From Bolinopsis microptera (lineage: Eukaryota > Ctenophora > Tentaculata > Lobata > Bolinopsidae): 64,000 bases of DNA. The stretch covers positions 12,403,113 through 12,467,112 of the forward strand of contig NC_087081.1 in assembly GCF_026151205.1 (NCBI RefSeq), read 5' to 3'. Below are positions 1 through 64,000 of the stretch, one piece after another. Positions within the stretch are counted from its first letter, which is position 1, and each line of letters starts with the position of its first letter. The notes beneath the pieces are model-generated. The model was not told where the DNA came from. It saw only the letters and a list, made by a program, of their open reading frames with translations, and did no database searches. The translations under genes and the position numbers were made by a program.

Positions 1-99
1 CGGTGACAAACTAGAAGAAATCGAGCCGAAAGCAATACAGAGGTCTATTGAGAACCCAGGAAATCCAACCAGAGACACTGAGGATAAGACACAACAGAG

Positions 100-450
100 C
101 CTCGTATTTTCCGTACAACACTCTTGATAACATTAGTCTTACAAAGTTGGTTAAGAACTTAATCTGGTCATTAAGCTACTAGGTTAATGTTATGTGGGGA
201 TGTACGGATAGTATTTGCCACTAGGAAACACCCTTCAATCGGTAATACACTAGAAAAGAATCGACAACTGGGACAACTGGAAACCCTTGATGTAGGACAA
301 TTACAGAGGTGTAATGGACCTAGCTGCAAAATTTGCCCCGTCCTCTTTGACAAGGACTCAAAAGATCATGGTCAACAACATAGAACTGGTGCTAGACGGA
401 ACTCTAAAATGCAAGGACAAGCATGTTATCTACCTTATTGGTCATAATTA
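100..450 (+). pseudogene. Penelope-like (GIY-YIG type) retroelement remnant
   Basis: Seen: one frame (about 187-360) reads RIVFATRKHPSIGNTLEKN followed by a Cys cluster, RCNGPSCKICP. The reading then continues in another frame (about 330-445) with LKCKDKHVIYLI. Known: the order of a 'kpsigd-Lvknr' stretch, a CxxxxCKxCP cluster and a 'CKskNVIYLI' stretch is typical of the linker just before the GIY-YIG endonuclease of Penelope-like retroelements and related polyproteins. The frame change near 345-360 and the upstream stops show a dead fragment. The endonuclease itself is not visible downstream, where the DNA turns into the GTCCG-repeat module. I did not see RT motifs upstream. The family assignment is an inference from motif spacing. 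Confidence 0.55.
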
Positions 451-560
451 TCACGGACATTACTTTCACACTGAAGACCTCAGCGTGAATAATTATGTCC
501 GTGAAAATAATGTCTGTGGTATTAAGGTCCGTGAATAATAAAGTCCGATAATTATTTCCA
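445..560. repeat. GTCCG-rich transposon-end module
   Basis: Short direct and inverted copies of a GTCCGTGAA/CGGACAT word cluster here, ending in AAAGTCCGATAATTATT. The same word style, spaced by AT-rich DNA, occurs at 55640-55712, 57322-57400 and 58028-58139, where it forms the ends of a TIR element. This is probably a diverged end of the same or a related element. Confidence 0.45.
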
Positions 561-1092
561 TTAATTTTAGTGTGCGTCCCACATAGGCGTAGATATGTCT
601 GTAGCCGATTACTATATTAGCTAATTAGTATACTAGGACAAATATAATCACTCCTCAGTCACATTCTAGAGTTCAGAAAAAGAGTATAAAACTGAATATT
701 AAAAACTGGAGTTATTTCAATTTTAAAGGAGTCATTTTGGCTAGTATCCCGAACCGAGATATTATATGTGCAATTTTTTTCATGGAAGCCTTTTTACTTA
801 GTATCCACTACAGGCACGTAGCCAGTAGCCAGGATTTTTCTTTGGGGGGGCCCTTGGCGAGCGGAGCGAGCCGACCCGTTCAATCCAGCTGCACAACAAA
901 ATTTGTTGTTTTCTTGATTTTTTATGTATGGTGTAAAACAGTGTAGAGAAGTGTACAATCGAAGAATATTTCCAGATTTAAACATGTAACAATTGTTGTT
1001 TAAATGCTACCTGAAGCTGTTCAAATGAAATTGAACTGGGAGAATCGAGAAGATTACAAGTCACAGCTACGTACAACAATCAGGGTCAGGAA
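560..1092. other. AT-rich spacer without a recognisable gene
   Basis: No coding signal was recognised. Around 815-880 lies a module with a run of seven G (CAGGATTTTTCTTTGGGGGGG) followed by GAGCGGAGCGAGCCGA. It looks like a MITE or repeat end, but its second end was not found. Confidence 0.4.
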
Positions 1093-2192
1093 TGAAAAGG
1101 GATACGTAGATAGAGTTCCTTATAATCCCTGACTACGACAGGGAGCTGAAGGCAGATCTGGGAGGGTCTGGGCACAATATTATATTGCTATTATATTATC
1201 ATCTGCACACTTATACTTTAACTTAGCTTAAACTAATTACAACACTACAAATCCATTACATTTATTGAGGATATGAGTATGACGTAGTTATGTCGATACG
1301 TTATTCAACTATTTATTTCTATTAGAATCTGTCTTCACTAAGTCTATTTAGAGACAATCAGAAATTTGAATCATTTATCAAGACATTATACTTATACATC
1401 ACAAAACCTCCGACTTGATTTACAACTTAACTTCACAAACACTTATCATATAATACAAACTTACTCTGTCGGTTATCATACTCTAATTCAAGGCAACATT
1501 AGCGTCCGTGAATTGATCTCTGCAGGAGCCCTCCCTTACTAAAACTTGTGTCTTCATCTGCCGTATTACTTGGGAATATCGCCGGTCTCAGCTTCAAACA
1601 TAAAGGTATGATATTCAATAGACGCCGCTCTGCAAACGTCACCTGAAAAGGGATAAGTAGATAGAGCTCCTTATAATCCCTGACTACGACAGGGAGCGGA
1701 AGGCAGATCTGGGAGGGTCTGGGCACAATATTATATTGCTATATTATCATCTGCACACTTATTCTTAGTTTTAAACTAATTACAACACTACAAATCCATT
1801 ACATTTATTGAGGATATGAGTATGACGTAGTTATGTCGATACGTTATTCAACTATTTATTTCTATTAGAATCTGTCTTCACTAAGTCTATTTAGAGACAA
1901 TCAGAAATTTGAATCATTTATCAAGACATTATACTTATACATCACAAAACCTCCGACTTGATTTACAACTTAACTTCACAAACACTTATCATATAATTAT
2001 AATACAAACTTACTCTGTCGGTTATCATACTCTAATTCAAGGCAACATTAGCGTCCGTGAATTGATCTCTGCAGGAGCCCTCCCTTACTAAAACTTGTGT
2101 CTTCATCTGCCGTATTACTTGGGAATATCGCCGGTCTCAGCTTCAAACATAAAGGTATGATATTTAATAGACGCCGCTTTGCAAACGTCACC
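1093..2192. repeat. Tandem duplication, period 551 bp (two copies)
   Basis: Copy 1 (1093-1643) and copy 2 (1644-2192) are near-identical; for example GGAGGGTCTGGGCACAAT starts at 1161 and again at 1712. They differ by a few substitutions and small indels. Each copy contains a segment (about 1215-1375 and 1760-1920) matching one arm of the hairpin MITE at 55725-55975, including CATTTATTGAGGATATGAG. No open frame of note occurs inside. Confidence 0.9.
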
Positions 2193-2944
2193 TTATCACC
2201 TACCTGAAACAGATTTTAAGATAAGCAACTAAATAAAGATTCGTTGAGATTCTGAGTTTCTGCCCTGACGGCTAACCAAATAAAATTTGGTCGGACAGAC
2301 TCATCTCGCATATTAGGAAAAGCAGCTGAGGTTTAAGATATTTACCTTCTTTCAGATTTCTTTTTTAGACTGAACTAAACTTTAAACGATAACCTCTGAA
2401 TGATCTGAACAACTAACTTTAAGGACATCGATCCTAAGAAATGGCCGTTTTTAAAAGCTTTGAAAATTTCAAAGGGTCTACACAATGTCAATAACGCGCG
2501 GCCGGCTGGCGCTAGATATTGTAAAAGGCTTACGATTTTTTCCTTTATTCATCAGAAAGTCAATGTGGCAGACATAAAGAGCTAAAACTCTGTCAAAGCT
2601 TCTAGATCAATCTTTCGATACTGTTTAGGTGGGAACTACGGAATTTGCAACGATTCAGTCAAATCTAACGATACTATTACACGATACAACGATATGTATT
2701 ACTAATGTGTAATCACAAATCGCGCGTTATCGCACTTTGGTATGAGAAATCAATAGCCCCACGAAAAACCTCACCGAACCTCCACGCGGTGTGGGGTGGG
2801 TGGCTCGAACGGGAGGTGCATGGGTGTTTCTAACCTATGCAAAGGAAGGGACTAGCCATCTCTACAACAAGGAAAGGCTCTAATAGCCTCTACTAACCTT
2901 AGAACCGCAGCATAACCGCTTTTCACACAGGCAAATAACACCTT
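2193..2944. other. Unassigned intergenic DNA
   Basis: No open frame, tandem repeat or transposon end was recognised. A short GC-rich patch (GCGCGGCCGGCTGGCGC near 2495) and a region rich in TCTAACCT/ACTAACC words stand out only weakly. Confidence 0.3.
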
Positions 2945-3725
2945 CCGCAGGAAACTAACACGCTCACATGCCCCCACATGACGTGTAACCCCAGGATTTG
3001 GTTTTGGATCAGACACTGAAAACAACGATAGAGGAGCGGTCTACACGCTCACAGGCTACCATGTCTCGTGTAACCCCAGGATTTGACACGTTCACAGGCT
3101 ACCATGTCTCGTGTAACCCCAGTATTTGGTTTTGGATCGGACACTCAAAACAACGATAGAGGAGCGGTCTACACGCTCAAAGACTACCACGTCTCGTGTA
3201 ACCCCAGGATTTAACACGCTCACATGCTACCAAGTCTCGTGTAACCTTAGGATTTAACACGCTCACAGGCTACCAGGTCTCGTGTAACCCTAGGACTCTA
3301 ACACTTAACAGACTCTAACACGCTCACAGGCTTCCACGTCTCGTGTACCCTAGGATTTGGTTTTGGATCGGACACTTAAAACAACGATAGAGGAGCGGAC
3401 TACACGCTCACAGGCTACCATGTCTTGTGTAACCCCACGATTTTACACGTCCAAAGGCTACCACGCCTCGTGTACTTAGGATTTGGTTTTGGATCGGACT
3501 CAAAACAACGATAGAGGAGCGGACTACACGCTCACAGGCTACCATGTCTCGTGTAACCCTAGGATTTAACACGCTCACGCCTCACAGGCTACGACGTCTC
3601 GTGTAGCCCTAGGACTCTAACACTTAACAGACTCTAACACGCTCACAGGCTTCCACGTCTCGTGTACCCTAGGATTTGGTTTTTGGATCGGACACTCAAA
3701 ACAACGATAGAGGAGTGGTCTACAA
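2945..3725. repeat. Compound minisatellite
   Basis: Imperfect tandem units of about 43 bp contain ACACGCTCACAGGCTACCA, then GTCTCGTGTAACCC, then AGGATTT. They alternate with a second module containing GGTTTTGGATCGGACACT and AACAACGATAGAGGAGCGG. The larger module recurs near 3000, 3120, 3355, 3485 and 3675. No coding potential was seen. Confidence 0.85.
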
Positions 3726-3759
3726 TGACGTTATAGGAACATTGCATACTCCTACGAGT

Positions 3760-3945
3760 TGCATGTAGCAGGCCATGACCGTCCCTGGAAGTCCCTGTCT
3801 CCTCATCGTTAACCCGTAAGGGGTTGCACCAGGGGCGGTGGTAACAGAACTTCAAGACTCTCGGAGTCTGTTGTCGATATCTATGTATAATATAATTATG
3901 GTATATAACTTGGGAGTCTCTCTCTCTAGCAGCAGGAGTTGGAGA
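3760..3945 (+). mobile_element. Fragment resembling the 3' UTR of the (GA)-tailed LINE
   Basis: The order of words (CTTCAAGACTC..GGGTCTG/GGAGTCTG, an AT-rich stretch with ATATC/ATAT, then CTTGGGAGTC, then CTAGCAG) matches the 3' UTR at 42010-42160 (+) and 43860-43990 (-). Here a TCTCTCTCTCT run replaces part of it. This is a diverged copy and the coding part is absent. Confidence 0.45.
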
Positions 3946-4744
3946 ATGGGGACGCGTTGTGAAAGCCACCGCAAGGAAGGCTTACAGTCGACGCCGACCA
4001 ATCAAAAGAAGAGAAATCAATAATAGTGTTAATTCTTCAGGATGGTACACTTTATTCCATCTAGTGGAATGGTCATGGTTCTCGACAATAAATTAGAAGT
4101 CAGTTAAATATTGAATCTTTAATCTAAATATAATTCTAACCAGAGTATAGGAGGTGCTATTTTCAGGTCCGTCTAGATCTCTGATAGGAAAAGTTAGTGG
4201 ATCACTGGATCCGTCCCTGAAGTGAAACAAATGTTACTATCTTGCAAATGTTAACCATTTTATTTCGATTAGAATCGAATTTAACATACTTAAACTTGAT
4301 ATGATGTAATAATGAGGTACGTGTAAAAATCAAGGGTATCCCTCGACTCTCGAGCCAGTTCAGCTTGTGTAATATAACAAAATAAATAGGGAAAAATAAG
4401 GGAGAGTACCTGGTGCCATGCTGTGTCAACAGAAGCGCTGAGGATAAATTCAGTGAGCATTAGTTGGAAAGGATTGTCATCAGTTACTGTGTGAGTTAGT
4501 GTTGTGGTGGACGAAAGGATAAGCCGCTGATCAGGGATATAGGCCCCTCCTCACGAACTCTCTGCTGTGTTGGCGCAACGAGTGAGACTTTAGGGTGGTC
4601 AAAAGATGTGATGGTCCCGTCAAGTCTTGGCGAAACTCAACATAGGTCAGATAGGTAGAAAACAATGCCATTGGAAAACTCTATCCAATGCAATAGTCAC
4701 ATTATAGTCATTTCTAGAAAAAAAATAAACCTGGTTAATGTTGT
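3946..4744. other. Unassigned intergenic DNA
   Basis: No recognisable gene or repeat was found. Several short open frames have no domain-like composition. Confidence 0.3.
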
Positions 4745-4999
4745 TTAATGTGAGAGAATAATATAAAAGAGTCGACCAATTTTTGTCAGTGTAAATATTG
4801 TCAAACAGCGGGCTCCAAAATCGTCTAGGGGGAAAGAGCCCTGAATATCAGCTATCTGCCTTAGTACCTTGGCTCTAAAGTCTAAATTATGCAGCGATGA
4901 CGACATAAAAAGTCGCTGTATTATGGCAAATCTTGCTTTGTCAGAACTAAAAGAAGGTTTAGGAGCAAAGTAAATATCAGACTTAAGATATGAAAGCAC
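4745..4999 (-). other. Unrecognised 84-aa open frame, possible exon or fragment
   Basis: The minus-strand frame has a mixed, protein-like composition, unlike the low-complexity frames elsewhere. Its middle reads FSSDKARFAIIQRLF and GSFPLDDFGARCL. I do not recognise the family and saw no start-site context, partner exon or polyadenylation signal nearby. It could be an exon of an unseen gene, an old transposon fragment, or chance. Confidence 0.2.
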
Positions 5000-5061
5000 A
5001 GAAAGACTGAGTCAAATGTACAATTGTAGCTGCTGTCAGCTATTCTGCATCAAATAAAATA

Positions 5062-5598
5062 TTAAGGGGCCATCTACTTAGGACGTCCAGCAAAAAGGGA
5101 GGGGGAGGTGGTTTTGGAATTTCGGACAAATCCGGACAGTGATAGGGAGTGGTTTCTGAAAATCCGGCAGAATTAACGAAAAAGTCGCATTTATTTCAAC
5201 TCTTTGACACTAATTACTCAGTAAGTTTAGATCCCTGTATTTTGAACGAGAATTCGTTTCCCAGAGCAGCTCATGAGAGCCGAGACACAACTCGCATATT
5301 CTGCTACTGCCTTAAAACTTATTCCATTGGATGGCTACCTACTTAAGTACCTTAATGTAACTGTGCTAAACTTGTTCGACACTAAATGTATTATTGTCTA
5401 TTCTAAGTGACTACACATTTTATTAACAATGAATTTGAGTTGGTTTTATTTGTACTCTTTAAAGTAGCTGGAAATCCGGACGTCCGGGGGAGGGGGTTTG
5501 AAAATTCGGACACACCCGGACAGGGGGAGGGGGTGCTCCCCGGGGGTGGTCTGAAAATCTGCAATTTTGACGGACGTCCCAAGTAGATGGCCCCTAAA
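5062..5598. mobile_element. Non-autonomous DNA transposon (MITE) with ~24-bp TIRs
   Basis: The left end reads AGGGGCCATCTACTTAGGAC followed by GTCC. The right end is the inverse (GGACGTCCCAAGTAGATGGC then CCCT), giving near-perfect terminal inverted repeats. Subterminal G-rich patches (GGGAGGGGG with CGGACA..CCGGACAG) are also mirrored. The interior codes for nothing recognisable. A TA or TTA target duplication is possible, but the flanks (ATTA / TAAAG) do not settle it. GGGCCATC-type ends are common in mariner-like MITEs of invertebrates, so a Tc1/mariner relative is likely. Confidence 0.75.
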
Positions 5599-5905
5599 GT
5601 CTAAACAAAAGTTCTCAAAACGTACACAACGAGAGAGTGTCGACCTACATGTCAATGAAACAGACTGTTTCATTGTTTGAGACAACACGTGTGTTTGCGC
5701 GCAATTCTGGAATAATCCGAGAGATGAACTGTAGCGAGTGTAACTTTAGTGTGCAGATGAGTGTGTACTTCGATGTATACTATTTCTGCACGTACAGGAT
5801 CCTTTGTAAGGGGTCATTCACATATTTAGTTATCACTCGCTAAGGAAAAAGGGGTGGGGGAATAGGACATGGTTTATAATACACGCTTAACATGTTACTG
5901 TTTGC
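5599..5905. other. Unassigned spacer
   Basis: Nothing was recognised. A 68-aa open frame at 5637-5843 has no motif and is probably chance. Confidence 0.3.
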
Positions 5906-6620
5906 TAACCAATACAGCAATACTGGGGTAGGTTCACCGATAGTGTTTCTCAGAGATATAGATGGCTGTAAATTATGCTAATAAATATATAAAAATAAAT
6001 ATGGTCAAATGTTAAACAATGAGATGATTTAAGAGAAGCAAATATTAGTGGACTGAAATTATAATCTAATAAAGTGCAGCTGTGAACTCAAATGTATAAA
6101 ACAAACTCACAATTCGGATCGAACAGTTTTATTTAAAATGAAACACAATAAGACAGAGTAATTGGTAAAATGTTAAACAATAAGCTGTTTTAAGACAAGA
6201 AAATATTAGTCGACTGAAATTATGATCTGATAAAGTGCAATGTGAACTCAAATGTATAAAACAAACTCATAACGGATCGAACAGTTTAAAATGGAACACA
6301 ATAAGACAGAATAATTGATCAAATGTTAAACAATAAGCTTCACTTATAGTGTTTCTCAGAGATGGCTGTTAATTTATGCTAATAAATGTCCACTTTTTGG
6401 ACTGGAAACATGATTGTAGGGAATAAATCAATAATACTGTTTGCTAACCAATATTGGGGTATGTTCACTTATAAGTGTTCCTCAGAGATGGCTGTAAATT
6501 ATGCTAATAAATATCCACTATTTGGACTGGAAATAATTTAGGGAGTTAATCAATAAAATACTGTTTGCTAATCAATATTGGGGTAGGTTCGCTTATATAA
6601 GTGTTTCTCAACAAAACACT
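5905..6620. repeat. Degenerate tandem repeats leading into the satellite
   Basis: Repeated words include CAATATTGGGGTAGGTTC, GTGTTTCTCAGAGATGGCTG, TTATGCTAATAAATATCCAC and ATGTATAAAACAAACTC. They recur near 5925-5985, 6060-6290, 6340-6390, 6460-6530 and 6570-6610. Part of this module also occurs inside the long satellite units at 7377-7819 and 9204-9646, so it is an integral part of the array. Confidence 0.75.
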
Positions 6621-9600
6621 TGTCCAAAATACAATTAAAATTAGAGAAAATTTACACCTTGACAACATTTAACAAATGTACTATTGCAAATGACAAAAGT
6701 GTAATAAGGTAACTGGTAACAAGTCTGCTGGTTATTCAAAATTTAACATTAAAATATGTCCCGGCCCTTTGAATCATTCGCCGAATGATCAACTGTATGA
6801 TTGCAACAGACAAAGAAACAAGCAAAATTTGTTAAATGGAGTGCATGATCAAAGAAGGTATATTAGCTCCCTACAAAAATCTAATCCAATGAGAAAATAA
6901 ATCTAAAGTCCAATTGCAAATGACAAAAGTGTAGCAAGGTAACTGCAGGTAACAAGTCTGCTGGTTATTGAGAATTTAACATTATAATATGTCCCGGCCC
7001 TTTGAATCATCCGCCGAATGATCAACTAAATGATTGCAACAAACAAAGGAACAAGCAAAATTTGTTAAATGGAGTGCATGATCAAAGAAAGTATATTAGC
7101 TCCCTACAAAAATCTAATCCAATGAGAAAATAAATCTAAAGTCCAATTGCAAATGACAAAAGTGTAGCAAGGTAACTGCAGGTAACAAGTCTGCTAGTTA
7201 TTGAGAATTTAACATTAAAATATGTCCCGGCCCTTTGGATCATCCGCCGAATGATCAACCGAATGATTGCAACAGACAAAGAAACAAGCAAAATTTGTTA
7301 AATGGAGTGCATGATCAAAGAAGGTATATTAGCTCCCTACAAAAATGTAATCCAATGAGAAAATAAATCTAAAGTCCAATTGCAAATGACAAAAGTGTAG
7401 CAAGGTAACTGCAGGTAACAAGTCTGCTGGTCGACTGGAAATAATTTAGGGAGTTAATCAATAAAATACTGTTTGCTAATCAATATTGGGGTAGGTTCGC
7501 TTATATAAGTGTTTCTCAACAAAACACTTGTCCAAAATACAATTAAAATTAGAGAAAATTGACACCTTGACAACATTTAACAAATGTACTATTGCAAATG
7601 ACAAAAGTGTAATAAGGTAACTGGTAACAAGTCTGCTGGTTATTCAAAATTTAACATTAAAATATGTCCCGGCCCTTTGAATCATCCGCCGAATGATCAA
7701 CTGAATGATTGCAACAGACAAAGAAACAAGCAAAATTTGTTAAATGGAGTGCATGATCAAAGAAGGTATATTAGCTCCCTACAAAAATCTAATCCAATGA
7801 GAAAATAAATCTAAAGTCCAATTGCAAATGACAAAAGTGTAGTAAGGTAACTGGTAACAAGTCTGCTGGTTATTGAGAATTTAACATTATAATATGTCCC
7901 GGCCCTTTGAATCATCCGCCGAATGATCAACTGAATGATTGCAACAAACAAAGGAACAAGCAAAATTTGTTAAATGGAGTGCATGATCAAAGAAGGTATA
8001 TTAGCTCCCTACAAAAATCTAATCCAATGAGAAAATAAATCTAAAGTCCAATTGCAAATGACAAAAGTGTAGCAAGGTAACTGCAGGTAACAAGTCTGCT
8101 GGTTATTGAGAATTTAACATTAAAATATGTCCCGGCCCTTTGAATCATCCGCCGAATGATCAACTGAATGATTGCAACAGACAAAGAAACAAGCAAAATT
8201 TGTTAAATGGAGTGCATGATCAAAGAAGGTATATTAGCTCCCTACAAAATTCTAATCCAATGAGAAAATAAATCTAAAGTCCAATTGCAAATGACAAAAG
8301 TGTAGTAAGGTAACTGGTAACAAGTCTGCTGGTTATTGAGAATTTAACATTATAATATGCCCCGGCCCTTTGAATCATCCGCCGAATGATCAACTGAATG
8401 ATTGCAACAAACAAAGGAACAAGCAAAATTTGTTAAATGGAGTGCATGATCAAAGAAGGTATATTAGCTCCCTACAAAAATCTAATCCAATGAGAAAATA
8501 AATCTAAAGTCCAATTGCAAATGACAAAAGTGTAGTAAGGTAACTGGTAACAAGTCTGCTGGTTATTGAGAATTTAACATTATAATATGTCCCGGCCCTT
8601 TGAATCATCCGCCGAATGATCAACCGAATGATTGCAACAGACAAAGAAACAAGCAAAATTTGTTAAATGGAGTGCATGATCAAAGAAGGTATATTAGCTC
8701 CCTACAAAAATCTAATCCAATGAGAAAATAAATCTAAAGTCCAATTGAAATGACAAAAGTGTAGCAAGGTAACTGCAGGTAACAAGTCTGCTGGTTATTG
8801 AGAATTCAACATTAAAATATGTCCCGGCCCTTTGGATCATCCGCCGAATGATCAACCGAATGATTGCAACAGACAAAGGAACAAGCAAAATTTGTTAAAT
8901 GGAGTGCATGATCAAAGAAGGTATATTAGCTCCCTACAAAAATCTAATCCAATGAGAAAATAAATCTAAAGTCCAATTGCAAATGACAAAAGTGTAGTAA
9001 GGTAACTGGTAACAAGTCTGCTGGTTATTGAGAATTTAACATTATAATATGTCCCGGCCCTTTGAATCATCCGCCGAATGATCAACTGAATGATTGCAAC
9101 AGACAAAGAAACAAGCAAAATTTGTTAAATGGAGTGCATGATCAAAGAAGGTATATTAGCTCCCTACAAAAATGTAATCCAATGAGAAAATAAATCTAAA
9201 GTCCAATTGCAAATGACAAAAGTGTAGCAAGGTAACTGCAGGTAACAAGTCTGCTGGTCGACTGGAAATAATTTAGGGAGTTAATCAATAAAATACTGTT
9301 TGCTAATCAATATTGGGGTAGGTTCGCTTATATAAGTGTTTCTCAACAAAACACTTGTCCAAAATACAATTAAAATTAGAGAAAATTGACACCTTGACAA
9401 CATTTAACAAATGTACTATTGCAAATGACAAAAGTGTAATAAGGTAACTGGTAACAAGTCTGCTGGTTATTCAAAATTTAACATTAAAATATGTCCCGGC
9501 CCTTTGAATCATCCGCCGAATGATCAACTGAATGATTGCAACAGACAAAGAAACAAGCAAAATTTGTTAAATGGAGTGCATGATCAAAGAAGGTATATTA

Positions 9601-12600
9601 GCTCCCTACAAAAATCTAATCCAATGAGAAAATAAATCTAAAGTCCAATTGCAAATGACAAAAGTGTAGTAAGGTAACTGGTAACAAGTCTGCTGGTTAT
9701 TGAGAATTTAACATTATAATATGCCCCGGCCCTTTGAATCATCCGCCGAATGATCAACTGAATGATTGCAACAAACAAAGGAACAAGCAAAATTTGTTAA
9801 ATGGAGTGCATGATCAAAGAAGGTATATTAGCTCCCTACAAAAATCTAATCCAATGAGAAAATAAATCTAAAGTCCAATTGCAAATGACAAAAGTGTAGT
9901 AAGGTAACTGGTAACAAGTCTGCTGGTTATTGAGAATTTAACATTATAATATGTCCCGGCCCTTTGAATCATCCGCCGAATGATCAACTGAATGATTGCA
10001 ACAAACAAAGGAACAAGCAAAATTTGTTAAATGGAGTGCATGATCAAAGAAGGTATATTAGCTCCCTACAAAAATCTAATCCAATGAGAAAATAAATCTA
10101 AAGTCCAATTGCAAATGACAAAAGTGTAGCAAGGTAACTGCAGGTAACAAGTCTGCTGGTTATTGAGAATTTAACATTAAAATATGTCCCGGCCCTTTGA
10201 ATCATCCGCCGAATGATCAACTGAATGATTGCAACAGACAAAGAAACAAGCAAAATTTGTTAAATGGAGTGCATGATCAAAGAAGGTATATTAGCTCCCT
10301 ACAAAAATCTAATCCAATGAGAAAATAAATCTAAAGTCCAATTGCAAATGACAAAAGTGTAGTAAGGTAACTGGTAACAAGTCTGCTGGTTATTGAGAAT
10401 TTAACATTATAATATGCCCCGGCCCTTTGAATCATCCGCCGAATGATCAACTGAATGATTGCAACAAACAAAGGAACAAGCAAAATTTGTTAAATGGAGT
10501 GCATGATCAAAGAAGGTATATTAGCTCCCTACAAAAATCTAATCCAATGAGAAAATAAATCTAAAGTCCAATTGCAAATGACAAAAGTGTAGTAAGGTAA
10601 CTGGTAACAAGTCTGCTGGTTATTGAGAATTTAACATTATAATATGTCCCGGCCCTTTGAATCATCCGCCGAATGATCAACCGAATGATTGCAACAGACA
10701 AAGAAACAAGCAAAATTTGTTAAATGGAGTGCATGATCAAAGAAGGTATATTAGCTCCCTACAAAAATCTAATCCAATGAGAAAATAAATCTAAAGTCCA
10801 ATTGAAATGACAAAAGTGTAGCAAGGTAACTGCAGGTAACAAGTCTGCTGGTTATTGAGAATTCAACATTAAAATATGTCCCGGCCCTTTGGATCATCCG
10901 CCGAATGATCAACCGAATGATTGCAACAGACAAAGGAACAAGCAAAATTTGTTAAATGGAGTGCATGATCAAAGAAGGTATATTAGCTCCCTACAAAAAT
11001 CTAATCCAATGAGAAAATAAATCTAAAGTCCAATTGCAAATGACAAAAGTGTAGTAAGGTAACTGGTAACAAGTCTGCTGGTTATTGAGAATTTAACATT
11101 ATAATATGTCCCGGCCCTTTGAATCATCCGCCGAATGATCGACTGAATGATTGCAACAAACAAAGGAACAAGCAAAATTTGTTAAATGGAGTGCATGATC
11201 AAAGAAGGTATATTAGCTCCCTACAAAAATCTAATCCAATGAGAAAATAAATCTAAAGTCCAATTGCAAATGACAAAAGTGTAGCAAGGTAACTGCAGGT
11301 AACAAGTCTGCTGGTTATTGAGAATTTAACATTAAAATATGTCCCGGCCCTTTGAATCATCCGCCGAATGATCAACTGAATGATTGCAACAGACAAAGAA
11401 ACAAGCAAAATTTGTTAAATGGAGTGCATGATCAAAGAAGGTATATTAGCTCCCTACAAAAATCTAATCCAATGAGAAAATAAATCTAAAGTCCAATTGC
11501 AAATGACAAAAGTGTAGTAAGGTAACTGGTAACAAGTCTGCTGGTTATTGAGAATTTAACATTATAATATGCCCCGGCCCTTTGAATCATCCGCCGAATG
11601 ATCAACTGAATGATTGCAACAAACAAAGGAACAAGCAAAATTTGTTAAATGGAGTGCATGATCAAAGAAGGTATATTAGCTCCCTACAAAAATCTAATCC
11701 AATGAGAAAATAAATCTAAAGTCCAATTGCAAATGACAAAAGTGTAGTAAGGTAACTGCAGGTAACAAGTCTGCTGGTTATTGAGAATTTAACATTAAAA
11801 TATGTCCCGGCCCTTTGAATCATCCGCCGAATGATCAACTGAATGATTGCAACAGACAAAGAAACAAGCAAAATTTGTTAAATGGAGTGCATGATCAAAG
11901 AAGGTATATTAGCTCCCTACAAAAATCTAATCCAATGAGAAAATAAATCTAAAGTCCAATTGCAAATGACAAAAGTGTAGTAAGGTAACTGGTAACAAGT
12001 CTGCTGGTTATTGAGAATTTAACATTATAATATGCCCCGGCCCTTTGAATCATCCGCCGAATGATCAACTGAATGATTGCAACAAACAAAGGAACAAGCA
12101 AAATTTGTTAAATGGAGTGCATGATCAAAGAAGGTATATTAGCTCCCTACAAAAATCTAATCCAATGAGAAAATAAATCTAAAGTCCAATTGCAAATGAC
12201 AAAAGTGTAGTAAGGTAACTGGTAACAAGTCTGCTGGTTATTGAGAATTTAACATTATAATATGTCCCGGCCCTTTGAATCATCCGCCGAATGATCAACC
12301 GAATGATTGCAACAGACAAAGAAACAAGCAAAATTTGTTAAATGGAGTGCATGATCAAAGAAGGTATATTAGCTCCCTACAAAAATCTAATCCAATGAGA
12401 AAATAAATCTAAAGTCCAATTGAAATGACAAAAGTGTAGCAAGGTAACTGCAGGTAACAAGTCTGCTGGTTATTGAGAATTCAACATTAAAATATGTCCC
12501 GGCCCTTTGGATCATCCGCCGAATGATCAACCGAATGATTGCAACAGACAAAGGAACAAGCAAAATTTGTTAAATGGAGTGCATGATCAAAGAAGGTATA

Positions 12601-14030
12601 TTAGCTCCCTACAAAAATCTAATCCAATGAGAAAATAAATCTAAAGTCCAATTGCAAATGACAAAAGTGTAGTAAGGTAACTGGTAACAAGTCTGCTGGT
12701 TATTGAGAATTTAACATTATAATATGTCCCGGCCCTTTGAATCATCCGCCGAATGATCGACTGAATGATTGCAACAAACAAAGGAACAAGCAAAATTTGT
12801 TAAATGGAGTGCATGATCAAAGAAGGTATATTAGCTCCCTACAAAAATCTAATCCAATGAGAAAATAAATCTAAAGTCCAATTGCAAATGACAAAAGTGT
12901 AGCAAGGTAACTGCAGGTAACAAGTCTGCTGGTTATTGAGAATTTAACATTAAAATATGTCCCGGCCCTTTGAATCATCCGCCGAATGATCAACTGAATG
13001 ATTGCAACAGACAAAGAAACAAGCAAAATTTGTTAAATGGAGTGCATGATCAAAGAAGGTATATTAGCTCCCTACAAAAATCTAATCCAATGAGAAAATA
13101 AATCTAAAGTCCAATTGCAAATGACAAAAGTGTAGTAAGGTAACTGGTAACAAGTCTGCTGGTTATTGAGAATTTAACATTATAATATGCCCCGGCCCTT
13201 TGAATCATCCGCCGAATGATCAACTGAATGATTGCAACAAACAAAGGAACAAGCAAAATTTGTTAAATGGAGTGCATGATCAAAGAAGGTATATTAGCTC
13301 CCTACAAAAATCTAATCCAATGAGAAAATAAATCTAAAGTCCAATTGCAAATGACAAAAGTGTAGTAAGGTAACTGGTAACAAGTCTGCTGGTTATTGAG
13401 AATTTAACATTATAATATGTCCCGGCCCTTTGAATCATCCGCCGAATGATCAACCGAATGATTGCAACAGACAAAGAAACAAGCAAAATTTGTTAAATGG
13501 AGTGCATGATCAAAGAAGGTATATTAGCTCCCTACAAAAATCTAATCCAATGAGAAAATAAATCTAAAGTCCAATTGAAATGACAAAAGTGTAGCAAGGT
13601 AACTGCAGGTAACAAGTCTGCTGGTTATTGAGAATTCAACATTAAAATATGTCCCGGCCCTTTGGATCATCCGCCGAATGATCAACCGAATGATTGCAAC
13701 AGACAAAGGAACAAGCAAAATTTGTTAAATGGAGTGCATGATCAAAGAAGGTATATTAGCTCCCTACAAAAATCTAATCCAATGAGAAAATAAATCTAAA
13801 GTCCAATTGAAATGACAAAAGTGTAGCAAGGTAACTGCAGGTAACAAGTCTGCTGGTTATTGAGAATTCAACATTAAAATATGTCCCGGCCCTTTGGAGC
13901 ATCCGCCGAATGATCAACCGAATGATTGCAACAAACAAAGGAACAAGCAAAATTTGTTAAATGGAGTGCATGATCAAAGAAGGTATATTAGCTCTCTACA
14001 AAAATCAAATCCAATGAGAAAATATTGTTT
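6620..14030. repeat. Satellite array, ~231-bp unit, about 32 copies, higher-order organisation
   Basis: Unit starts, marked by CAATTGCAAATGACAAAAG, fall at 6911, 7144, 7377, 7819, 8049, 8282 and so on to 13804, with spacings of 230, 232 or 233 bp. The 3-bp differences come from GTAACTGGTAACAAG versus GTAACTGCAGGTAACAAG. Two units (7377-7819 and 9204-9646), and the entry unit before 6911, are about 442 bp and carry an extra module beginning CGACTGGAAATAATTTAGGG. A marker variant lacking GC (CAATTGAAATGAC) occurs at 8742, 10799, 12417, 13572 and 13804. From about 11.0 kb on, a block of seven units (1618 bp) repeats. Each unit holds a GC-rich patch (CCCGGCCCTTT..CATCCGCCGAATGATC) in AT-rich DNA. 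Short open frames inside are incidental. Confidence 0.95.
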
Positions 14031-15480
14031 TCCGATATTACAATCACAATCCACGGACATGACTAAAAATGACTGACACGTCCCGCGCGGCATCAGAAAT
14101 ATGGGAGGAAATCAGGCACCACGATTTGTGGTGCCAGTTTGTGGCTGTCTATAGAGCCCTCTTTTGCCGCCTACGGCGGTCGCGCGCTACTGCAAGCGAG
14201 AGGGCTCTGGTTAGAGCAAATGTTCATTAACATATAGAATAGAGATTCGGCGGAATGACAGGCTGAGCGCGGCCCAGTAACCGTGGGGTCACGACGTGAT
14301 ACAAATTTTGCCAGTATCTCGTCCATGCATGTCAGGGGAGCATTTTAACCCTATGCTATATCATGTGGGGATGGTTCGTAATCATCGTCTGAAATTGAAT
14401 TGTAGCGCGATGCACTACTGGGCCGCGCCGCGCATCTTCTCGCAACCACACGTATGCAGATCGGCGAGATGCGAAGGATTGATGCATTGTGAATCAAAGT
14501 TTGAAAATACATCGATTGAAGTTGGTTTCAATTGTCGGGGGCCCTTTAAGAACAATTTCGAAGATCGACTGTAAAGTGATTTGATTTAGCACGCTCGACT
14601 GGGCCTCACCTTCACATAGCCATGTGTATACGCGTACTGCCGTACTGCTGACTGCGTGACGCGCTTGTTTCACGCGCGCTACTGCAAGCGAGAGGGCTTT
14701 GGTTAGAGAAAGGCCAAGGCCTCGCCGAGCTCCAAATAATTTTGTCATACGTTGTATGATCACCCGCCGCGCATTGTCATACGTTGTATGACCCACCGCG
14801 CACAAAGTGCGCGGCTCCCCCTGTATCGTCGAAGACGACACTATAGTGAAGCGACCGTGGGGGTCACCACGTGATACAAGCCGCGCACGAGTGCGCGGCT
14901 CCCCCTGTATCGTCAGGACCATAGTGAAACGACCGTGGGGGTCGCAACGTGATACAAAAATAATTGACATCGTGATCAATGCAAATTTAATTACAGCTAT
15001 ATGCATGCAAATTTTGCTAATATACCAATAAAACTTATTAGTTCAAATAAAAGTTAATTTCTATCTTTTCAGAAAAGTGCAATTAAATTTTGATCACCGT
15101 TCTTGGTTAACCAAGAACCGGTTTTGTTGCGCGATGTACTATTAGGTCGCACCGCGCATCCCATATTGGAAGACTTCGCCGCTTCGACGCGCCGCGCGAA
15201 CTAGCATTTTTGCTTCGCATTAACGGGTGATACTCGTAAAATATTTGTTCCGTCGACGAGTCCAACACGGCGCGCGTCCTGGTAGGTTGTAAACCTACAA
15301 GCTTCGCATGATCGTTGAGCAACGATCTCGATGGGTTGACAACGTCAATCAAATCCAATAATGCTTATGATCTCTCAACCACTTCGCTAGATCGGCGAAA
15401 TGCACCACTGGGCCTCACCGAGCTGTAAAGGATCTAAATCGTGAATCAACCGTAATTCTGTGTACATTTTCAAATGCTGA
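14031..15480. repeat. GC-rich cluster of short hairpin repeats (MITE-like)
   Basis: This block is much richer in GC and CpG than its neighbours. Two ~85-bp units at about 14800-14960 each carry a GCGCAC..GTGCGC hairpin, CTCCCCCTGTATCGTC and GACCGTGGGGGTC..CGTGATACAA. TACTGCAAGCGAGAGGGCT occurs twice (near 14190 and 14680). A 'CACTACTGGGCC..CGCGCAT' box recurs near 14410, 15135 and 15400. Positions 14240-14282 match (inverted) the dispersed repeat at 28205 and 58648. The segment 15222-15300 is an inverse relative of the TIR edge of the long-TIR element at 60340-60430, sharing CGGGTGATACTCGTAAAATA. No gene is supported. Confidence 0.6.
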
Positions 15481-15982
15481 TTTCGTATCGATTTTAATGG
15501 TAAGTATTTTAAGTTAAGGTGCACACATTTGTACTTTAAATCTATATATTATTTTCACGATTGCTTTAAAACAAAAATTAACTTCCACTGTACTGATGTT
15601 CATGTTCATGTTGAGATGTAGTAATGATACCAATTGTTTCAAGCAAATGTTAAAGAATCATTTATATTTTATATAATCAGTTTGATGTTTGTTTCTTTCC
15701 ATTTGTCTTCACTTTGTATTGCAAGACACATTGGCTTTTATTTTTACCGTACTCCATTTTATGTCTTGATCTTTACCTTTCTAGGATCTGTTTCATTTTG
15801 GTTGATTATGGCACTGTAGTCTGTACTATTACTAACGTTCATTATACTTACGTACATGTATTGTTGATTGTATGGTTTCTGCTTCTACTTAGTTTAGTGT
15901 GGTTTACATTAAAAGATGTTTTAATTTTGTCTTTGCCTTATAGGCAAAGACGTGAAATCATGAAGACTGTTTACGTGAAATC
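15481..15982. other. AT-rich region without a supported gene
   Basis: Two overlapping open frames (15634-15819 and 15714-15986) encode hydrophobic Phe/Leu/Tyr-rich peptides. That is the expected result of T-rich DNA, and they have no recognisable family. An ATCATGAAGACTGTTT word is duplicated at 15957-15986. Confidence 0.35.
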
Positions 15983-16750
15983 ATGAAGACTGTTTCATCA
16001 CAGATTGAAGAGTTTAACTCCGACATCGCCAAGGAATCGAAGAGGGCACCGTCGGTCTTTCACAAGGCAGGCAATAAGCGCGAGAAGGTTACCTTAGCTG
16101 ACCCAACTCATCATAAGACCCAAAGATATTTCTTTTCAGATGCCAACGACTGGAAGATAATATTTGATGAGGATGAGAGACAGAGGAACTTCCCGCGGCA
16201 CATTGCAGCTACACCACTAAAGCACTAAGACCTGATGTAGTGATCTATCTTACTATATATAAAGCGAGACGATATATATGGATGTGTTTATCCGTACCAT
16301 TTTACTGACACCACGGCATCAACTTTAACGCGACTTTCCGCAAAAACCGTAAAAGATATACAACTGATACTTTTTTGACTGGGTCAAATGCTTTAATGGC
16401 CTCCAAATCAGCATGAAAAAATAAAAAATTGGCCAAGGAATAGGAGTTTTAGAGCCCAAAACTTGAACCCCCAAGTGGTGTCAAAAACGCGAATTAAATA
16501 GGTAATAATTATTTAGTCTCTTGAGTCTTGACACTATTTTAGGGTTATACGGGTTCCTGCTAGTTCAGATAAAGCAAAGAAGGTTTATCTAATGGCGCTA
16601 ACTTGTGGAAATGAGCAGAACTTTGCTGATCAAGAGAAGCGAAAGATGAAGAGATATCAGCAGCTGACAGAAGAGATAGAAGCCAACGGATGGGCTTGCA
16701 AGCTCCAGACAGTAGAACTGGGAGCTTGAGGCATTTACAACTATAGCCTC
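15983..16750 (+). pseudogene. Decayed retroelement polyprotein C-terminus (nuclease-like module)
   Basis: Seen: an 81-aa open piece ends ..DWKIIFDEDERQRNFPRHIA. After a 1-base shift the reading becomes LRPDVVIYL near 16220-16245. After about 380 bp of degraded DNA the frame resumes at 16630-16745 with KRYQQLTEEIEANGWACK and LQTVELGA. Known: animal retroelement polyproteins of this type have a C-terminal segment with 'FP.hI..t.LRPDiV', an 'ELTVPWE' strand, and 'Y..L..e....GW.......EVG', reminiscent of a PD-(D/E)xK-like nuclease. The middle strand is lost here and there are several stops, so it is dead. The exact clade is unresolved. Confidence 0.55.
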
Positions 16751-16754
16751 CCAA

Positions 16755-16940
16755 CCTTTATGAACCTTTATGTGATACAAAGTACAAACTGACTTTCAAA
16801 GAACACTCTCTGTGACCACAGGCATCCTAGTTAAATATAAGAATAAGATATGTTTTTATCGAAAATATGACAATTACTCTCACGTCGTAAAGTCTCACGC
16901 CGTAGAGTCTCACACCGTAGAGTTTCCCGAAAAATTGTTC
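16755..16940. repeat. Dispersed repeat with CGCCGTAGAG boxes, copy A
   Basis: This segment is near-identical to 41288-41455 in the same orientation (shared CAGGCATCCTAGT..AAATATAAGAATAAG and ATATGTTTTTATCGAAAAT). It ends in three direct ~15-bp boxes of the type TCTCACGYCGTARAG. The same box occurs at 49050 and 50395 in unrelated surroundings. Confidence 0.8.
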
Positions 16941-16990
16941 ACACAATAATGGCAATGAGCAATATCTAAGTCAAATCAAAAAGCACCAGC

Positions 16991-17578
16991 ATGGCAATAA
17001 GTGAGCTGAACCAACTAGCAACGGACAATCAAGTCCTACTACGATGGATTCCAGCTCATAAAGGCTATGATGGTAACGAAAAGGCAGACTCTCTTGCCAA
17101 AAAAGGCTCCGATAACTTGGACTCCGCTCATGTGCAACTACCAATGCCAAAGGTATTATGGAAGGGAGCGCTGCGGAGTATAAGTCATCGGAAAATGAGG
17201 GAAAGATGGAGAACGTTGCCCAACACTCACTTCAAACGAGTATGGAGACATAAGTTCGCCAGATCAATCCCGAAACTTGGCAAAGAGAGCACAAGAACAG
17301 CAACACAATTCCTTACTGGACATTGTGAACTAAACTACCCCATTAATAAGTTCAAGCCGACAACGGTCCCCAAAATTTGTCCACACTGTCTCATGGAGGA
17401 GGAGACTATGAACCACTTTATTGGCCAGTGCCCGAAATGGTCTTACCAACGAGGAGGATACTTTGACTCATTTTATCTTAGCGTGACAGACATAGTGGAC
17501 AAATTCTCACTACCAAGGATCATCGGCTTCATACAAGCAACTAAACGATTTACTAAATGCAAAGAAAACAAAATCTAA
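16991..17578 (+). pseudogene. LINE fragment: RNase H C-terminus and zinc-finger-like tail
   Basis: A 195-aa open frame. Residues ~15-45 read LLRWIPAHKGYDGNEKADSL, the last conserved block of the RNase H domain of non-LTR retrotransposons (canonical GHxGxxGNExAD; here the Gly is Ala). Further on come TATQFLTGHCELN and CPHCLMEEETMNHFIGQCP, the Cys/His tail that follows RNase H in I/Jockey-like elements. The RT, endonuclease and first RNase H catalytic residues are missing upstream, so it is a 5'-truncated piece. The intact frame suggests fairly recent insertion. The sequence differs clearly from the LINE at 37279-39055, so it is a second lineage. Confidence 0.8.
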
Positions 17579-17686
17579 ACATTTTTTTTTCTTGATTTAT
17601 TAATTTTACCGGGGTAAGCACAGGGCTCCAATGCTCTATCTTACAGTGGTCACGATCTTACCATTAGTGATATTGACCACAGCCCC

Positions 17687-18148
17687 CTACGAAGAAGAAG
17701 GTGTCAGGTCCATGTCCAGTACAGCATTAGAGATGAGGTTGCTGTTGACCTCGCCGATGATGGTCTTCTTGAAGGAGACAGCGTCATACTCTGTCCTCTT
17801 CTTTTCCACGTGCTTCTTGCTGGCACGAGACCACTGTGCTAAGTGGTGTACCTTGGCAGAGTTCTTCTGCTCAAGGTACACTCTGCTTTGTATCGCAGTC
17901 AACATGGTCATGATAATGGTCGTTGTCATCGTGAAACCAGTTGATTTGGGCAGATACATCAATTTTAAGTTGTGGAATGACTCCAAGTTGCCAGTGTGTA
18001 CAAAGTTACAGCATTTTGTTGTGTCGTTACTATACTTTGTAGCACATATCACTTTAAAAAGTGCCTTGAAGTCGCTATCATCGACCTCAAACCAGGTTGT
18101 AGTTTCTGACGATCCAACATCGAGATGGACATGATAGCACTGCTTCAC
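17687..18148 (-). pseudogene. THAP/Kolobok-like transposase C-terminal fragment
   Basis: The 153-aa minus-strand frame starts KQCYHVHLDVGSSE and contains DSDFKALFKVICATKYSND, HTGNLESFHNLKLMYLPKST and a C-terminal KHVEKKRTEYDAV stretch. Known: the 'CYHV..D', 'KaL..iv.....l.d', '(C/H)TG.LE.(F/Y)H...LkY.PK' series is shared by a large family of transposon-derived proteins found in invertebrates and fish, often with THAP or P2RX7-like domains. The catalytic N-terminal part is absent. The frame is open, but the piece begins abruptly next to LINE DNA at 18180. The plus-strand frame over the same DNA is a shadow. Confidence 0.6.
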
Positions 18149-18234
18149 CAGTAATGGCTTAGTAGGGTCTTCATTAACAATTAAAATTCCCCATCAACTA
18201 TGGCCCGGGAACATACCACCATGTCAATCAACTT

Positions 18235-18940
18235 CTATCTACTGAGACTTAGATGCCAGACCCAGAAAAAGTCAATGTCACTATCAAAATGAACCCAATG
18301 CCACGTGGAACAACGAATGGAACCAACCCTCAATTCGGCTGTGCAGCCATAACAGAGGACAATGCTGGACAGGGTTGAATAAAAACAAAATCACCCCAAA
18401 AGACCTCATTGCAAACTACAAAAAACTTGTATGGCCCAAAATGGAATACAGTGACTTTGTAAAAATCCTGGCACAAAGCAGTGTCTTTGCCTGCAAGAAA
18501 CCAAACAGGACTTTTTTCTCCCCAACTAAGAGTGCTTCAACAGCACAAGAAAAGCCTCTCGATCTGGTGGAATTTGTATCGGGGTACATCGCTCAATTTC
18601 AAAACAAGTAAAGCTAGTCAAAACAAATTGCCCTGACCTGATGACCTCCAAGCTATTACTTTCTATCCCAATGATATGGAAAACAGGTTCACCATCATCA
18701 ATGTCTACGACTCACCAGAGCAGTCGTCGTACAAATCAAAACGCAAGGCTAGAAATGGATCCCCTTACATGACAACTTTAGAGCACCTCCTTGACTTTAA
18801 AGCTCAAAACCCCGATCTTGGCAAGATCTTGCTAGTGGGCGACCTGAATGCTCGTACTGGAAACAACAACTTCGACTTTGAAGAAGATTACTCTAACACT
18901 GAACCAGATGAAATCCAAAAACTAGCGGGAGAGTAAGCAG
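18235..18940 (+). pseudogene. LINE ORF fragment with apurinic endonuclease domain (left-arm copy)
   Basis: Three open pieces in different frames. 18375-18611 reads NKNKITPKDLIANYKKL and FACKKPNRTFFSPT. 18676-18936 reads RFTIINVYDSPEQSS and KILLVGDLNARTG, the diagnostic block of the exonuclease-endonuclease-phosphatase fold (the D and N of GDLNAR contribute to catalysis). Near-identical pieces lie at 39434-39694 (-) and 28706-28966 (-). The C-terminal SDHKP block is missing here but present in the 28-kb copy. It is dead by frameshift and truncation. Confidence 0.8.
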
Positions 18941-18959
18941 GAATCAATTAGTACTTAAC

Positions 18960-19323
18960 CCCAGGGGTAACATAATCAGATCAAGATTAACAAAATGCTT
19001 GATAACTTTGTTATTTCAAATCCGTTTCGCATCATTTGTTTTTTCAGATCAGATGCATCAATTAAGATCTACATTATTGTGAAAAATGGGGCGTCCAGCA
19101 TGTTTGGAAAAAACAATATAGGTGATTTAGTATTGAATGGATGTGGTCTAAAATATTCGAATTTTCAAATTTTGGCGAAAGAATCCTCGAATTCGTTTAA
19201 GTTAAAGTACGGTATGTCATCTGCAAAGAAACAAGTCTCAAATATAAATCACGGCCGTGGTTATAATTATATAAGAGCAAACGTATGTACACTGACTTTT
19301 GCCCCCCCCCCCCCCCCCCCCCC
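18960..19323. other. Conserved arm segment with unrecognised open frame and poly-C tract
   Basis: The segment 18995-19300 encodes about 100 open residues (start MLDNFVISNPFRIICFF). It is nearly identical to the inverse segment 39076-39378, where the frame is also open. I do not recognise it. The frame ends in a run of 22 C at 19302-19323 (16 G at 39056-39071 in the other arm). It may be a LINE or other repeat segment rather than a gene. Confidence 0.3.
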
Positions 19324-19419
19324 TCTTTGGGATGATGGTAAGTGTTGTGGGGTGTGTCATAGATGAACGCTTAAGTGTTGGTTGAGTGTGTAAGAGAGAG
19401 GCAAAATAAGACGGTGTTT

Positions 19420-20812
19420 GAGTAGTCGCTATGTTACACCGGTATGGTCCAACTCCTCTGGCACCATTAAGCGTTTAGTGTGGTTTGCAAAGTTGACAAT
19501 GGTGGAGATGTGTTGGTTGTCGAATATGTCATTGACAGAGAGGTAGTATAGTCCCGGAAATATTGACCTCTTATTTGGGCAATAGCCGGGCACTGTGCGA
19601 GAAAGTGTGAGACAGTCTCCTCTTCGTCGCCGCATTTAGGACAACCACTTGTGTCTGATTTGCGAATGGTGTGTAGGTGTTTGTTGAGGCCACAATGGCC
19701 CGTGATGAGGTGCACTGCAGTTCTGTAATTTTGTCTGTTGTTACTGAGTGTAGTGTTGAGATTTTTGATGATGTTGATGTTTTTGTGTCCAAGTGTTAGT
19801 TTAGTGTGTCTGGGACCATCAGTAATCCATGATTCTTGATTAAGCTTTGGTGACTTTGTCGTCGATAAGGCGTTTGATGTAAGATTGTGGAATTGGGCAC
19901 TTCAAAGTGGATTTACTGGTTGTGCCGTTTTTGGCCAGCTCGTCTGCTTTTTCATTACCCCACAATCCGATGTGTGCTGCTATCCATCTAATCTCTAAGG
20001 TGTTAGTGGATCCGAGTGTATTGAGGGTGTCGTAACAGTCTCTAGCAGTGCTACTCCTCGTTGAGGGTGAGGATATAGCTTGAATAGAGGAGAGACTGTC
20101 TGACCATATGATGATGTGTGTGTTGGTATAAGTAGATAGATATTTACAAGCTTCGATGATGGCGGTGAGTTCTGTTTGATAAACGGTGCAATAATCGGGA
20201 AGCTTGAATGATCTTTCCTCTAGTGTAGTGTTGTTGTTGTCAGTGGTGATAATATAACCAGCCCCGCTACCTGAGTCTGTGCGTGACCCGTCTGTGTAGC
20301 AGGTGACCGTTTCACTGGGGATTTTGTCGATGGTGTTTTAAAGTGAGCCTCTATATTCAATGTTGTCAGCTCCAGGAGTGGTGACCGTGAAGCGTCGTTC
20401 AAGCATCATGGTTGGTATAAATAGGTCTCTCTCTTCTTTGGGTGGTATGTTGACTGTTGAGGTCTACCATGAATTGTTTGTTGATAGTGGTGGGAGTTGT
20501 GATGGTACCTTTTCTGGGGGCGATAGATTCGAGGGTTAGGCTACCATAGGCTTGAAGCCTGGCAGTGCCCTTTGCTGCTTCACCTCTCAGGAAAAGTATG
20601 ATATAAAGTATACATCCATTTGCATGTTTTGGGGCTCATACCCCAAGTGGGGCCGACAGCTCTTCTACATTGCATAAGGGATGCCGTAGCTTTTTTGGTG
20701 GTATTGGTGATATGTTCATTGAAATTGAGCTTGCTGTCGAGGGTCACTCCTAGGAATTTGGCAGATTTGGATAGACCTATAGTGGTGTTACCCACCACCA
20801 TAGTGTCCATTT
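19420..20812 (-). pseudogene. LINE fragment: RT thumb, RNase H and Cys/His tail (left-arm copy)
   Basis: Minus strand, in order. 20810-20600 gives FLGVTLDSKLNFNEHIT (post-palm RT segment). About 150 bp present in the other arm is then deleted (junction near 20600). 20340-19860 is the RNase H region with a YTDGS-type and a GNEKADELAK block in broken frames. 19715-19467 reads MHLITGHCGLNKHL and CPKCGDEEETVSHFLAQCP. Same element as 37279-39055. Multiple shifts make it inactive. It lies downstream of gene copy 1, on the same strand. Confidence 0.8.
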
Positions 20813-21272
20813 CTTATTCCAGGTAAACATGACTATTTGTGTTTTGAGTGCGCTTATGGATAGATCTTTGGTGTTGAAAGTATTAAAACCTTCCAAAATA
20901 CGACTGCAATCAATAACATGTTTTTTATTGTTCCGATCTAAAAATGCGTGTGATCAAAGTTTACCATCACTTTTGCGGTGGTTCATAAACAAAATTAATA
21001 ACGCTGTGTGATCATATGATATTATTAATTGGATTATGGCTAAATTCAAGGGCGAAAATGACAAGTAAGACACAAAATAGTTAATGCATAATGTTTGAAC
21101 AGCTTACTTCACAATCTCAAATGACTATAAGTATAAACATACAGATATGCCACAAAAAGTTTATAAATGAAAATGTAAGTGTTCCATCATCTCGAGTAAA
21201 GTACAACGGTAGAGTGTTGTTATCCTCAGTCGTTGTCTTGTCCTTTGTAGTTTCGTTATGTTCTTACTGTTC

Positions 21273-21955
21273 TTACTGTCCGGGGTGTCCTCGGTGTCCG
21301 TGGTGGTGGTGTGGGTGTGGGTGTGGGTGTGGGTGTGGGTGTGGGTGTGGGTGGTGACGGCGGGCCCTAGCGGCAGCAGCCCTCTTAGCAGCAGCTCTCT
21401 TAGCAGCAGTCCTCTTAGCAGCAGCCCTCTTAGCAGCAGCCCTTTTAGCAGCAGCACGTTTCCTTTTAAGAGCAGCAGCCCTTTTAGCAGCAGCACGTTT
21501 CCTTTTAAGAGCAGCAGCCCTCTTAGCAGCAGCCCTTTTAGCAGCAGCCTTCTTAGCAGCAGCACGTTTCCTTTTAAGAGCAGCAGCTTTTTTAGCAGCA
21601 GCCCTCTTAGCAGCAGCCCTCTTAGCAGCAGCACGTTTCTTTTTAAGAGCAGCAGCCTTTTTAGCAGCAGCCCTCTTAGCAGCAGCACGTGGGTTTCCGC
21701 GGTGTGGGTGTGGATGTGGGTGTGGGTGTGGGTGTGGATGTGGGTGGTGTCGGTGGTGTGGGTTTTCAGCTTCTGAAATAAGAAATTATTTTAAAATAAT
21801 GTATATGCTACATTATAATGATACACAATTTACATTTTACCAACGACATTAATTCCAATTGAATAAAAAATTTATGTTCATATTTTCTTACCTTCAGTTG
21901 CAGTAGCGGAGTACAGAACAGCAGCGGTGACTAGGAAAAGCAGGAATACCTTCAT
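21273..21955 (-). CDS. Secreted His-rich / Ala-Lys-Arg repeat protein, copy 1
   Basis: Two coding exons: 21955-21892 (64 nt, ending G|GTAAG) and 21772-21273 (after TTTCAG). The 119-bp intron is phase 1. The joined frame is open for 187 aa. Residues 1-19 (MKVFLLFLVTAAVLYSATA) form a textbook signal peptide. Residues ~24-45 are His-rich with a (His-Pro) run. Residues ~51-162 are AAAKR units interrupted by AAALKRKR/AAALKKKR. Residues 163-187 are again (His-Pro)n ending GHRGHPGQ. Predicted role: secreted, strongly cationic, pH- and metal-responsive matrix or defence protein; this is inference. KR pairs could be convertase sites. It differs from copy 2 mainly by the number of AAAKR units. Ala is coded almost only by GCT. 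The ATG is fixed by its identity in all four paralogues. Confidence 0.85.
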
Positions 21956-22036
21956 CTTGTAAGTTTGAACCGGCGCTTAAACGTTATCAATATCAAATAA
22001 TATTAGTAAATAATTATGTTTCACTGCGATGGTCCA

Positions 22037-22045
22037 TTATTTATA
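22037..22045 (-). promoter_or_regulatory. TATA box of gene copy 1
   Basis: TATAAATAA, read on the minus strand, lies about 82 bp before the ATG, inside CTTATAAATAATGGACC, which is shared with copies 2 and 3. The upstream CCGGAAG site present in the other three genes is missing here: the promoter runs from GTTAAATGTTTATAAAAGTC straight to the TATA region. Confidence 0.7.
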
Positions 22046-22311
22046 AGTTTATAGGTGGTTGGAATCATGAAAATTGATTCTGAGGGAGACTTTTATAAAC
22101 ATTTAACATTGCTATTTGTATACTGCTATTTTTAATACTCATTGTACTTGCAAGATTATACACTCGCAATACAAACCCCAAAATCGTCCTATATTTAGGT
22201 GCCTAAAAAACCACTTTAAACTTAAATATAATTATGAACTAGCGAATTAGCGAATTAGCGAGTCAAGAGAGCAAACTTACATCAATTGTTCCGAGCCTCA
22301 GTCAACATCAT

Positions 22312-22860
22312 GTGATCAAACAGTTCTTCCCCAACATCCCCCAGGTCACATGCCACCAACATTTCATCAATACCTTCCCCCTCATCATCACCAACAGCCG
22401 CACCCGATCCAGCAGACAACGAACTGGCATCAACTTCCCGTGTCTGGCTGTTAAATGTACAATCTTTCAACCCTAGCGCTTCAAGTACATCTAAGTGGAA
22501 GGTCTCATATCTAGCCCAACAACTCGCCGAAGAACACGCAAAACATCATTGTGTCCCATTTGTTGTCCTAATAGAGACCTGGCTGAAGTCCTATAGGCTA
22601 TATTCTTATATTGAAGATGCACAACTTGAAATTCCTGGATATTCACTGTTCAGAAGTGATAGAAACGCTAGGGTTGGCGGGGGAGTTCTACTCTATTCAC
22701 ATGACCAACTCCCCATAACTCATGTTGAAACATATGATGAACAAATATGCCAAGCTCTTATCTGCAAATGTGAACTGACAAAATCTATTATCTGCGTGCT
22801 CTACCGTCCACCTAACTGTTCAGTAGTCTTGATTTCCTTGATAACTACATTGCAGGCGAA
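22312..22860 (+). pseudogene. CR1-like LINE fragment: N-terminal endonuclease domain
   Basis: A continuous plus-strand frame begins in a Ser/Pro-rich stretch (to about 22440). It continues VWLLNVQSFNPSA, then FVVLIETWLKS, LEIPGYSLFRSDRNARVGGG and IICVLYRPPN. Known: 'lN.rS', 'TETWL', 'GY...R.DR..r.GGGv..Y' and 'v.YRPP' are the ordered blocks of the CR1/L2-type LINE endonuclease; here Thr of TETWL is Ile. The frame fails after 22860. It begins at the tip of the left inverted-repeat arm. A LINE C-terminus of compatible type lies at the other arm tip (35245-35735, opposite strand). Confidence 0.75.
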
Positions 22861-23155
22861 CTTCACGAAGGCCAACGCACTTAACAACTTTTAAAACAAA
22901 AGATATCCTACTTCACAGACAATTCTAAAATTTGGACGAGAACAATCAACAATGTTTTGAAGTTTTTGGAAATTTTGAAAATGTTTTATATCCTGTCACT
23001 TGACCATAATTTAAATCGATAAAAAGTATTTTATTAAGGAGCATCATATCTCTTAAATTCATTATTCTTATTTGGCACTGAGGATTGGTATTGTTTTCTA
23101 CATATCATGAAACTGATCGTTTGTCCGCCAATTTGAGTGTTTCTCTTCGTTTGAA

Positions 23156-23490
23156 ATATTTGAGCAAAACCCATAATCATGGGTAGAGTGTACCGCTGCC
23201 AGTGTCTCTCTTTTCCAAACAAAAGGAAATGATATTAATTTGAATAACCGTCCGAAAATGCAAATTGATACCGAGAATGAAATCGGTCGCTCGCTTTTTC
23301 CATTCGATCACGGCTAACGAATTGTAATATAAAGCTTATTGATTGGAAAAAGCGAGCGACCGATTTCATTCTCGGTATCAATTTGCATTTTCGGACGGTT
23401 ATTCAAATTAATATCATTTCCTTTTGTTTGGAAAAGAGAGACACTGGCAGCGGTACACTCTACCCATGATTATGGGTTTTGGTCAAATAT
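23156..23490. repeat. Perfect-type hairpin, 147-bp arms, 41-bp loop
   Basis: Arms 23156-23302 and 23344-23490 are inverse copies with almost no mismatch (for example GCAAATTGATACCGAGAATG versus CATTCTCGGTATCAATTTGC). The outer edge carries CAAAACCCATAATCATGGGT. The same edge occurs as a shorter hairpin at 26436-26518. It is probably the terminal module of a foldback element. Confidence 0.9.
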
Positions 23491-24465
23491 CATCTCTTTT
23501 TGATTATAATGTCAGGATAATTTACAAAGCCGAAATGTAAACTCATAACTTCATTAATATTTATATTAATAATTAGGAGGTAATTTCATCGATTTCGAAA
23601 TTTTACCTGACTGAATATGGCACTTTTTACTCATTCAAGTTGGCATTAAATTCATATATAATGCCATTTAAATATCGTGGGAAAGCAGAATTTATTCGAA
23701 ATCACGAATGAGCAAAATTCTCACCTTTCGCACGTGCAAACTTTGAGCGGACGTTGCGTGCGGATACAATATTTAATCACCGTAAATTTTTGCGTAGCAG
23801 TATTTTATGTATAGTTTAATAAGCATGCAAAGTTTCAGAAGATTTCATATAGAACTTGGATCACAACGGGACTCCAAAGTTGATAAAAATGGTGAAAACA
23901 GCAATTTTCAGTAATTTTAGCAATTTTCTATCAAATTGGGCGTGTCCCCACGTGTGCAACTTTTTGATTTTCAACTTTAAAACTAGCCTATAACACAATT
24001 TAGACCTTTAAAAAGCAAAATTGAGCTCCACAACCCAAGGGATGGCCCAACACCAGAGAATACTAATTCACAACTTTTGTGTTTTTATAAAATTATTCTT
24101 CAAAAAAGCACTTACTTCAATAGCGAATATCTTTATGAAGGAGCAAAGTAAGAAACTTTTTCGGTAGATTTTCAGAATGCTTGAACAATTATCTAAGGAG
24201 AAAATGATCTCAGATTTTGAATAAAATTACTCCTTAATGGTTTAAAATCGATTTGAAAAGTTGTTACTTTGTCAAAAATCAAGTTTAAAAACACTTAATT
24301 TGATGACGTCATCAAGTGATGATGATGAAGATAAATTATTTTTTGATATAATGTAAACTAAAGTATAAACAATTATCTTTAAAACCTGTGGTTCGAAATG
24401 ACTGTATCTTTTATACTTTTGAATCTACGGACACTTAAATGTAGGCTACAATTGACTGCAAAAGC

Positions 24466-24468
<3 letters not shown>

Positions 24469-24498
<30 letters not shown>
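24469..24498. repeat. (TA)n microsatellite
   Basis: About 15 TA dinucleotides lie in the loop of the foldback. Confidence 0.9.
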
Positions 24499-24499
<1 letters not shown>

Positions 24500-25082
24500 T
24501 TCACGACAATCTGTTGTAAAACAGGGGTTCCAGAAAACCCACTTCCCAATACTCCTGAAACATGAAATTTTTTTTACAGTCGATTTGGACAAGGTCTAGA
24601 CGCCCTGCAAAGTTTCAGATCTCTAACTCAATTTTAACATGGTTTTTAAGGCACCTGAATATGGCGATTTTGGGTTTTTTACCTAATTTCGTATAACATG
24701 CTGGCGCGTATTTTGCTCAAATTTCTTAAAAACCTCCACATAACTATTTCTTATTCCTGTCATCTTTAACATTGAATTAGAATGTTTTGAACTTAAATAT
24801 ACCTGCTGAACTACTTTCGATGAGTCTTAATGCCTGGAAAACAATAAAGGGGATATACTAGTATATGGGGTAAATAGTATTGTGAATATAAGGGCGACGG
24901 TAATGCTTGCCAGCATTGTGATAAATGCTCCTGCTTCATTGCAGTTGAGTACTCTTTGGGACACCAAGCAACAACTAATCATTATGTATATACATTTTAT
25001 ATATCGTCTTGACTCTCGCCTTATATTAATATCCCTTTACAACATAGCTCCATGCTATTTATATTCCATTTATATATAGATA

Positions 25083-25735
25083 TTATATAATGTTAAATAT
25101 GAGCCAAGTTGAAGAGTTATTGAACACATTGTCTAAAGACTTTTACTTGAAATGTTTCCTGTTTCTGTTATTAATAAACTATAGAGAAGCTGAACTTACT
25201 TAGTTTACTTGTAAAATATTAGACAGTCAGATGATGTATTATGTATGATGTATATGTTTTATAAAATTCTTCATATTAAAGACAAACCGATGGATTGCTT
25301 TATGAGCATCTTATAAAAACCTTTCAAGACAGTTTGATGCCTAATAAACAGATAGTTGACTTTATTGAATAAAGTTAACCACTCATAAAAAGTTATGAAT
25401 TATTTATTCTTATGTTATAGGAACCTTTAGACGGTAAAGCACAACAATGCTATTTGTTTATTACTGATTACTGACGGAAGTTGAGACAATATCTAAAGAG
25501 GAACTGTGAACCCTGATGCGGGACCGTGATATATGAAGGGGTTATCCGGCGTAGATCGGAGCGCATTTTGAGCGCATCCCCATTGTGTGAAACAAACTTT
25601 AGAGACTACGAATATCTTATGAATAAAAGAAGAATAAAAGAAGGCTGAGGCTGAAGCCTCAGCTTGCTGAAAAACTAGTGTTTATTTACTCCGATAAGCA
25701 CATTAAAATGTGATACTGATTGATTTTGAAAGTTT
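25083..25735. repeat. Direct repeat R1
   Basis: Matches 26525-27330 in the same orientation, starting ATATAATGTTAAATATGAGC and ending GTGATACTGATTGATTTT. It contains TGCGGGACCGTGATATATGA and AGGCTGAGGCTGAAGCCTCA (a small palindrome). R1 lacks about 170 bp found in R2 (26655-26830). No coding content was recognised. Confidence 0.85.
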
Positions 25736-26524
25736 TTCTAGCTTGCTCCTTCATAAAGATATTCGCTATTGAAGTTTATGCTTTTTTAAAGAATAATTTT
25801 ATAAAAACGCTAATTTTACGTTCTAGTATTCTCTGGTGTTGAGCCATCCCTTGGGTTGTGAAGCTCAATTTTGCTTCCTAAAGGTCTAAATTGTGTCATA
25901 GGCTAGTTTTAAAGTTGAAAATAAAAAAGTTGCACACGTGAGGACACGCCCAAAATGATAGAAAATTGCTAAAATCACTGAAAATTGGTATTTTCACTAT
26001 TTTTATCAGCTTTGGAGTCCCGTTGTGATAAGAGTTCTTCCTGAAATATTCTGAAACTTTCCACACTTATTAAACTAGATATAAAATACGAAGATGCAAA
26101 ATTTTACGGTGATTTGATATTGGATGCGCACGCAACGTCCGCTCAAAGTTTGCACGTGCGAAAGGTGAGAATTTTTCTCATTTCTTATTTCGAATAAATT
26201 CTTTCCCACGACATTTAAATGGCATTATATATATGAATTTAATATCGACTTGATTGAGTAAAAAGTGTCATATTCAGTCAGTTATCAACAGATATGCCTA
26301 CCTAAACGCAAGGAAATGTTTTCAAAGGTTAAATTCCGAAATCGTGAAATCACCTCTTTAATAATATTAATGAAGTTATGAGTTTACATTTCGGCTTTGT
26401 AAAGTACCCTTACATTATATTTATAATCAAAAAGAGATGATATTTGACCAAAACCCATAATTATGGGTAGAGTGGAGCGCTGTCAGTGTCCACTCTACCC
26501 ATAATTATGGGTTTTGGTCAAATA

Positions 26525-27330
26525 TTATATAATGTTAAATATGAGCCAAGTTGAAGAGTTATTGAGCACATTGTCTGACGAATTTTACTTGAAATGTTTC
26601 CTGTTTCTGTTATTTATAAACTATAGTACCAAGAGAAGCTGAACTTACTTAGTTTATCAGTTATTTAGAATATATATTCGCATGTATCCACACTATATTT
26701 ACATTACACGTTCAACGTGATATCGTTATCAGTGCAGTGTGTACAACACCAACTACACCGATCAATTGCCAATCTGCGAAACATTTAATTATTATTATCA
26801 CTTCGAGATGGCCAGGCCTACTCTCATGCTGTATATATATGATGTATATGTTTTATAAAATTCTTCATATTAAAGACAAACCGATGGATTGCTTTATGAG
26901 CATCTTATAAAAACCTTTCAAGACAGTTTGATGCCTAATAAACAGATAGTTGACTTTATTGAATAAAGTTAACCACTCATAAAAAGTTATGAATTATTTA
27001 TTTTTATGTTATAGGAACCTTTAGACGGTAAAGCACAACAAAGCTATTTGTTTATTACTGATTACTGAAGGAAGTTGAGACAATATCTAAAGAGGAACTG
27101 CGAACCCTGATGCGGGACCGTGATATATGAAGGGGGTTATCCGGCGTAGATCGGAGAGCATTTTGAGCGCATCCCCATTGTGTGAAACAAACTTTAGAGA
27201 CTACGAATATCTTATGAATAAAAGAAGAATAAAAGAAGGCTGAGGCTGAAGCCTCAGCTTGCTGAAAAACTAGTGTTTATTTACTCCAAAAAGCACATTA
27301 AAATGTGATACTGATTGATTTTATATGTCA
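26525..27330. repeat. Direct repeat R2
   Basis: Second copy of 25083-25735 with an extra internal segment. It abuts the right hairpin of the foldback, so the arm 25742-26518 is bracketed by R1 and R2. Confidence 0.85.
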
Positions 27331-27989
27331 CTGCTCATTATTATCTCTCACTGTTAATTTATTACCTTAATAATTCATGTTTCTCTTCGACTACTACCTC
27401 AAATAAAATTATGATAATACTAAACGAACATTGCAAGTACTGACTTTGAAAAAAGTTACATTTTCCCCAAAAGAGGCTGTACCCTATAGGGCCTGTACGG
27501 TACGTACCTTTAAAAGTTGCTGTACCGTACGTACTTTAAGTCCAGTACCGTACGTACTTCTCATATAGATCCTACGCCTTCCATAAAGTGTTCTTACTTT
27601 TAGCTTACATACAAGGAAACATTTTCTACTTCCCCAATATAAAAAGAACTGTTGTTCAGTAGTACTGTCTTGAATAGCAACTGTTCAAGAAACAGCATGC
27701 CGAGTGCCCTGCCGAAAATACCATTACGCTGGAAACAACGAATTCTCTCAAATCTGTGAACTTGTTACTCACGAATTTGTTGAACTCAAGTACAAAGCCA
27801 GGTGACAGTAGGCAGAAGTAGCGGGCTGTGGTAGATGGGAGGCCGATGAAGGGATCTCTTTCTTGTATTCAATGAGACATTTTGCCTTACTGTTAAATTT
27901 CTTTAGAAACAAAAACTTTCAGATCAATACAACTTAAGGTATTTCAGTCACAACTCAATCTGTTCCCGAGTATCTGGTTTTAAAATGTT
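27331..27989. other. Intergenic DNA with GTACGTAC palindromes
   Basis: No gene was recognised. At 27496-27562 the palindromic words GGTACGTACC, CCGTACGTAC and CCGTACGTAC occur three times about 25 bp apart. The rest is unremarkable. Confidence 0.4.
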
Positions 27990-30100
27990 AAAAGTCAATC
28001 TGTTCCCCGAGTTTTTTGCAGAGGCGTCACTACGGATGTTCCCCAGGGGTAAACTTTGATTCTTTGTCTCCTTTTTCTTTTTCCGCCCGCTATTATCCTA
28101 TCTGGCTTGTTCCTCGTACCCTTTGTCGGAAGAATTACATCGGCAATGTTCTGGAAGATAGATACGAGTTCTTCATTAAGACACAAAACTTGTTCTCTGT
28201 TTACTGGGCCGCGCTCAGCCTGTCATTCCGCCGAATCTTTATGTTTATGAACATAATAGCCTGAGGTCCCCAGGTAAGTTTTCTGTCTGTGCACTGGCCG
28301 GTTTCCGCGATTCGGGTTATTTTCTGAACAAATTCTGGCGAATTTTGGATCGCATGAAACTGAAATTGAAGTTTCTCGTCCTCATTATCCCTTTGGCATT
28401 TTTTAGGTGCGTCTTCTAGTGTTTCAAGTAGATCCTCTGCATCAACAAAGTTGTCTTTGTGCTTTATTTTGCAGATCAAGATGCACGGCTTGTGGTCAGA
28501 GAATTTGTTAAAATTCTGCCCGTGGGGCGTGGAATGACAGCACTGATTCCAACAATTCAGTGGTGACTGCCACCATTGTAGTTGACAGATGTATATTCCC
28601 CAAGGATTTCTCCCAGTGTATTCCCTTTCAGCACCGATAGTCGATTACAAGCGAGGTCGATTACAAGCAATAGGTTACCCCTGGAGTTAAGTACTTGATC
28701 CCTGCTTACTCTCCCGCTAGTTTTTTGATTTCATTTGGTTCAGTGTTAGAGTAATCTTCTTCAAAGTCGAAGTTGGTATTTCCAGTACGAGCATTCAGGT
28801 CGCCCACTAGCAAGATCTTGCCAAGATCGGGGTTTTGAGCTTTGAAATCAAGGAGGTGCTCTAAAGTTGTCATGTAAGGGGATCCATTTCTAGCCTTGCG
28901 TTTTGATTTGTACGGCGACTGCTCTGGTGAGTCGTAGACATTGATGATGGTGAACCTGTTTTCCATATCATTTGGATAGAAAGTAATAGCTTGGAGGTCA
29001 TCAGGTCAGGGCAATTTGTTTTGACTAGCTTTATTTGTTTTGAAATTGAGCGATGCGTACCCCGATAAAAATTCCACCCGATCGAGAGGCTTTTCTTGTG
29101 CTGTTGAAGCACTCATAGTTGGGGAGAAAAAAGTCCTGTTTGGTTTCTTGCAGGCAAAGACACTGCTTTGTGCCAGGATGTCGACAAAGTCACTGTATTC
29201 CATTTTGGGCCCTTCTTGGCTCATAACCGAGTCGTGGATGTTCCATGATTAATTGGGAGGCTTTCGATCATAGTGACCTTTTGTGCGACAGGAGGCAATC
29301 TGTGTGTTATATTCATTTAGAGTCCGTTCCTTTAAGAGTGGGCTAGGCCTAGGGTTCGGTAGGTCAAGGCATCTATATAGGCAATCTTTAAGCCTTAACC
29401 AGAGTATCCTCTTTCCGTTCTCGTTATTAGAGAGGTCTCTATTTTGGGAGTTGGTTACTTTTGTATAATGAAACCTCCCAGACGTTTGTTACAAGAGTAG
29501 TATATTCTGTTTGCAAAGTTTCCTCGCCTTCTTAAATACGAGACAAAGTTCGAAACTTCTTTGTTAACATATACTATGTCTTCATTTAGGTCTGGTATTG
29601 GGATCATCAGAGAAACACATATACTTTAGCTGATGTAGATTCCAATAGGTTATATACAAGTTTTTTGTAGTTTGCAATGAGGTCTTTTAAGGTGATTTTG
29701 TTTTTATTCAAATCTTCCAGTTCAGCGTGAATATAAGTAAGGTCTGATTTTATATTTCGCGCCTTGGAGATCAGCCCACCTTGACTGAGAATACTGCTGA
29801 TGGACTTCACTTTATGTCGATCAGTGTAGAAATCTGATGTGAAATTCGAACTCGCTAAGTCTTCGAACTTTCGAAAAAGTGATCATGCACTAATAAACAT
29901 TTTCGTTTGTTATTAGTCGCGGTATTTTCTCTTTTCTGCGCTTTTCAATCAGTGTCCAATCCTGTCTAGCATTGTTCTCTGTTATGCCTATGGCTGGATC
30001 AGTTCTTTCTGTTTCATTTACAGGAATTTCAGAAGCACAGCCGATTTGAGGGTTGGTTCCATTCGTTGTTCCACGTGGCATTGAGTTCATTTTGATAGTT
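27990..30100 (-). pseudogene. LINE fragment: linker ORF and complete endonuclease domain (central copy)
   Basis: Minus strand, N to C. 30090-29890 reads MNSMPRGTTNGTNPQIG. 29810-29607 reads SISSILSQGGLISKARN and LNKNKITLKDLIANYK. 29224-29006 reads SSVFACKKPNRTFFSPT. 28966-28706 holds NVYDSPEQSPYKSK and VGDLNARTG. A degraded GEYTSVNYNGG piece lies near 28590. About 28510-28480 reads FSDHKPCILICKIK, the terminal SDH block of the endonuclease. 28479-28000 (ELVSIFQNIADVILP) looks like the post-endonuclease linker. Frameshifts are frequent. This is the fullest of the three copies of this element (others at 18235-18940 and 39430-41157). Confidence 0.75.
28203..28276. repeat. Dispersed short repeat (copy 2 of 3)
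   Basis: TACTGGGCCGCGCTCAGCCT, then GTCATTCCGCCGAATCTTTA, then ATAATAGCCTGAGGTCCCCA. It matches 58648-58720 (+) and, in part and inverted, 14240-14282. The last box (CCTGAGGTCCCCAG) also occurs at 48975 (inverted) and 50475. Confidence 0.8.
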
Positions 30101-30139
30101 ACTTACTTTGTTACTTTGTAGGGCTTCATAGAATCCTCT

Positions 30140-33100
30140 ATTAGTCATGGATCTGACGACATTCCCGTCTATATAACTTCCGCCCCGGGGTTTGAGACTT
30201 GGAATACCTCAAGGGACCCATTAGAAACAAATATGGCTTGGGTAGAAATTTTGGCTATGGGGCAGTTTTGCGCAATTGACCACGCCCTTTTTTGGTGCTT
30301 TTGCAACTTTAGAATCAAAATAACTCCGCTTCTAATTGGAATTAGAAGCTCAGCTTGGCTTTAAAGTTGTTTAGAATCATCACATTTAGGGGGGTAGAGC
30401 ATAACTTTAACGTCAACAGACATCGGGTTGTTGAGTTATGTGACCACACCCTTATTTACCCTCGCGAGTCTTGATTTTCACACTAAATACGAGATATCTC
30501 GGCTTCTGATTGAGCTACGTGCTCATCCTGGGCATTAAAATGTTCAGAATCATCACATTGAGTAGGGTAGACCACAATTTCAAAGTCCTCAGATGTCAGG
30601 TTGTTGAGTTATTAGGCCCCAACCTGTTTTTACGCTCTCGCGGGTAGCGATTGCAGCGCTTAAAATCAAAATAACTCAGCTTCCAATTGAAGTTAGGAGC
30701 AAAACTCGGGCAGCAAAATGTTCACAATCATCACATTGAGTGGGGTAGAACGTAGTTTCAAAGTCCTCAGACGTCAGGTTGTTGAGTTATTAGGCCCACA
30801 CCATTATATTTACGCTCTCGCGAGTAGCGAGTCGACACTTAAAATCAAAATAACTCGGCTTCTGATTAGAGTTAGGAACTAAACTTGGGCATAAAAATGT
30901 TCAGAATCATCGCATTGAGTAGGGTAGACCACAATTTCAAAGTCCTCAGATGTCAGGTTGTTGAGTTATTAGGCCCTAACCTGTTTTTACGCTCTCGCGG
31001 GTAGCGATTGCAGCGCTTAAAATCAAAATAACTCAGCTTCCAATTGAAGTTGGGAGCAAAACTCGGGCAGCAAAATGTTCACAATCATCACATTGAGTGG
31101 GGTAGAACGTAGTTTAAAAGTCCTCAGACGTCAGGTTGTTGAGTTATTAGGCCCACACCATAATATTTACGCTCTCGCGAGTCGCGAGTCGACACTTAAA
31201 ATCAAAATAACTCGGCTTCTGATTAGAGTTAGGAACTAAACTTGGGCATACAAATGTTCAGAATCATCGCATTGAGTGGGATAGAACGTAGTTTCAAAGT
31301 CCTCAGACGTCAGGTTGTTGAGTTATTAGGCGGAACCCTGTAGGGTGAGAATCCCTGCCACGTTTTTGGTCAGTTTCGCCGGGGCTCATGTCTTTCCTCG
31401 AGGGAGCATTAGTGTCTACAGAAAAACTGACAAATCCTAGCGAAGTCCAATCCGAACCACATCTTCCATCAGAGGTGGTGCTGGGTCAGCTGGTTACTGA
31501 ACGGATTGGCCTGGAGAATGGCATAGTCCTGTTACTCTCAAGTTAACCATAGAGGGGGACAGGCGCTGTTCGCTCACGGCTGGTTCTTGGAGCCAACACC
31601 CTCAGCCCCACATAAGTGGGAGCACTGTCGGTGGTGGCTCACCCAGATAACGGACAGTGTCTCTCCTTCTTTCTTCTTGGACTTGCATTGTTGCTGGCGA
31701 GTCAGCCAGTAGCAATGCAGCATCTCACTCACTCAATCACCTCGTCAATTCGGTCCTTTTTTTCATTTGCATTACTTTCGCTCATTCTCCTGTCATAATG
31801 CATTCTCTGCTACCATAATGCCTTTCTTACCACGGTGTAACGCATGTTACACCTTGCGTCTTTCTCTAACACCATCATCATTTCAGCAACCTTGGAATTT
31901 CAACCCTACACAGGTACACAGCACTATGGATATCCACTCTCCACTCTACGGCGAACACAAAGCTAGAGATCTAGGATTCGAGTACCCCGGCTACCCTTGT
32001 GACATACATACGTGGAAACCAGTTTAAGCAGCAGTACATCAACACAATGGATCAGCACTACGAAATCTGATATCTGCATCATACTACTCCGATCCAGAAA
32101 TCTTCGCTAAACCATCACATGAGATGAATAACTACAAGTTGGACTCCACATAACATTATTCCTTGTTCTGATCAGTCAATAAATGTAATCTGCATCAATT
32201 TTCCAATAATTACATCTTCTTACTAGTTTATTTTCCCTCTCAGGGCTGGAACGCAATGTTACAGCCCACTTTATAAATTACTAAAACTCGAGTTATTCCA
32301 GATTGACGACTTGACACAGATATTCATCAGACAACCTAAATAAAGGACTCCCACTCTCCAAACCAGTAGAGATCCAATCACTGCCTCCAGGGTACCCCTT
32401 CATCCGGTATTAGCAGTTCCTCCACCACCACCAGGTTAGAACACTCCCACCAATCACCCCTAAAAAACGAACCTACCGCCTTGCTCCACCAAACACAACT
32501 TCAATCAAATCCAGTTACTCAAACCGGTTAAATCCGTCCTTCAAATTTCCCGCATTAAACGTAACGCGCGAACGCCATACAACTCAAGGACGTAGCAACC
32601 TAATAGTCGTCATTTTTTAAACAGAAAATTTAGTGCGCGCGCGAGCCTGCGCGCGCGCGAGCTTACGACTAATCCACGAGATTACGACAAATCCACATAA
32701 TTGAAACGTTCCATCACTCCAGGTTGATCTGATTAGTAAACTCAAGGAAGATGATACCAGATCAGTCCCGAACTTTGCCTCAGCATCATACTCTGCCTAG
32801 TGTCGATAAAGAGGATTCACATACAATCGAGATTCACTTACAAATATTTGCTATTACTTTTTACAATTGCAGTTATATTCGTTGTTTTAATTATCTCCAT
32901 CAACCTTGAATCTGCCCATACTACATTCCCAAAATTATCTTAGCGCTCTTTCATCGTCAAACCCCACTAGTTCACTACATACGCCAACCAATAAACCTCA
33001 ATTAGGATGGTTTTTGCAACACATTCTACAAGCTTAGAACTTCTAAAGTAATAGCACCATCATAACCCACACATTACCTTCGCACAAATCAGCTATTCCC

Positions 33101-35250
33101 CATTCACTCACGAGCGTCGACATATCTCCGCATGTACATCTGTAAACTGGAGCGGCCCCCCGCGATGCGGAGCAGGTGAGCTACCTGGTTCGGGCTACTT
33201 CACTTATCAGAGTACGCTAGCTCCACAATACACTCGCTTCAAGCCCTCAGATTTGCATGCATCCATCACCTTCACAGGGCCGGCTGCCCACATCCTGTAA
33301 AATCCTGATTCTATATGCTCGCGGGGTCTATTACCTGTTTGAGCTCTATTATTACGCGCGCGTGCCCAGTGTACAGCTCACCGGCTTGCGCTGTCCTCTT
33401 GGCATTGTCGTCGCCTTTATGACCTTCAAATCTAAAAGTAGGTTGAGGGCACTACATGGGGTCTAGCGCTGCCCCGTGTCAAAATACATACATACATACA
33501 TACATACATAGGCGGAACCCTATTTTTACGCTCTCGCGAGTCGCGAGTCGACACTTAAAATCAAGATAACTCGGTTCCTGATTAGAGTTAGGAACAAAAC
33601 TTGGGCATGGAATGATGGAAATGTTCAGAATTATCATATTAAGTGGGGTAGAACATGGTTTCAAAGTTCTCAGGCGTCAGGTTGTTGAGTTATTAGGCGG
33701 AACCCTATTTTTATGCTCTCGCGAGTCGCTAGTTGACACCTAAAATCAAAATAACTCGGCTTCTGATTAGAGTAAGGAACTAAACTTGGGCTCAAACGTG
33801 TTCAGAATCATCACATTGAGTGGGATAGAACTTAGTTTCAAAGTCCTCAGACGTCAGGTTGTTGAGTTATTAGGCCCACACCATAATATTTACTCTCTCG
33901 CAAGTCGCGAGTCGACACTTAAAATCAAAATAACTCGGCTTCTGATTAGAGTTAGGAACTAAACTTTGGCATAAAAATGTTCACTCTAACTCTAATCAGG
34001 AGCAGAGTTATTTTGATTTTAAGCATAGAATCACTACTTGCGAGAGCGTAAAAATAGGGTTCCGCCTAATAACTTAACAACCTGACGTCTGAAGACTTTG
34101 AAACCACGTTCTACCCCACTCAATATGATAATTCCGAACATTTCCATGGCCAATTTTTGTTCCTAACTCTAATCAGGAACCGAGTTATCTTGATTTTAAG
34201 TGTCGACTCGCGAGAGCGTAAAAATAGGGTTCCGCCTAATAACTCAACAACCTGACGTCTGAGGACTTTGAAACTACGTTCTACCCACTCAATATGATAA
34301 TTCTGAACATTTCCATCATTCCATGCCCAAGTTTTGTTCCTAACTCTAATCAGGAACCGAGTTATCTTGATTTTAAGTGTGGACTTGCGACTCGCGAGAG
34401 CGTAAAAATAGGGTTCCGCCTAATAACTCAACAACCTGACGTCTGAGGACTTTGAAACTACGTTCTATCCCACTCAATGCGATGATTTTGAACATTTTAT
34501 GCCCAAGTTTAGTTCCTAACTCTAATCAGAAGCCGAGTTATTTTGATTTTAAGTGTCGACTCGCGACTCGCGAGAGCATAAATATTATGGTGTGGGGCTA
34601 ATAACTCAACAACCTGACGTCTGAGGACTTTGAAACTACGTTCTACCCCACTCAATGTGATGATTGTGAACATTTTGCTGCCCGAGTTTTGCTCCTAACT
34701 TCAATTGGAAGCTGAGTTATTTTGATTTTAAGCGCTGCAATCGCTACCCGCGAGAGCGTAAAAACAGGTTGGGGCCTAATAACTCAACAACCTGACATCT
34801 GAGGACTTTGAAATTGTGGTCTACCCTACTCAATGTGATGATTCTGAACATTTTAATGCCCAGGATGAGCACGTAGCTCAATCAGAAGCCGAGATATCTC
34901 GTATTTAGTGTGAAAATCACGACTCGCGAGGGTAAATAAGGGTGTGGTCACATAACTCAACAACCCGATGTCTGTTGACGTTAAAGTTATGCTCTACCCC
35001 CCTAAATGTGATGATTCTGAACAACTTTAAAGCCAAGCTGAGCTTCTAATTCCAATTAGAAGCGGAGTTATTTTGATTCTAAAGTTGCAAAAGCACCAAA
35101 AAAGGGCGTGGTCAATTGCGCAAAACTGCCCCATAGCCAAAATTTCTACCCAAGCCATATTTGTTTCTAATGGGTCCCTTGAGGTATTCCAAGTCTCAAA
35201 CCCCGGGGCGGAAGTTATATAGACGGGAATGTCGTCAGATCCTTGACTAT
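30140..35250. mobile_element. Foldback element with arms of tandem ~178-bp units
   Basis: The left end (..GGATCTGACGACATTCCC from about 30150) is mirrored at the right end (..GTCGTCAGATCC to about 35250), including CTATATAACTTCCGCCCCGG. Each arm is a row of ~178-bp units with the landmark CAGGTTGTTGAGTTATTAGG (30423, 30600, 30778, 30955, 31133 and 31313 on +; inverse copies about every 180 bp from 34065 to 34965). Units carry CTCTCGCGAG and AAAATCAAAATAACTCGGCT. Three further units in plus orientation lie at 33509-33977, and the orientation flips at about 33978. The core is replaced by the insertion 31340-33508. No transposase was seen. Confidence 0.8.
31340..33508 (+). mobile_element. 2.17-kb retro-insertion with 13-bp target duplication and (CATA)n tail
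   Basis: The insertion splits a 178-bp unit. TAGGCGGAACCCT is present on both sides (31327-31339 and 33509-33521), and the insert ends in AAAATA(CATA)n at 33483-33508. Target duplication plus simple-repeat tail indicates target-primed reverse transcription on the plus strand. The insert holds no RT motifs. It has short open pieces, one at 31767-32027 with PLYGEHKARDLGFEYPG following a pyrimidine tract and CAG, which I do not recognise. It may be a non-autonomous LINE derivative or a retrocopied transcript. Confidence 0.7.
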
Positions 35251-35735
35251 ATAGGGCCATCGAAAAAGTCGACCCCCCGGACAGTGTAGAAACTGTTTTA
35301 TCACCACTCCAATCCAGCAAGGAGTTTCCATTCCGACGGCTGTATCCTGGAGCTGGAGGCTCGTCCGGAAATGACTTCACGAAGTTCGTTAAAGCTGCTT
35401 TGAATTGCATAGGATCCTCGATGGTGTGCATATGTGTTGGGATTACATTCCATAATCGAGGTCCAGTAACTGCAAATGAGTTGTCATGTAGTGCTTGATT
35501 ACGTTGACTGCTGGACTTAGCTATACTGGGCACAACTGCTTTTTGACCATGTCTGAGAGTCACCGAGAACTGGATACCAATATCATTAGGGCACTTGCAA
35601 TGCAGAACTTTACACATGTTGATGATTAAATATCGTTCTCTTCTTCTTTGCAATGACATCAGATCTAGGGCCTTTAATCTCTGCCAGTAGTTGAGGTGCT
35701 GGGTGCCATCTACTTTCGATGTGAACGTACGATGT
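35245..35735 (-). pseudogene. LINE reverse transcriptase C-terminal fragment
   Basis: The minus-strand frame includes MSLQRRRERYLIINMCKVLH, NDIGIQFSVTLRHGQK, LHDNSFAVTGPRLWNVIPTH and FKAALTNFVKSFPDEPPAPGY. Known: 'Y.RLk.L.l.SLqrRReRY.iiymwKil', 'sfavrGprlWN.lP' and 'FK..LD.FL..iPD.P' mark the C-terminal end of CR1/Rex-type LINE ORF2. The open frame continues to 35027 only because it runs into the foldback end. It stops at the right inverted-repeat arm tip (35735). Confidence 0.8.
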
Positions 35736-35980
35736 AAGTTTGCTCTCTTGACTCGCTAATTCGCTAATTCGCTAGTTCATAATTATATTTAACTTTAAGT
35801 TTAAAGTGGTTTTTTAGGCACCTAAATATAGGACGATTTTGGGGTTTGTATTGCGAGTGTATAATCTTGCAAGTACAATGAGTATTAAAAATAGCAGTAT
35901 ACAAATAGCAATGTTAAATGTTTATGTACAACTATACATTATACAGTATACTACCTGCTCTTTGCTCAATTCATCAGTTC

Positions 35981-35987
35981 CCGGAAG
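35981..35987 (+). promoter_or_regulatory. ETS-like site upstream of gene copy 2
   Basis: CCGGAAG within AGTTCCCGGAAGGAAAAAAG. The same block is at 42644-42650 (copy 3) and, inverted, 57213-57219 (copy 4). Its spacing to the TATA box varies (24, 64 and 42 bp). Function is inferred only from conservation and the match to the ETS consensus. Confidence 0.45.
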
Positions 35988-36010
35988 GAAAAAAGTATCA
36001 CCTATAAACT

Positions 36011-36019
36011 TATAAATAA
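36011..36019 (+). promoter_or_regulatory. TATA box of gene copy 2
   Basis: TATAAATAA lies 82 bp before the ATG in a block (ATGGACCATCGCAGTGAAAC) conserved with copy 1 and nearly so with 3 and 4. Initiation is expected about 30 bp downstream, near 36045. Confidence 0.7.
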
Positions 36020-36100
36020 TGGACCATCGCAGTGAAACATCATTATTTACTAATATTATTTGATATTGATAACGTTTAAGCGCCGGTTCAAACTTACAAG

Positions 36101-36816
36101 ATGAAGGTATTCCTGCTTTTCCTAGTCACCGCCGCTGTTCTGTACTCCGCTACTGCAACTGAAGGTAAGAAAATATGAACGTAAATTTTTTATTCAATTG
36201 GAATTAATGTCGTTGGTAAAATGTAAATTGTGTATCATTATAATGTAGCATATACATTATTTTAAAATAATTTCTTATTTCAGAAGCTGAAAACCCACAC
36301 CACCGACACCACCCACATCCACACCCACATCCACACCCACATCCACACCCACACCGCGGAAACCCACGTGCTGCTGCTAAGAGGGCTGCTGCTAAAAAGG
36401 CTGCTGCTCTTAAAAAGAAACGTGCTGCTGCTAAGAGGGCTGCTGCTAAGAGGGCTGCTGCTAAAAAAGCTGCTGCTCTTAAAAGGAAACGTGCTGCTGC
36501 TAAGAAGGCTGCTGCTAAAAGGGCTGCTGCTAAGAGGGCTGCTGCTCTTAAAAGGAAACGTGCTGCTGCTAAAAGGGCTGCTGCTCTTAAAAGGAAACGT
36601 GCTGCTGCTAAAAGGGCTGCTGCTAAGAGGGCTGCTGCTAAGAGGGCTGCTGCTAAGAGGGCTGCTGCTAAGAGGGCTGCTGCTAAGAGGGCTGCTGCTA
36701 AGAGAGCTGCTGCTAAGAGGGCTGCTGCCGCTAGGGCCCGCCGTCACCACCCACACCCACACCCACACCCACACCCACACCACCACCACGGACACCGAGG
36801 ACACCCCGGACAGTAA
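36101..36816 (+). CDS. Secreted His-rich / Ala-Lys-Arg repeat protein, copy 2
   Basis: Exons 36101-36164 and 36284-36816 with a 119-bp GT..AG intron in phase 1. The joined frame is 198 aa. Residues 1-19 are the signal peptide and cleavage is likely around 19-21. Residues 26-45 read PHHRHH followed by seven His-Pro pairs. Residues 51-177 are the core: about 15 AAAKR/AAAKK units plus five AAALK(R/K)KR units. Residues 178-197 are (His-Pro)n and His clusters, ending GHPGQ. There are no Cys and almost no acidic residues after position 24. The core should be highly positive and helix-prone, the flanks metal- or proton-binding. The 15-bp DNA unit (GCTGCTGCTAAGAGG) explains copy-number change against copy 1. 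Candidate roles, by analogy only: silaffin-like mineral scaffold, antimicrobial peptide precursor, metal binder. A signal peptide argues against histone or protamine. Confidence 0.88.
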
Positions 36817-37278
36817 GAACAGTAAGAACATAACGAAACTACAAAGGACAAGACAACGACTGAGGATAACAACACTCTACCGTTGTACTTTACTCGAGAT
36901 GATGGAACACTTACATTTTCATTTATAAACTTTTTGTGGCATATCTGTATGTTTATACTTATAGTCATTTGAGATTGTAAAATAAGCTGTTCAAACATTA
37001 TGCATTAAATATTTTGTGTCTTACTTGTCATTTTCGCCCTTGAATTTAGCCATAATCCAATTAATAATATCATATGATCACACAGCGTTATTAATTTTGT
37101 TTATGAACCACCGCAAAAGTAATGGTAAACTTTGATCACACGCATTTTTAGATCGGAGCAATAAAAAACATGTTATTGATTGCAGTCGTATTTTGGAAGG
37201 TCTTAATACTTTCAACATCAAAGATTTATCCATAAGCGCACTCAAAACACAAATAGTCATGTTTACCTGGAATAAGAA

Positions 37279-39055
37279 ATGGACACTATGGTGGTGGGTA
37301 ACACCACTATAGGTCTATCCAAATCTGCCAAATTCCTAGGAGTGACCCTCGACAGCAAGCTCAATTTCAATGAACATATCACCAATACCACCAAAAAAGC
37401 TACGGCATCCCTTATGCAATGTAGAAGAGCTGTCGGCCCCACTTGGGGTATGAGCCCCAAAACATGCAAATGGATGTACACCGCTGTCATCAGACCTATT
37501 CTATCATACTGTTGTAGTATATAGATTAGGGCAACCCAAACAGCTACACCAACGCGAGGAAGTTCAAACGAGTTCAGGCATTGGCATTGAGAATGATGTC
37601 TGGTGCCATGACTAGTACTCCCTTCATCGCACTGAACCACCCCACTAACACTCCAGATATCATACTTTTCCTGAGAGGTGAAGCAGCAAAGGGCACTGCC
37701 AGGCTTCAAGCCTATGGTAGCCTAACCCTCGAATCTATCGCCCCCAGAAAAGGTACCATCACAACTCCCACCACTATCAACAAACAATTCATGGTAGACC
37801 TCAACATACCACCCAAAGAAGAGAGAGACCTATCTATACCAACCATGATGCTTGAACGACCCTTCACGGTCACCACACCTGGAGCTGACAACATTGAATA
37901 TAGAGGCTCACTTTAAAACACCATCGACAAAATCCCCAGTGAAACGGTCACCTGCTACACAGACGGGTCACGCACAGACTCAGGTAGCGGGGCTGGTTAT
38001 ATTATCACCACTGACAACAACAACACTACACTAGAGGAAAGATCATTCAAGCTTCCCGATTATTGCACCGTTTATCAAACAGAACTCACTGCCATCATCG
38101 AAGCTTGTAAATATCTATCTACTTATACCAACACGCACATCATCATATGGTCAGACAGTCTCTCCTCTATTCAAGCTATATCCTCACCCTCAACGAGGAG
38201 TAGAACTACTAGAGACTGTTACGACACCCTCAATACACTCGGATCCACTAACACCTTAGAGATTAGATGGATAGCAGCACACATCGGATTGTGGGGTAAT
38301 GAAAAAGCAGATGAGCTGGCCAAAAACGGCACAACCAGTAAATCCACTTTGAAGTGCCCAATTCCACAATCTTACATCAAACGCCTGATCGACGACAAAG
38401 TCACCAAAGCTTAATCAAGAATCATGGATTACTGATGGTCCCAGACACACTAAACTGACACTTGGACACAAAAACATCAACATCATCAAAAATCTCAACA
38501 CTACACTCAGTAACAACAAACAAAATTACAGAACTGCAATGCACCTCATCACGGGTCATTGTGGCATCAACAAACACCTACACACCATTCGCAAACCAGA
38601 CACAAGTGGTTGTCCTAAATGCGGCGACGAATAGGATACTGTCTCACACTTTCTCGGACAGTGCCCGGCTATTGCCCAAACAAGAGGTCAATATTTCCGG
38701 GACTGCTACCTCTCTGTCAATGACATATTTGACAACCAACACATCTCCACCATTGTCAACTTTGCAAACCACACTTAACGCTTAATGGTGCCAGAGGAGT
38801 TGGACCAGACCGGTGTAACATAGCGACTACTCAAACACCGTCTTATTTTGCCTCTCTCTTCCACACTCTACCAACACTTAAGCGTTCATCTATGACACAC
38901 CCCACAACACTTACCATCATCCTTGATTACACATCTTGATTCCACCGGCATCCTCCCACAGGACTGCCATACCCCGGAGGTAGGCAAAGCATCCATATGC
39001 TATCCTCTCGTGGGCCAACCAGGCCCAGCCTCTCTAAAAATTTAAATTAAAAAAA
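37279..39055 (+). pseudogene. LINE (I/Jockey-like) 3' half: RT thumb, RNase H, Cys/His tail, 3' end
   Basis: Open pieces in order. 37279-37500 reads FLGVTLDSKLNFNEH and WGMSPKTCKWMYTAVIRPIL. 37581-37916 is the RT-RNase H connector. 37925-38410 is RNase H with CYTDGSRTDSGSGAGY, YQTELTAIIEACKYL, IIWSDSLSSIQAI and GNEKADELAKNG, so the D-E-D catalytic residues are visible; AHIGLWGNE replaces the usual GHxGxxGNE. 38530-38780 holds the CPKCGDE..HFLGQCP-type tail with a TAG inside. The 3' end (ACGAGAGGATAGCAT..GGCCCAGCCTCTCT) closes with an A-rich tail at 39040-39055. Several stops make it inactive. The same 3' end occurs at 45285-45440 (-). Confidence 0.85.
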
Positions 39056-39400
39056 GGGGGGGGGGGGGGGGCAAAAGTCAGTGTACATACGTTTGCTCTT
39101 ATATAATTATAACCACGGCCGTGATTTATATTTGAGACTTGTTGCTTTGCAGATGACATACCGTACTTTAACTTAAACGAATTCGAGGATTCTGTCGCCA
39201 AAATTTGAAAATTCGAATATTTTAGACCACATCCATTCAATACTAAATCACTTATATTGTTTTTTCCAAACATGCTGGACGCCCCATTTTTCACAATAAT
39301 GTAGATCTTAATTGATGCATCTGATCTGAAAAAACAAATGATGCGAAACGGATTTGAAATAACAAAGTTATCAAGCATTTTGTTTATCTTGATTGGATTA
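39056..39400. other. Arm segment between two converging LINE pieces
   Basis: A run of 16 G (39056-39071), then the inverse of 18995-19300 with an open minus-strand frame of about 100 residues. It is conserved between the arms but not recognised. Confidence 0.3.
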
Positions 39401-39429
39401 TGTTACCCCTGGGGTTAAGTACTTGATCC

Positions 39430-41157
39430 CTGCTTACTCTCCCGCTAGTTTTTGGATTTCATCTGGTTCAGTGTTAGAGTAATCTTCTTCAAAGTCGAAG
39501 TTGGTATTTCCAGTACGAGCATTCAGGTCACCCACTAGCAAGATCTTGCCAAGATCGGGGTTTTGAGCTTTGAAATCAAGGAGGTGCTCTAAAGTTGTCA
39601 TGTAAGGGGATCCATTTCTAGCCTTGCGTTTTGATTTGTACGACGACTGCTCTGGTGAGTCGTAGACATTGATGATGGTGAACCTGTTTTCCATATCATT
39701 TGGATAGAAAGTAATAGCTTGGAGGTCATCAGGTCAGGGCAATTTGTTTTGACTAGCTTTATTTGTTTTGAAATTGAGCGATGTACCCCGATACAAATTC
39801 CACCCGATCGAGAGGCTTTTCTTGTGCTGTTGAAGCACTCATAGTTGGGGAGAAAATAGTCCTATTTGGTTTCTTGTAGGCAAAAACACTGCTTTGTGCC
39901 AGGATGTTGACAAAGTCACTGTATTCCATTTTGGGCCATACAAGATTTTGTAGTTTGCAATGAGGTCTTTTGGGGTGATTTTGTTTTTATTCAAATCTTC
40001 CAGTCCAGCGTGAATATAAATAAGGTCTAATTTTAGATTTCGCGCCTTGGAGATCAGCCCATCTCGACTGAGAATACTGCTGATAGACTTCACTTTATGT
40101 CGATCAATGTACTTGTAGAAAGGTGATGTGAACTTCGAACTCGCAAAGTCTTCGAAAAAGTGATTATGCACTAATAAACATTTTCGTTTGTTATCAGTTG
40201 CGGTGTTTTCTCTTTTCTGCGCTTTTCAATCAGTGTCCCTGTGTCCAACCCTGTCCAGCATTGTTCTCTGTTATGCCTATGGCTCGATCAGTTCTTTCTG
40301 TTTCATTTACAGGAATTTCAGAAGCACAGCCGATTTGAGGGTTGGTTCCATTCGTTGTTCCACGTGGCATTGAGTTCATTTTGATAGTGATATCAAATTT
40401 TTCTGGGTCTGGCATCCAAGTCTCAGTAGATAGAAGTTGATTGACATGGTGGTATGTTCTCGGGCCATAGTTGATGGGGAATTTTAATGAAGCCGCCCGA
40501 CTATGTTAGCTCGGAATAACGAGTATAGGTTTAGGTGGAGAGCAGAGTATGAACTTTTGGTCTGTTACAACCTCGACGTGATCTGACACGTCAATTTTAT
40601 CTGAGTTTATCACAACCCCAAAGGCCAATTCCACTATACTGAATGTTCGAATCCAACTCCCATGGTGGGCTCTTTTACTATACGTGTGTTCACTGTCAAT
40701 TATGGTTCTCTGGACCCTTTTGGTCCTAAGAGCAGCTTGCACAAGTTCTGGGATTTCTGCAATACGCTCTTTCATTTAATTTATTTCATCTTTCATCTAA
40801 GTCAGCTGCAGTAGAGTTCTTTGGTGGACTTTTATTGTTTGCAGCAGAGTGTGCATCTGGCTTCTGAGCTCACTTAACTCTGTACCTGCTTACCTGACAG
40901 AGACAAACGCTCGTTTTCGCGATTTTCACGTGGCCTTGATCTTTTTCTTGAAGGAGCCTGATTTGCTCTTCTTGACAAGAGACATTATTTTGGATCTTCA
41001 ACAAACTCGTTCCCAAGGTTTTTAGTGGTTTCATGAGCTCAGTGCCCGGAAATACTGGAGTATTTTGAGAGCGTGGGGCTTTTCCAGTCTTTGTTTTTTT
41101 TACAGTTAGCTTTATCCTTGGTATTTTTAAAAAATGTCTTCTTACTCTTCTTTTCAA
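39430..41157 (-). pseudogene. LINE 5' half: coiled-coil ORF1-like region and endonuclease (right-arm copy)
   Basis: Minus strand. 41157-40870 is basic (MKRRVRRHFLK) and then has a heptad-like stretch, CQEEQIRLLQEKDQ. 40775-40506 (MKERIAEIPELVQAAL) continues the helical character. 40415-40230 holds MNSMPRGTTNGTNPQIG. 40171-39839 holds SISSILSRDGLISKARN and FACK/RNQIGLFSP in shifted frames. 39694-39434 is the endonuclease core with NVYDSPEQSSYKSK and VGDLNARTG. Known: LINE ORF1 proteins often start with a coiled coil. Assigning 40.5-41.2 kb to ORF1 is inference. Inactive, and it lacks the endonuclease C-terminus. Confidence 0.65.
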
Positions 41158-41287
41158 TATAATAGCAATATTATAGTATAGTACAGTACAGTATAGTGGT
41201 TGTTTTGAACCAAGATTAATTCCGCTTGCGTTCTGTTCACTGGGTGTTACATTTCACCGGCTGTATCTTGAGTTGGGATATATATTC

Positions 41288-41455
41288 CTTGATGTGATAC
41301 AAACTGACTTTCAAAGAACAGTCTCTGTGACAACAGGCATCCTAGTGAAATATAAGAATAAGATATGTTTTTATCGAAAATAGGACAATTAGTACTCTCA
41401 CGTCGTAAAGTCTCACGCCGTAGATCCTCACACCGTAGAGTTTGCCGAAAAATTT
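41288..41455. repeat. Dispersed repeat with CGCCGTAGAG boxes, copy B
   Basis: Direct partner of 16755-16940 with few differences; it ends in three TCTCACGYCGTAGA-type boxes. Confidence 0.8.
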
Positions 41456-41479
41456 GGTCCTTAAAATATTGTTATTTGA

Positions 41480-42502
<1,023 letters not shown>

Positions 42503-42643
42503 ATATTCTTGCAAATACCATGAGTATGTAAAATAGCAGTATAGCAGTATACATTATACAAATAGCAATGTTAAATGTTTATTGTTTATGTATACACTAT
42601 ACAGTGTACATGCTCTTTGGACTTTGCTCAATTCATCGCGGTT

Positions 42644-42722
42644 CCCGGAAGGGAAAAAGTCTTCCTCGGCATCAATTTTCTTGATTCCAAGCACCTACAA
42701 ACTTATAAATAATGGACTATCG
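42644..42722 (+). promoter_or_regulatory. Promoter of gene copy 3: ETS-like site and TATA box
   Basis: CCGGAAG at 42644-42650 in GGTTCCCGGAAGGGAAAAAG, and TATAAATAA at 42714-42722, which is 80 bp before the ATG. The block ATGGACTATCGCAGTGAAAC follows, as in the other copies. The conserved upstream region starts right after the GA tract at 42499. Confidence 0.65.
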
Positions 42723-42793
42723 CAGTGAAACATCATTATTTACTAATATTATTTGATATTGATAACGCTTAACCACCGGTTCAAACTTACAAG

Positions 42794-43570
42794 ATGAAGG
42801 TATTCCTGCTTTTCCTAGTCACCGCCGCTGTTCTGTACTCCGCTACTGCAATTGAAGGTAAGAAAATATGAACGTACATTTTTTATTCAATCGGAATTAA
42901 TTTCGTTGGTACAATGTAAATTTTGTATCATTAATGTAGCATATACATTATTTTAAACTAATTTCTTATTTCAGAAGATATATACAACCCCCACCCCCAA
43001 CCACACCACCCACCCCCACACCCACAGCCAAACCCAGCTGCTGCACGTGCTGCTGCTGCTAAGAAGGCTGCTGCTGCTGCTGCTGTAAAGAAGGCTGCTG
43101 CTGCTGCTGCTGCTAAAAAGGCTGCTGCTGCTGCTGCTGCAAAGAAGGCTGCTGCTGCTGCTGCTGCTAAAAAGGCTGCTGCTGCTGCTGCTGCAAAGAA
43201 GGCTGCTGCTGCTGCTGCTGCAAAGAAGGCTGCTGCTGCTGCTGCTGCTAAAAAGGCTGCTGCTGCGAAGGCTGCTGCTGCTGCGAAGGCTGCTGCCGCT
43301 AAGAAGGCTGCTGATCTTAAAAAGAAAATTGAAGCTGCTGCTAAGGCTGCTGCTGCTAAAAAGGCTGCTGCTGCTAAGGCTGCTGCTGCTAAGGCTGCTG
43401 CTGCTAAGGCTGCTGCTGCTAAGGCTGCTGCTGCTAAGGCTGCTGCTGCTAAGGCTGCTGCTGCTAAGGCTGCTGCTGCTAAAGCTGCTGCTGCTAAGGC
43501 TGCTGCTGCTTCGAGGGCCCGTCAACACCCTCACCCACACCCACACCCACCCCCTCACCACGGACAGTAA
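42794..43570 (+). CDS. Secreted His/Pro-rich / Ala-Lys repeat protein, copy 3 (diverged)
   Basis: Exons 42794-42857 and 42975-43570, intron 117 bp in phase 1. Joined frame 219 aa, open. The signal peptide is the same as the paralogues (T20 is Ile here). Residues ~22-42 read EDIYNPHPQPHHPPPHPQPN, so Pro/Gln-enriched. The core (~43-200) has almost no Arg. It has about seven A7KK units (9 residues, 27 bp), then a break ADLKKKIEAAAK, then about eleven AAAAK units. The C-terminus has (His-Pro)n, PPPHHGQ. The shift from KR/RKR to KK/K with longer Ala runs lowers charge density and removes dibasic KR sites. A frame preserved through wholesale core replacement suggests selection. Its 3' flank was split by the LINE 43777-45079, so the ancestral downstream sequence resumes at 45093. 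Confidence 0.87.
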
Positions 43571-43776
43571 GAACAGTAAGAACATAACGAAACTACAAAG
43601 GACAAGACAACGACTAAGGATAACAACACTCTACCGTTGTACTTTATTCGAGATGAAGGAACACTTACATTTTCATTTGTCAAATTTTTGTGGCATACTG
43701 TATGTTTATATTAATTTAAGATTGTGAAGTAAGCTGTTCAAACATTATACATTGAATTTTGTGTGTTTTACTTGTC

Positions 43777-45079
43777 TCTCTCTCTCTGTTCTGGTCAACG
43801 GTTTCTGGCCTCTTACTAAAAGATGGAGGCCTTCTCACCGTGCCCACAGAATGCAACTCCTGCTAGCTGCACGCCAGGACTCCCAAAGTATATACGAAAT
43901 CATAAAATAATAAATATCAATGCAACAGACCCCTGGAGTCTTGAAGCTGTCACTACCTGTCTCAGAGCAAACCCACTTCCGTTGTAGTACTTCTGCGGGC
44001 AGACAAGGGACTTCCGAGCAAGGTCAAAGCCTGGGAGATATGTCTCTATACAGAGATGGGCCTAGGTTGAGTTCCTAGTATGGGATTTAGCGAAAGTTCC
44101 TGGCAAAGAATCCTAGGAGGTTACCCAAAAGGGTTTTCCCTATCCAGTCTTGTCGACTGTTCCACAAATTTGAAGATATGATTGTAGTTTACTGTTTTTA
44201 AGGTAGAGTTTACCAATTATCCTCATTCTGAACGTCATGATCTGGATGCACTTGCAGAGGAGGTGCTGGGATGTTTCTGCTTCTCCTGAAAAGTGTTCAC
44301 AATCTTGCGTCTCGAAGTTGACGTTGTTTGCCACGTTCTGAAAATAAACTAGTGGGCTGTGACCTATCCTGAAAGCGACCATGTAAGCCATCTGATGTGA
44401 GTTCCAGAAAAATTAAAGTTCCTGCATTTATATTTGTGGAGGAACATCTCAAGTGGAATGTTCCTTTGTCACTGAGTGTGGCCTAATTGGGAGGAAGGGT
44501 TCTGGTCCTATGGGGATGTTGTTGGATTGATCGTCCCTTGCGAATTCGTCCGCTACTTCTTTACCGTATACTCCTTCATGTCCTGGAGTTCTACTCGATG
44601 AGAATACCTAGTGAGTTGAGTTGGTCTGAGATGTTCAGAACAAACCTGGAGTTAAAACTGGTGCTGTTAAGCGCTTTAAATGCAGCCTGGGAATCTGAGA
44701 TCCTAAGTTATCATTAGTCCAGATACTTGCCATGTATAACGCAAATAGCGGGTACAATTTCCTCAATGAACCTGAAGAAGGAATATCTGTCCTGAAATGA
44801 TACCATGTATCGTCGAGCTAAAAAATGAATCAAAAGTTCGAGTAAATCGTTAAACGTTGTATGTCCTATTTGCATCCCCTAAGCATTGCAATGATGTTTA
44901 TTCCTGGTCCGGTTAGCTTTGCGTCACAGAACTAAAGAAGTCCACTATGCTTTAGTGAGCTATGCTGTCCACCAGGGTACTGTAGATCTAAGGGTTCCCC
45001 GTGTAATGGGGCAGGCTGTGAAAAAGCATCTCTGCAGGATGTCCGAGATGAACTGTTTTCGAGTGTTGAGAACTTCCGC
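43777..45079 (-). mobile_element. 5'-truncated LINE insertion with 13-bp target duplication
   Basis: TGTTTTACTTGTC flanks it on both sides (43764-43776 and 45080-45092); joining the flanks restores the gene 3' flank seen after copies 1 and 2 (GTGTCTTACTTGTCATTTTC). On the minus strand: RNase H remnants (about 44860-44500, with ISDSQAAFKALNS and PGHEGVYGKEVADEFA in shifted frames), the Cys/His tail 44391-44140 (IGHSPLVYFQNVANN and DCEHFSGEAETSQHLL), a 3' UTR, and a 3' end of CAGAGAGAGAGAGA. The (GA)n tail is thus part of the element. A 92-aa plus-strand frame at 44919-45197 is incidental. Confidence 0.9.
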
Positions 45080-45284
45080 TGTTTTACTTGTCATTTTCGC
45101 CCTTGAATTTATATCCTTAATCCAAATAATATCATATGATCACACAGCGTTATCAAGTTTGTTTATAAACCACCGCAAAAGTAATGGTAAACTTTGATCA
45201 CACACATTTTTAAATCGTAACAATAAATAACATAATTGATCACAGTTGCATTTTGGAAGGTCTTAATACTTTCAACACAAAAAG

Positions 45285-45440
45285 TCACTTTCTTTTTTCT
45301 TTTTTTTAAAGAGAGGCTGGGCCAAGATAGCCCACGAGAGGATAGCATTCAGATGCTCTGCCTACCTCTGGGGTGTGGCAACCCTGGGGAAGGTTGCCGG
45401 TGAAATCAGAGTGAATGGTGGAGGATGGTGTAAGAAGTGA
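45285..45440 (-). mobile_element. LINE 3'-end fragment with A-rich tail
   Basis: Minus-strand copy of the 3' end of the 37279-39055 LINE. The T-rich tract 45290-45308 is the tail, followed by AGAGAGGCTGGGCC, CCACGAGAGGATAGCAT and CTGCCTACCTCTGGGGTGTG, which match inverted 38940-39045. It is inserted in the old 3' flank of gene copy 3. Confidence 0.75.
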
Positions 45441-45525
45441 TATGAGTCAAAATGATACGCTTTAAATGCCAGCTGGGTTTGGAAAAGTAAAACGAGACGA
45501 GACAGCATATGAAATAATTCTTGAA

Positions 45526-45547
45526 GGGGGGGGGGGGGGGGGGGGGG
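45526..45547. repeat. Poly-G tract (22 G)
   Basis: A mononucleotide run; the neighbouring DNA to about 45660 is GC-richer (GGTGCCCGCGGGCAGCCACG). No gene. Confidence 0.95.
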
Positions 45548-47330
45548 AGATAGCAGTTGACCAACAAACTAGGACCGATGACCGAACTTTTGAGGGGGTC
45601 CCGGACCCCAACCGCCAAACGGTGCCCGCGGGCAGCCACGCCCATATTTGGTCCAAATTAGGCCCAATTTAGCCAAATACCCTAAACATGCCCAAAATCC
45701 AGATTTCAGGTGACTGAGTTATGAGCCAAAAACCATATGACAATATTTGGGCATACGCACCAAATTTGATCGATTTTGGCCCATAAATTGGTCAAATATC
45801 AATATTTTTGAATAAAACCAACTTTATATGAAAGGTAAGCCTATTATCTATGATTATCAGCTCAGTATCTACATAACTGTGGATTCTGTGTTCAAATAAT
45901 CGCAAAATATGAACAAAATTGCTTATATCTCAGTTCGCGATATTTGCAAAACTGACTTCGCTGAAAACAATAGAACTCAATAGGGTTTCAATATTTTTAC
46001 ATGAAATTTTCAGAATCAACGTAGAATCGCATTTCAACTTTAATTTTTGGGACAAAATTTTGAGTTAGGCCTTCAAAAAAATAATTGGATCGAGCCAAAT
46101 TTTACTAAGTTGTGTTTGGCCATTCAGATTACATTTGCCCTGAAAATGAGAGTTCTCAGAAGCCTGGTCACGTGATTAGATGACCCCATTAAATTGTGAA
46201 GGCAGCCCTATTAAGGGGACATACACCAAAAGCTTTTATGCCCTGGCCCTGCTGTTAACTTCATATTAAGAAAGTATACATCAAAACAATAAGATTTGAT
46301 ACATTAAAAATTATTTTTGAGGACCCGCACTTTCGAAAAAATAAATATTTTCTTTTTCGAAAGTTTTGGAAATTTTGAGAAGTCTGTCACTGTAATACCG
46401 ATATTTCAGTCATTTTAAACGTTTATTAACTGATTTTTTAACTGAACATTATTTACAATCCGTACAAGAAGCCCTTTAAAGGATTTTATAATTAAAATAT
46501 AGATGACAAAGTTACAGACCAAACAAGGTCGAGAGAAGCAAAATTGAAATTTTTGTAAAAATCAAAGTTGTATATTTTACCATTCACCCAGGTCATAAGA
46601 TATCGCTTCAAAAATTCTTGTGAGTGTAGCTGATGATCATATCCAACTTTTTGGAACAGGATTTCTCTCAATTTTGAGTTTTAAGGTATGAAATGTGGCC
46701 TCAAACGACTTAGTAAAATTCATCGTAAAAAGGGCCAAACACGGCAGATTTAAGGCTTAAAATGCCTATAACTCAAAAAGTATCAGTTTTTTGAAATAAT
46801 TTTTACAGGATCGTAATCAGCTTGGTAAGACGAATCTTTTAGTACCAAATTTATAATAGTTGAGACACAAAATTTGTAAAAAAATGTGTACAATTTGTAC
46901 AAAATTTATACAAGGGACCCTTGTGTTCGAGCTAGAAAATTATTTAAGACAATTTGTCTTCTAAAATCACCTTTTTGGTACGAAAAGATTCGTCTTCTCA
47001 CGAAATTTCCCCGGCAACGGGGACATAGAAGAAAAAACACCGAAAATCGACCTCAAAATGACCCTCTGGTGAAATCAAACCCAGCTCGCAAATGGAGTTG
47101 AAACCTCGCCACTGTTAGCAGGGTTGTAGAAAAAGGATAGGAATAGGCTATAGCATTCTTAGAATTTTGATTTAGGCTTTAGATTTTTTATAATTAACGT
47201 CGGAAGTGAGGTAAAATAACCGTTAGAATAATGTCGTTATTTTAGCAAAGGTTTACTGCGCTGTTGCGTAGCAACGTTAAAATGCACGTGCGCGAGCAAA
47301 AACATCTTAACTACGCGCGTTGTTATGCTG
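45548..47330. other. Long AT-rich stretch without a recognisable gene
   Basis: No domain-bearing frame was found. It contains repeat-like motifs (CATATTTGGTCCAAATTAGG, GGCATACGCACCAAATTTGA, GGTCACGTGATTAGATGACC) typical of old dispersed repeats, but no partner copy was found in this window. A 71-aa frame at 46886-47101 has no known motif. Confidence 0.35.
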
Positions 47331-47661
47331 TATGAGTATTGCTGAAAGCACAGTGTAAGGCCTACACGGACCGCCTCTAACTAGCCAATCCCTGTTTACA
47401 TGCCGTGTAGCAGGGGACTAGAAAGAGCTAAACTAGTAAGCGGGGCATAGCCAATACACTATACTCCCATCATTGAGTATATTACCAACCAGAAGGAAAA
47501 TTTCCTTATGTTTGGAATCTACCAAGACGAAAGTTGTACAATCCAGCGAAATTCCGAAGAATCATTCCAGTAGACTAGGCGCATTGCAACCACAGCCACG
47601 GAAATACTTATGAGTATTGCTGAAAGCACAGTGTAAGGCCTACACGGACCGCCTCTAACTA
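47331..47661. repeat. 53-bp direct repeats 278 bp apart
   Basis: TATGAGTATTGCTGAAAGCA..GTGTAAGGCCTACACGGACC..GCCTCTAACTA is present at 47331-47383 and 47609-47661, essentially identical. The intervening 225 bp is unique. Nothing indicates LTR function. Confidence 0.85.
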
Positions 47662-48599
47662 ACTACGTCATAATTTCAAAACTAGCTCACATTTACGCTC
47701 ACGCTTTGACTTATATTCATAACTTTGGTTGTGATTGGTATTTTTTGATGCGGTAAAAAGTATCGTTTTGGGAATCCGAATACTAACAACGCTGTCGCCA
47801 TTGTTAGATAAATTCCATTATGTCTACAGTATAACAGAGCTATATGATGAAGAGAAATTAAAGCATAACTGATTTTTAAAATTTCCTCGAACAAAGCTTT
47901 GTCAAGAACACACGATCCTAAGGATATCTTGGTGCTGTCAAGTCGGGGCAATATTGCAAAGAATCCCGTGTTCAAGGATTGTCTTCATAACTAGCTATTA
48001 CTTATTTTCATAGCAATCAATTTTCATATAATAATTTCATATAATGATAATAATTTTGAATTAACGTTTTGTCAACCTACGTAAATATCCATTTATTAAC
48101 CTATTTGATTTAGGATCTAAAGTCATTTGATAGATTATGTCATTTTACCAATTTCATTCAGCACAAATTTCCCTTTTTATTTATCACAATTCTTTCATAC
48201 GTAAAAACTTCAATTTGAACAGATCTATCAAATGAGACGATGAGGGACCTGACATTTACCGAAATGATTCAAATGTGTAATTCATATATTTTCAGTGAAG
48301 CAGGGTTCGGGAACTAAAGCATATTTGTTGGATTGTTTGACCATTGACTAGCGATGACCGATAAATACCTATATATATTTATAACTTTGGTTGTGATTGA
48401 AATTTTTTGATGCGGTAAAAAGTATTGTTTTGGGGCTATATGATGAAGAGAAATTAAAACATAACTGATGCTTAAAATTTCCTCGAACAAAGCTTTCGAC
48501 TAGCGGCGGGTTTCTAGTAATTATATAATTTAGCGGCCAAATTCCAAGGTTTGCAATGCAAAATTCAGAATTTGGCCGCCAAATTTTTTTAAAGGCCTA
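47662..48599. other. Unassigned DNA with a partial local duplication
   Basis: Segments 47715-47765 and 47835-47900 are repeated, joined, at 48378-48500 (ATAACTTTGGTTGTGATTG, TTTTTTGATGCGGTAAAAAG, CTATATGATGAAGAGAAATT), so the second copy lacks about 70 bp. A 97-aa minus frame (47682-47975) covers the longer copy. It is not recognised and its frame is not kept in the shorter copy. Confidence 0.45.
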
Positions 48600-49871
48600 A
48601 TTCAAAATTCCAAAGGGTATAATATATAATGTTCAATGATTATTATAATTTCCTGCCCATGAACAGCAAAACCGGCCGGTAGATTTATATTGAACATGAA
48701 CGTGATCGGTATAACGACACTCAATAGTGTATAACTTTCAACAATTGTATTGTAAATTTACAGGTGTTCGTGAACCGTTTCAGAGTTTAAAACAACAATT
48801 CATGAGACCTAGAACAACGTAAGAACAAATTAAACGCGTTAAGGGATATCAGATACAAAACAAACAAAAAAGCTTAAAGTCATCAAAGACCCGACAGAAT
48901 ATTTGCCAAAAACCTGGTTTCCATACATCTTAGCTGTTATTTGGTTTTGACTTTTGAAGTTTTTATTAACTGGGGACCTCAGGCTTATAACGTGTTTGGC
49001 GGATTGACACTCAAACTGGCTAGAGCTATTCGGTAAGGTTTTGAGGCTCTACGGCGTGAGACTCTACAGCTTTGTGTGCATACGTTGGCCATCTTGGTTA
49101 CTTTTATACAAGCTTGCTTCACTGTCTTGTACAATGTGTGACGTATGGATTAATTTTCTTATTTTACTGCATTTGTAAGTGTTGTAATTGTATTTAAAGC
49201 TATTATTTATCCTATGTCAAAACAGGACATCTCACTATACTCCAGTTTACGATCCCTGATAGAATTTTAAAATAAGAGCCGATGTACACAAGCTTAAGTA
49301 TATTAAATATATTAAATAATAGAAATAAGTTGTAGAATTACTGTGTAGTACATTGTCTGAAGACTTTTACTCGGACTGTTTCCTGTTTATGACATTTCTA
49401 AACTATATTAGTGAAGCTTCACTTGCATACTGAGTTCACACTGAAATTGTTCAATTCAGGAAGATAGATCATGAATTACTATTAAAGTGCTATAGTGCAA
49501 CAGTGTCAGTAAATTATTGCACTAGATTGCTAAAAATCAAGGGTGGCTTGCAATAGGATGCAGTTGGGCTGGGAATTTTTGTAAAGTTCCACAGGGTATA
49601 ATACATGATGTTCAATGAAACAAATTTAGTATAATTTTCTGCCCATGAACAGCAAAACCGGCCGGTAGATTTATATTGAACATGAACGTGATCAGTATAA
49701 CGACACTCAATAGTGTATAACTTTCAACAATTGTATTGTAAATTTACAGGTGTTCGTGAACCGTTTCAGAGTTTAAAACAACAATTCATGAGACCTAAAA
49801 CCAACGTAAGAACAAATTAAACACGTTAAGGGATCTCAGATACAAAACAAACAAAAAAGCTTAAAGTCATC

Positions 49872-50114
49872 AAAGACCCGACAGAATATTTGCCAAAAAC
49901 CTGGTTTCCATACATCTTACGCCCCAGTTCCATAGCCGGATATTATGCCAAATTATTAGACGGAGGTCCATTTCCCGTAGATCATTTCTCGGAGATTAAT
50001 TCCCGGAGACCAACGTGCGCGGGCGAATTAGTTGTCTTTCCGAAAAGATATAACAAATTTGGTAATGTGAAAATTCTCACAGTCTCTAGAAAACAATGGC
50101 ACAAAAAATATTAA
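49872..50114 (+). other. Unrecognised open frame at the palindrome centre
   Basis: An open stretch without an ATG at its start runs from the X segment (LKVIKDPTEYLPKTWFPYI) into the unique centre, where it reads AGYYAKLLDGGPFPVDHFSE, CAGELVVFPKRYNKFG and SRKQWHKKY before a stop. Its composition is protein-like. In front, after TTACAG at about 49749, the same frame is readable with two stops. It may be the last decayed exon of the element's protein. I do not recognise the family. Confidence 0.3.
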
Positions 50115-51283
50115 AATCCGAGCAAGTTTATTTTTATCGTGCACCCCCCAGTAGATGGTCTCCGGATAAGGTTATGGAACTGCAAACCGGAGAAATATCC
50201 GGAGAAATATCAAATGTATGCGAAAATTAACCTTCATTTGAAACAAATTAACATGAAAATTTTTCGATTTGACATATATTTCTCGAATGTGTGGTGATAG
50301 TAAGTCATACCAAAAATAATTATATCAATCGGGCACTCAGAGACTCATTGACTGGGCTAACTATAAAGGCCAACGTATGCACACAAAGCTGTAGAGTCTC
50401 ACGCCGTAGAGCCTCAAAACCTTACCGAATAGCTCTAGCCAGTTTGAGTGTCAATCCGCCAAACACGTTATAAGCCTGAGGTCCCCAGTTAATAAAAACT
50501 TCAAAAGTCAAAACCAAATAACAGCTAAGATGTATGGAAACCAGGTTTTTGGCAAATATTCTGTCGGGTCTTTGATGACTTTAAGCTTTTTTGTTTGTTT
50601 TGTATCTGAGATCCCTTAACGTGTTTAATTTGTTCTTACGTTGGTTTTAGGTCTCATGAATTGTTGTTTTAAACTCTGAAACGGTTCACGAACACCTGTA
50701 AATTTACAATACAATTGTTGAAAGTTATACACTATTGAGTGTCGTTATACTGATCACGTTCATGTTCAATATAAATCTACCGGCCGGTTTTGCTGTTCAT
50801 GGGCAGAAAATTATACTAAATTTGTTTCATTGAACATCATGTATTATACCCTGTGGAACTTTACAAAAATTCCCAGCCCAACTGCATCCTATTGCAAGCC
50901 ACCCTTGATTTTTAGCAATCTAGTGCAATTATTTACTGTTACACTATAGCACTTTAATAGTAATTCATGATCTATCTTCCTGAATTGAACAATTTCAGTG
51001 TGAACTCAGTATGCAAGTGAAGCTTCACTAATATAGTTTAGAAATGTCATAAACAGGAAACAGTCCGAGTAAAAGTCTTCAGACAATGTACTACCCAGTA
51101 ATTCTACAACTTATTTCTATTATTTAATATATTTAATATACTTAAGCTTGTGTACATCGGCTCTTATTTTAAAATTCTATCAGGGATCGTAAACTGGAGT
51201 ATAGTGAGATGTCCTGTTTTGACATTGGATAAATAATAGCTTTAAATACAACACTTACAAATGCAGTAAAATAAGAAAATTAA

Positions 51284-51783
51284 CTAATTGATTTACAACT
51301 CAAATAGTTGGAGTCCTAAGAAAGCAACCATGGAGAAAATGGACACACTCCATCGTAGACACCTCAGGTCCATTTTAAACATCAAATGGCCTAAAGGTAT
51401 GATAAGCAACAAAGCATTGTATGAAAGGTGCAAAGTTGAAAAGTTATCCAAGCGTATTGAACACCAGCGGTGGAAGATGTTTGGACACATTCTCAGGAGT
51501 ATGGAGAACACCCCAGCCCAAACGGCTCTCTCTTTTGCTATTGAATCAGATAATTTATTCATTGGTAGATTGGGGAGACCTAGAATGAACTTGTTATCGG
51601 TTTTAAGAGGTGATTTAAGTAGTAGAAATTTGCAAATGGACAACTTGCATGAATTGAACGAAATTAGAGATATAGCTGCATGCAACAGATGTTGGGAAAA
51701 TCTTTTTCAAGGGTACAGTTTACCGCATTAAGGTATTTTTAAGAATCATTTTTGTCGGTAAGATCCTGTTTTATAATAATAAT
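51284..51783 (+). mobile_element. 5'-truncated LINE insertion (RT C-terminus) with (TAA)n tail
   Basis: It interrupts AAAATTAATCCATACGTCAC, which is intact in the other palindrome arm. It encodes a 147-aa open frame with MDTLHRRHLRSILNIKWP, YERCKVEKLSKRIEHQRWKM, FGHILRSMENTPA and GRLGRPRMNLLS. Known: 'fhRR.LR.ilgikWp..isN..LY', 'RRW...GHiLR' and 'GRpr' are the C-terminal end of a LINE ORF2 of the clade common in corals and sponges. The insert ends TTTTATAATAATAATAAT, a (TAA)n tail. A short target duplication (TAA/TTAA) is hidden by the tail. Confidence 0.85.
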
Positions 51784-52083
51784 AATCCATACGTCACACA
51801 TTGTACAAGACAGTGAAGCAAGCTTGTATAAAAGTAACCAAGATCGCAAATTTCTACGAAGGTACCTGGTTTGAATAGTACCTCAGAGACATTTACATTT
51901 TATTTTTGAGATTCAAGCAAATTAAGGATGTTCAAAGGGTGCAAGATGTTCAGCTCGTCAAAATACCGGTGGAAATTATTTCGTAAGCCCTAAAATGACT
52001 CGTCCAGATCCAGTCTTATCCTTAAACTGGACATAACTCACTAATTATAGCTCAAGCTGAACTAGCTCTGAATTGTCGGATTA

Positions 52084-55000
52084 ACACCCTTGAATCTGAC
52101 CTCTAGCTCGCCATTGTTGAGATTCAAGCAAATCGAGGATGTTCAAAGAGTGCAGGATGTTCAATAAACACTTTCTGTAGATGTCTCTGAGGTACTATTC
52201 AAAACCAGGTACCTTCGTAGAAATTGGCCATCTTAGTCACTTTTAATAATTTATACAAGTGACCAAGATGGTCTCTTCACTGTTTTGTACAATGTGTGAC
52301 GTGTGGATTAATTTTCTTATTTTACTGCATTTTGTAAGTGTTATATTTAGAGCTATTATTTATCCACTGTCAAAACAGAACAGTTTACGATCCCTGATAG
52401 ACTTTTAAAATAAGAGCCGATGTACACAAACTTAAGTTCTTAATCACAATGCTGGCAAGCATGAGGCCGTTGCCATTATATTCACAGTATTAATATAGCT
52501 ATTAGATTTAGTATTATTAATTATATACATATAATATATATACATATATGTACATATATATTATATACTTATAACTACTATAATATATGATAGCTATTAT
52601 TATATATAGATACTAGAAAGCCCGTGGTAACAGGGACGAAGCTAGTAGTATTCTTTGAAAGAAAGTTTTAATCGCATCAAAAAATATCCATATCAACCGA
52701 AGATACAGCCGATTTAAATATAAAACACTTTAAACACAACGTAATTACCACAAAACCGATCAAAATGACGTTAAAACAACCTTTGCACGTGAATGTGTGC
52801 ATTAAAACACCGTTGCTATGGAACCTTTTGGTTGTTAATTAAATTCCTATTTTTCATCTAATTTGCACGTGGGCGGTCGTACAGACATACAGACAGAAAT
52901 AATTCTCTGAATTATAGTAGAGATTAGCTATTACATATTAATGGTTGCTTTTGGGCAGTTTGTGCCTTAACCGTGCCTTAACCGTGCGTTAACCGTGCGT
53001 TAACCGTGCCTTAAGAACCGTGCCTTATGTAACCCTTGTGCCTTAACCGTGCCTTAACCGTGCCTTAACCGTGCCTTAACTGTGCCTTAACCGTGCCTTA
53101 TAACCGTGCGTTAACCGTGTTATTGAATCTGACCTCTAGCTCGCCATTGTTGAGATTCAAGCAAATCGAGGATGTTCAAAGAGTGCAGGATGTTCAATAA
53201 ACACTTTCTGTAGATGTCTCTGAGGTACTATTCAAAACCAGGTACCTTCGTAGAAATTGGCCATCTTAGTCACTTTTAATAATTTATACAAGTGACCAAG
53301 ATGGTCTCTTCACTGTTTTGAACAACATGTGTGACGTGTGGATTAATTTTCTTATTTTACTGCATTTTGTAATTGTTGTATTTAGAGCTATTATTTATCC
53401 ACTGTCAAAACAGAACAGTTTACGATCCCTGATAGACTTTTAAAATAAGAGCCGATGTACACAAACTTAAGTTCTTAATCACAATGCTGGCAAGCATGAG
53501 GCCGTTGCCATTATATTCACAGTATTAATATAGCTATTAGTATTATTAATTATATACATATAATATATATACATATATGTACATATATATTATATACTTA
53601 TAACTACTATAATATATGATAGCTATTATTATATATAGATATTAGCTATTACATATTAATGGTTGCTTTTGGGCAGTTTGTGCCTTAACCGTGCCTTAAC
53701 CGTGCCGTTAACCGTGCGTAACATGCGTTAACCGTGCCTTAAGAACCGTGCCTTATGTAACCCTTGTGCCTTAACCGTGCCTTAACCGTGCCTTAACCGT
53801 GCCTTAACTGTGCCTTAACCGTGCCTTATAACCGTGCGTTAACCGTGTTATTGAATCTGACCTCTAGCTCGCCATTGTTGAGATTCAAGCAAATCGAGGA
53901 TGTTCAAAGAGTGCAGGATGTTCAATAAACACTTTCTGTAGATGTCTCTGAGGTACTATTCAAAACCAGGTACCTTCGTAGAAATTGGCCATCTTGGTCA
54001 CTTTTAATAATTTATACAAGTGACCAAGATGGTCTCTTCACTGTTTTGAACAACATGTGTGACGTGTGGATTAATTTTCTTATTTTACTGCATTTTGTAA
54101 GTGTTGTATTTAGAGCTATTATTTATCCACTGTCAAAACAGAACAGTTTACGATCCCTGATAGACTTTTAAAATAAGAGCCGATGTACACAAACTTAAGT
54201 TCTTAATCACAATGCTGGCAAGCATGAGGCCGTTGCCATTATATTCACAGTATTAATATAGCTATTAGTATTATTAATTATATACATATAATATATATAC
54301 ATATATGTACATATATATTATATACTTATAACTACTATAATATATGATAGCTATTATTATATATAGATATTAGCTATTACATATTAATGGTTGCTTTTGG
54401 GCAGTTTGTGCCTTAACCGTGCCTTAACCGTGCCTTAACCGTGCGTTAACCGTGCCTTAAGAACCGTGCCTTATGTAACCCTTGTGCCTTAACCGTGCCT
54501 TAACCGTGCCTTAACCGTGCCTTAACTGTGCCTTAACCGTGCCTTATAACCGTGCGTTAACCGTGTTATTGAATCTGACCTCTAGCTCGCCATTGTTGAG
54601 ATTCAAGCAAATCGAGGATGTTCAAAGAGTGCAGGATGTTCAATAAACACTTTCTGTAGATGTCTCTGAGGTACTATTCAAAACCAGGTACCTTCGTAGA
54701 AATTGGCCATCTTAGTCACTTTTAATAATTTATACAAGTGACCAAGATGGTCTCTTCACTGTTTTGAACAACATGTGTGACGTGTGGATTAATTTTCTTA
54801 TTTTACTGCATTTTGTAATTGTTGTATTTAGAGCTATTATTTATCCACTGTCAAAACAGAACAGTTTACGATCCCTGATAGACTTTTAAAATAAGAGCCG
54901 ATGTACACAAACTTAAGTTCTTAATCACAATGCTGGCAAGCATGAGGCCGTTGCCATTATATTCACAGTATTAATATAGCTATTAGTATTATTAATTATA

Positions 55001-55305
55001 TACATATAATATATATACATATATGTACATATATATTATATACTTATAACTACTATAATATATGATAGCTATTATTATATATAGATATTAGCTATTACAT
55101 ATTAATGGTTGCTTTTGGGCAGTTTGTGCCTTAACCGTGCCTTAACCGTGCCTTAACCGTGCGTTAACCGTGCCTTAACCATGCGTTAACCGTGCCTTAA
55201 GAACCGTGCCTTATGTAACCCTTGTGCCTTAACCGGGCCTTAACCGTGCCTTAACCGTGCCTTAACTGTGCCTTAACCGTGCCTTAACCGTGCGTTAACC
55301 GTGTT
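52084..55305. repeat. Four-copy tandem array, ~720-bp unit with internal 11-bp minisatellite
   Basis: TGAATCTGACCTCTAGCTCG marks units at 52090, 53124, 53852 and 54570. Spacings are 1033 bp (with an insertion), 728 and 718 bp. Each unit contains AGGTACCTTCGTAGAAATTG, the Z-related GTGTGACGTGTGGATTAATT, CAATGCTGGCAAGCATGAGG, an AT-palindromic stretch (TATATACATATATGTACATA) and a block of about 12-16 GTGCCTTAACC repeats (52966-53120, 53678-53848, 54408-54566 and 55126-55304). Confidence 0.95.
52612..52925. mobile_element. ~313-bp insertion in the first array unit
   Basis: Present only in the first unit. The other three read ATATATAGATATTAGCTATT straight across. The insert starts CTAGAAAGCCCGTGGTAACA and ends CAGACAGAAATAATTCTCTG then TATAGTAGAGAT. 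This 'ACTAG..CCCG ... ACAGACAGACAG ... TAGTAGAGAT' layout is common in short non-autonomous invertebrate elements. Class (SINE-like or Helitron-like) is unresolved. Confidence 0.65.
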
Positions 55306-55712
55306 ATGCCGCGCCGCACTACTGAATTGCCGCCGAATGGCTTGTAAAGTTAACACTGAAATGCAGGACCGCCGGACCGGGGTAGTTTGATAAAAAAAAA
55401 GGTTTCCATAAAGCTAGAAATCACTGATGCTTTAAGCATGGACTATTTCATGCACGAAAACCCATTTGACAAAGATGATACGTGATATTAGACACTGATC
55501 ATGTACACATATTTTAACATTTTTACCGCTTAACGACTGCTTTTCTTACTTATACTGTATAAAAAATGGATTTAAAAATTATTTGCTGAAATAAAAAAAC
55601 GTCGGATTTTTGATGGTTTTGAATGCCTTCTAGTGTTCATATTAATGTCCGACGTCCGTTCATAATTATTTTCGTTCATTTAATGTCCGTCCAAATAAGG
55701 TCCGATAAAGTA
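55306..55712. repeat. Spacer and inverted partial copy of the GTCCG TIR element
   Basis: 55420-55712 matches, inverted, the left half of 57322-58139: shared GCTTTAAGCATGGACTATTT versus CCCATGCTTAAAGTTAAAGC, and the end ATGTCCGTCCAAATAAGGTC then CGATAAAG. Gene copy 4 therefore lies between two facing ends of the same element family. 55306-55420 is a short GC-rich spacer. Confidence 0.65.
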
Positions 55713-55724
55713 AGTCTATCAGTA

Positions 55725-55975
55725 CTTTTATTCAAATTTCTGATTGTTTCTGAATAGACTCAGTGAAGACAAATTCTTAATCTCAATAAATTTAATAGAT
55801 TTGTAGTGTTGTACTTGTAATTAGTTTAAACTAATTACAACACTACACATTTATTACATTTATTGAGAATATGAGTATGACGTAGAAATGTCGATACGTT
55901 ATTCAGCTATTTATTTCCATTAGAATTTGTCTTCGCTGAGTCTATTCAGAAAAAATTCAGAAATTTGAATAAAAG
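55725..55975. mobile_element. Full-length hairpin MITE (~251 bp)
   Basis: It is almost entirely an inverted repeat. The left end CTTTTATTCAAATTTCTGA is mirrored by the right end CAGAAATTTGAATAAAAG. GACTCAGTGAAGACAAATTC is mirrored by GAATTTGTCTTCGCTGAGTC. The centre is the perfect palindrome AATTAGTTTAAACTAATT near 55828. Half-copies lie at about 1215-1375 and 1765-1925. Confidence 0.85.
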
Positions 55976-56336
55976 AACTATCAAATCACGAGACTCAATA
56001 ACACTACACGAATCCACCAGATTAGTCTGTCAGTAGTTATAGTCGAAGGAGTTCGAAGGGAATAACGCAGTGTGATCGATGATCATATGATATTATTTGA
56101 ATTATGGATATAAATTCAAGGGCGAAAATGACAAGTAAGACACACAAAATTCAATGCATAATGTTTGAACAGCTTACTTCACAATCTCAAATGAATATAA
56201 ACATACAGATATGCCACAAAAAGTTGACAAATGAAAATGTAAGTGTTCCATCATATCGAGTAAAGTACAACGGTAGAGTGTTGTTATTCTCAATCGTTGT
56301 ATTGTCCTTTGTAGTTTCGTTATGTTCTTACTGTTC

Positions 56337-57081
56337 TTACTGTCCTCGGCGTCCGTGGTGTCCGTGATGGTGGTGATGGTGGTGGTGTGGGTGATGGTGG
56401 TGACGGTGTCCGTGATGGTGGTGACGGTGTCCGTGGTGTCTTCTAGCCCTCCTAACAGCGGCAGCGCGTGCAGCAGCACGTCTCTTAGCGGCAGCAGCAC
56501 GTTTCCTAGCAGCAGCACGTTTCCTAGCAAGAGCAGCACGTCTCTTAGCGGCAGCAGCACGTTTCCTAGCAGCAGCAGCAGCACGTTTCCTAGCAAGAGC
56601 AGCACGTCTCTTAGCGGCAGCAGCACGTTTCCTAGCAGCAGCAGCAGCACGTTTCCTAGCAGCAGCAGCACGTCTCTTAGCAGCAGCAGCACGTTTCCTA
56701 GCAGCAGCTACTCTCCTAGCAGCAGCAGCACGTGCACGGTTGAGACGGTGGTGTTGGTGATGGTGATGGCGATGGTGTGGGTGTGGGTGATGGTGATGGT
56801 GATGGCGAGGGCGACGGTGATGGTGATGGTGGTGGAAGTCGTCAACTTCTGAAATAAGACACGTTTAAAATTATGTATTATATGCTATATATATATATGC
56901 TACATTAATGATACAAAATTTATATTTCCGGAATGAACCGTAGTTCTGAATTGATCAATATTTTATCAAAGAAATAATTTCCAATTGAATAAAACATCTA
57001 CGTTCATATTTTCTTACCTTCAGTTGCAGTAGCGGAGTACAGAACAGCGGCGGTGACTAGGAAAAGCAGGAATACCTTCAT
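56337..57081 (-). CDS. Secreted poly-His / Ala-Lys-Arg repeat protein, copy 4
   Basis: Exons 57081-57018 (64 nt) and 56848-56337, intron 169 bp in phase 1. Joined frame 191 aa, open. The signal peptide matches the other copies. The mature start EVDDF is followed by six His, RRPR, six His, and mixed His/Pro/Arg to about residue 55. The core (~60-150) alternates RKRAAAA and KRRAA(A/L)A, so it is the most Arg-rich member. The C-terminus has HHHHGHRHHHH clusters with few Pro, ending HHGRRGQ. His-Pro dipeptides of copies 1-3 are thus replaced by poly-His here. RKR and KRR are strong basic motifs (convertase- or nucleic-acid-binding-like), but the signal peptide indicates secretion. 3' flank words (TACAACGGTAGAGTGTTGTT) are shared with copy 1. 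The function suggestion is as for copy 2 and is inference. Confidence 0.87.
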
Positions 57082-57162
57082 CTTGTAAGTTTGAACCGGC
57101 GGTTAAGCGTTATCAATCTCAACTAATATTTGTAAATAATGATGTTTCACTGCAATGGTCGA

Positions 57163-57219
57163 TTATTTATAGGTGGTTGAAATAAAATAGATTGATGCAG
57201 AGAGACTTTTTCCTTCCGG
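57163..57219 (-). promoter_or_regulatory. Promoter of gene copy 4: TATA box and ETS-like site
   Basis: Minus-strand TATAAATAA at 57171-57163, 82 bp before the ATG, with CGACCATTGCAGTGAAACAT after it. CCGGAAG at 57219-57213 within TCCCGGAAGGAAAAAGTC. Upstream is a short TATAGTG tandem (57248-57281). Confidence 0.65.
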
Positions 57220-57321
57220 GAATCGATAGATTTAGCAAAGATTATATGTATAGTGTATAGTGTATAGTGTATAGTGTATAATGAATACATAAACATTTAA
57301 AGATTTAACATTGTTATTTGT

Positions 57322-58139
57322 ATACCTTATCGGATCTTATTTGACCGGACTTTAAATGAACGTACATAATTATGAACGGACATAAAAATGAACGCTCGAA
57401 GGCATTAAAAATCATTAAAAATCCGAATTCATTAATCTTTATTGGCGTTTTTAAAATTTTAGCAGATAATTTGTAAATTAATTTTTCATACAATGAGCAA
57501 GGAAGGCAGTCGTTAAGCAATAAAAAAGTCAAAATATCTGTAGATCAGTGTCTAATGTATATGATTATGAAAGTAGTGTAAAAACAACAGATACGAAATA
57601 TGTTACGACCAGATTTGATGATCATATCACAGGTCATCTTCCTCAAATGGGTTATCGTGCATTAAATATCCCATGCTTAAAGTTAAAGCATCATATCACT
57701 ATCAGTAATACCTACTTTTCGAAAACAATATTTATCTGACAACCTTGGTCCTGCATTTCAGTTTAAACTTTTACAAGATGTGGAGGTAAATAATAACTCC
57801 GAAGAAGTGAACGAGGAAGCCAAAGATCAAGAAAGTGATCATGCCATAATGTGATACTTAGAATATTTAAATTGTATAATAGCTCGTTTTTTATTGATCC
57901 AATGATATACAGTCCTAATCCGATGATAGAAATTACATGAATTGAGTGAAATTAAAAAGTTGTCATATCCTAAACATGAGTTGAGAGTTCGCAGTGAAAT
58001 AATTTTGAAAAAAAATCTCAACGGAGTTTAACTTGGACGGACCTTAAACGGACGGACTTTATTTCAACGGACATTAAAATGAACGCTAGGACCTCCTGCG
58101 TTCAATAAATGTCCGTTCAAATAAGGTCCAATAAGGTAT
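57322..58139. mobile_element. 818-bp DNA element with TIRs and GTCCG subterminal repeats
   Basis: Left end ATACCTTATCGGATCTTATT then TGACCGGAC. Right end, inverted: ATACCTTATTGGACCTTATT then TGAACGGAC. Both ends carry several GAACG/CGGACAT words. Open pieces inside (57548-57739 and about 57775-57845, acidic EEVNEEAKDQESD) are not recognisable as a transposase. No clear target duplication. Partial relatives at 55420-55712 and 445-560. Confidence 0.75.
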
Positions 58140-58429
58140 TGCTTTTGTATATACAGGGTAGCCCATAAGTACCTGTCCAGTGCCCACACGCAACCCTTTA
58201 ATAACCCACGTAATTCCTGTCAGAATTGCACACAAAGTTTTGGTTTGCTGCAAGCTGCAATTTAACCGAGTTATGACCCTTTTAAGATCTTGCAGATACG
58301 TGATCTCTGCACTTAATCAGTGATTTCGTCACTTCAATTATCAAACCAAATACCTATATCTAGAAACTTTGGAGTTCCTAGCTGAAAGTGCTCACAATAG
58401 TGAAAAAAAGGGAGTGGCGTGCCAAACTC
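58140..58429. other. Spacer with a mariner-like repeat end
   Basis: Begins TATACAGGGTAGCCCATAAG, a form seen at the ends of many mariner-type repeats. No second end or gene was found. Confidence 0.35.
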
Positions 58430-59110
58430 ACTTCCATTGTAGTACTTCTGCGGGCAGACAAGGGACTTCCGAGCAAGGTCAAAGCCTGGGAGATATATAT
58501 CTCCATGCGGAGATGGGCCTAGGTTGAGTTCCTAGTGTATGATTTAGCGAAAGTTTCTGGTGAAGAATCCAAGGAGGTTACCCAAAAGAGTTTTCCCTAT
58601 CCAGTCTTGTCGACTGTTCCACAAATTTAAAGATATGGTTGAGTTTACTGGGCGGCGCTCAGCCTGTCATTCCGCCGAATCTTTATTATGACATAATAGC
58701 CTGGGGTCCCCAGGTAAGGTTGAGTTTACTGTTGTTAAGATCCTCCGTAGGGTTTACCAATTATCCTCATTCTGAGTGTCATATGATCTGATCTCTGATG
58801 CTTTTACAGAGGAGGTGCTGGGATGTTTCTGCTTCTCCTGAAAAGTGTTCACAATCTTGCGTCTCGAGGTTGACGTTGTTTGCCACGTTCTGAAAGTATA
58901 CTAGTGGGCTGTGACATATCCTGACAGCGACCATGTTAGCCATCTGATGTGAGTTCCAGAAAAATTAAAGTTCCTGTATTTATATTTGTGGAGGTACCTC
59001 TCAAGTGTGATTTTCCTTTGTCATGCTGAGTGTGGCCTAATTGGGAGAAAGGGTTCTGGTCCTATGGGGATGTTGTTTGGTTGATCGTCCCTTGCGAATT
59101 TTCCGCTAAC
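58430..59110 (-). mobile_element. LINE 3'-end fragment, third copy of the (GA)-tailed family
   Basis: Minus strand. 59110-58980 matches the RNase H end region; 58945-58740 carries the Cys/His tail (GACGCAAGATTGTGAACACT and GAAACATCTCAGCACCTCCT); then 3' UTR to 58430. The tail region is interrupted at about 58640-58722 by the dispersed repeat TACTGGGCGGCGCTCAGCCT..GGTCCCCAGGTAA, with GGTTGAGTTTACTG found on both sides of it. The GA tail and the last 3' UTR part are missing. Confidence 0.75.
58648..58720. repeat. Dispersed short repeat (copy 3 of 3), inserted in the LINE
   Basis: Match to 28203-28276. Flanking GGTTGAGTTTACTG (about 58638-58651 and 58726-58741) looks like a ~14-bp target duplication, which would make this repeat mobile. 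Confidence 0.6.
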
Positions 59111-59715
59111 AGACAAATCCGTCTGAAAAAATCGATCTGCTGACACACGAAGCTTTCAGAGGATTTTTGACGTTTTTGAGTCCTAATAGGTGCCCTCTAT
59201 GGCTGACCAACTTTTCCAAACTTTTCCACGTGTCTTAAGGCCACTTTTTGCCACTTTACCACTTTTTACCACCTTTCTTGTTTGTCGAATATCTTTAGTT
59301 GTGAACATCTTAAAAGGTTGTGGATCAATTGAGTGTGTTCATATTACCATGAAGAAAAACTTTTGTTCTAACAATTTTTACGTCAGAGAATCATTTAATT
59401 GGATAATTATCAATTAGCTAATTAGCAAAATTCTAAAAATTTTTTATTGGCTCAAAATGATCGGAATAGCTTAAAACACGGAGAAAAGTAGTTTTTAGAA
59501 AAACTTTGAAAATTTTTCACTTACATTTTTTTTCGAGACTTCGAAAAATTTCGAAAATTCAAAATATTTTTTTCCGCCAAAAGTGATCAAATCGCATGAA
59601 ACGCGGGGAAAAATGCTTTTTTTAAAAAACTTAGTGAATTTTTCGTTTCAAGAATACTTAAATCACCAATATTTGTAGTTGGAGTTCAGCAAATCGCGTA
59701 GGGCCTGTCGTGATA

Positions 59716-59919
59716 TCATGGATCGCTTAGGTTCCACCAGGATCTGGTAGTCCTCATAATTCTGCGGCCTCTATGTGTCGTCATCTCGCACAACTCTTTA
59801 AGAATCTTGTGGATTTGGCATGTGAAAATTTGCAGCCTTCCAGACATTGATTGGGTTAACGAGGTGTCGTACGTCACCTCAAGATCGGGTGACAGGGGGC
59901 TGACCAGGCCAGAACCCAA
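59716..59919 (-). other. 67-aa open frame in the left TIR
   Basis: It encodes a peptide starting MGSGLVSPLSPDLEVTY and ending TRSWWNLSDP, identical to the frame in the opposite TIR at 61840-62043 (+). Both read outward, towards the termini. No family was recognised; identity follows from TIR identity, so it is not evidence of selection. Confidence 0.25.
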
Positions 59920-61839
59920 TTGATTGGGCCTGAGGTCACGTGATTATGAGCCTGAGGTCACGTGACTATGATGTCACCAGACCTTCCTCTCCGTTTCCCG
60001 CTCATTGGACCAGGTGAGCTTGCATGCATGTGAATGTGGGTGTAAGTATAGCTGTACTGTAGTTTATACCTAATTAAACCCCTATAGAAACCGACAATTT
60101 ATTTTCTGGCAGAAAGCTAGAAATTTACCAAAATATCGTCATTGTTTTAAATTTATTTTGATGACCATTCCTGACCTAAAATCGCACGAGAAATCGATTA
60201 AACTTGGTTTCAGAACTCAACAATGCTTCCTTATGCCTCAAAATCCATGTTTTATCGATACAATCAACATATCGATCCTGTAGTTCAACTAAATACTTAA
60301 AGGGTTCAAGTATAGTTACGCGGTAGACAAACTAAAACAAAATTGTAGGTTTATAACCTACCAGGACGTGTGCCGAGTTAAGCTCGAGTCGAAGGTAATA
60401 TTTGGAACAAATATTTTACGAGTATCACCCGTTAAATAAACTTATATGTATAAAAACCTTGTGTTATGTGGCAGTTGTATTGCAATTTGTGCAATTTCAG
60501 TTGGGCAGCTTTTTTAAAGTGTCTGTTATTTCAATTTTCGTAAACCTACTACCTGGGAATGTAATGAAATAAAAAGGTGACCATCTTTGGTTATTACTAG
60601 CACTTTGCAAATCCAGCAGATCTACTTTCGTAAAATATTTTGTTAACGATTTCTAATATAATTCAAGTTGCGCTGGTGAGGCTAAATGCTAAAAGTGAGT
60701 CGGCGATTGGTACAGTATAAATGGAAAAGACAATTACTTTTTATATTAATATAATGTTTTATTTTATAAGGTTATTTATGAATTTATTCGAGAAATAATC
60801 TGGAAGTATTATCGGCATCTTTTCACACATATATATTATATGACTACGAGCACATACACAGTTGCCAATAAGCTGTACACAGCAGGGTTTTAGCGTAATA
60901 ATCGATCTTTTAGAATGTTCTAGTATGAGTGTAGAATAGCCATAAGAGCTGAGTGTAAGATTAGGTAGGATTAGTGTATAGCTTTTGGATGGTTTTGCGG
61001 AGTAAGACACGCGTTAGTAGGGTGCATTAGTTAACAATGTGTGGCCAATTGCAACAGCTTATTCTACTGATAGAATATATCGACCAATGGCAGCAGTTTT
61101 AATTAAGATTACCTAATAATATAAGAATGCCTCTCAAAACAGCATTTGTTAACAACAACCAAGCTGTTGAGAGGCAAGTGGCGCTTATGTCAACCTGTGG
61201 TAAGAAAGTGGTAGGGGAGGATAGGAAATCTGGGCAACAAATTGCTGTCGCAGAGCACAGACAGCAAACGAAAAAGCAGAAGAAGTGAAGGTACAATAAA
61301 TCAGATATATTGTATTTCCTAAGTGGCTCACAAGTAGGAGCTCATCCATTATTTCTTGTATTGTCACAAAAAACGTCTTAACTCGGCACACGTCCTGGTA
61401 GGTTATAAACCTACAATTTTGTTTTAGTTTGTCTACCGCGTAACTATACTTGAACCCTTTAAGTATTAAGTTGAACTACAGGATCGATATGTTGATTGTA
61501 TCGATAAAACATGGATTTTGAGGCATAAGGAAGCATTGTTGAGTTCTGAAACCAAGTTTAATCGATTTCTCGTGCGATTTTAGGTCAGGAATGGTCATCA
61601 AAATAAATTTAAAACAATGACGATATTTTGGTAAATTTCTAGCTTTCTGCCAGAAAATAAATTGTCGGTTTCTATAGGGGTTTAATTAGGTATAAACTAC
61701 AGTACAGCTATACTTACACCCACATTCACATGCATGCAAGCTCACCTGGTCCAATGAGCGGGAAACGGAGAGGAAGGTCTGGTGACGTCATAGTCACGTG
61801 ACCTCAGGCTCATAATCACGTGACCTCAGGCCCAATCAA

Positions 61840-62043
61840 TTGGGTTCTGGCCTGGTCAGCCCCCTGTCACCCGATCTTGAGGTGACGTACGACACCTCGT
61901 TAACCCAATCAATGTCTGGAAGGCTGCAAATTTTCACATGCCAAATCCACAAGATTCTTAAAGAGTTGTGCGAGATGACGACACATAGAGGCCGCAGAAT
62001 TATGAGGACTACCAGATCCTGGTGGAACCTAAGCGATCCATGA
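61840..62043 (+). other. 67-aa open frame in the right TIR
   Basis: Mirror copy of the frame at 59716-59919, same predicted peptide. See there. Confidence 0.25.
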
Positions 62044-64000
62044 TATCACGACAGGCCCTACAAATCGCGGCAGATTTTAGTAATCAGGAATTACTAAGTG
62101 GAAAGGTCTGAAACTGAAAAACGTTAACCATACGATATAATTATAAGAGTTTCATAACTAATTACAATACAGCCTTATCGATTTTTAAAGAAACTGCACC
62201 AATGGTACAGTCAAGATCGAAAGACCAAACGATAGCCTGCTGTACTGTCATTTTATTGATTTCAATGATGAATCAGTGTGGTTAAGATAATCACATTTGT
62301 AATAAATAAAACCTCTCTGTACCGTCAATTGTGCTAATCTAAACCGGCCTACCTGGATTACCAGACCTCTTCTTTTCCTCAACAATCAAACCAAGTTGTT
62401 CATATCGCATTTGGTGGGCGATGTAATTACATATCGAGCTGTATTCAATTACAATACGACACAATACGTGTATATTATTATATGGCTCTTAATGAGGTTT
62501 ATGAAACGCTTAATACCGTGAGACACCCGGTATAGAGACGTTTTACAGTTAATCACGAAAAAGTATACTGGCCTCATGGCTCATTTACAGTTCGAAGAAG
62601 GCAAGAACAGACCAGGGAAACTAAGGAACAGCCAGGTGCAGGAAGCAAGTGTAAATACTCCTTCCGACATATTCTACTGTGACTTGTTTTGTATTGTACT
62701 GTATACCGCTTCATTTGCTATGCGGGATAAAATCACCCCCATATGTCAGGGTCGGCTAAAAGTAAAATCAACAAGGGTAACATACGGGCAAGGATAAGAT
62801 TTAGATACGAGCGTCGGGCAAGGGGTGGTACTGGTAAAGAACCGGTAATAATTCATTCAGTGAAATGTTCCACGAGAGTCAGGATATTTTGGAAATTGCT
62901 AATAGAGACAGATCCTGATCAGGAAGGATTGTTAATGTTATTGAGGATGTTGATTTGAAATCCGGACGTTGTGAAGTAAAAATACAGGTTCTTTCCGCAC
63001 GATATTCGGGGCCCATGATGATCAGCTCGGGATTAATGTGGGACAGATCGAAGAGCATTGAAAAGAGCGAGTTGACATTTTAAGCTTTCTGGTCTTTTCT
63101 TGCCTTCTTTGAGCTGTCAAAGAGTCATGAGGCCAAGTAGACGTTTTCGTGATAAACTGTAAAACCTCTCCATACCGGGCCTCTCACGGGAGAAACGAGA
63201 AGTGTACGGTATAGAATGTTTCATATACCTCATTAACTTTAAGGGCCATAATATAATATACACGTATTGCATTGTGTCGTATTGTGATTGAATACAACTC
63301 GATATGTACTTACATCGCCCACCAAATGCGATATGAACAACTTGGTTTGATTGTCGAGGAAAAAAAGAGGTCTGGTAATCCAGGTAGGCCGGTTTAGATT
63401 AGCACAATTGACGGTACAAATGTGATTATCTTAACCACACTGATTCATCATTGAAATCAATAAAATGATAGTACAGCAGGCTATCGTTTCGTCTTTCGAT
63501 CTTGACTGTACCATTGGTGCAGTTTCTGTGAAAATCGATAAGGCTGTATTGTAATTAGTTATGAAACTCTTATATCGTATGGTTAACGTTTTTCAGTTTC
63601 AGACATTTCCACTTAGTAATTCCTGATTACTAAAATCTGCCGCGATTTACTGAACTCCAACTACAAATATTGGTGATTTAAGTATTCTTGAAACGAAAAA
63701 TTCACTAAGTTTTTTTTGAAAAGCATTTTTCTCCGCGTTACATGCAATTTGATCACTTTTGGCGGAAAAAAAAATATTTTGAATTTTCGAAATGTTTCGA
63801 AGTCTCGAAAAAAAATGTAAGTGAAAAATTTTCAAAGTTTTTCTAAAAACTACTTTTCTCCGTGTTTTAAGCTATTCCGATCATTTTGAGCCAATAAAAA
63901 ATTTTTAGAATTTTGCTAATTAGCTAATTAATAATTATCCAATTAACTGATTCTCTGACGTAAAAATTGTTAGGACAAAAGTTTTTCTTCATGGTAATAT

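What the first reader, a model, noticed from the sequence alone, without database searches (positions are those of the whole stretch)
21273..57081. Undescribed four-member family of secreted His-rich / Ala-Lys-Arg repeat proteins
Seen: four genes (21273-21955 -, 36101-36816 +, 42794-43570 +, 56337-57081 -) share an identical 64-nt signal-peptide exon, a phase-1 intron at the same codon, a His-rich N block, an Ala/basic core, a His-rich C block and a terminal GQ. All four stay in frame over 187-219 codons although the cores are built from different repeat units. Inference: lineage-specific secreted polycationic proteins. Candidate roles are mineral or matrix scaffolding (silaffin/glassin-like chemistry), host defence, or metal binding. 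I know of no named family with this architecture.
Basis: partly seen in the sequence, partly recalled or inferred. Interest (0 to 1): 0.88.

Follow-up and report, generated by a model that had tools for sequence, protein, structure and literature searches.

The report
Comb-jelly secreted cationic repeat proteins
A comb jelly carries a small family of genes for secreted, strongly positively charged repeat proteins that match no known family; they probably work by sticking to negatively charged slime, surfaces or microbes, but no expression or activity has been shown.

Summary
All four window genes have a 64-nt signal-peptide exon, a phase-1 intron, a His block, an Ala/basic core, a second His block and a terminal GQ. 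The exon is nearly, not fully, identical. 'Four-member' is wrong: the genome holds at least nine intact genes on three chromosomes and three broken or partial copies.

The organism is a ctenophore (photoprotein ORF closest to berovin and mnemiopsin), very probably Bolinopsis microptera (assembly size). Ctenophores are not silica builders (recalled), so the silaffin/glassin lead loses its context.

C13 and C8 members add an acidic piece; the shortest is signal, acidic piece and short basic tail. AlphaFold2 predicts one long helix in both of the two products modelled (113 and 213 residues).

My reading: a lineage-restricted secreted polycation that binds anionic mucus, glycans or microbes, with pH-sensitive His ends. 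Purifying selection is suggested on the signal exon but not shown in the cores. Two of nine genes also look like repeated amidated-peptide precursors. Expression is unknown.

The parts
21892..21955 (-). Gene 1 exon 1, signal peptide, ends in phase 1
21773..21891 (-). Gene 1 intron, 119 nt, GTAAGA..TTTCAG
21273..21772 (-). Gene 1 exon 2: His block, AAAKR/ALKKKR core, His block, GQ stop (187-residue protein)
36101..36164 (+). Gene 2 exon 1, signal peptide
36165..36283 (+). Gene 2 intron, 119 nt
36284..36816 (+). Gene 2 exon 2, near copy of gene 1 with in-frame repeat-number differences (198 residues)
42794..42857 (+). Gene 3 exon 1, signal peptide
42858..42974 (+). Gene 3 intron, 117 nt
42975..43570 (+). 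Gene 3 exon 2: Pro/His block, Ala-Lys core, His block, GQ stop (219 residues)
57018..57081 (-). Gene 4 exon 1, signal peptide
56849..57017 (-). Gene 4 intron, 169 nt
56337..56848 (-). Gene 4 exon 2: His block, Ala-Arg-Lys core, His block, GQ stop (191 residues)
36011..36017 (+). TATAAAT 90 nt upstream of the gene 2 ATG; the same at -90 in genes 1, 3 and 4
18180..22283 (.). Arm of the inverted duplication that holds gene 1
35731..40488 (.). Arm of the inverted duplication that holds gene 2

Best explanation
A family of secreted polycations of a ctenophore. A conserved signal peptide (shown as sequence; secretion inferred) would send the chain into secretory granules. In the C13 and C8 members an acidic piece follows and may mask the basic part until release (inferred). 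The basic part has been built up by tandem repeats of different units in different copies into Ala/Lys/Arg/His cores. The two cores modelled are predicted as one long helix, and over short windows most cores spread their charge round the helix instead of on one face. The ends are His-rich blocks, charged in an acidic granule and nearly neutral in seawater at about pH 8 (general His chemistry, recalled; inferred here). I think the released protein works as a multivalent cationic rod that binds and cross-links anionic polymers and surfaces (mucin glycans, sulphated polysaccharide, nucleic acid, microbial envelopes), the His ends adding a pH switch and metal sites. The likeliest setting is a gland, mucus or adhesive-cell secretion used in capture or surface protection.
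For: Nine of nine intact genes keep the 64-nt (70-nt in C8) signal exon, phase-1 intron, GTAA donor and TTTCAG acceptor. Exon 1 is more conserved than its flanks in the three C10-C13 pairs measured, e.g. W1 against C13_6050: 80% in exon 1, 65% upstream, 75% intron, 73% 3' UTR. Exon 1 dN/dS is 0.15-0.28 in five C10-C13 pairs; Fisher tests on three of them give p = 0.002, 0.06 and 0.11. Eight of nine mature chains have net charge +34 to +123 without His, and 0 of 9 have Cys after the signal. The translated frame is the most basic of six in 7 of 8 repeat cores; 4 of 4 exon-2 indels between two young duplicate pairs are multiples of 3. AF2 without an alignment: helices 27-139 and 41-253 in the two exon-2 products modelled. 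Mean 18-residue hydrophobic moment is below at least 192 of 200 shuffles in 6 of 7 cores tested. TATAAA 90-112 nt upstream of the ATG in 8 of 9 genes. Ctenophore host.
Against: No transcript, peptide or tissue data. Within the cores pN (0.096) exceeds pS (0.046), p = 0.0003 in that direction; units of unequal length confound this, but residue-level selection is not shown. One C13-C13 exon-1 pair gives dN/dS 0.91, and C8 against the others about 0.5. Exon 1 is not more conserved than its flanks in the C8-C13_6050 pair (78% against 87, 80 and 82%). Taken over the whole core, the moment of gene 4 and of C13_8351 is not unusual (79 and 93 of 200 shuffles as high or higher), and the HRRHGRKHRRA core is strongly one-sided (0.74, above 200 of 200). 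Even charge spread follows largely from repeat periods of 5 and 10, so it need not be selected. The C8 chain has no long core and net charge -4. The chains have almost no aromatics, unlike squid beak proteins, in which Tyr takes part in phase separation (abstract and passages of PMC6884462). [quoted passage not shown]
Confidence: 0.4

Rival explanations
1. Host-defence precursors: the acidic piece keeps the basic part inactive, and the released basic chain or its fragments kill or trap microbes, as in bipartite Hydra antimicrobial peptides.
For: Signal, acidic piece, basic part in the five C13 and C8 genes. Several paralogues, four of them clustered here. Hydra AMPs are described as bipartite in charge, multi-paralogue, clustered and restricted to the lineage (passages of PMC10945409).
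Against: 0 Cys after the signal in 9 of 9, whereas most Hydra AMPs are described with a Cys pattern. Acidic piece almost lost in the four window genes. Low short-window helical moment in 6 of 7 cores speaks against a membrane-lytic amphipathic helix. A search on ctenophore AMPs listed one Mnemiopsis peptide paper, whose passages show nothing like this.
Confidence: 0.25
2. Neuropeptide-type precursors: the many dibasic sites are cut to release repeated short peptides. This fits best for the two HRRHGRKHRRA genes, where each unit holds a Gly followed by two basic residues, the usual amidation-and-cleavage signal (recalled).
For: G[KR][KR] occurs 11 and 9 times in C13_4980 and C13_5065; dibasic pairs are frequent in the eight repeat proteins (12 to 44). 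Bolinopsis mikado neuropeptide precursors use basic and acidic cleavage sites and Gly as amide donor (passages of PMC9525235).
Against: G[KR][KR] occurs 0 times in six of the other seven genes and once in gene 4. Cutting at all dibasic sites of the Ala cores would leave mostly tri- to octapeptides of Ala and basic residues. Sequences of known ctenophore precursors were not compared.
Confidence: 0.1
3. Metal-binding or metal-cross-linked structural proteins: the His blocks bind Zn or Cu and join chains into a hard or sticky material; the basic core is a spacer.
For: His is 5-26% of the mature chain in the eight repeat proteins, mostly in blocks or HP repeats at the ends in six of them.
Against: The His blocks vary a lot and are nearly absent from the C8 gene (one His, 2% of the mature chain); no metal evidence; no aromatic residues for other cross-links.
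Confidence: 0.12
4. Weakly constrained or decaying copies: the signal exon was kept by recent duplication, the cores are minisatellites that happen to be open, and the proteins have little function.
For: Cores show no residue-level constraint; 3 or 4 of 6 frames open in each core; two copies share a tail in a shifted frame; broken copies exist.
Against: Nine intact genes across three chromosomes, with exon 1 diverged mostly at synonymous sites between C10 and C13, conserved splice sites and frame-keeping indels.
Confidence: 0.12
5. Silica or other mineral scaffold (silaffin/glassin-like).
For: Polycationic and His-rich composition.
Against: The host is a ctenophore, not a silica builder (recalled).
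Confidence: 0.01

Closest known systems
Hydra antimicrobial peptide families (arminins, periculins)
   Same: Secreted, clustered paralogues, signal followed by acidic and basic parts (compare C8 and C13 members; passages of PMC10945409)
   Different: Ours are Cys-free after the signal, mostly long, repeat-built and His-rich; no arminin or periculin sequence was compared
Glassin and perisilin of glass sponges
   Same: Secreted, with His-rich stretches
   Different: Host is not a silica builder (recalled); nothing like the Cys-rich CAP-like domain described for perisilin or the Asp-rich stretches described for glassin (passages of PMC10772126); sequences not compared
Silaffins of diatoms (recalled, no call)
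   Same: Signal, acidic stretch, Lys/Arg-rich repeats
   Different: Different organism and use; not compared by sequence
Squid histidine-rich beak proteins
   Same: Secreted His-rich repeats; possible pH switch
   Different: Squid proteins depend on GHGLY-type repeats with Tyr (abstract and passages of PMC6884462); one Tyr in our nine mature chains
Histone H1-like proteins HC2 (PF07382) and NF038053
   Same: Ala/Lys-rich basic composition, weak hits
   Different: Below curated cut-offs, 13.6 of 40 and 22.8 of 80 bits; ours carry a signal peptide
Ctenophore neuropeptide precursors
   Same: Signal peptide and many dibasic sites; Gly-basic-basic in each unit of two of nine genes
   Different: No such repeated unit in the other seven; sequences not compared

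Membership tests
Hydra-type AMP family | Signal peptide with bipartite acidic/basic charge | tested here: inconclusive
   Met in the five C13 and C8 genes (5 to 11 acidic residues in the first 30 after the signal); only 3 or 4 in the four window genes
Hydra-type AMP family | Cys pattern described for most Hydra AMPs | tested here: not met
   0 Cys after the signal in 9 of 9
Hydra-type AMP family | Antimicrobial activity | not testable with these tools
   No assay available
Glassin / perisilin | Found in silica of glass sponges | tested here: not met
   Photoprotein ORF best matches berovin and mnemiopsin; assembly size fits B. microptera
Glassin / perisilin | Sequence homology | not tested
   No glassin or perisilin sequence was fetched
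H1-like proteins (PF07382, NF038053) | Score above curated cut-off | tested here: not met
   13.6 against 40 and 22.8 against 80 bits for gene 1
PF25296 Decapeptide repeat region | Score above curated cut-off | tested here: not met
   C13_6050 only, E 1.8e-6 but 28.1 against 45 bits
Squid His-rich beak proteins | Tyr-containing GHGLY-type repeats | tested here: not met
   One Tyr in nine mature chains; motif
Neuropeptide precursor | Repeated Gly-basic-basic processing signal | tested here: inconclusive
   Present in each unit of C13_4980 (11) and C13_5065 (9), once in gene 4, absent in six of nine
Neuropeptide precursor | Mature peptides or neuronal expression | not testable with these tools
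   No peptidome or transcriptome available

The most novel reading that the evidence does not exclude
A ctenophore invention in which a small signal-acidic-basic gene like the C8 one was turned, several times in one genome, into long secreted cationic rods with His-rich pH-sensitive ends: the repeat sequence is free to change while charge and composition are kept, giving a composition-conserved family of structural polycations for mucus or glue.
Probability: 0.2. Interest if true: 0.72.

Novelty: new variant of a known kind. Interest (0 to 1): 0.5.

Why it matters
[quoted passage not shown] A family of nine or more genes with a constant secretion exon and a freely rebuilt cationic core gives direct, testable candidates. 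It is also a natural case of different tandem-repeat units reaching similar charge and composition. If the chains prove to bind mucin or microbes with a pH switch, they would be useful models for polycationic materials that work in seawater.

Tried and rejected
Silica scaffold: dropped once the host proved to be a ctenophore. I first suspected a sponge and looked for silicatein: the Peptidase_C1 search gave 154 matches (150 of 281 candidates scored); of 30 loci fetched, the active-site motif was found in 26, and one of these had Ser in place of Cys, with no other sign of silicatein.

Gene 3 carried by a TIR transposon: it lies between inverted copies at 41478-42244 and 43775-44535, but these read as LINE 3' ends (RNase H-like reading, recalled) and a further copy lies at about 58423-59089, so I take them for separate insertions.

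Codon test for purifying selection in the cores: it went the other way.

Pfam (7 of 9 proteins), NCBIfam (2 of 9) and PDB sequence (1 of 9) searches: no member. Exon-1 pattern in viral contigs: 0 matches (records near the window's genome may be left out there). No fold search was run, since a lone helix matches very many structures.

Prior description: searches (0 papers) listed no paper that by title or abstract describes this family; I read passages of some listed papers only. The published B. microptera annotation was not available to check.
Full report
What is there. The four window genes are real as sequence features. Each has a 64-nt exon coding MKVFLLFLVTAAVLYSATA(T/I)E, a phase-1 intron of 117-169 nt with GTAAGA and TTTCAG ends, and one second exon that runs open to a GQ stop; the proteins have 187, 198, 219 and 191 residues. 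The exon is nearly identical: genes 2 and 4 agree, genes 1 and 3 differ from them by one base each. Genes 1 and 2 lie on the two arms of a recent inverted duplication, about 18180-22283 and 35731-40488, pieces 95-97% identical. Their second exons differ by indels of 45 and 12 nt and by two bases.

The family is larger than four. Searches of the whole genome with the 5' part, the 3' UTR, the signal peptide and a degenerate exon-1 pattern, seeded from C10, C13 and C8 copies, return the same nine full genes: four in the window, four on C13 (4.98, 5.07, 6.05 and 8.35 Mb) and one on C8 (6.17 Mb). The tool scores best candidates only, so nine is a lower bound. All nine keep exon size (64 nt, 70 nt in C8), intron phase, GTAA donor and TTTCAG acceptor. 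Three further places are broken or partial: at C10:12.01 Mb the exon-1 match covers only its last part and the core is interrupted by a reading that looks like a LINE reverse transcriptase (motif recalled); C13:6.04 Mb keeps a 3' end (translated); C10:11.99 Mb is a degenerate 5' piece in a poor-looking stretch. I described these and mended none. The two C13 copies at 4.98 and 5.07 Mb stop in one frame while a stretch like the tail of their C13 relatives (HRRGD) lies in another, so their C-termini differ.

The organism. The genome has 264,652,675 bases in 232 contigs; C1 has 26,206,493 bases. One ORF of a tandem array matches berovin (E 9e-120) and mnemiopsin 1 (E 1e-118), photoproteins of ctenophores (recalled), far above obelin (E 1e-18). 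Table 1 of PMC11797021 (passages) gives Bolinopsis microptera as 265 Mb, 13 chromosomes, largest 26.2 Mb; PMC10232365 (passages) describes 13 chromosome-scale scaffolds. I infer B. microptera; the table gives 346 scaffolds, not 232, so the version may differ.

Anatomy beyond the window. The five C13 and C8 members carry 5 to 11 acidic residues in the first 30 after the signal, the window genes 3 or 4. The C8 protein has only 63 residues: signal, acidic piece, and a short tail RMRHRTRRRRSGE. The cores are built of different units: AAAKR and ALKKKR (genes 1, 2), AAAAK-type (gene 3), AAAARKR-type (gene 4), HRRHGRKHRRA (C13 4.98 and 5.07), AARKAL-type (C13 8.35), RAKRARAKRL (C13 6.05). Composition is alike in the eight repeat proteins: K+R 38 to 134 residues, D+E 2 to 11, no Cys, aromatics (W, F, Y) 0 to 3. 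The last two residues are GQ in the four C10 genes, GD in two C13 genes, GR in two, GE on C8.

Is it coding and kept? For: exon 1 is more conserved than its flanks in the three C10-C13 pairs measured, with dN/dS 0.15-0.28 in five C10-C13 comparisons; Fisher p values for three of these are 0.002, 0.06 and 0.11, on 21 codons. The translated frame is the most basic of six in 7 of 8 cores; in gene 3 another frame is slightly more basic but has a stop. Four of four exon-2 indels in two young duplicate pairs are multiples of three; the repeat units themselves are multiples of three, so this is weak. TATAAA sits 90-112 nt upstream of the ATG in 8 of 9 genes and is missing in C13_8351. Against: one C13-C13 exon-1 pair gives 0.91 and the C8 pairs about 0.5; in the C8-C13_6050 pair exon 1 is less conserved than its flanks; the within-core comparison finds more nonsynonymous than synonymous difference (0.096 and 0.046, p = 0.0003 in that direction). 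My pairing of units was crude, but residue-level selection in the cores is not shown. Open frames alone mean little, as 3 or 4 of 6 are stop-free in each core.

Structure. AlphaFold2 on exon-2 products without an alignment predicts one helix of 113 residues for gene 1 and of 213 for C13_6050, with lower-confidence coil at the ends. Two of nine proteins were modelled, and low-complexity Ala/Lys/Arg sequence is readily called helix, so this is a tendency. The mean 18-residue hydrophobic moment is below at least 192 of 200 shuffles in 6 of 7 cores tested; the HRRHGRKHRRA core is the exception, above all 200. Over the whole core the effect is weaker: 187, 194, 162, 79, 93 and 197 of 200 shuffles are as high or higher for genes 1-4, C13_8351 and C13_6050 (C13_5065 left out as a near duplicate of C13_4980).

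Function. I take the most likely role to be a secreted multivalent polycation that binds anionic polymers and surfaces, with pH-sensitive His ends. Shown: gene structure, composition, predicted helix, short-window charge spread. Inferred: secretion, masking by the acidic piece, pH switch, binding partners, cell type. In layout the nearest analogy is the Hydra AMP precursor (passages of PMC10945409); in chemistry, His-rich pH-responsive marine proteins (abstract and passages of PMC6884462), although the lack of Tyr argues against the same self-coacervation. Colloblast glue is possible, but the published candidate set was not enriched for low complexity (passages of PMC6278862). The two HRRHGRKHRRA genes also hold a Gly-Arg-Lys in each unit (11 and 9), which fits repeated amidated peptides; six of the other seven genes have none and gene 4 has one. 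The family may thus have more than one use.

Known families. Pfam (7 of 9 proteins), NCBIfam (2 of 9) and PDB sequences (1 of 9) give no match above cut-off; the weak hits are to basic or repetitive families and look composition-driven. The best of them, C13_6050 to PF25296, has E 1.8e-6 but 28.1 of 45 bits. My literature searches listed no description of this family. I could not search other ctenophore genomes or any transcriptome, so 'lineage-restricted' rests on the absence of family matches and not on a cross-species test.

Noticed in passing
window 6683-14024: Satellite array, unit about 230 bp (also read as 463 bp), 95-97% matches, about 30 copies in three blocks.
   Followed up: no
window 30309-31331 and 33509-35082: Tandem arrays of a unit of about 178/355 bp, in part inverted to each other.
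   Followed up: no
window 42223-42498: (GA)138 microsatellite, 99% matches, upstream of gene 3 and next to a LINE-like fragment.
   Followed up: partly
window 41478-42244, 43775-44535 and about 58423-59089: Copies of a LINE-like 3' end; the first two flank gene 3 in inverted orientation, 91.5% identical.
   Followed up: partly
window 52522-55303: Four blocks of a 25-bp AT-rich repeat followed by an 11-bp GTGCCTTAACC minisatellite, 718-1029 bp apart.
   Followed up: no
G000 C13:11082760-11094295, C1:21999721-22006881, C5:17013039-17026356, C3:3415799-3427318: Tandem arrays of EF-hand ORFs about 1 kb apart; the one C1 copy tested matches berovin and mnemiopsin.
   Followed up: partly
G000, many contigs: 154 Peptidase_C1 matches, many in long single open frames: a large, apparently intron-poor papain-type family.
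   Followed up: no
L035 and L036 (C13:8.35 and 6.05 Mb genes): C-termini end RGD and KGD, like integrin-binding motifs (recalled); may be chance.
   Followed up: no
L033 and L034 (C13:4.98 and 5.07 Mb genes): The 33-nt unit is also open in the next frame (LTADTGVNTEG), where a family-like tail HRRGD follows.
   Followed up: partly
L069, roughly 1000-1701 (+ strand): Low-complexity Pro/Thr/Tyr-rich reading frames near the 3' remnant of the family.
   Followed up: no
L013 (C10:11991287-11994446): Run-rich, low-quality-looking stretch round a degenerate exon-1 match; possibly an assembly problem.
   Followed up: no
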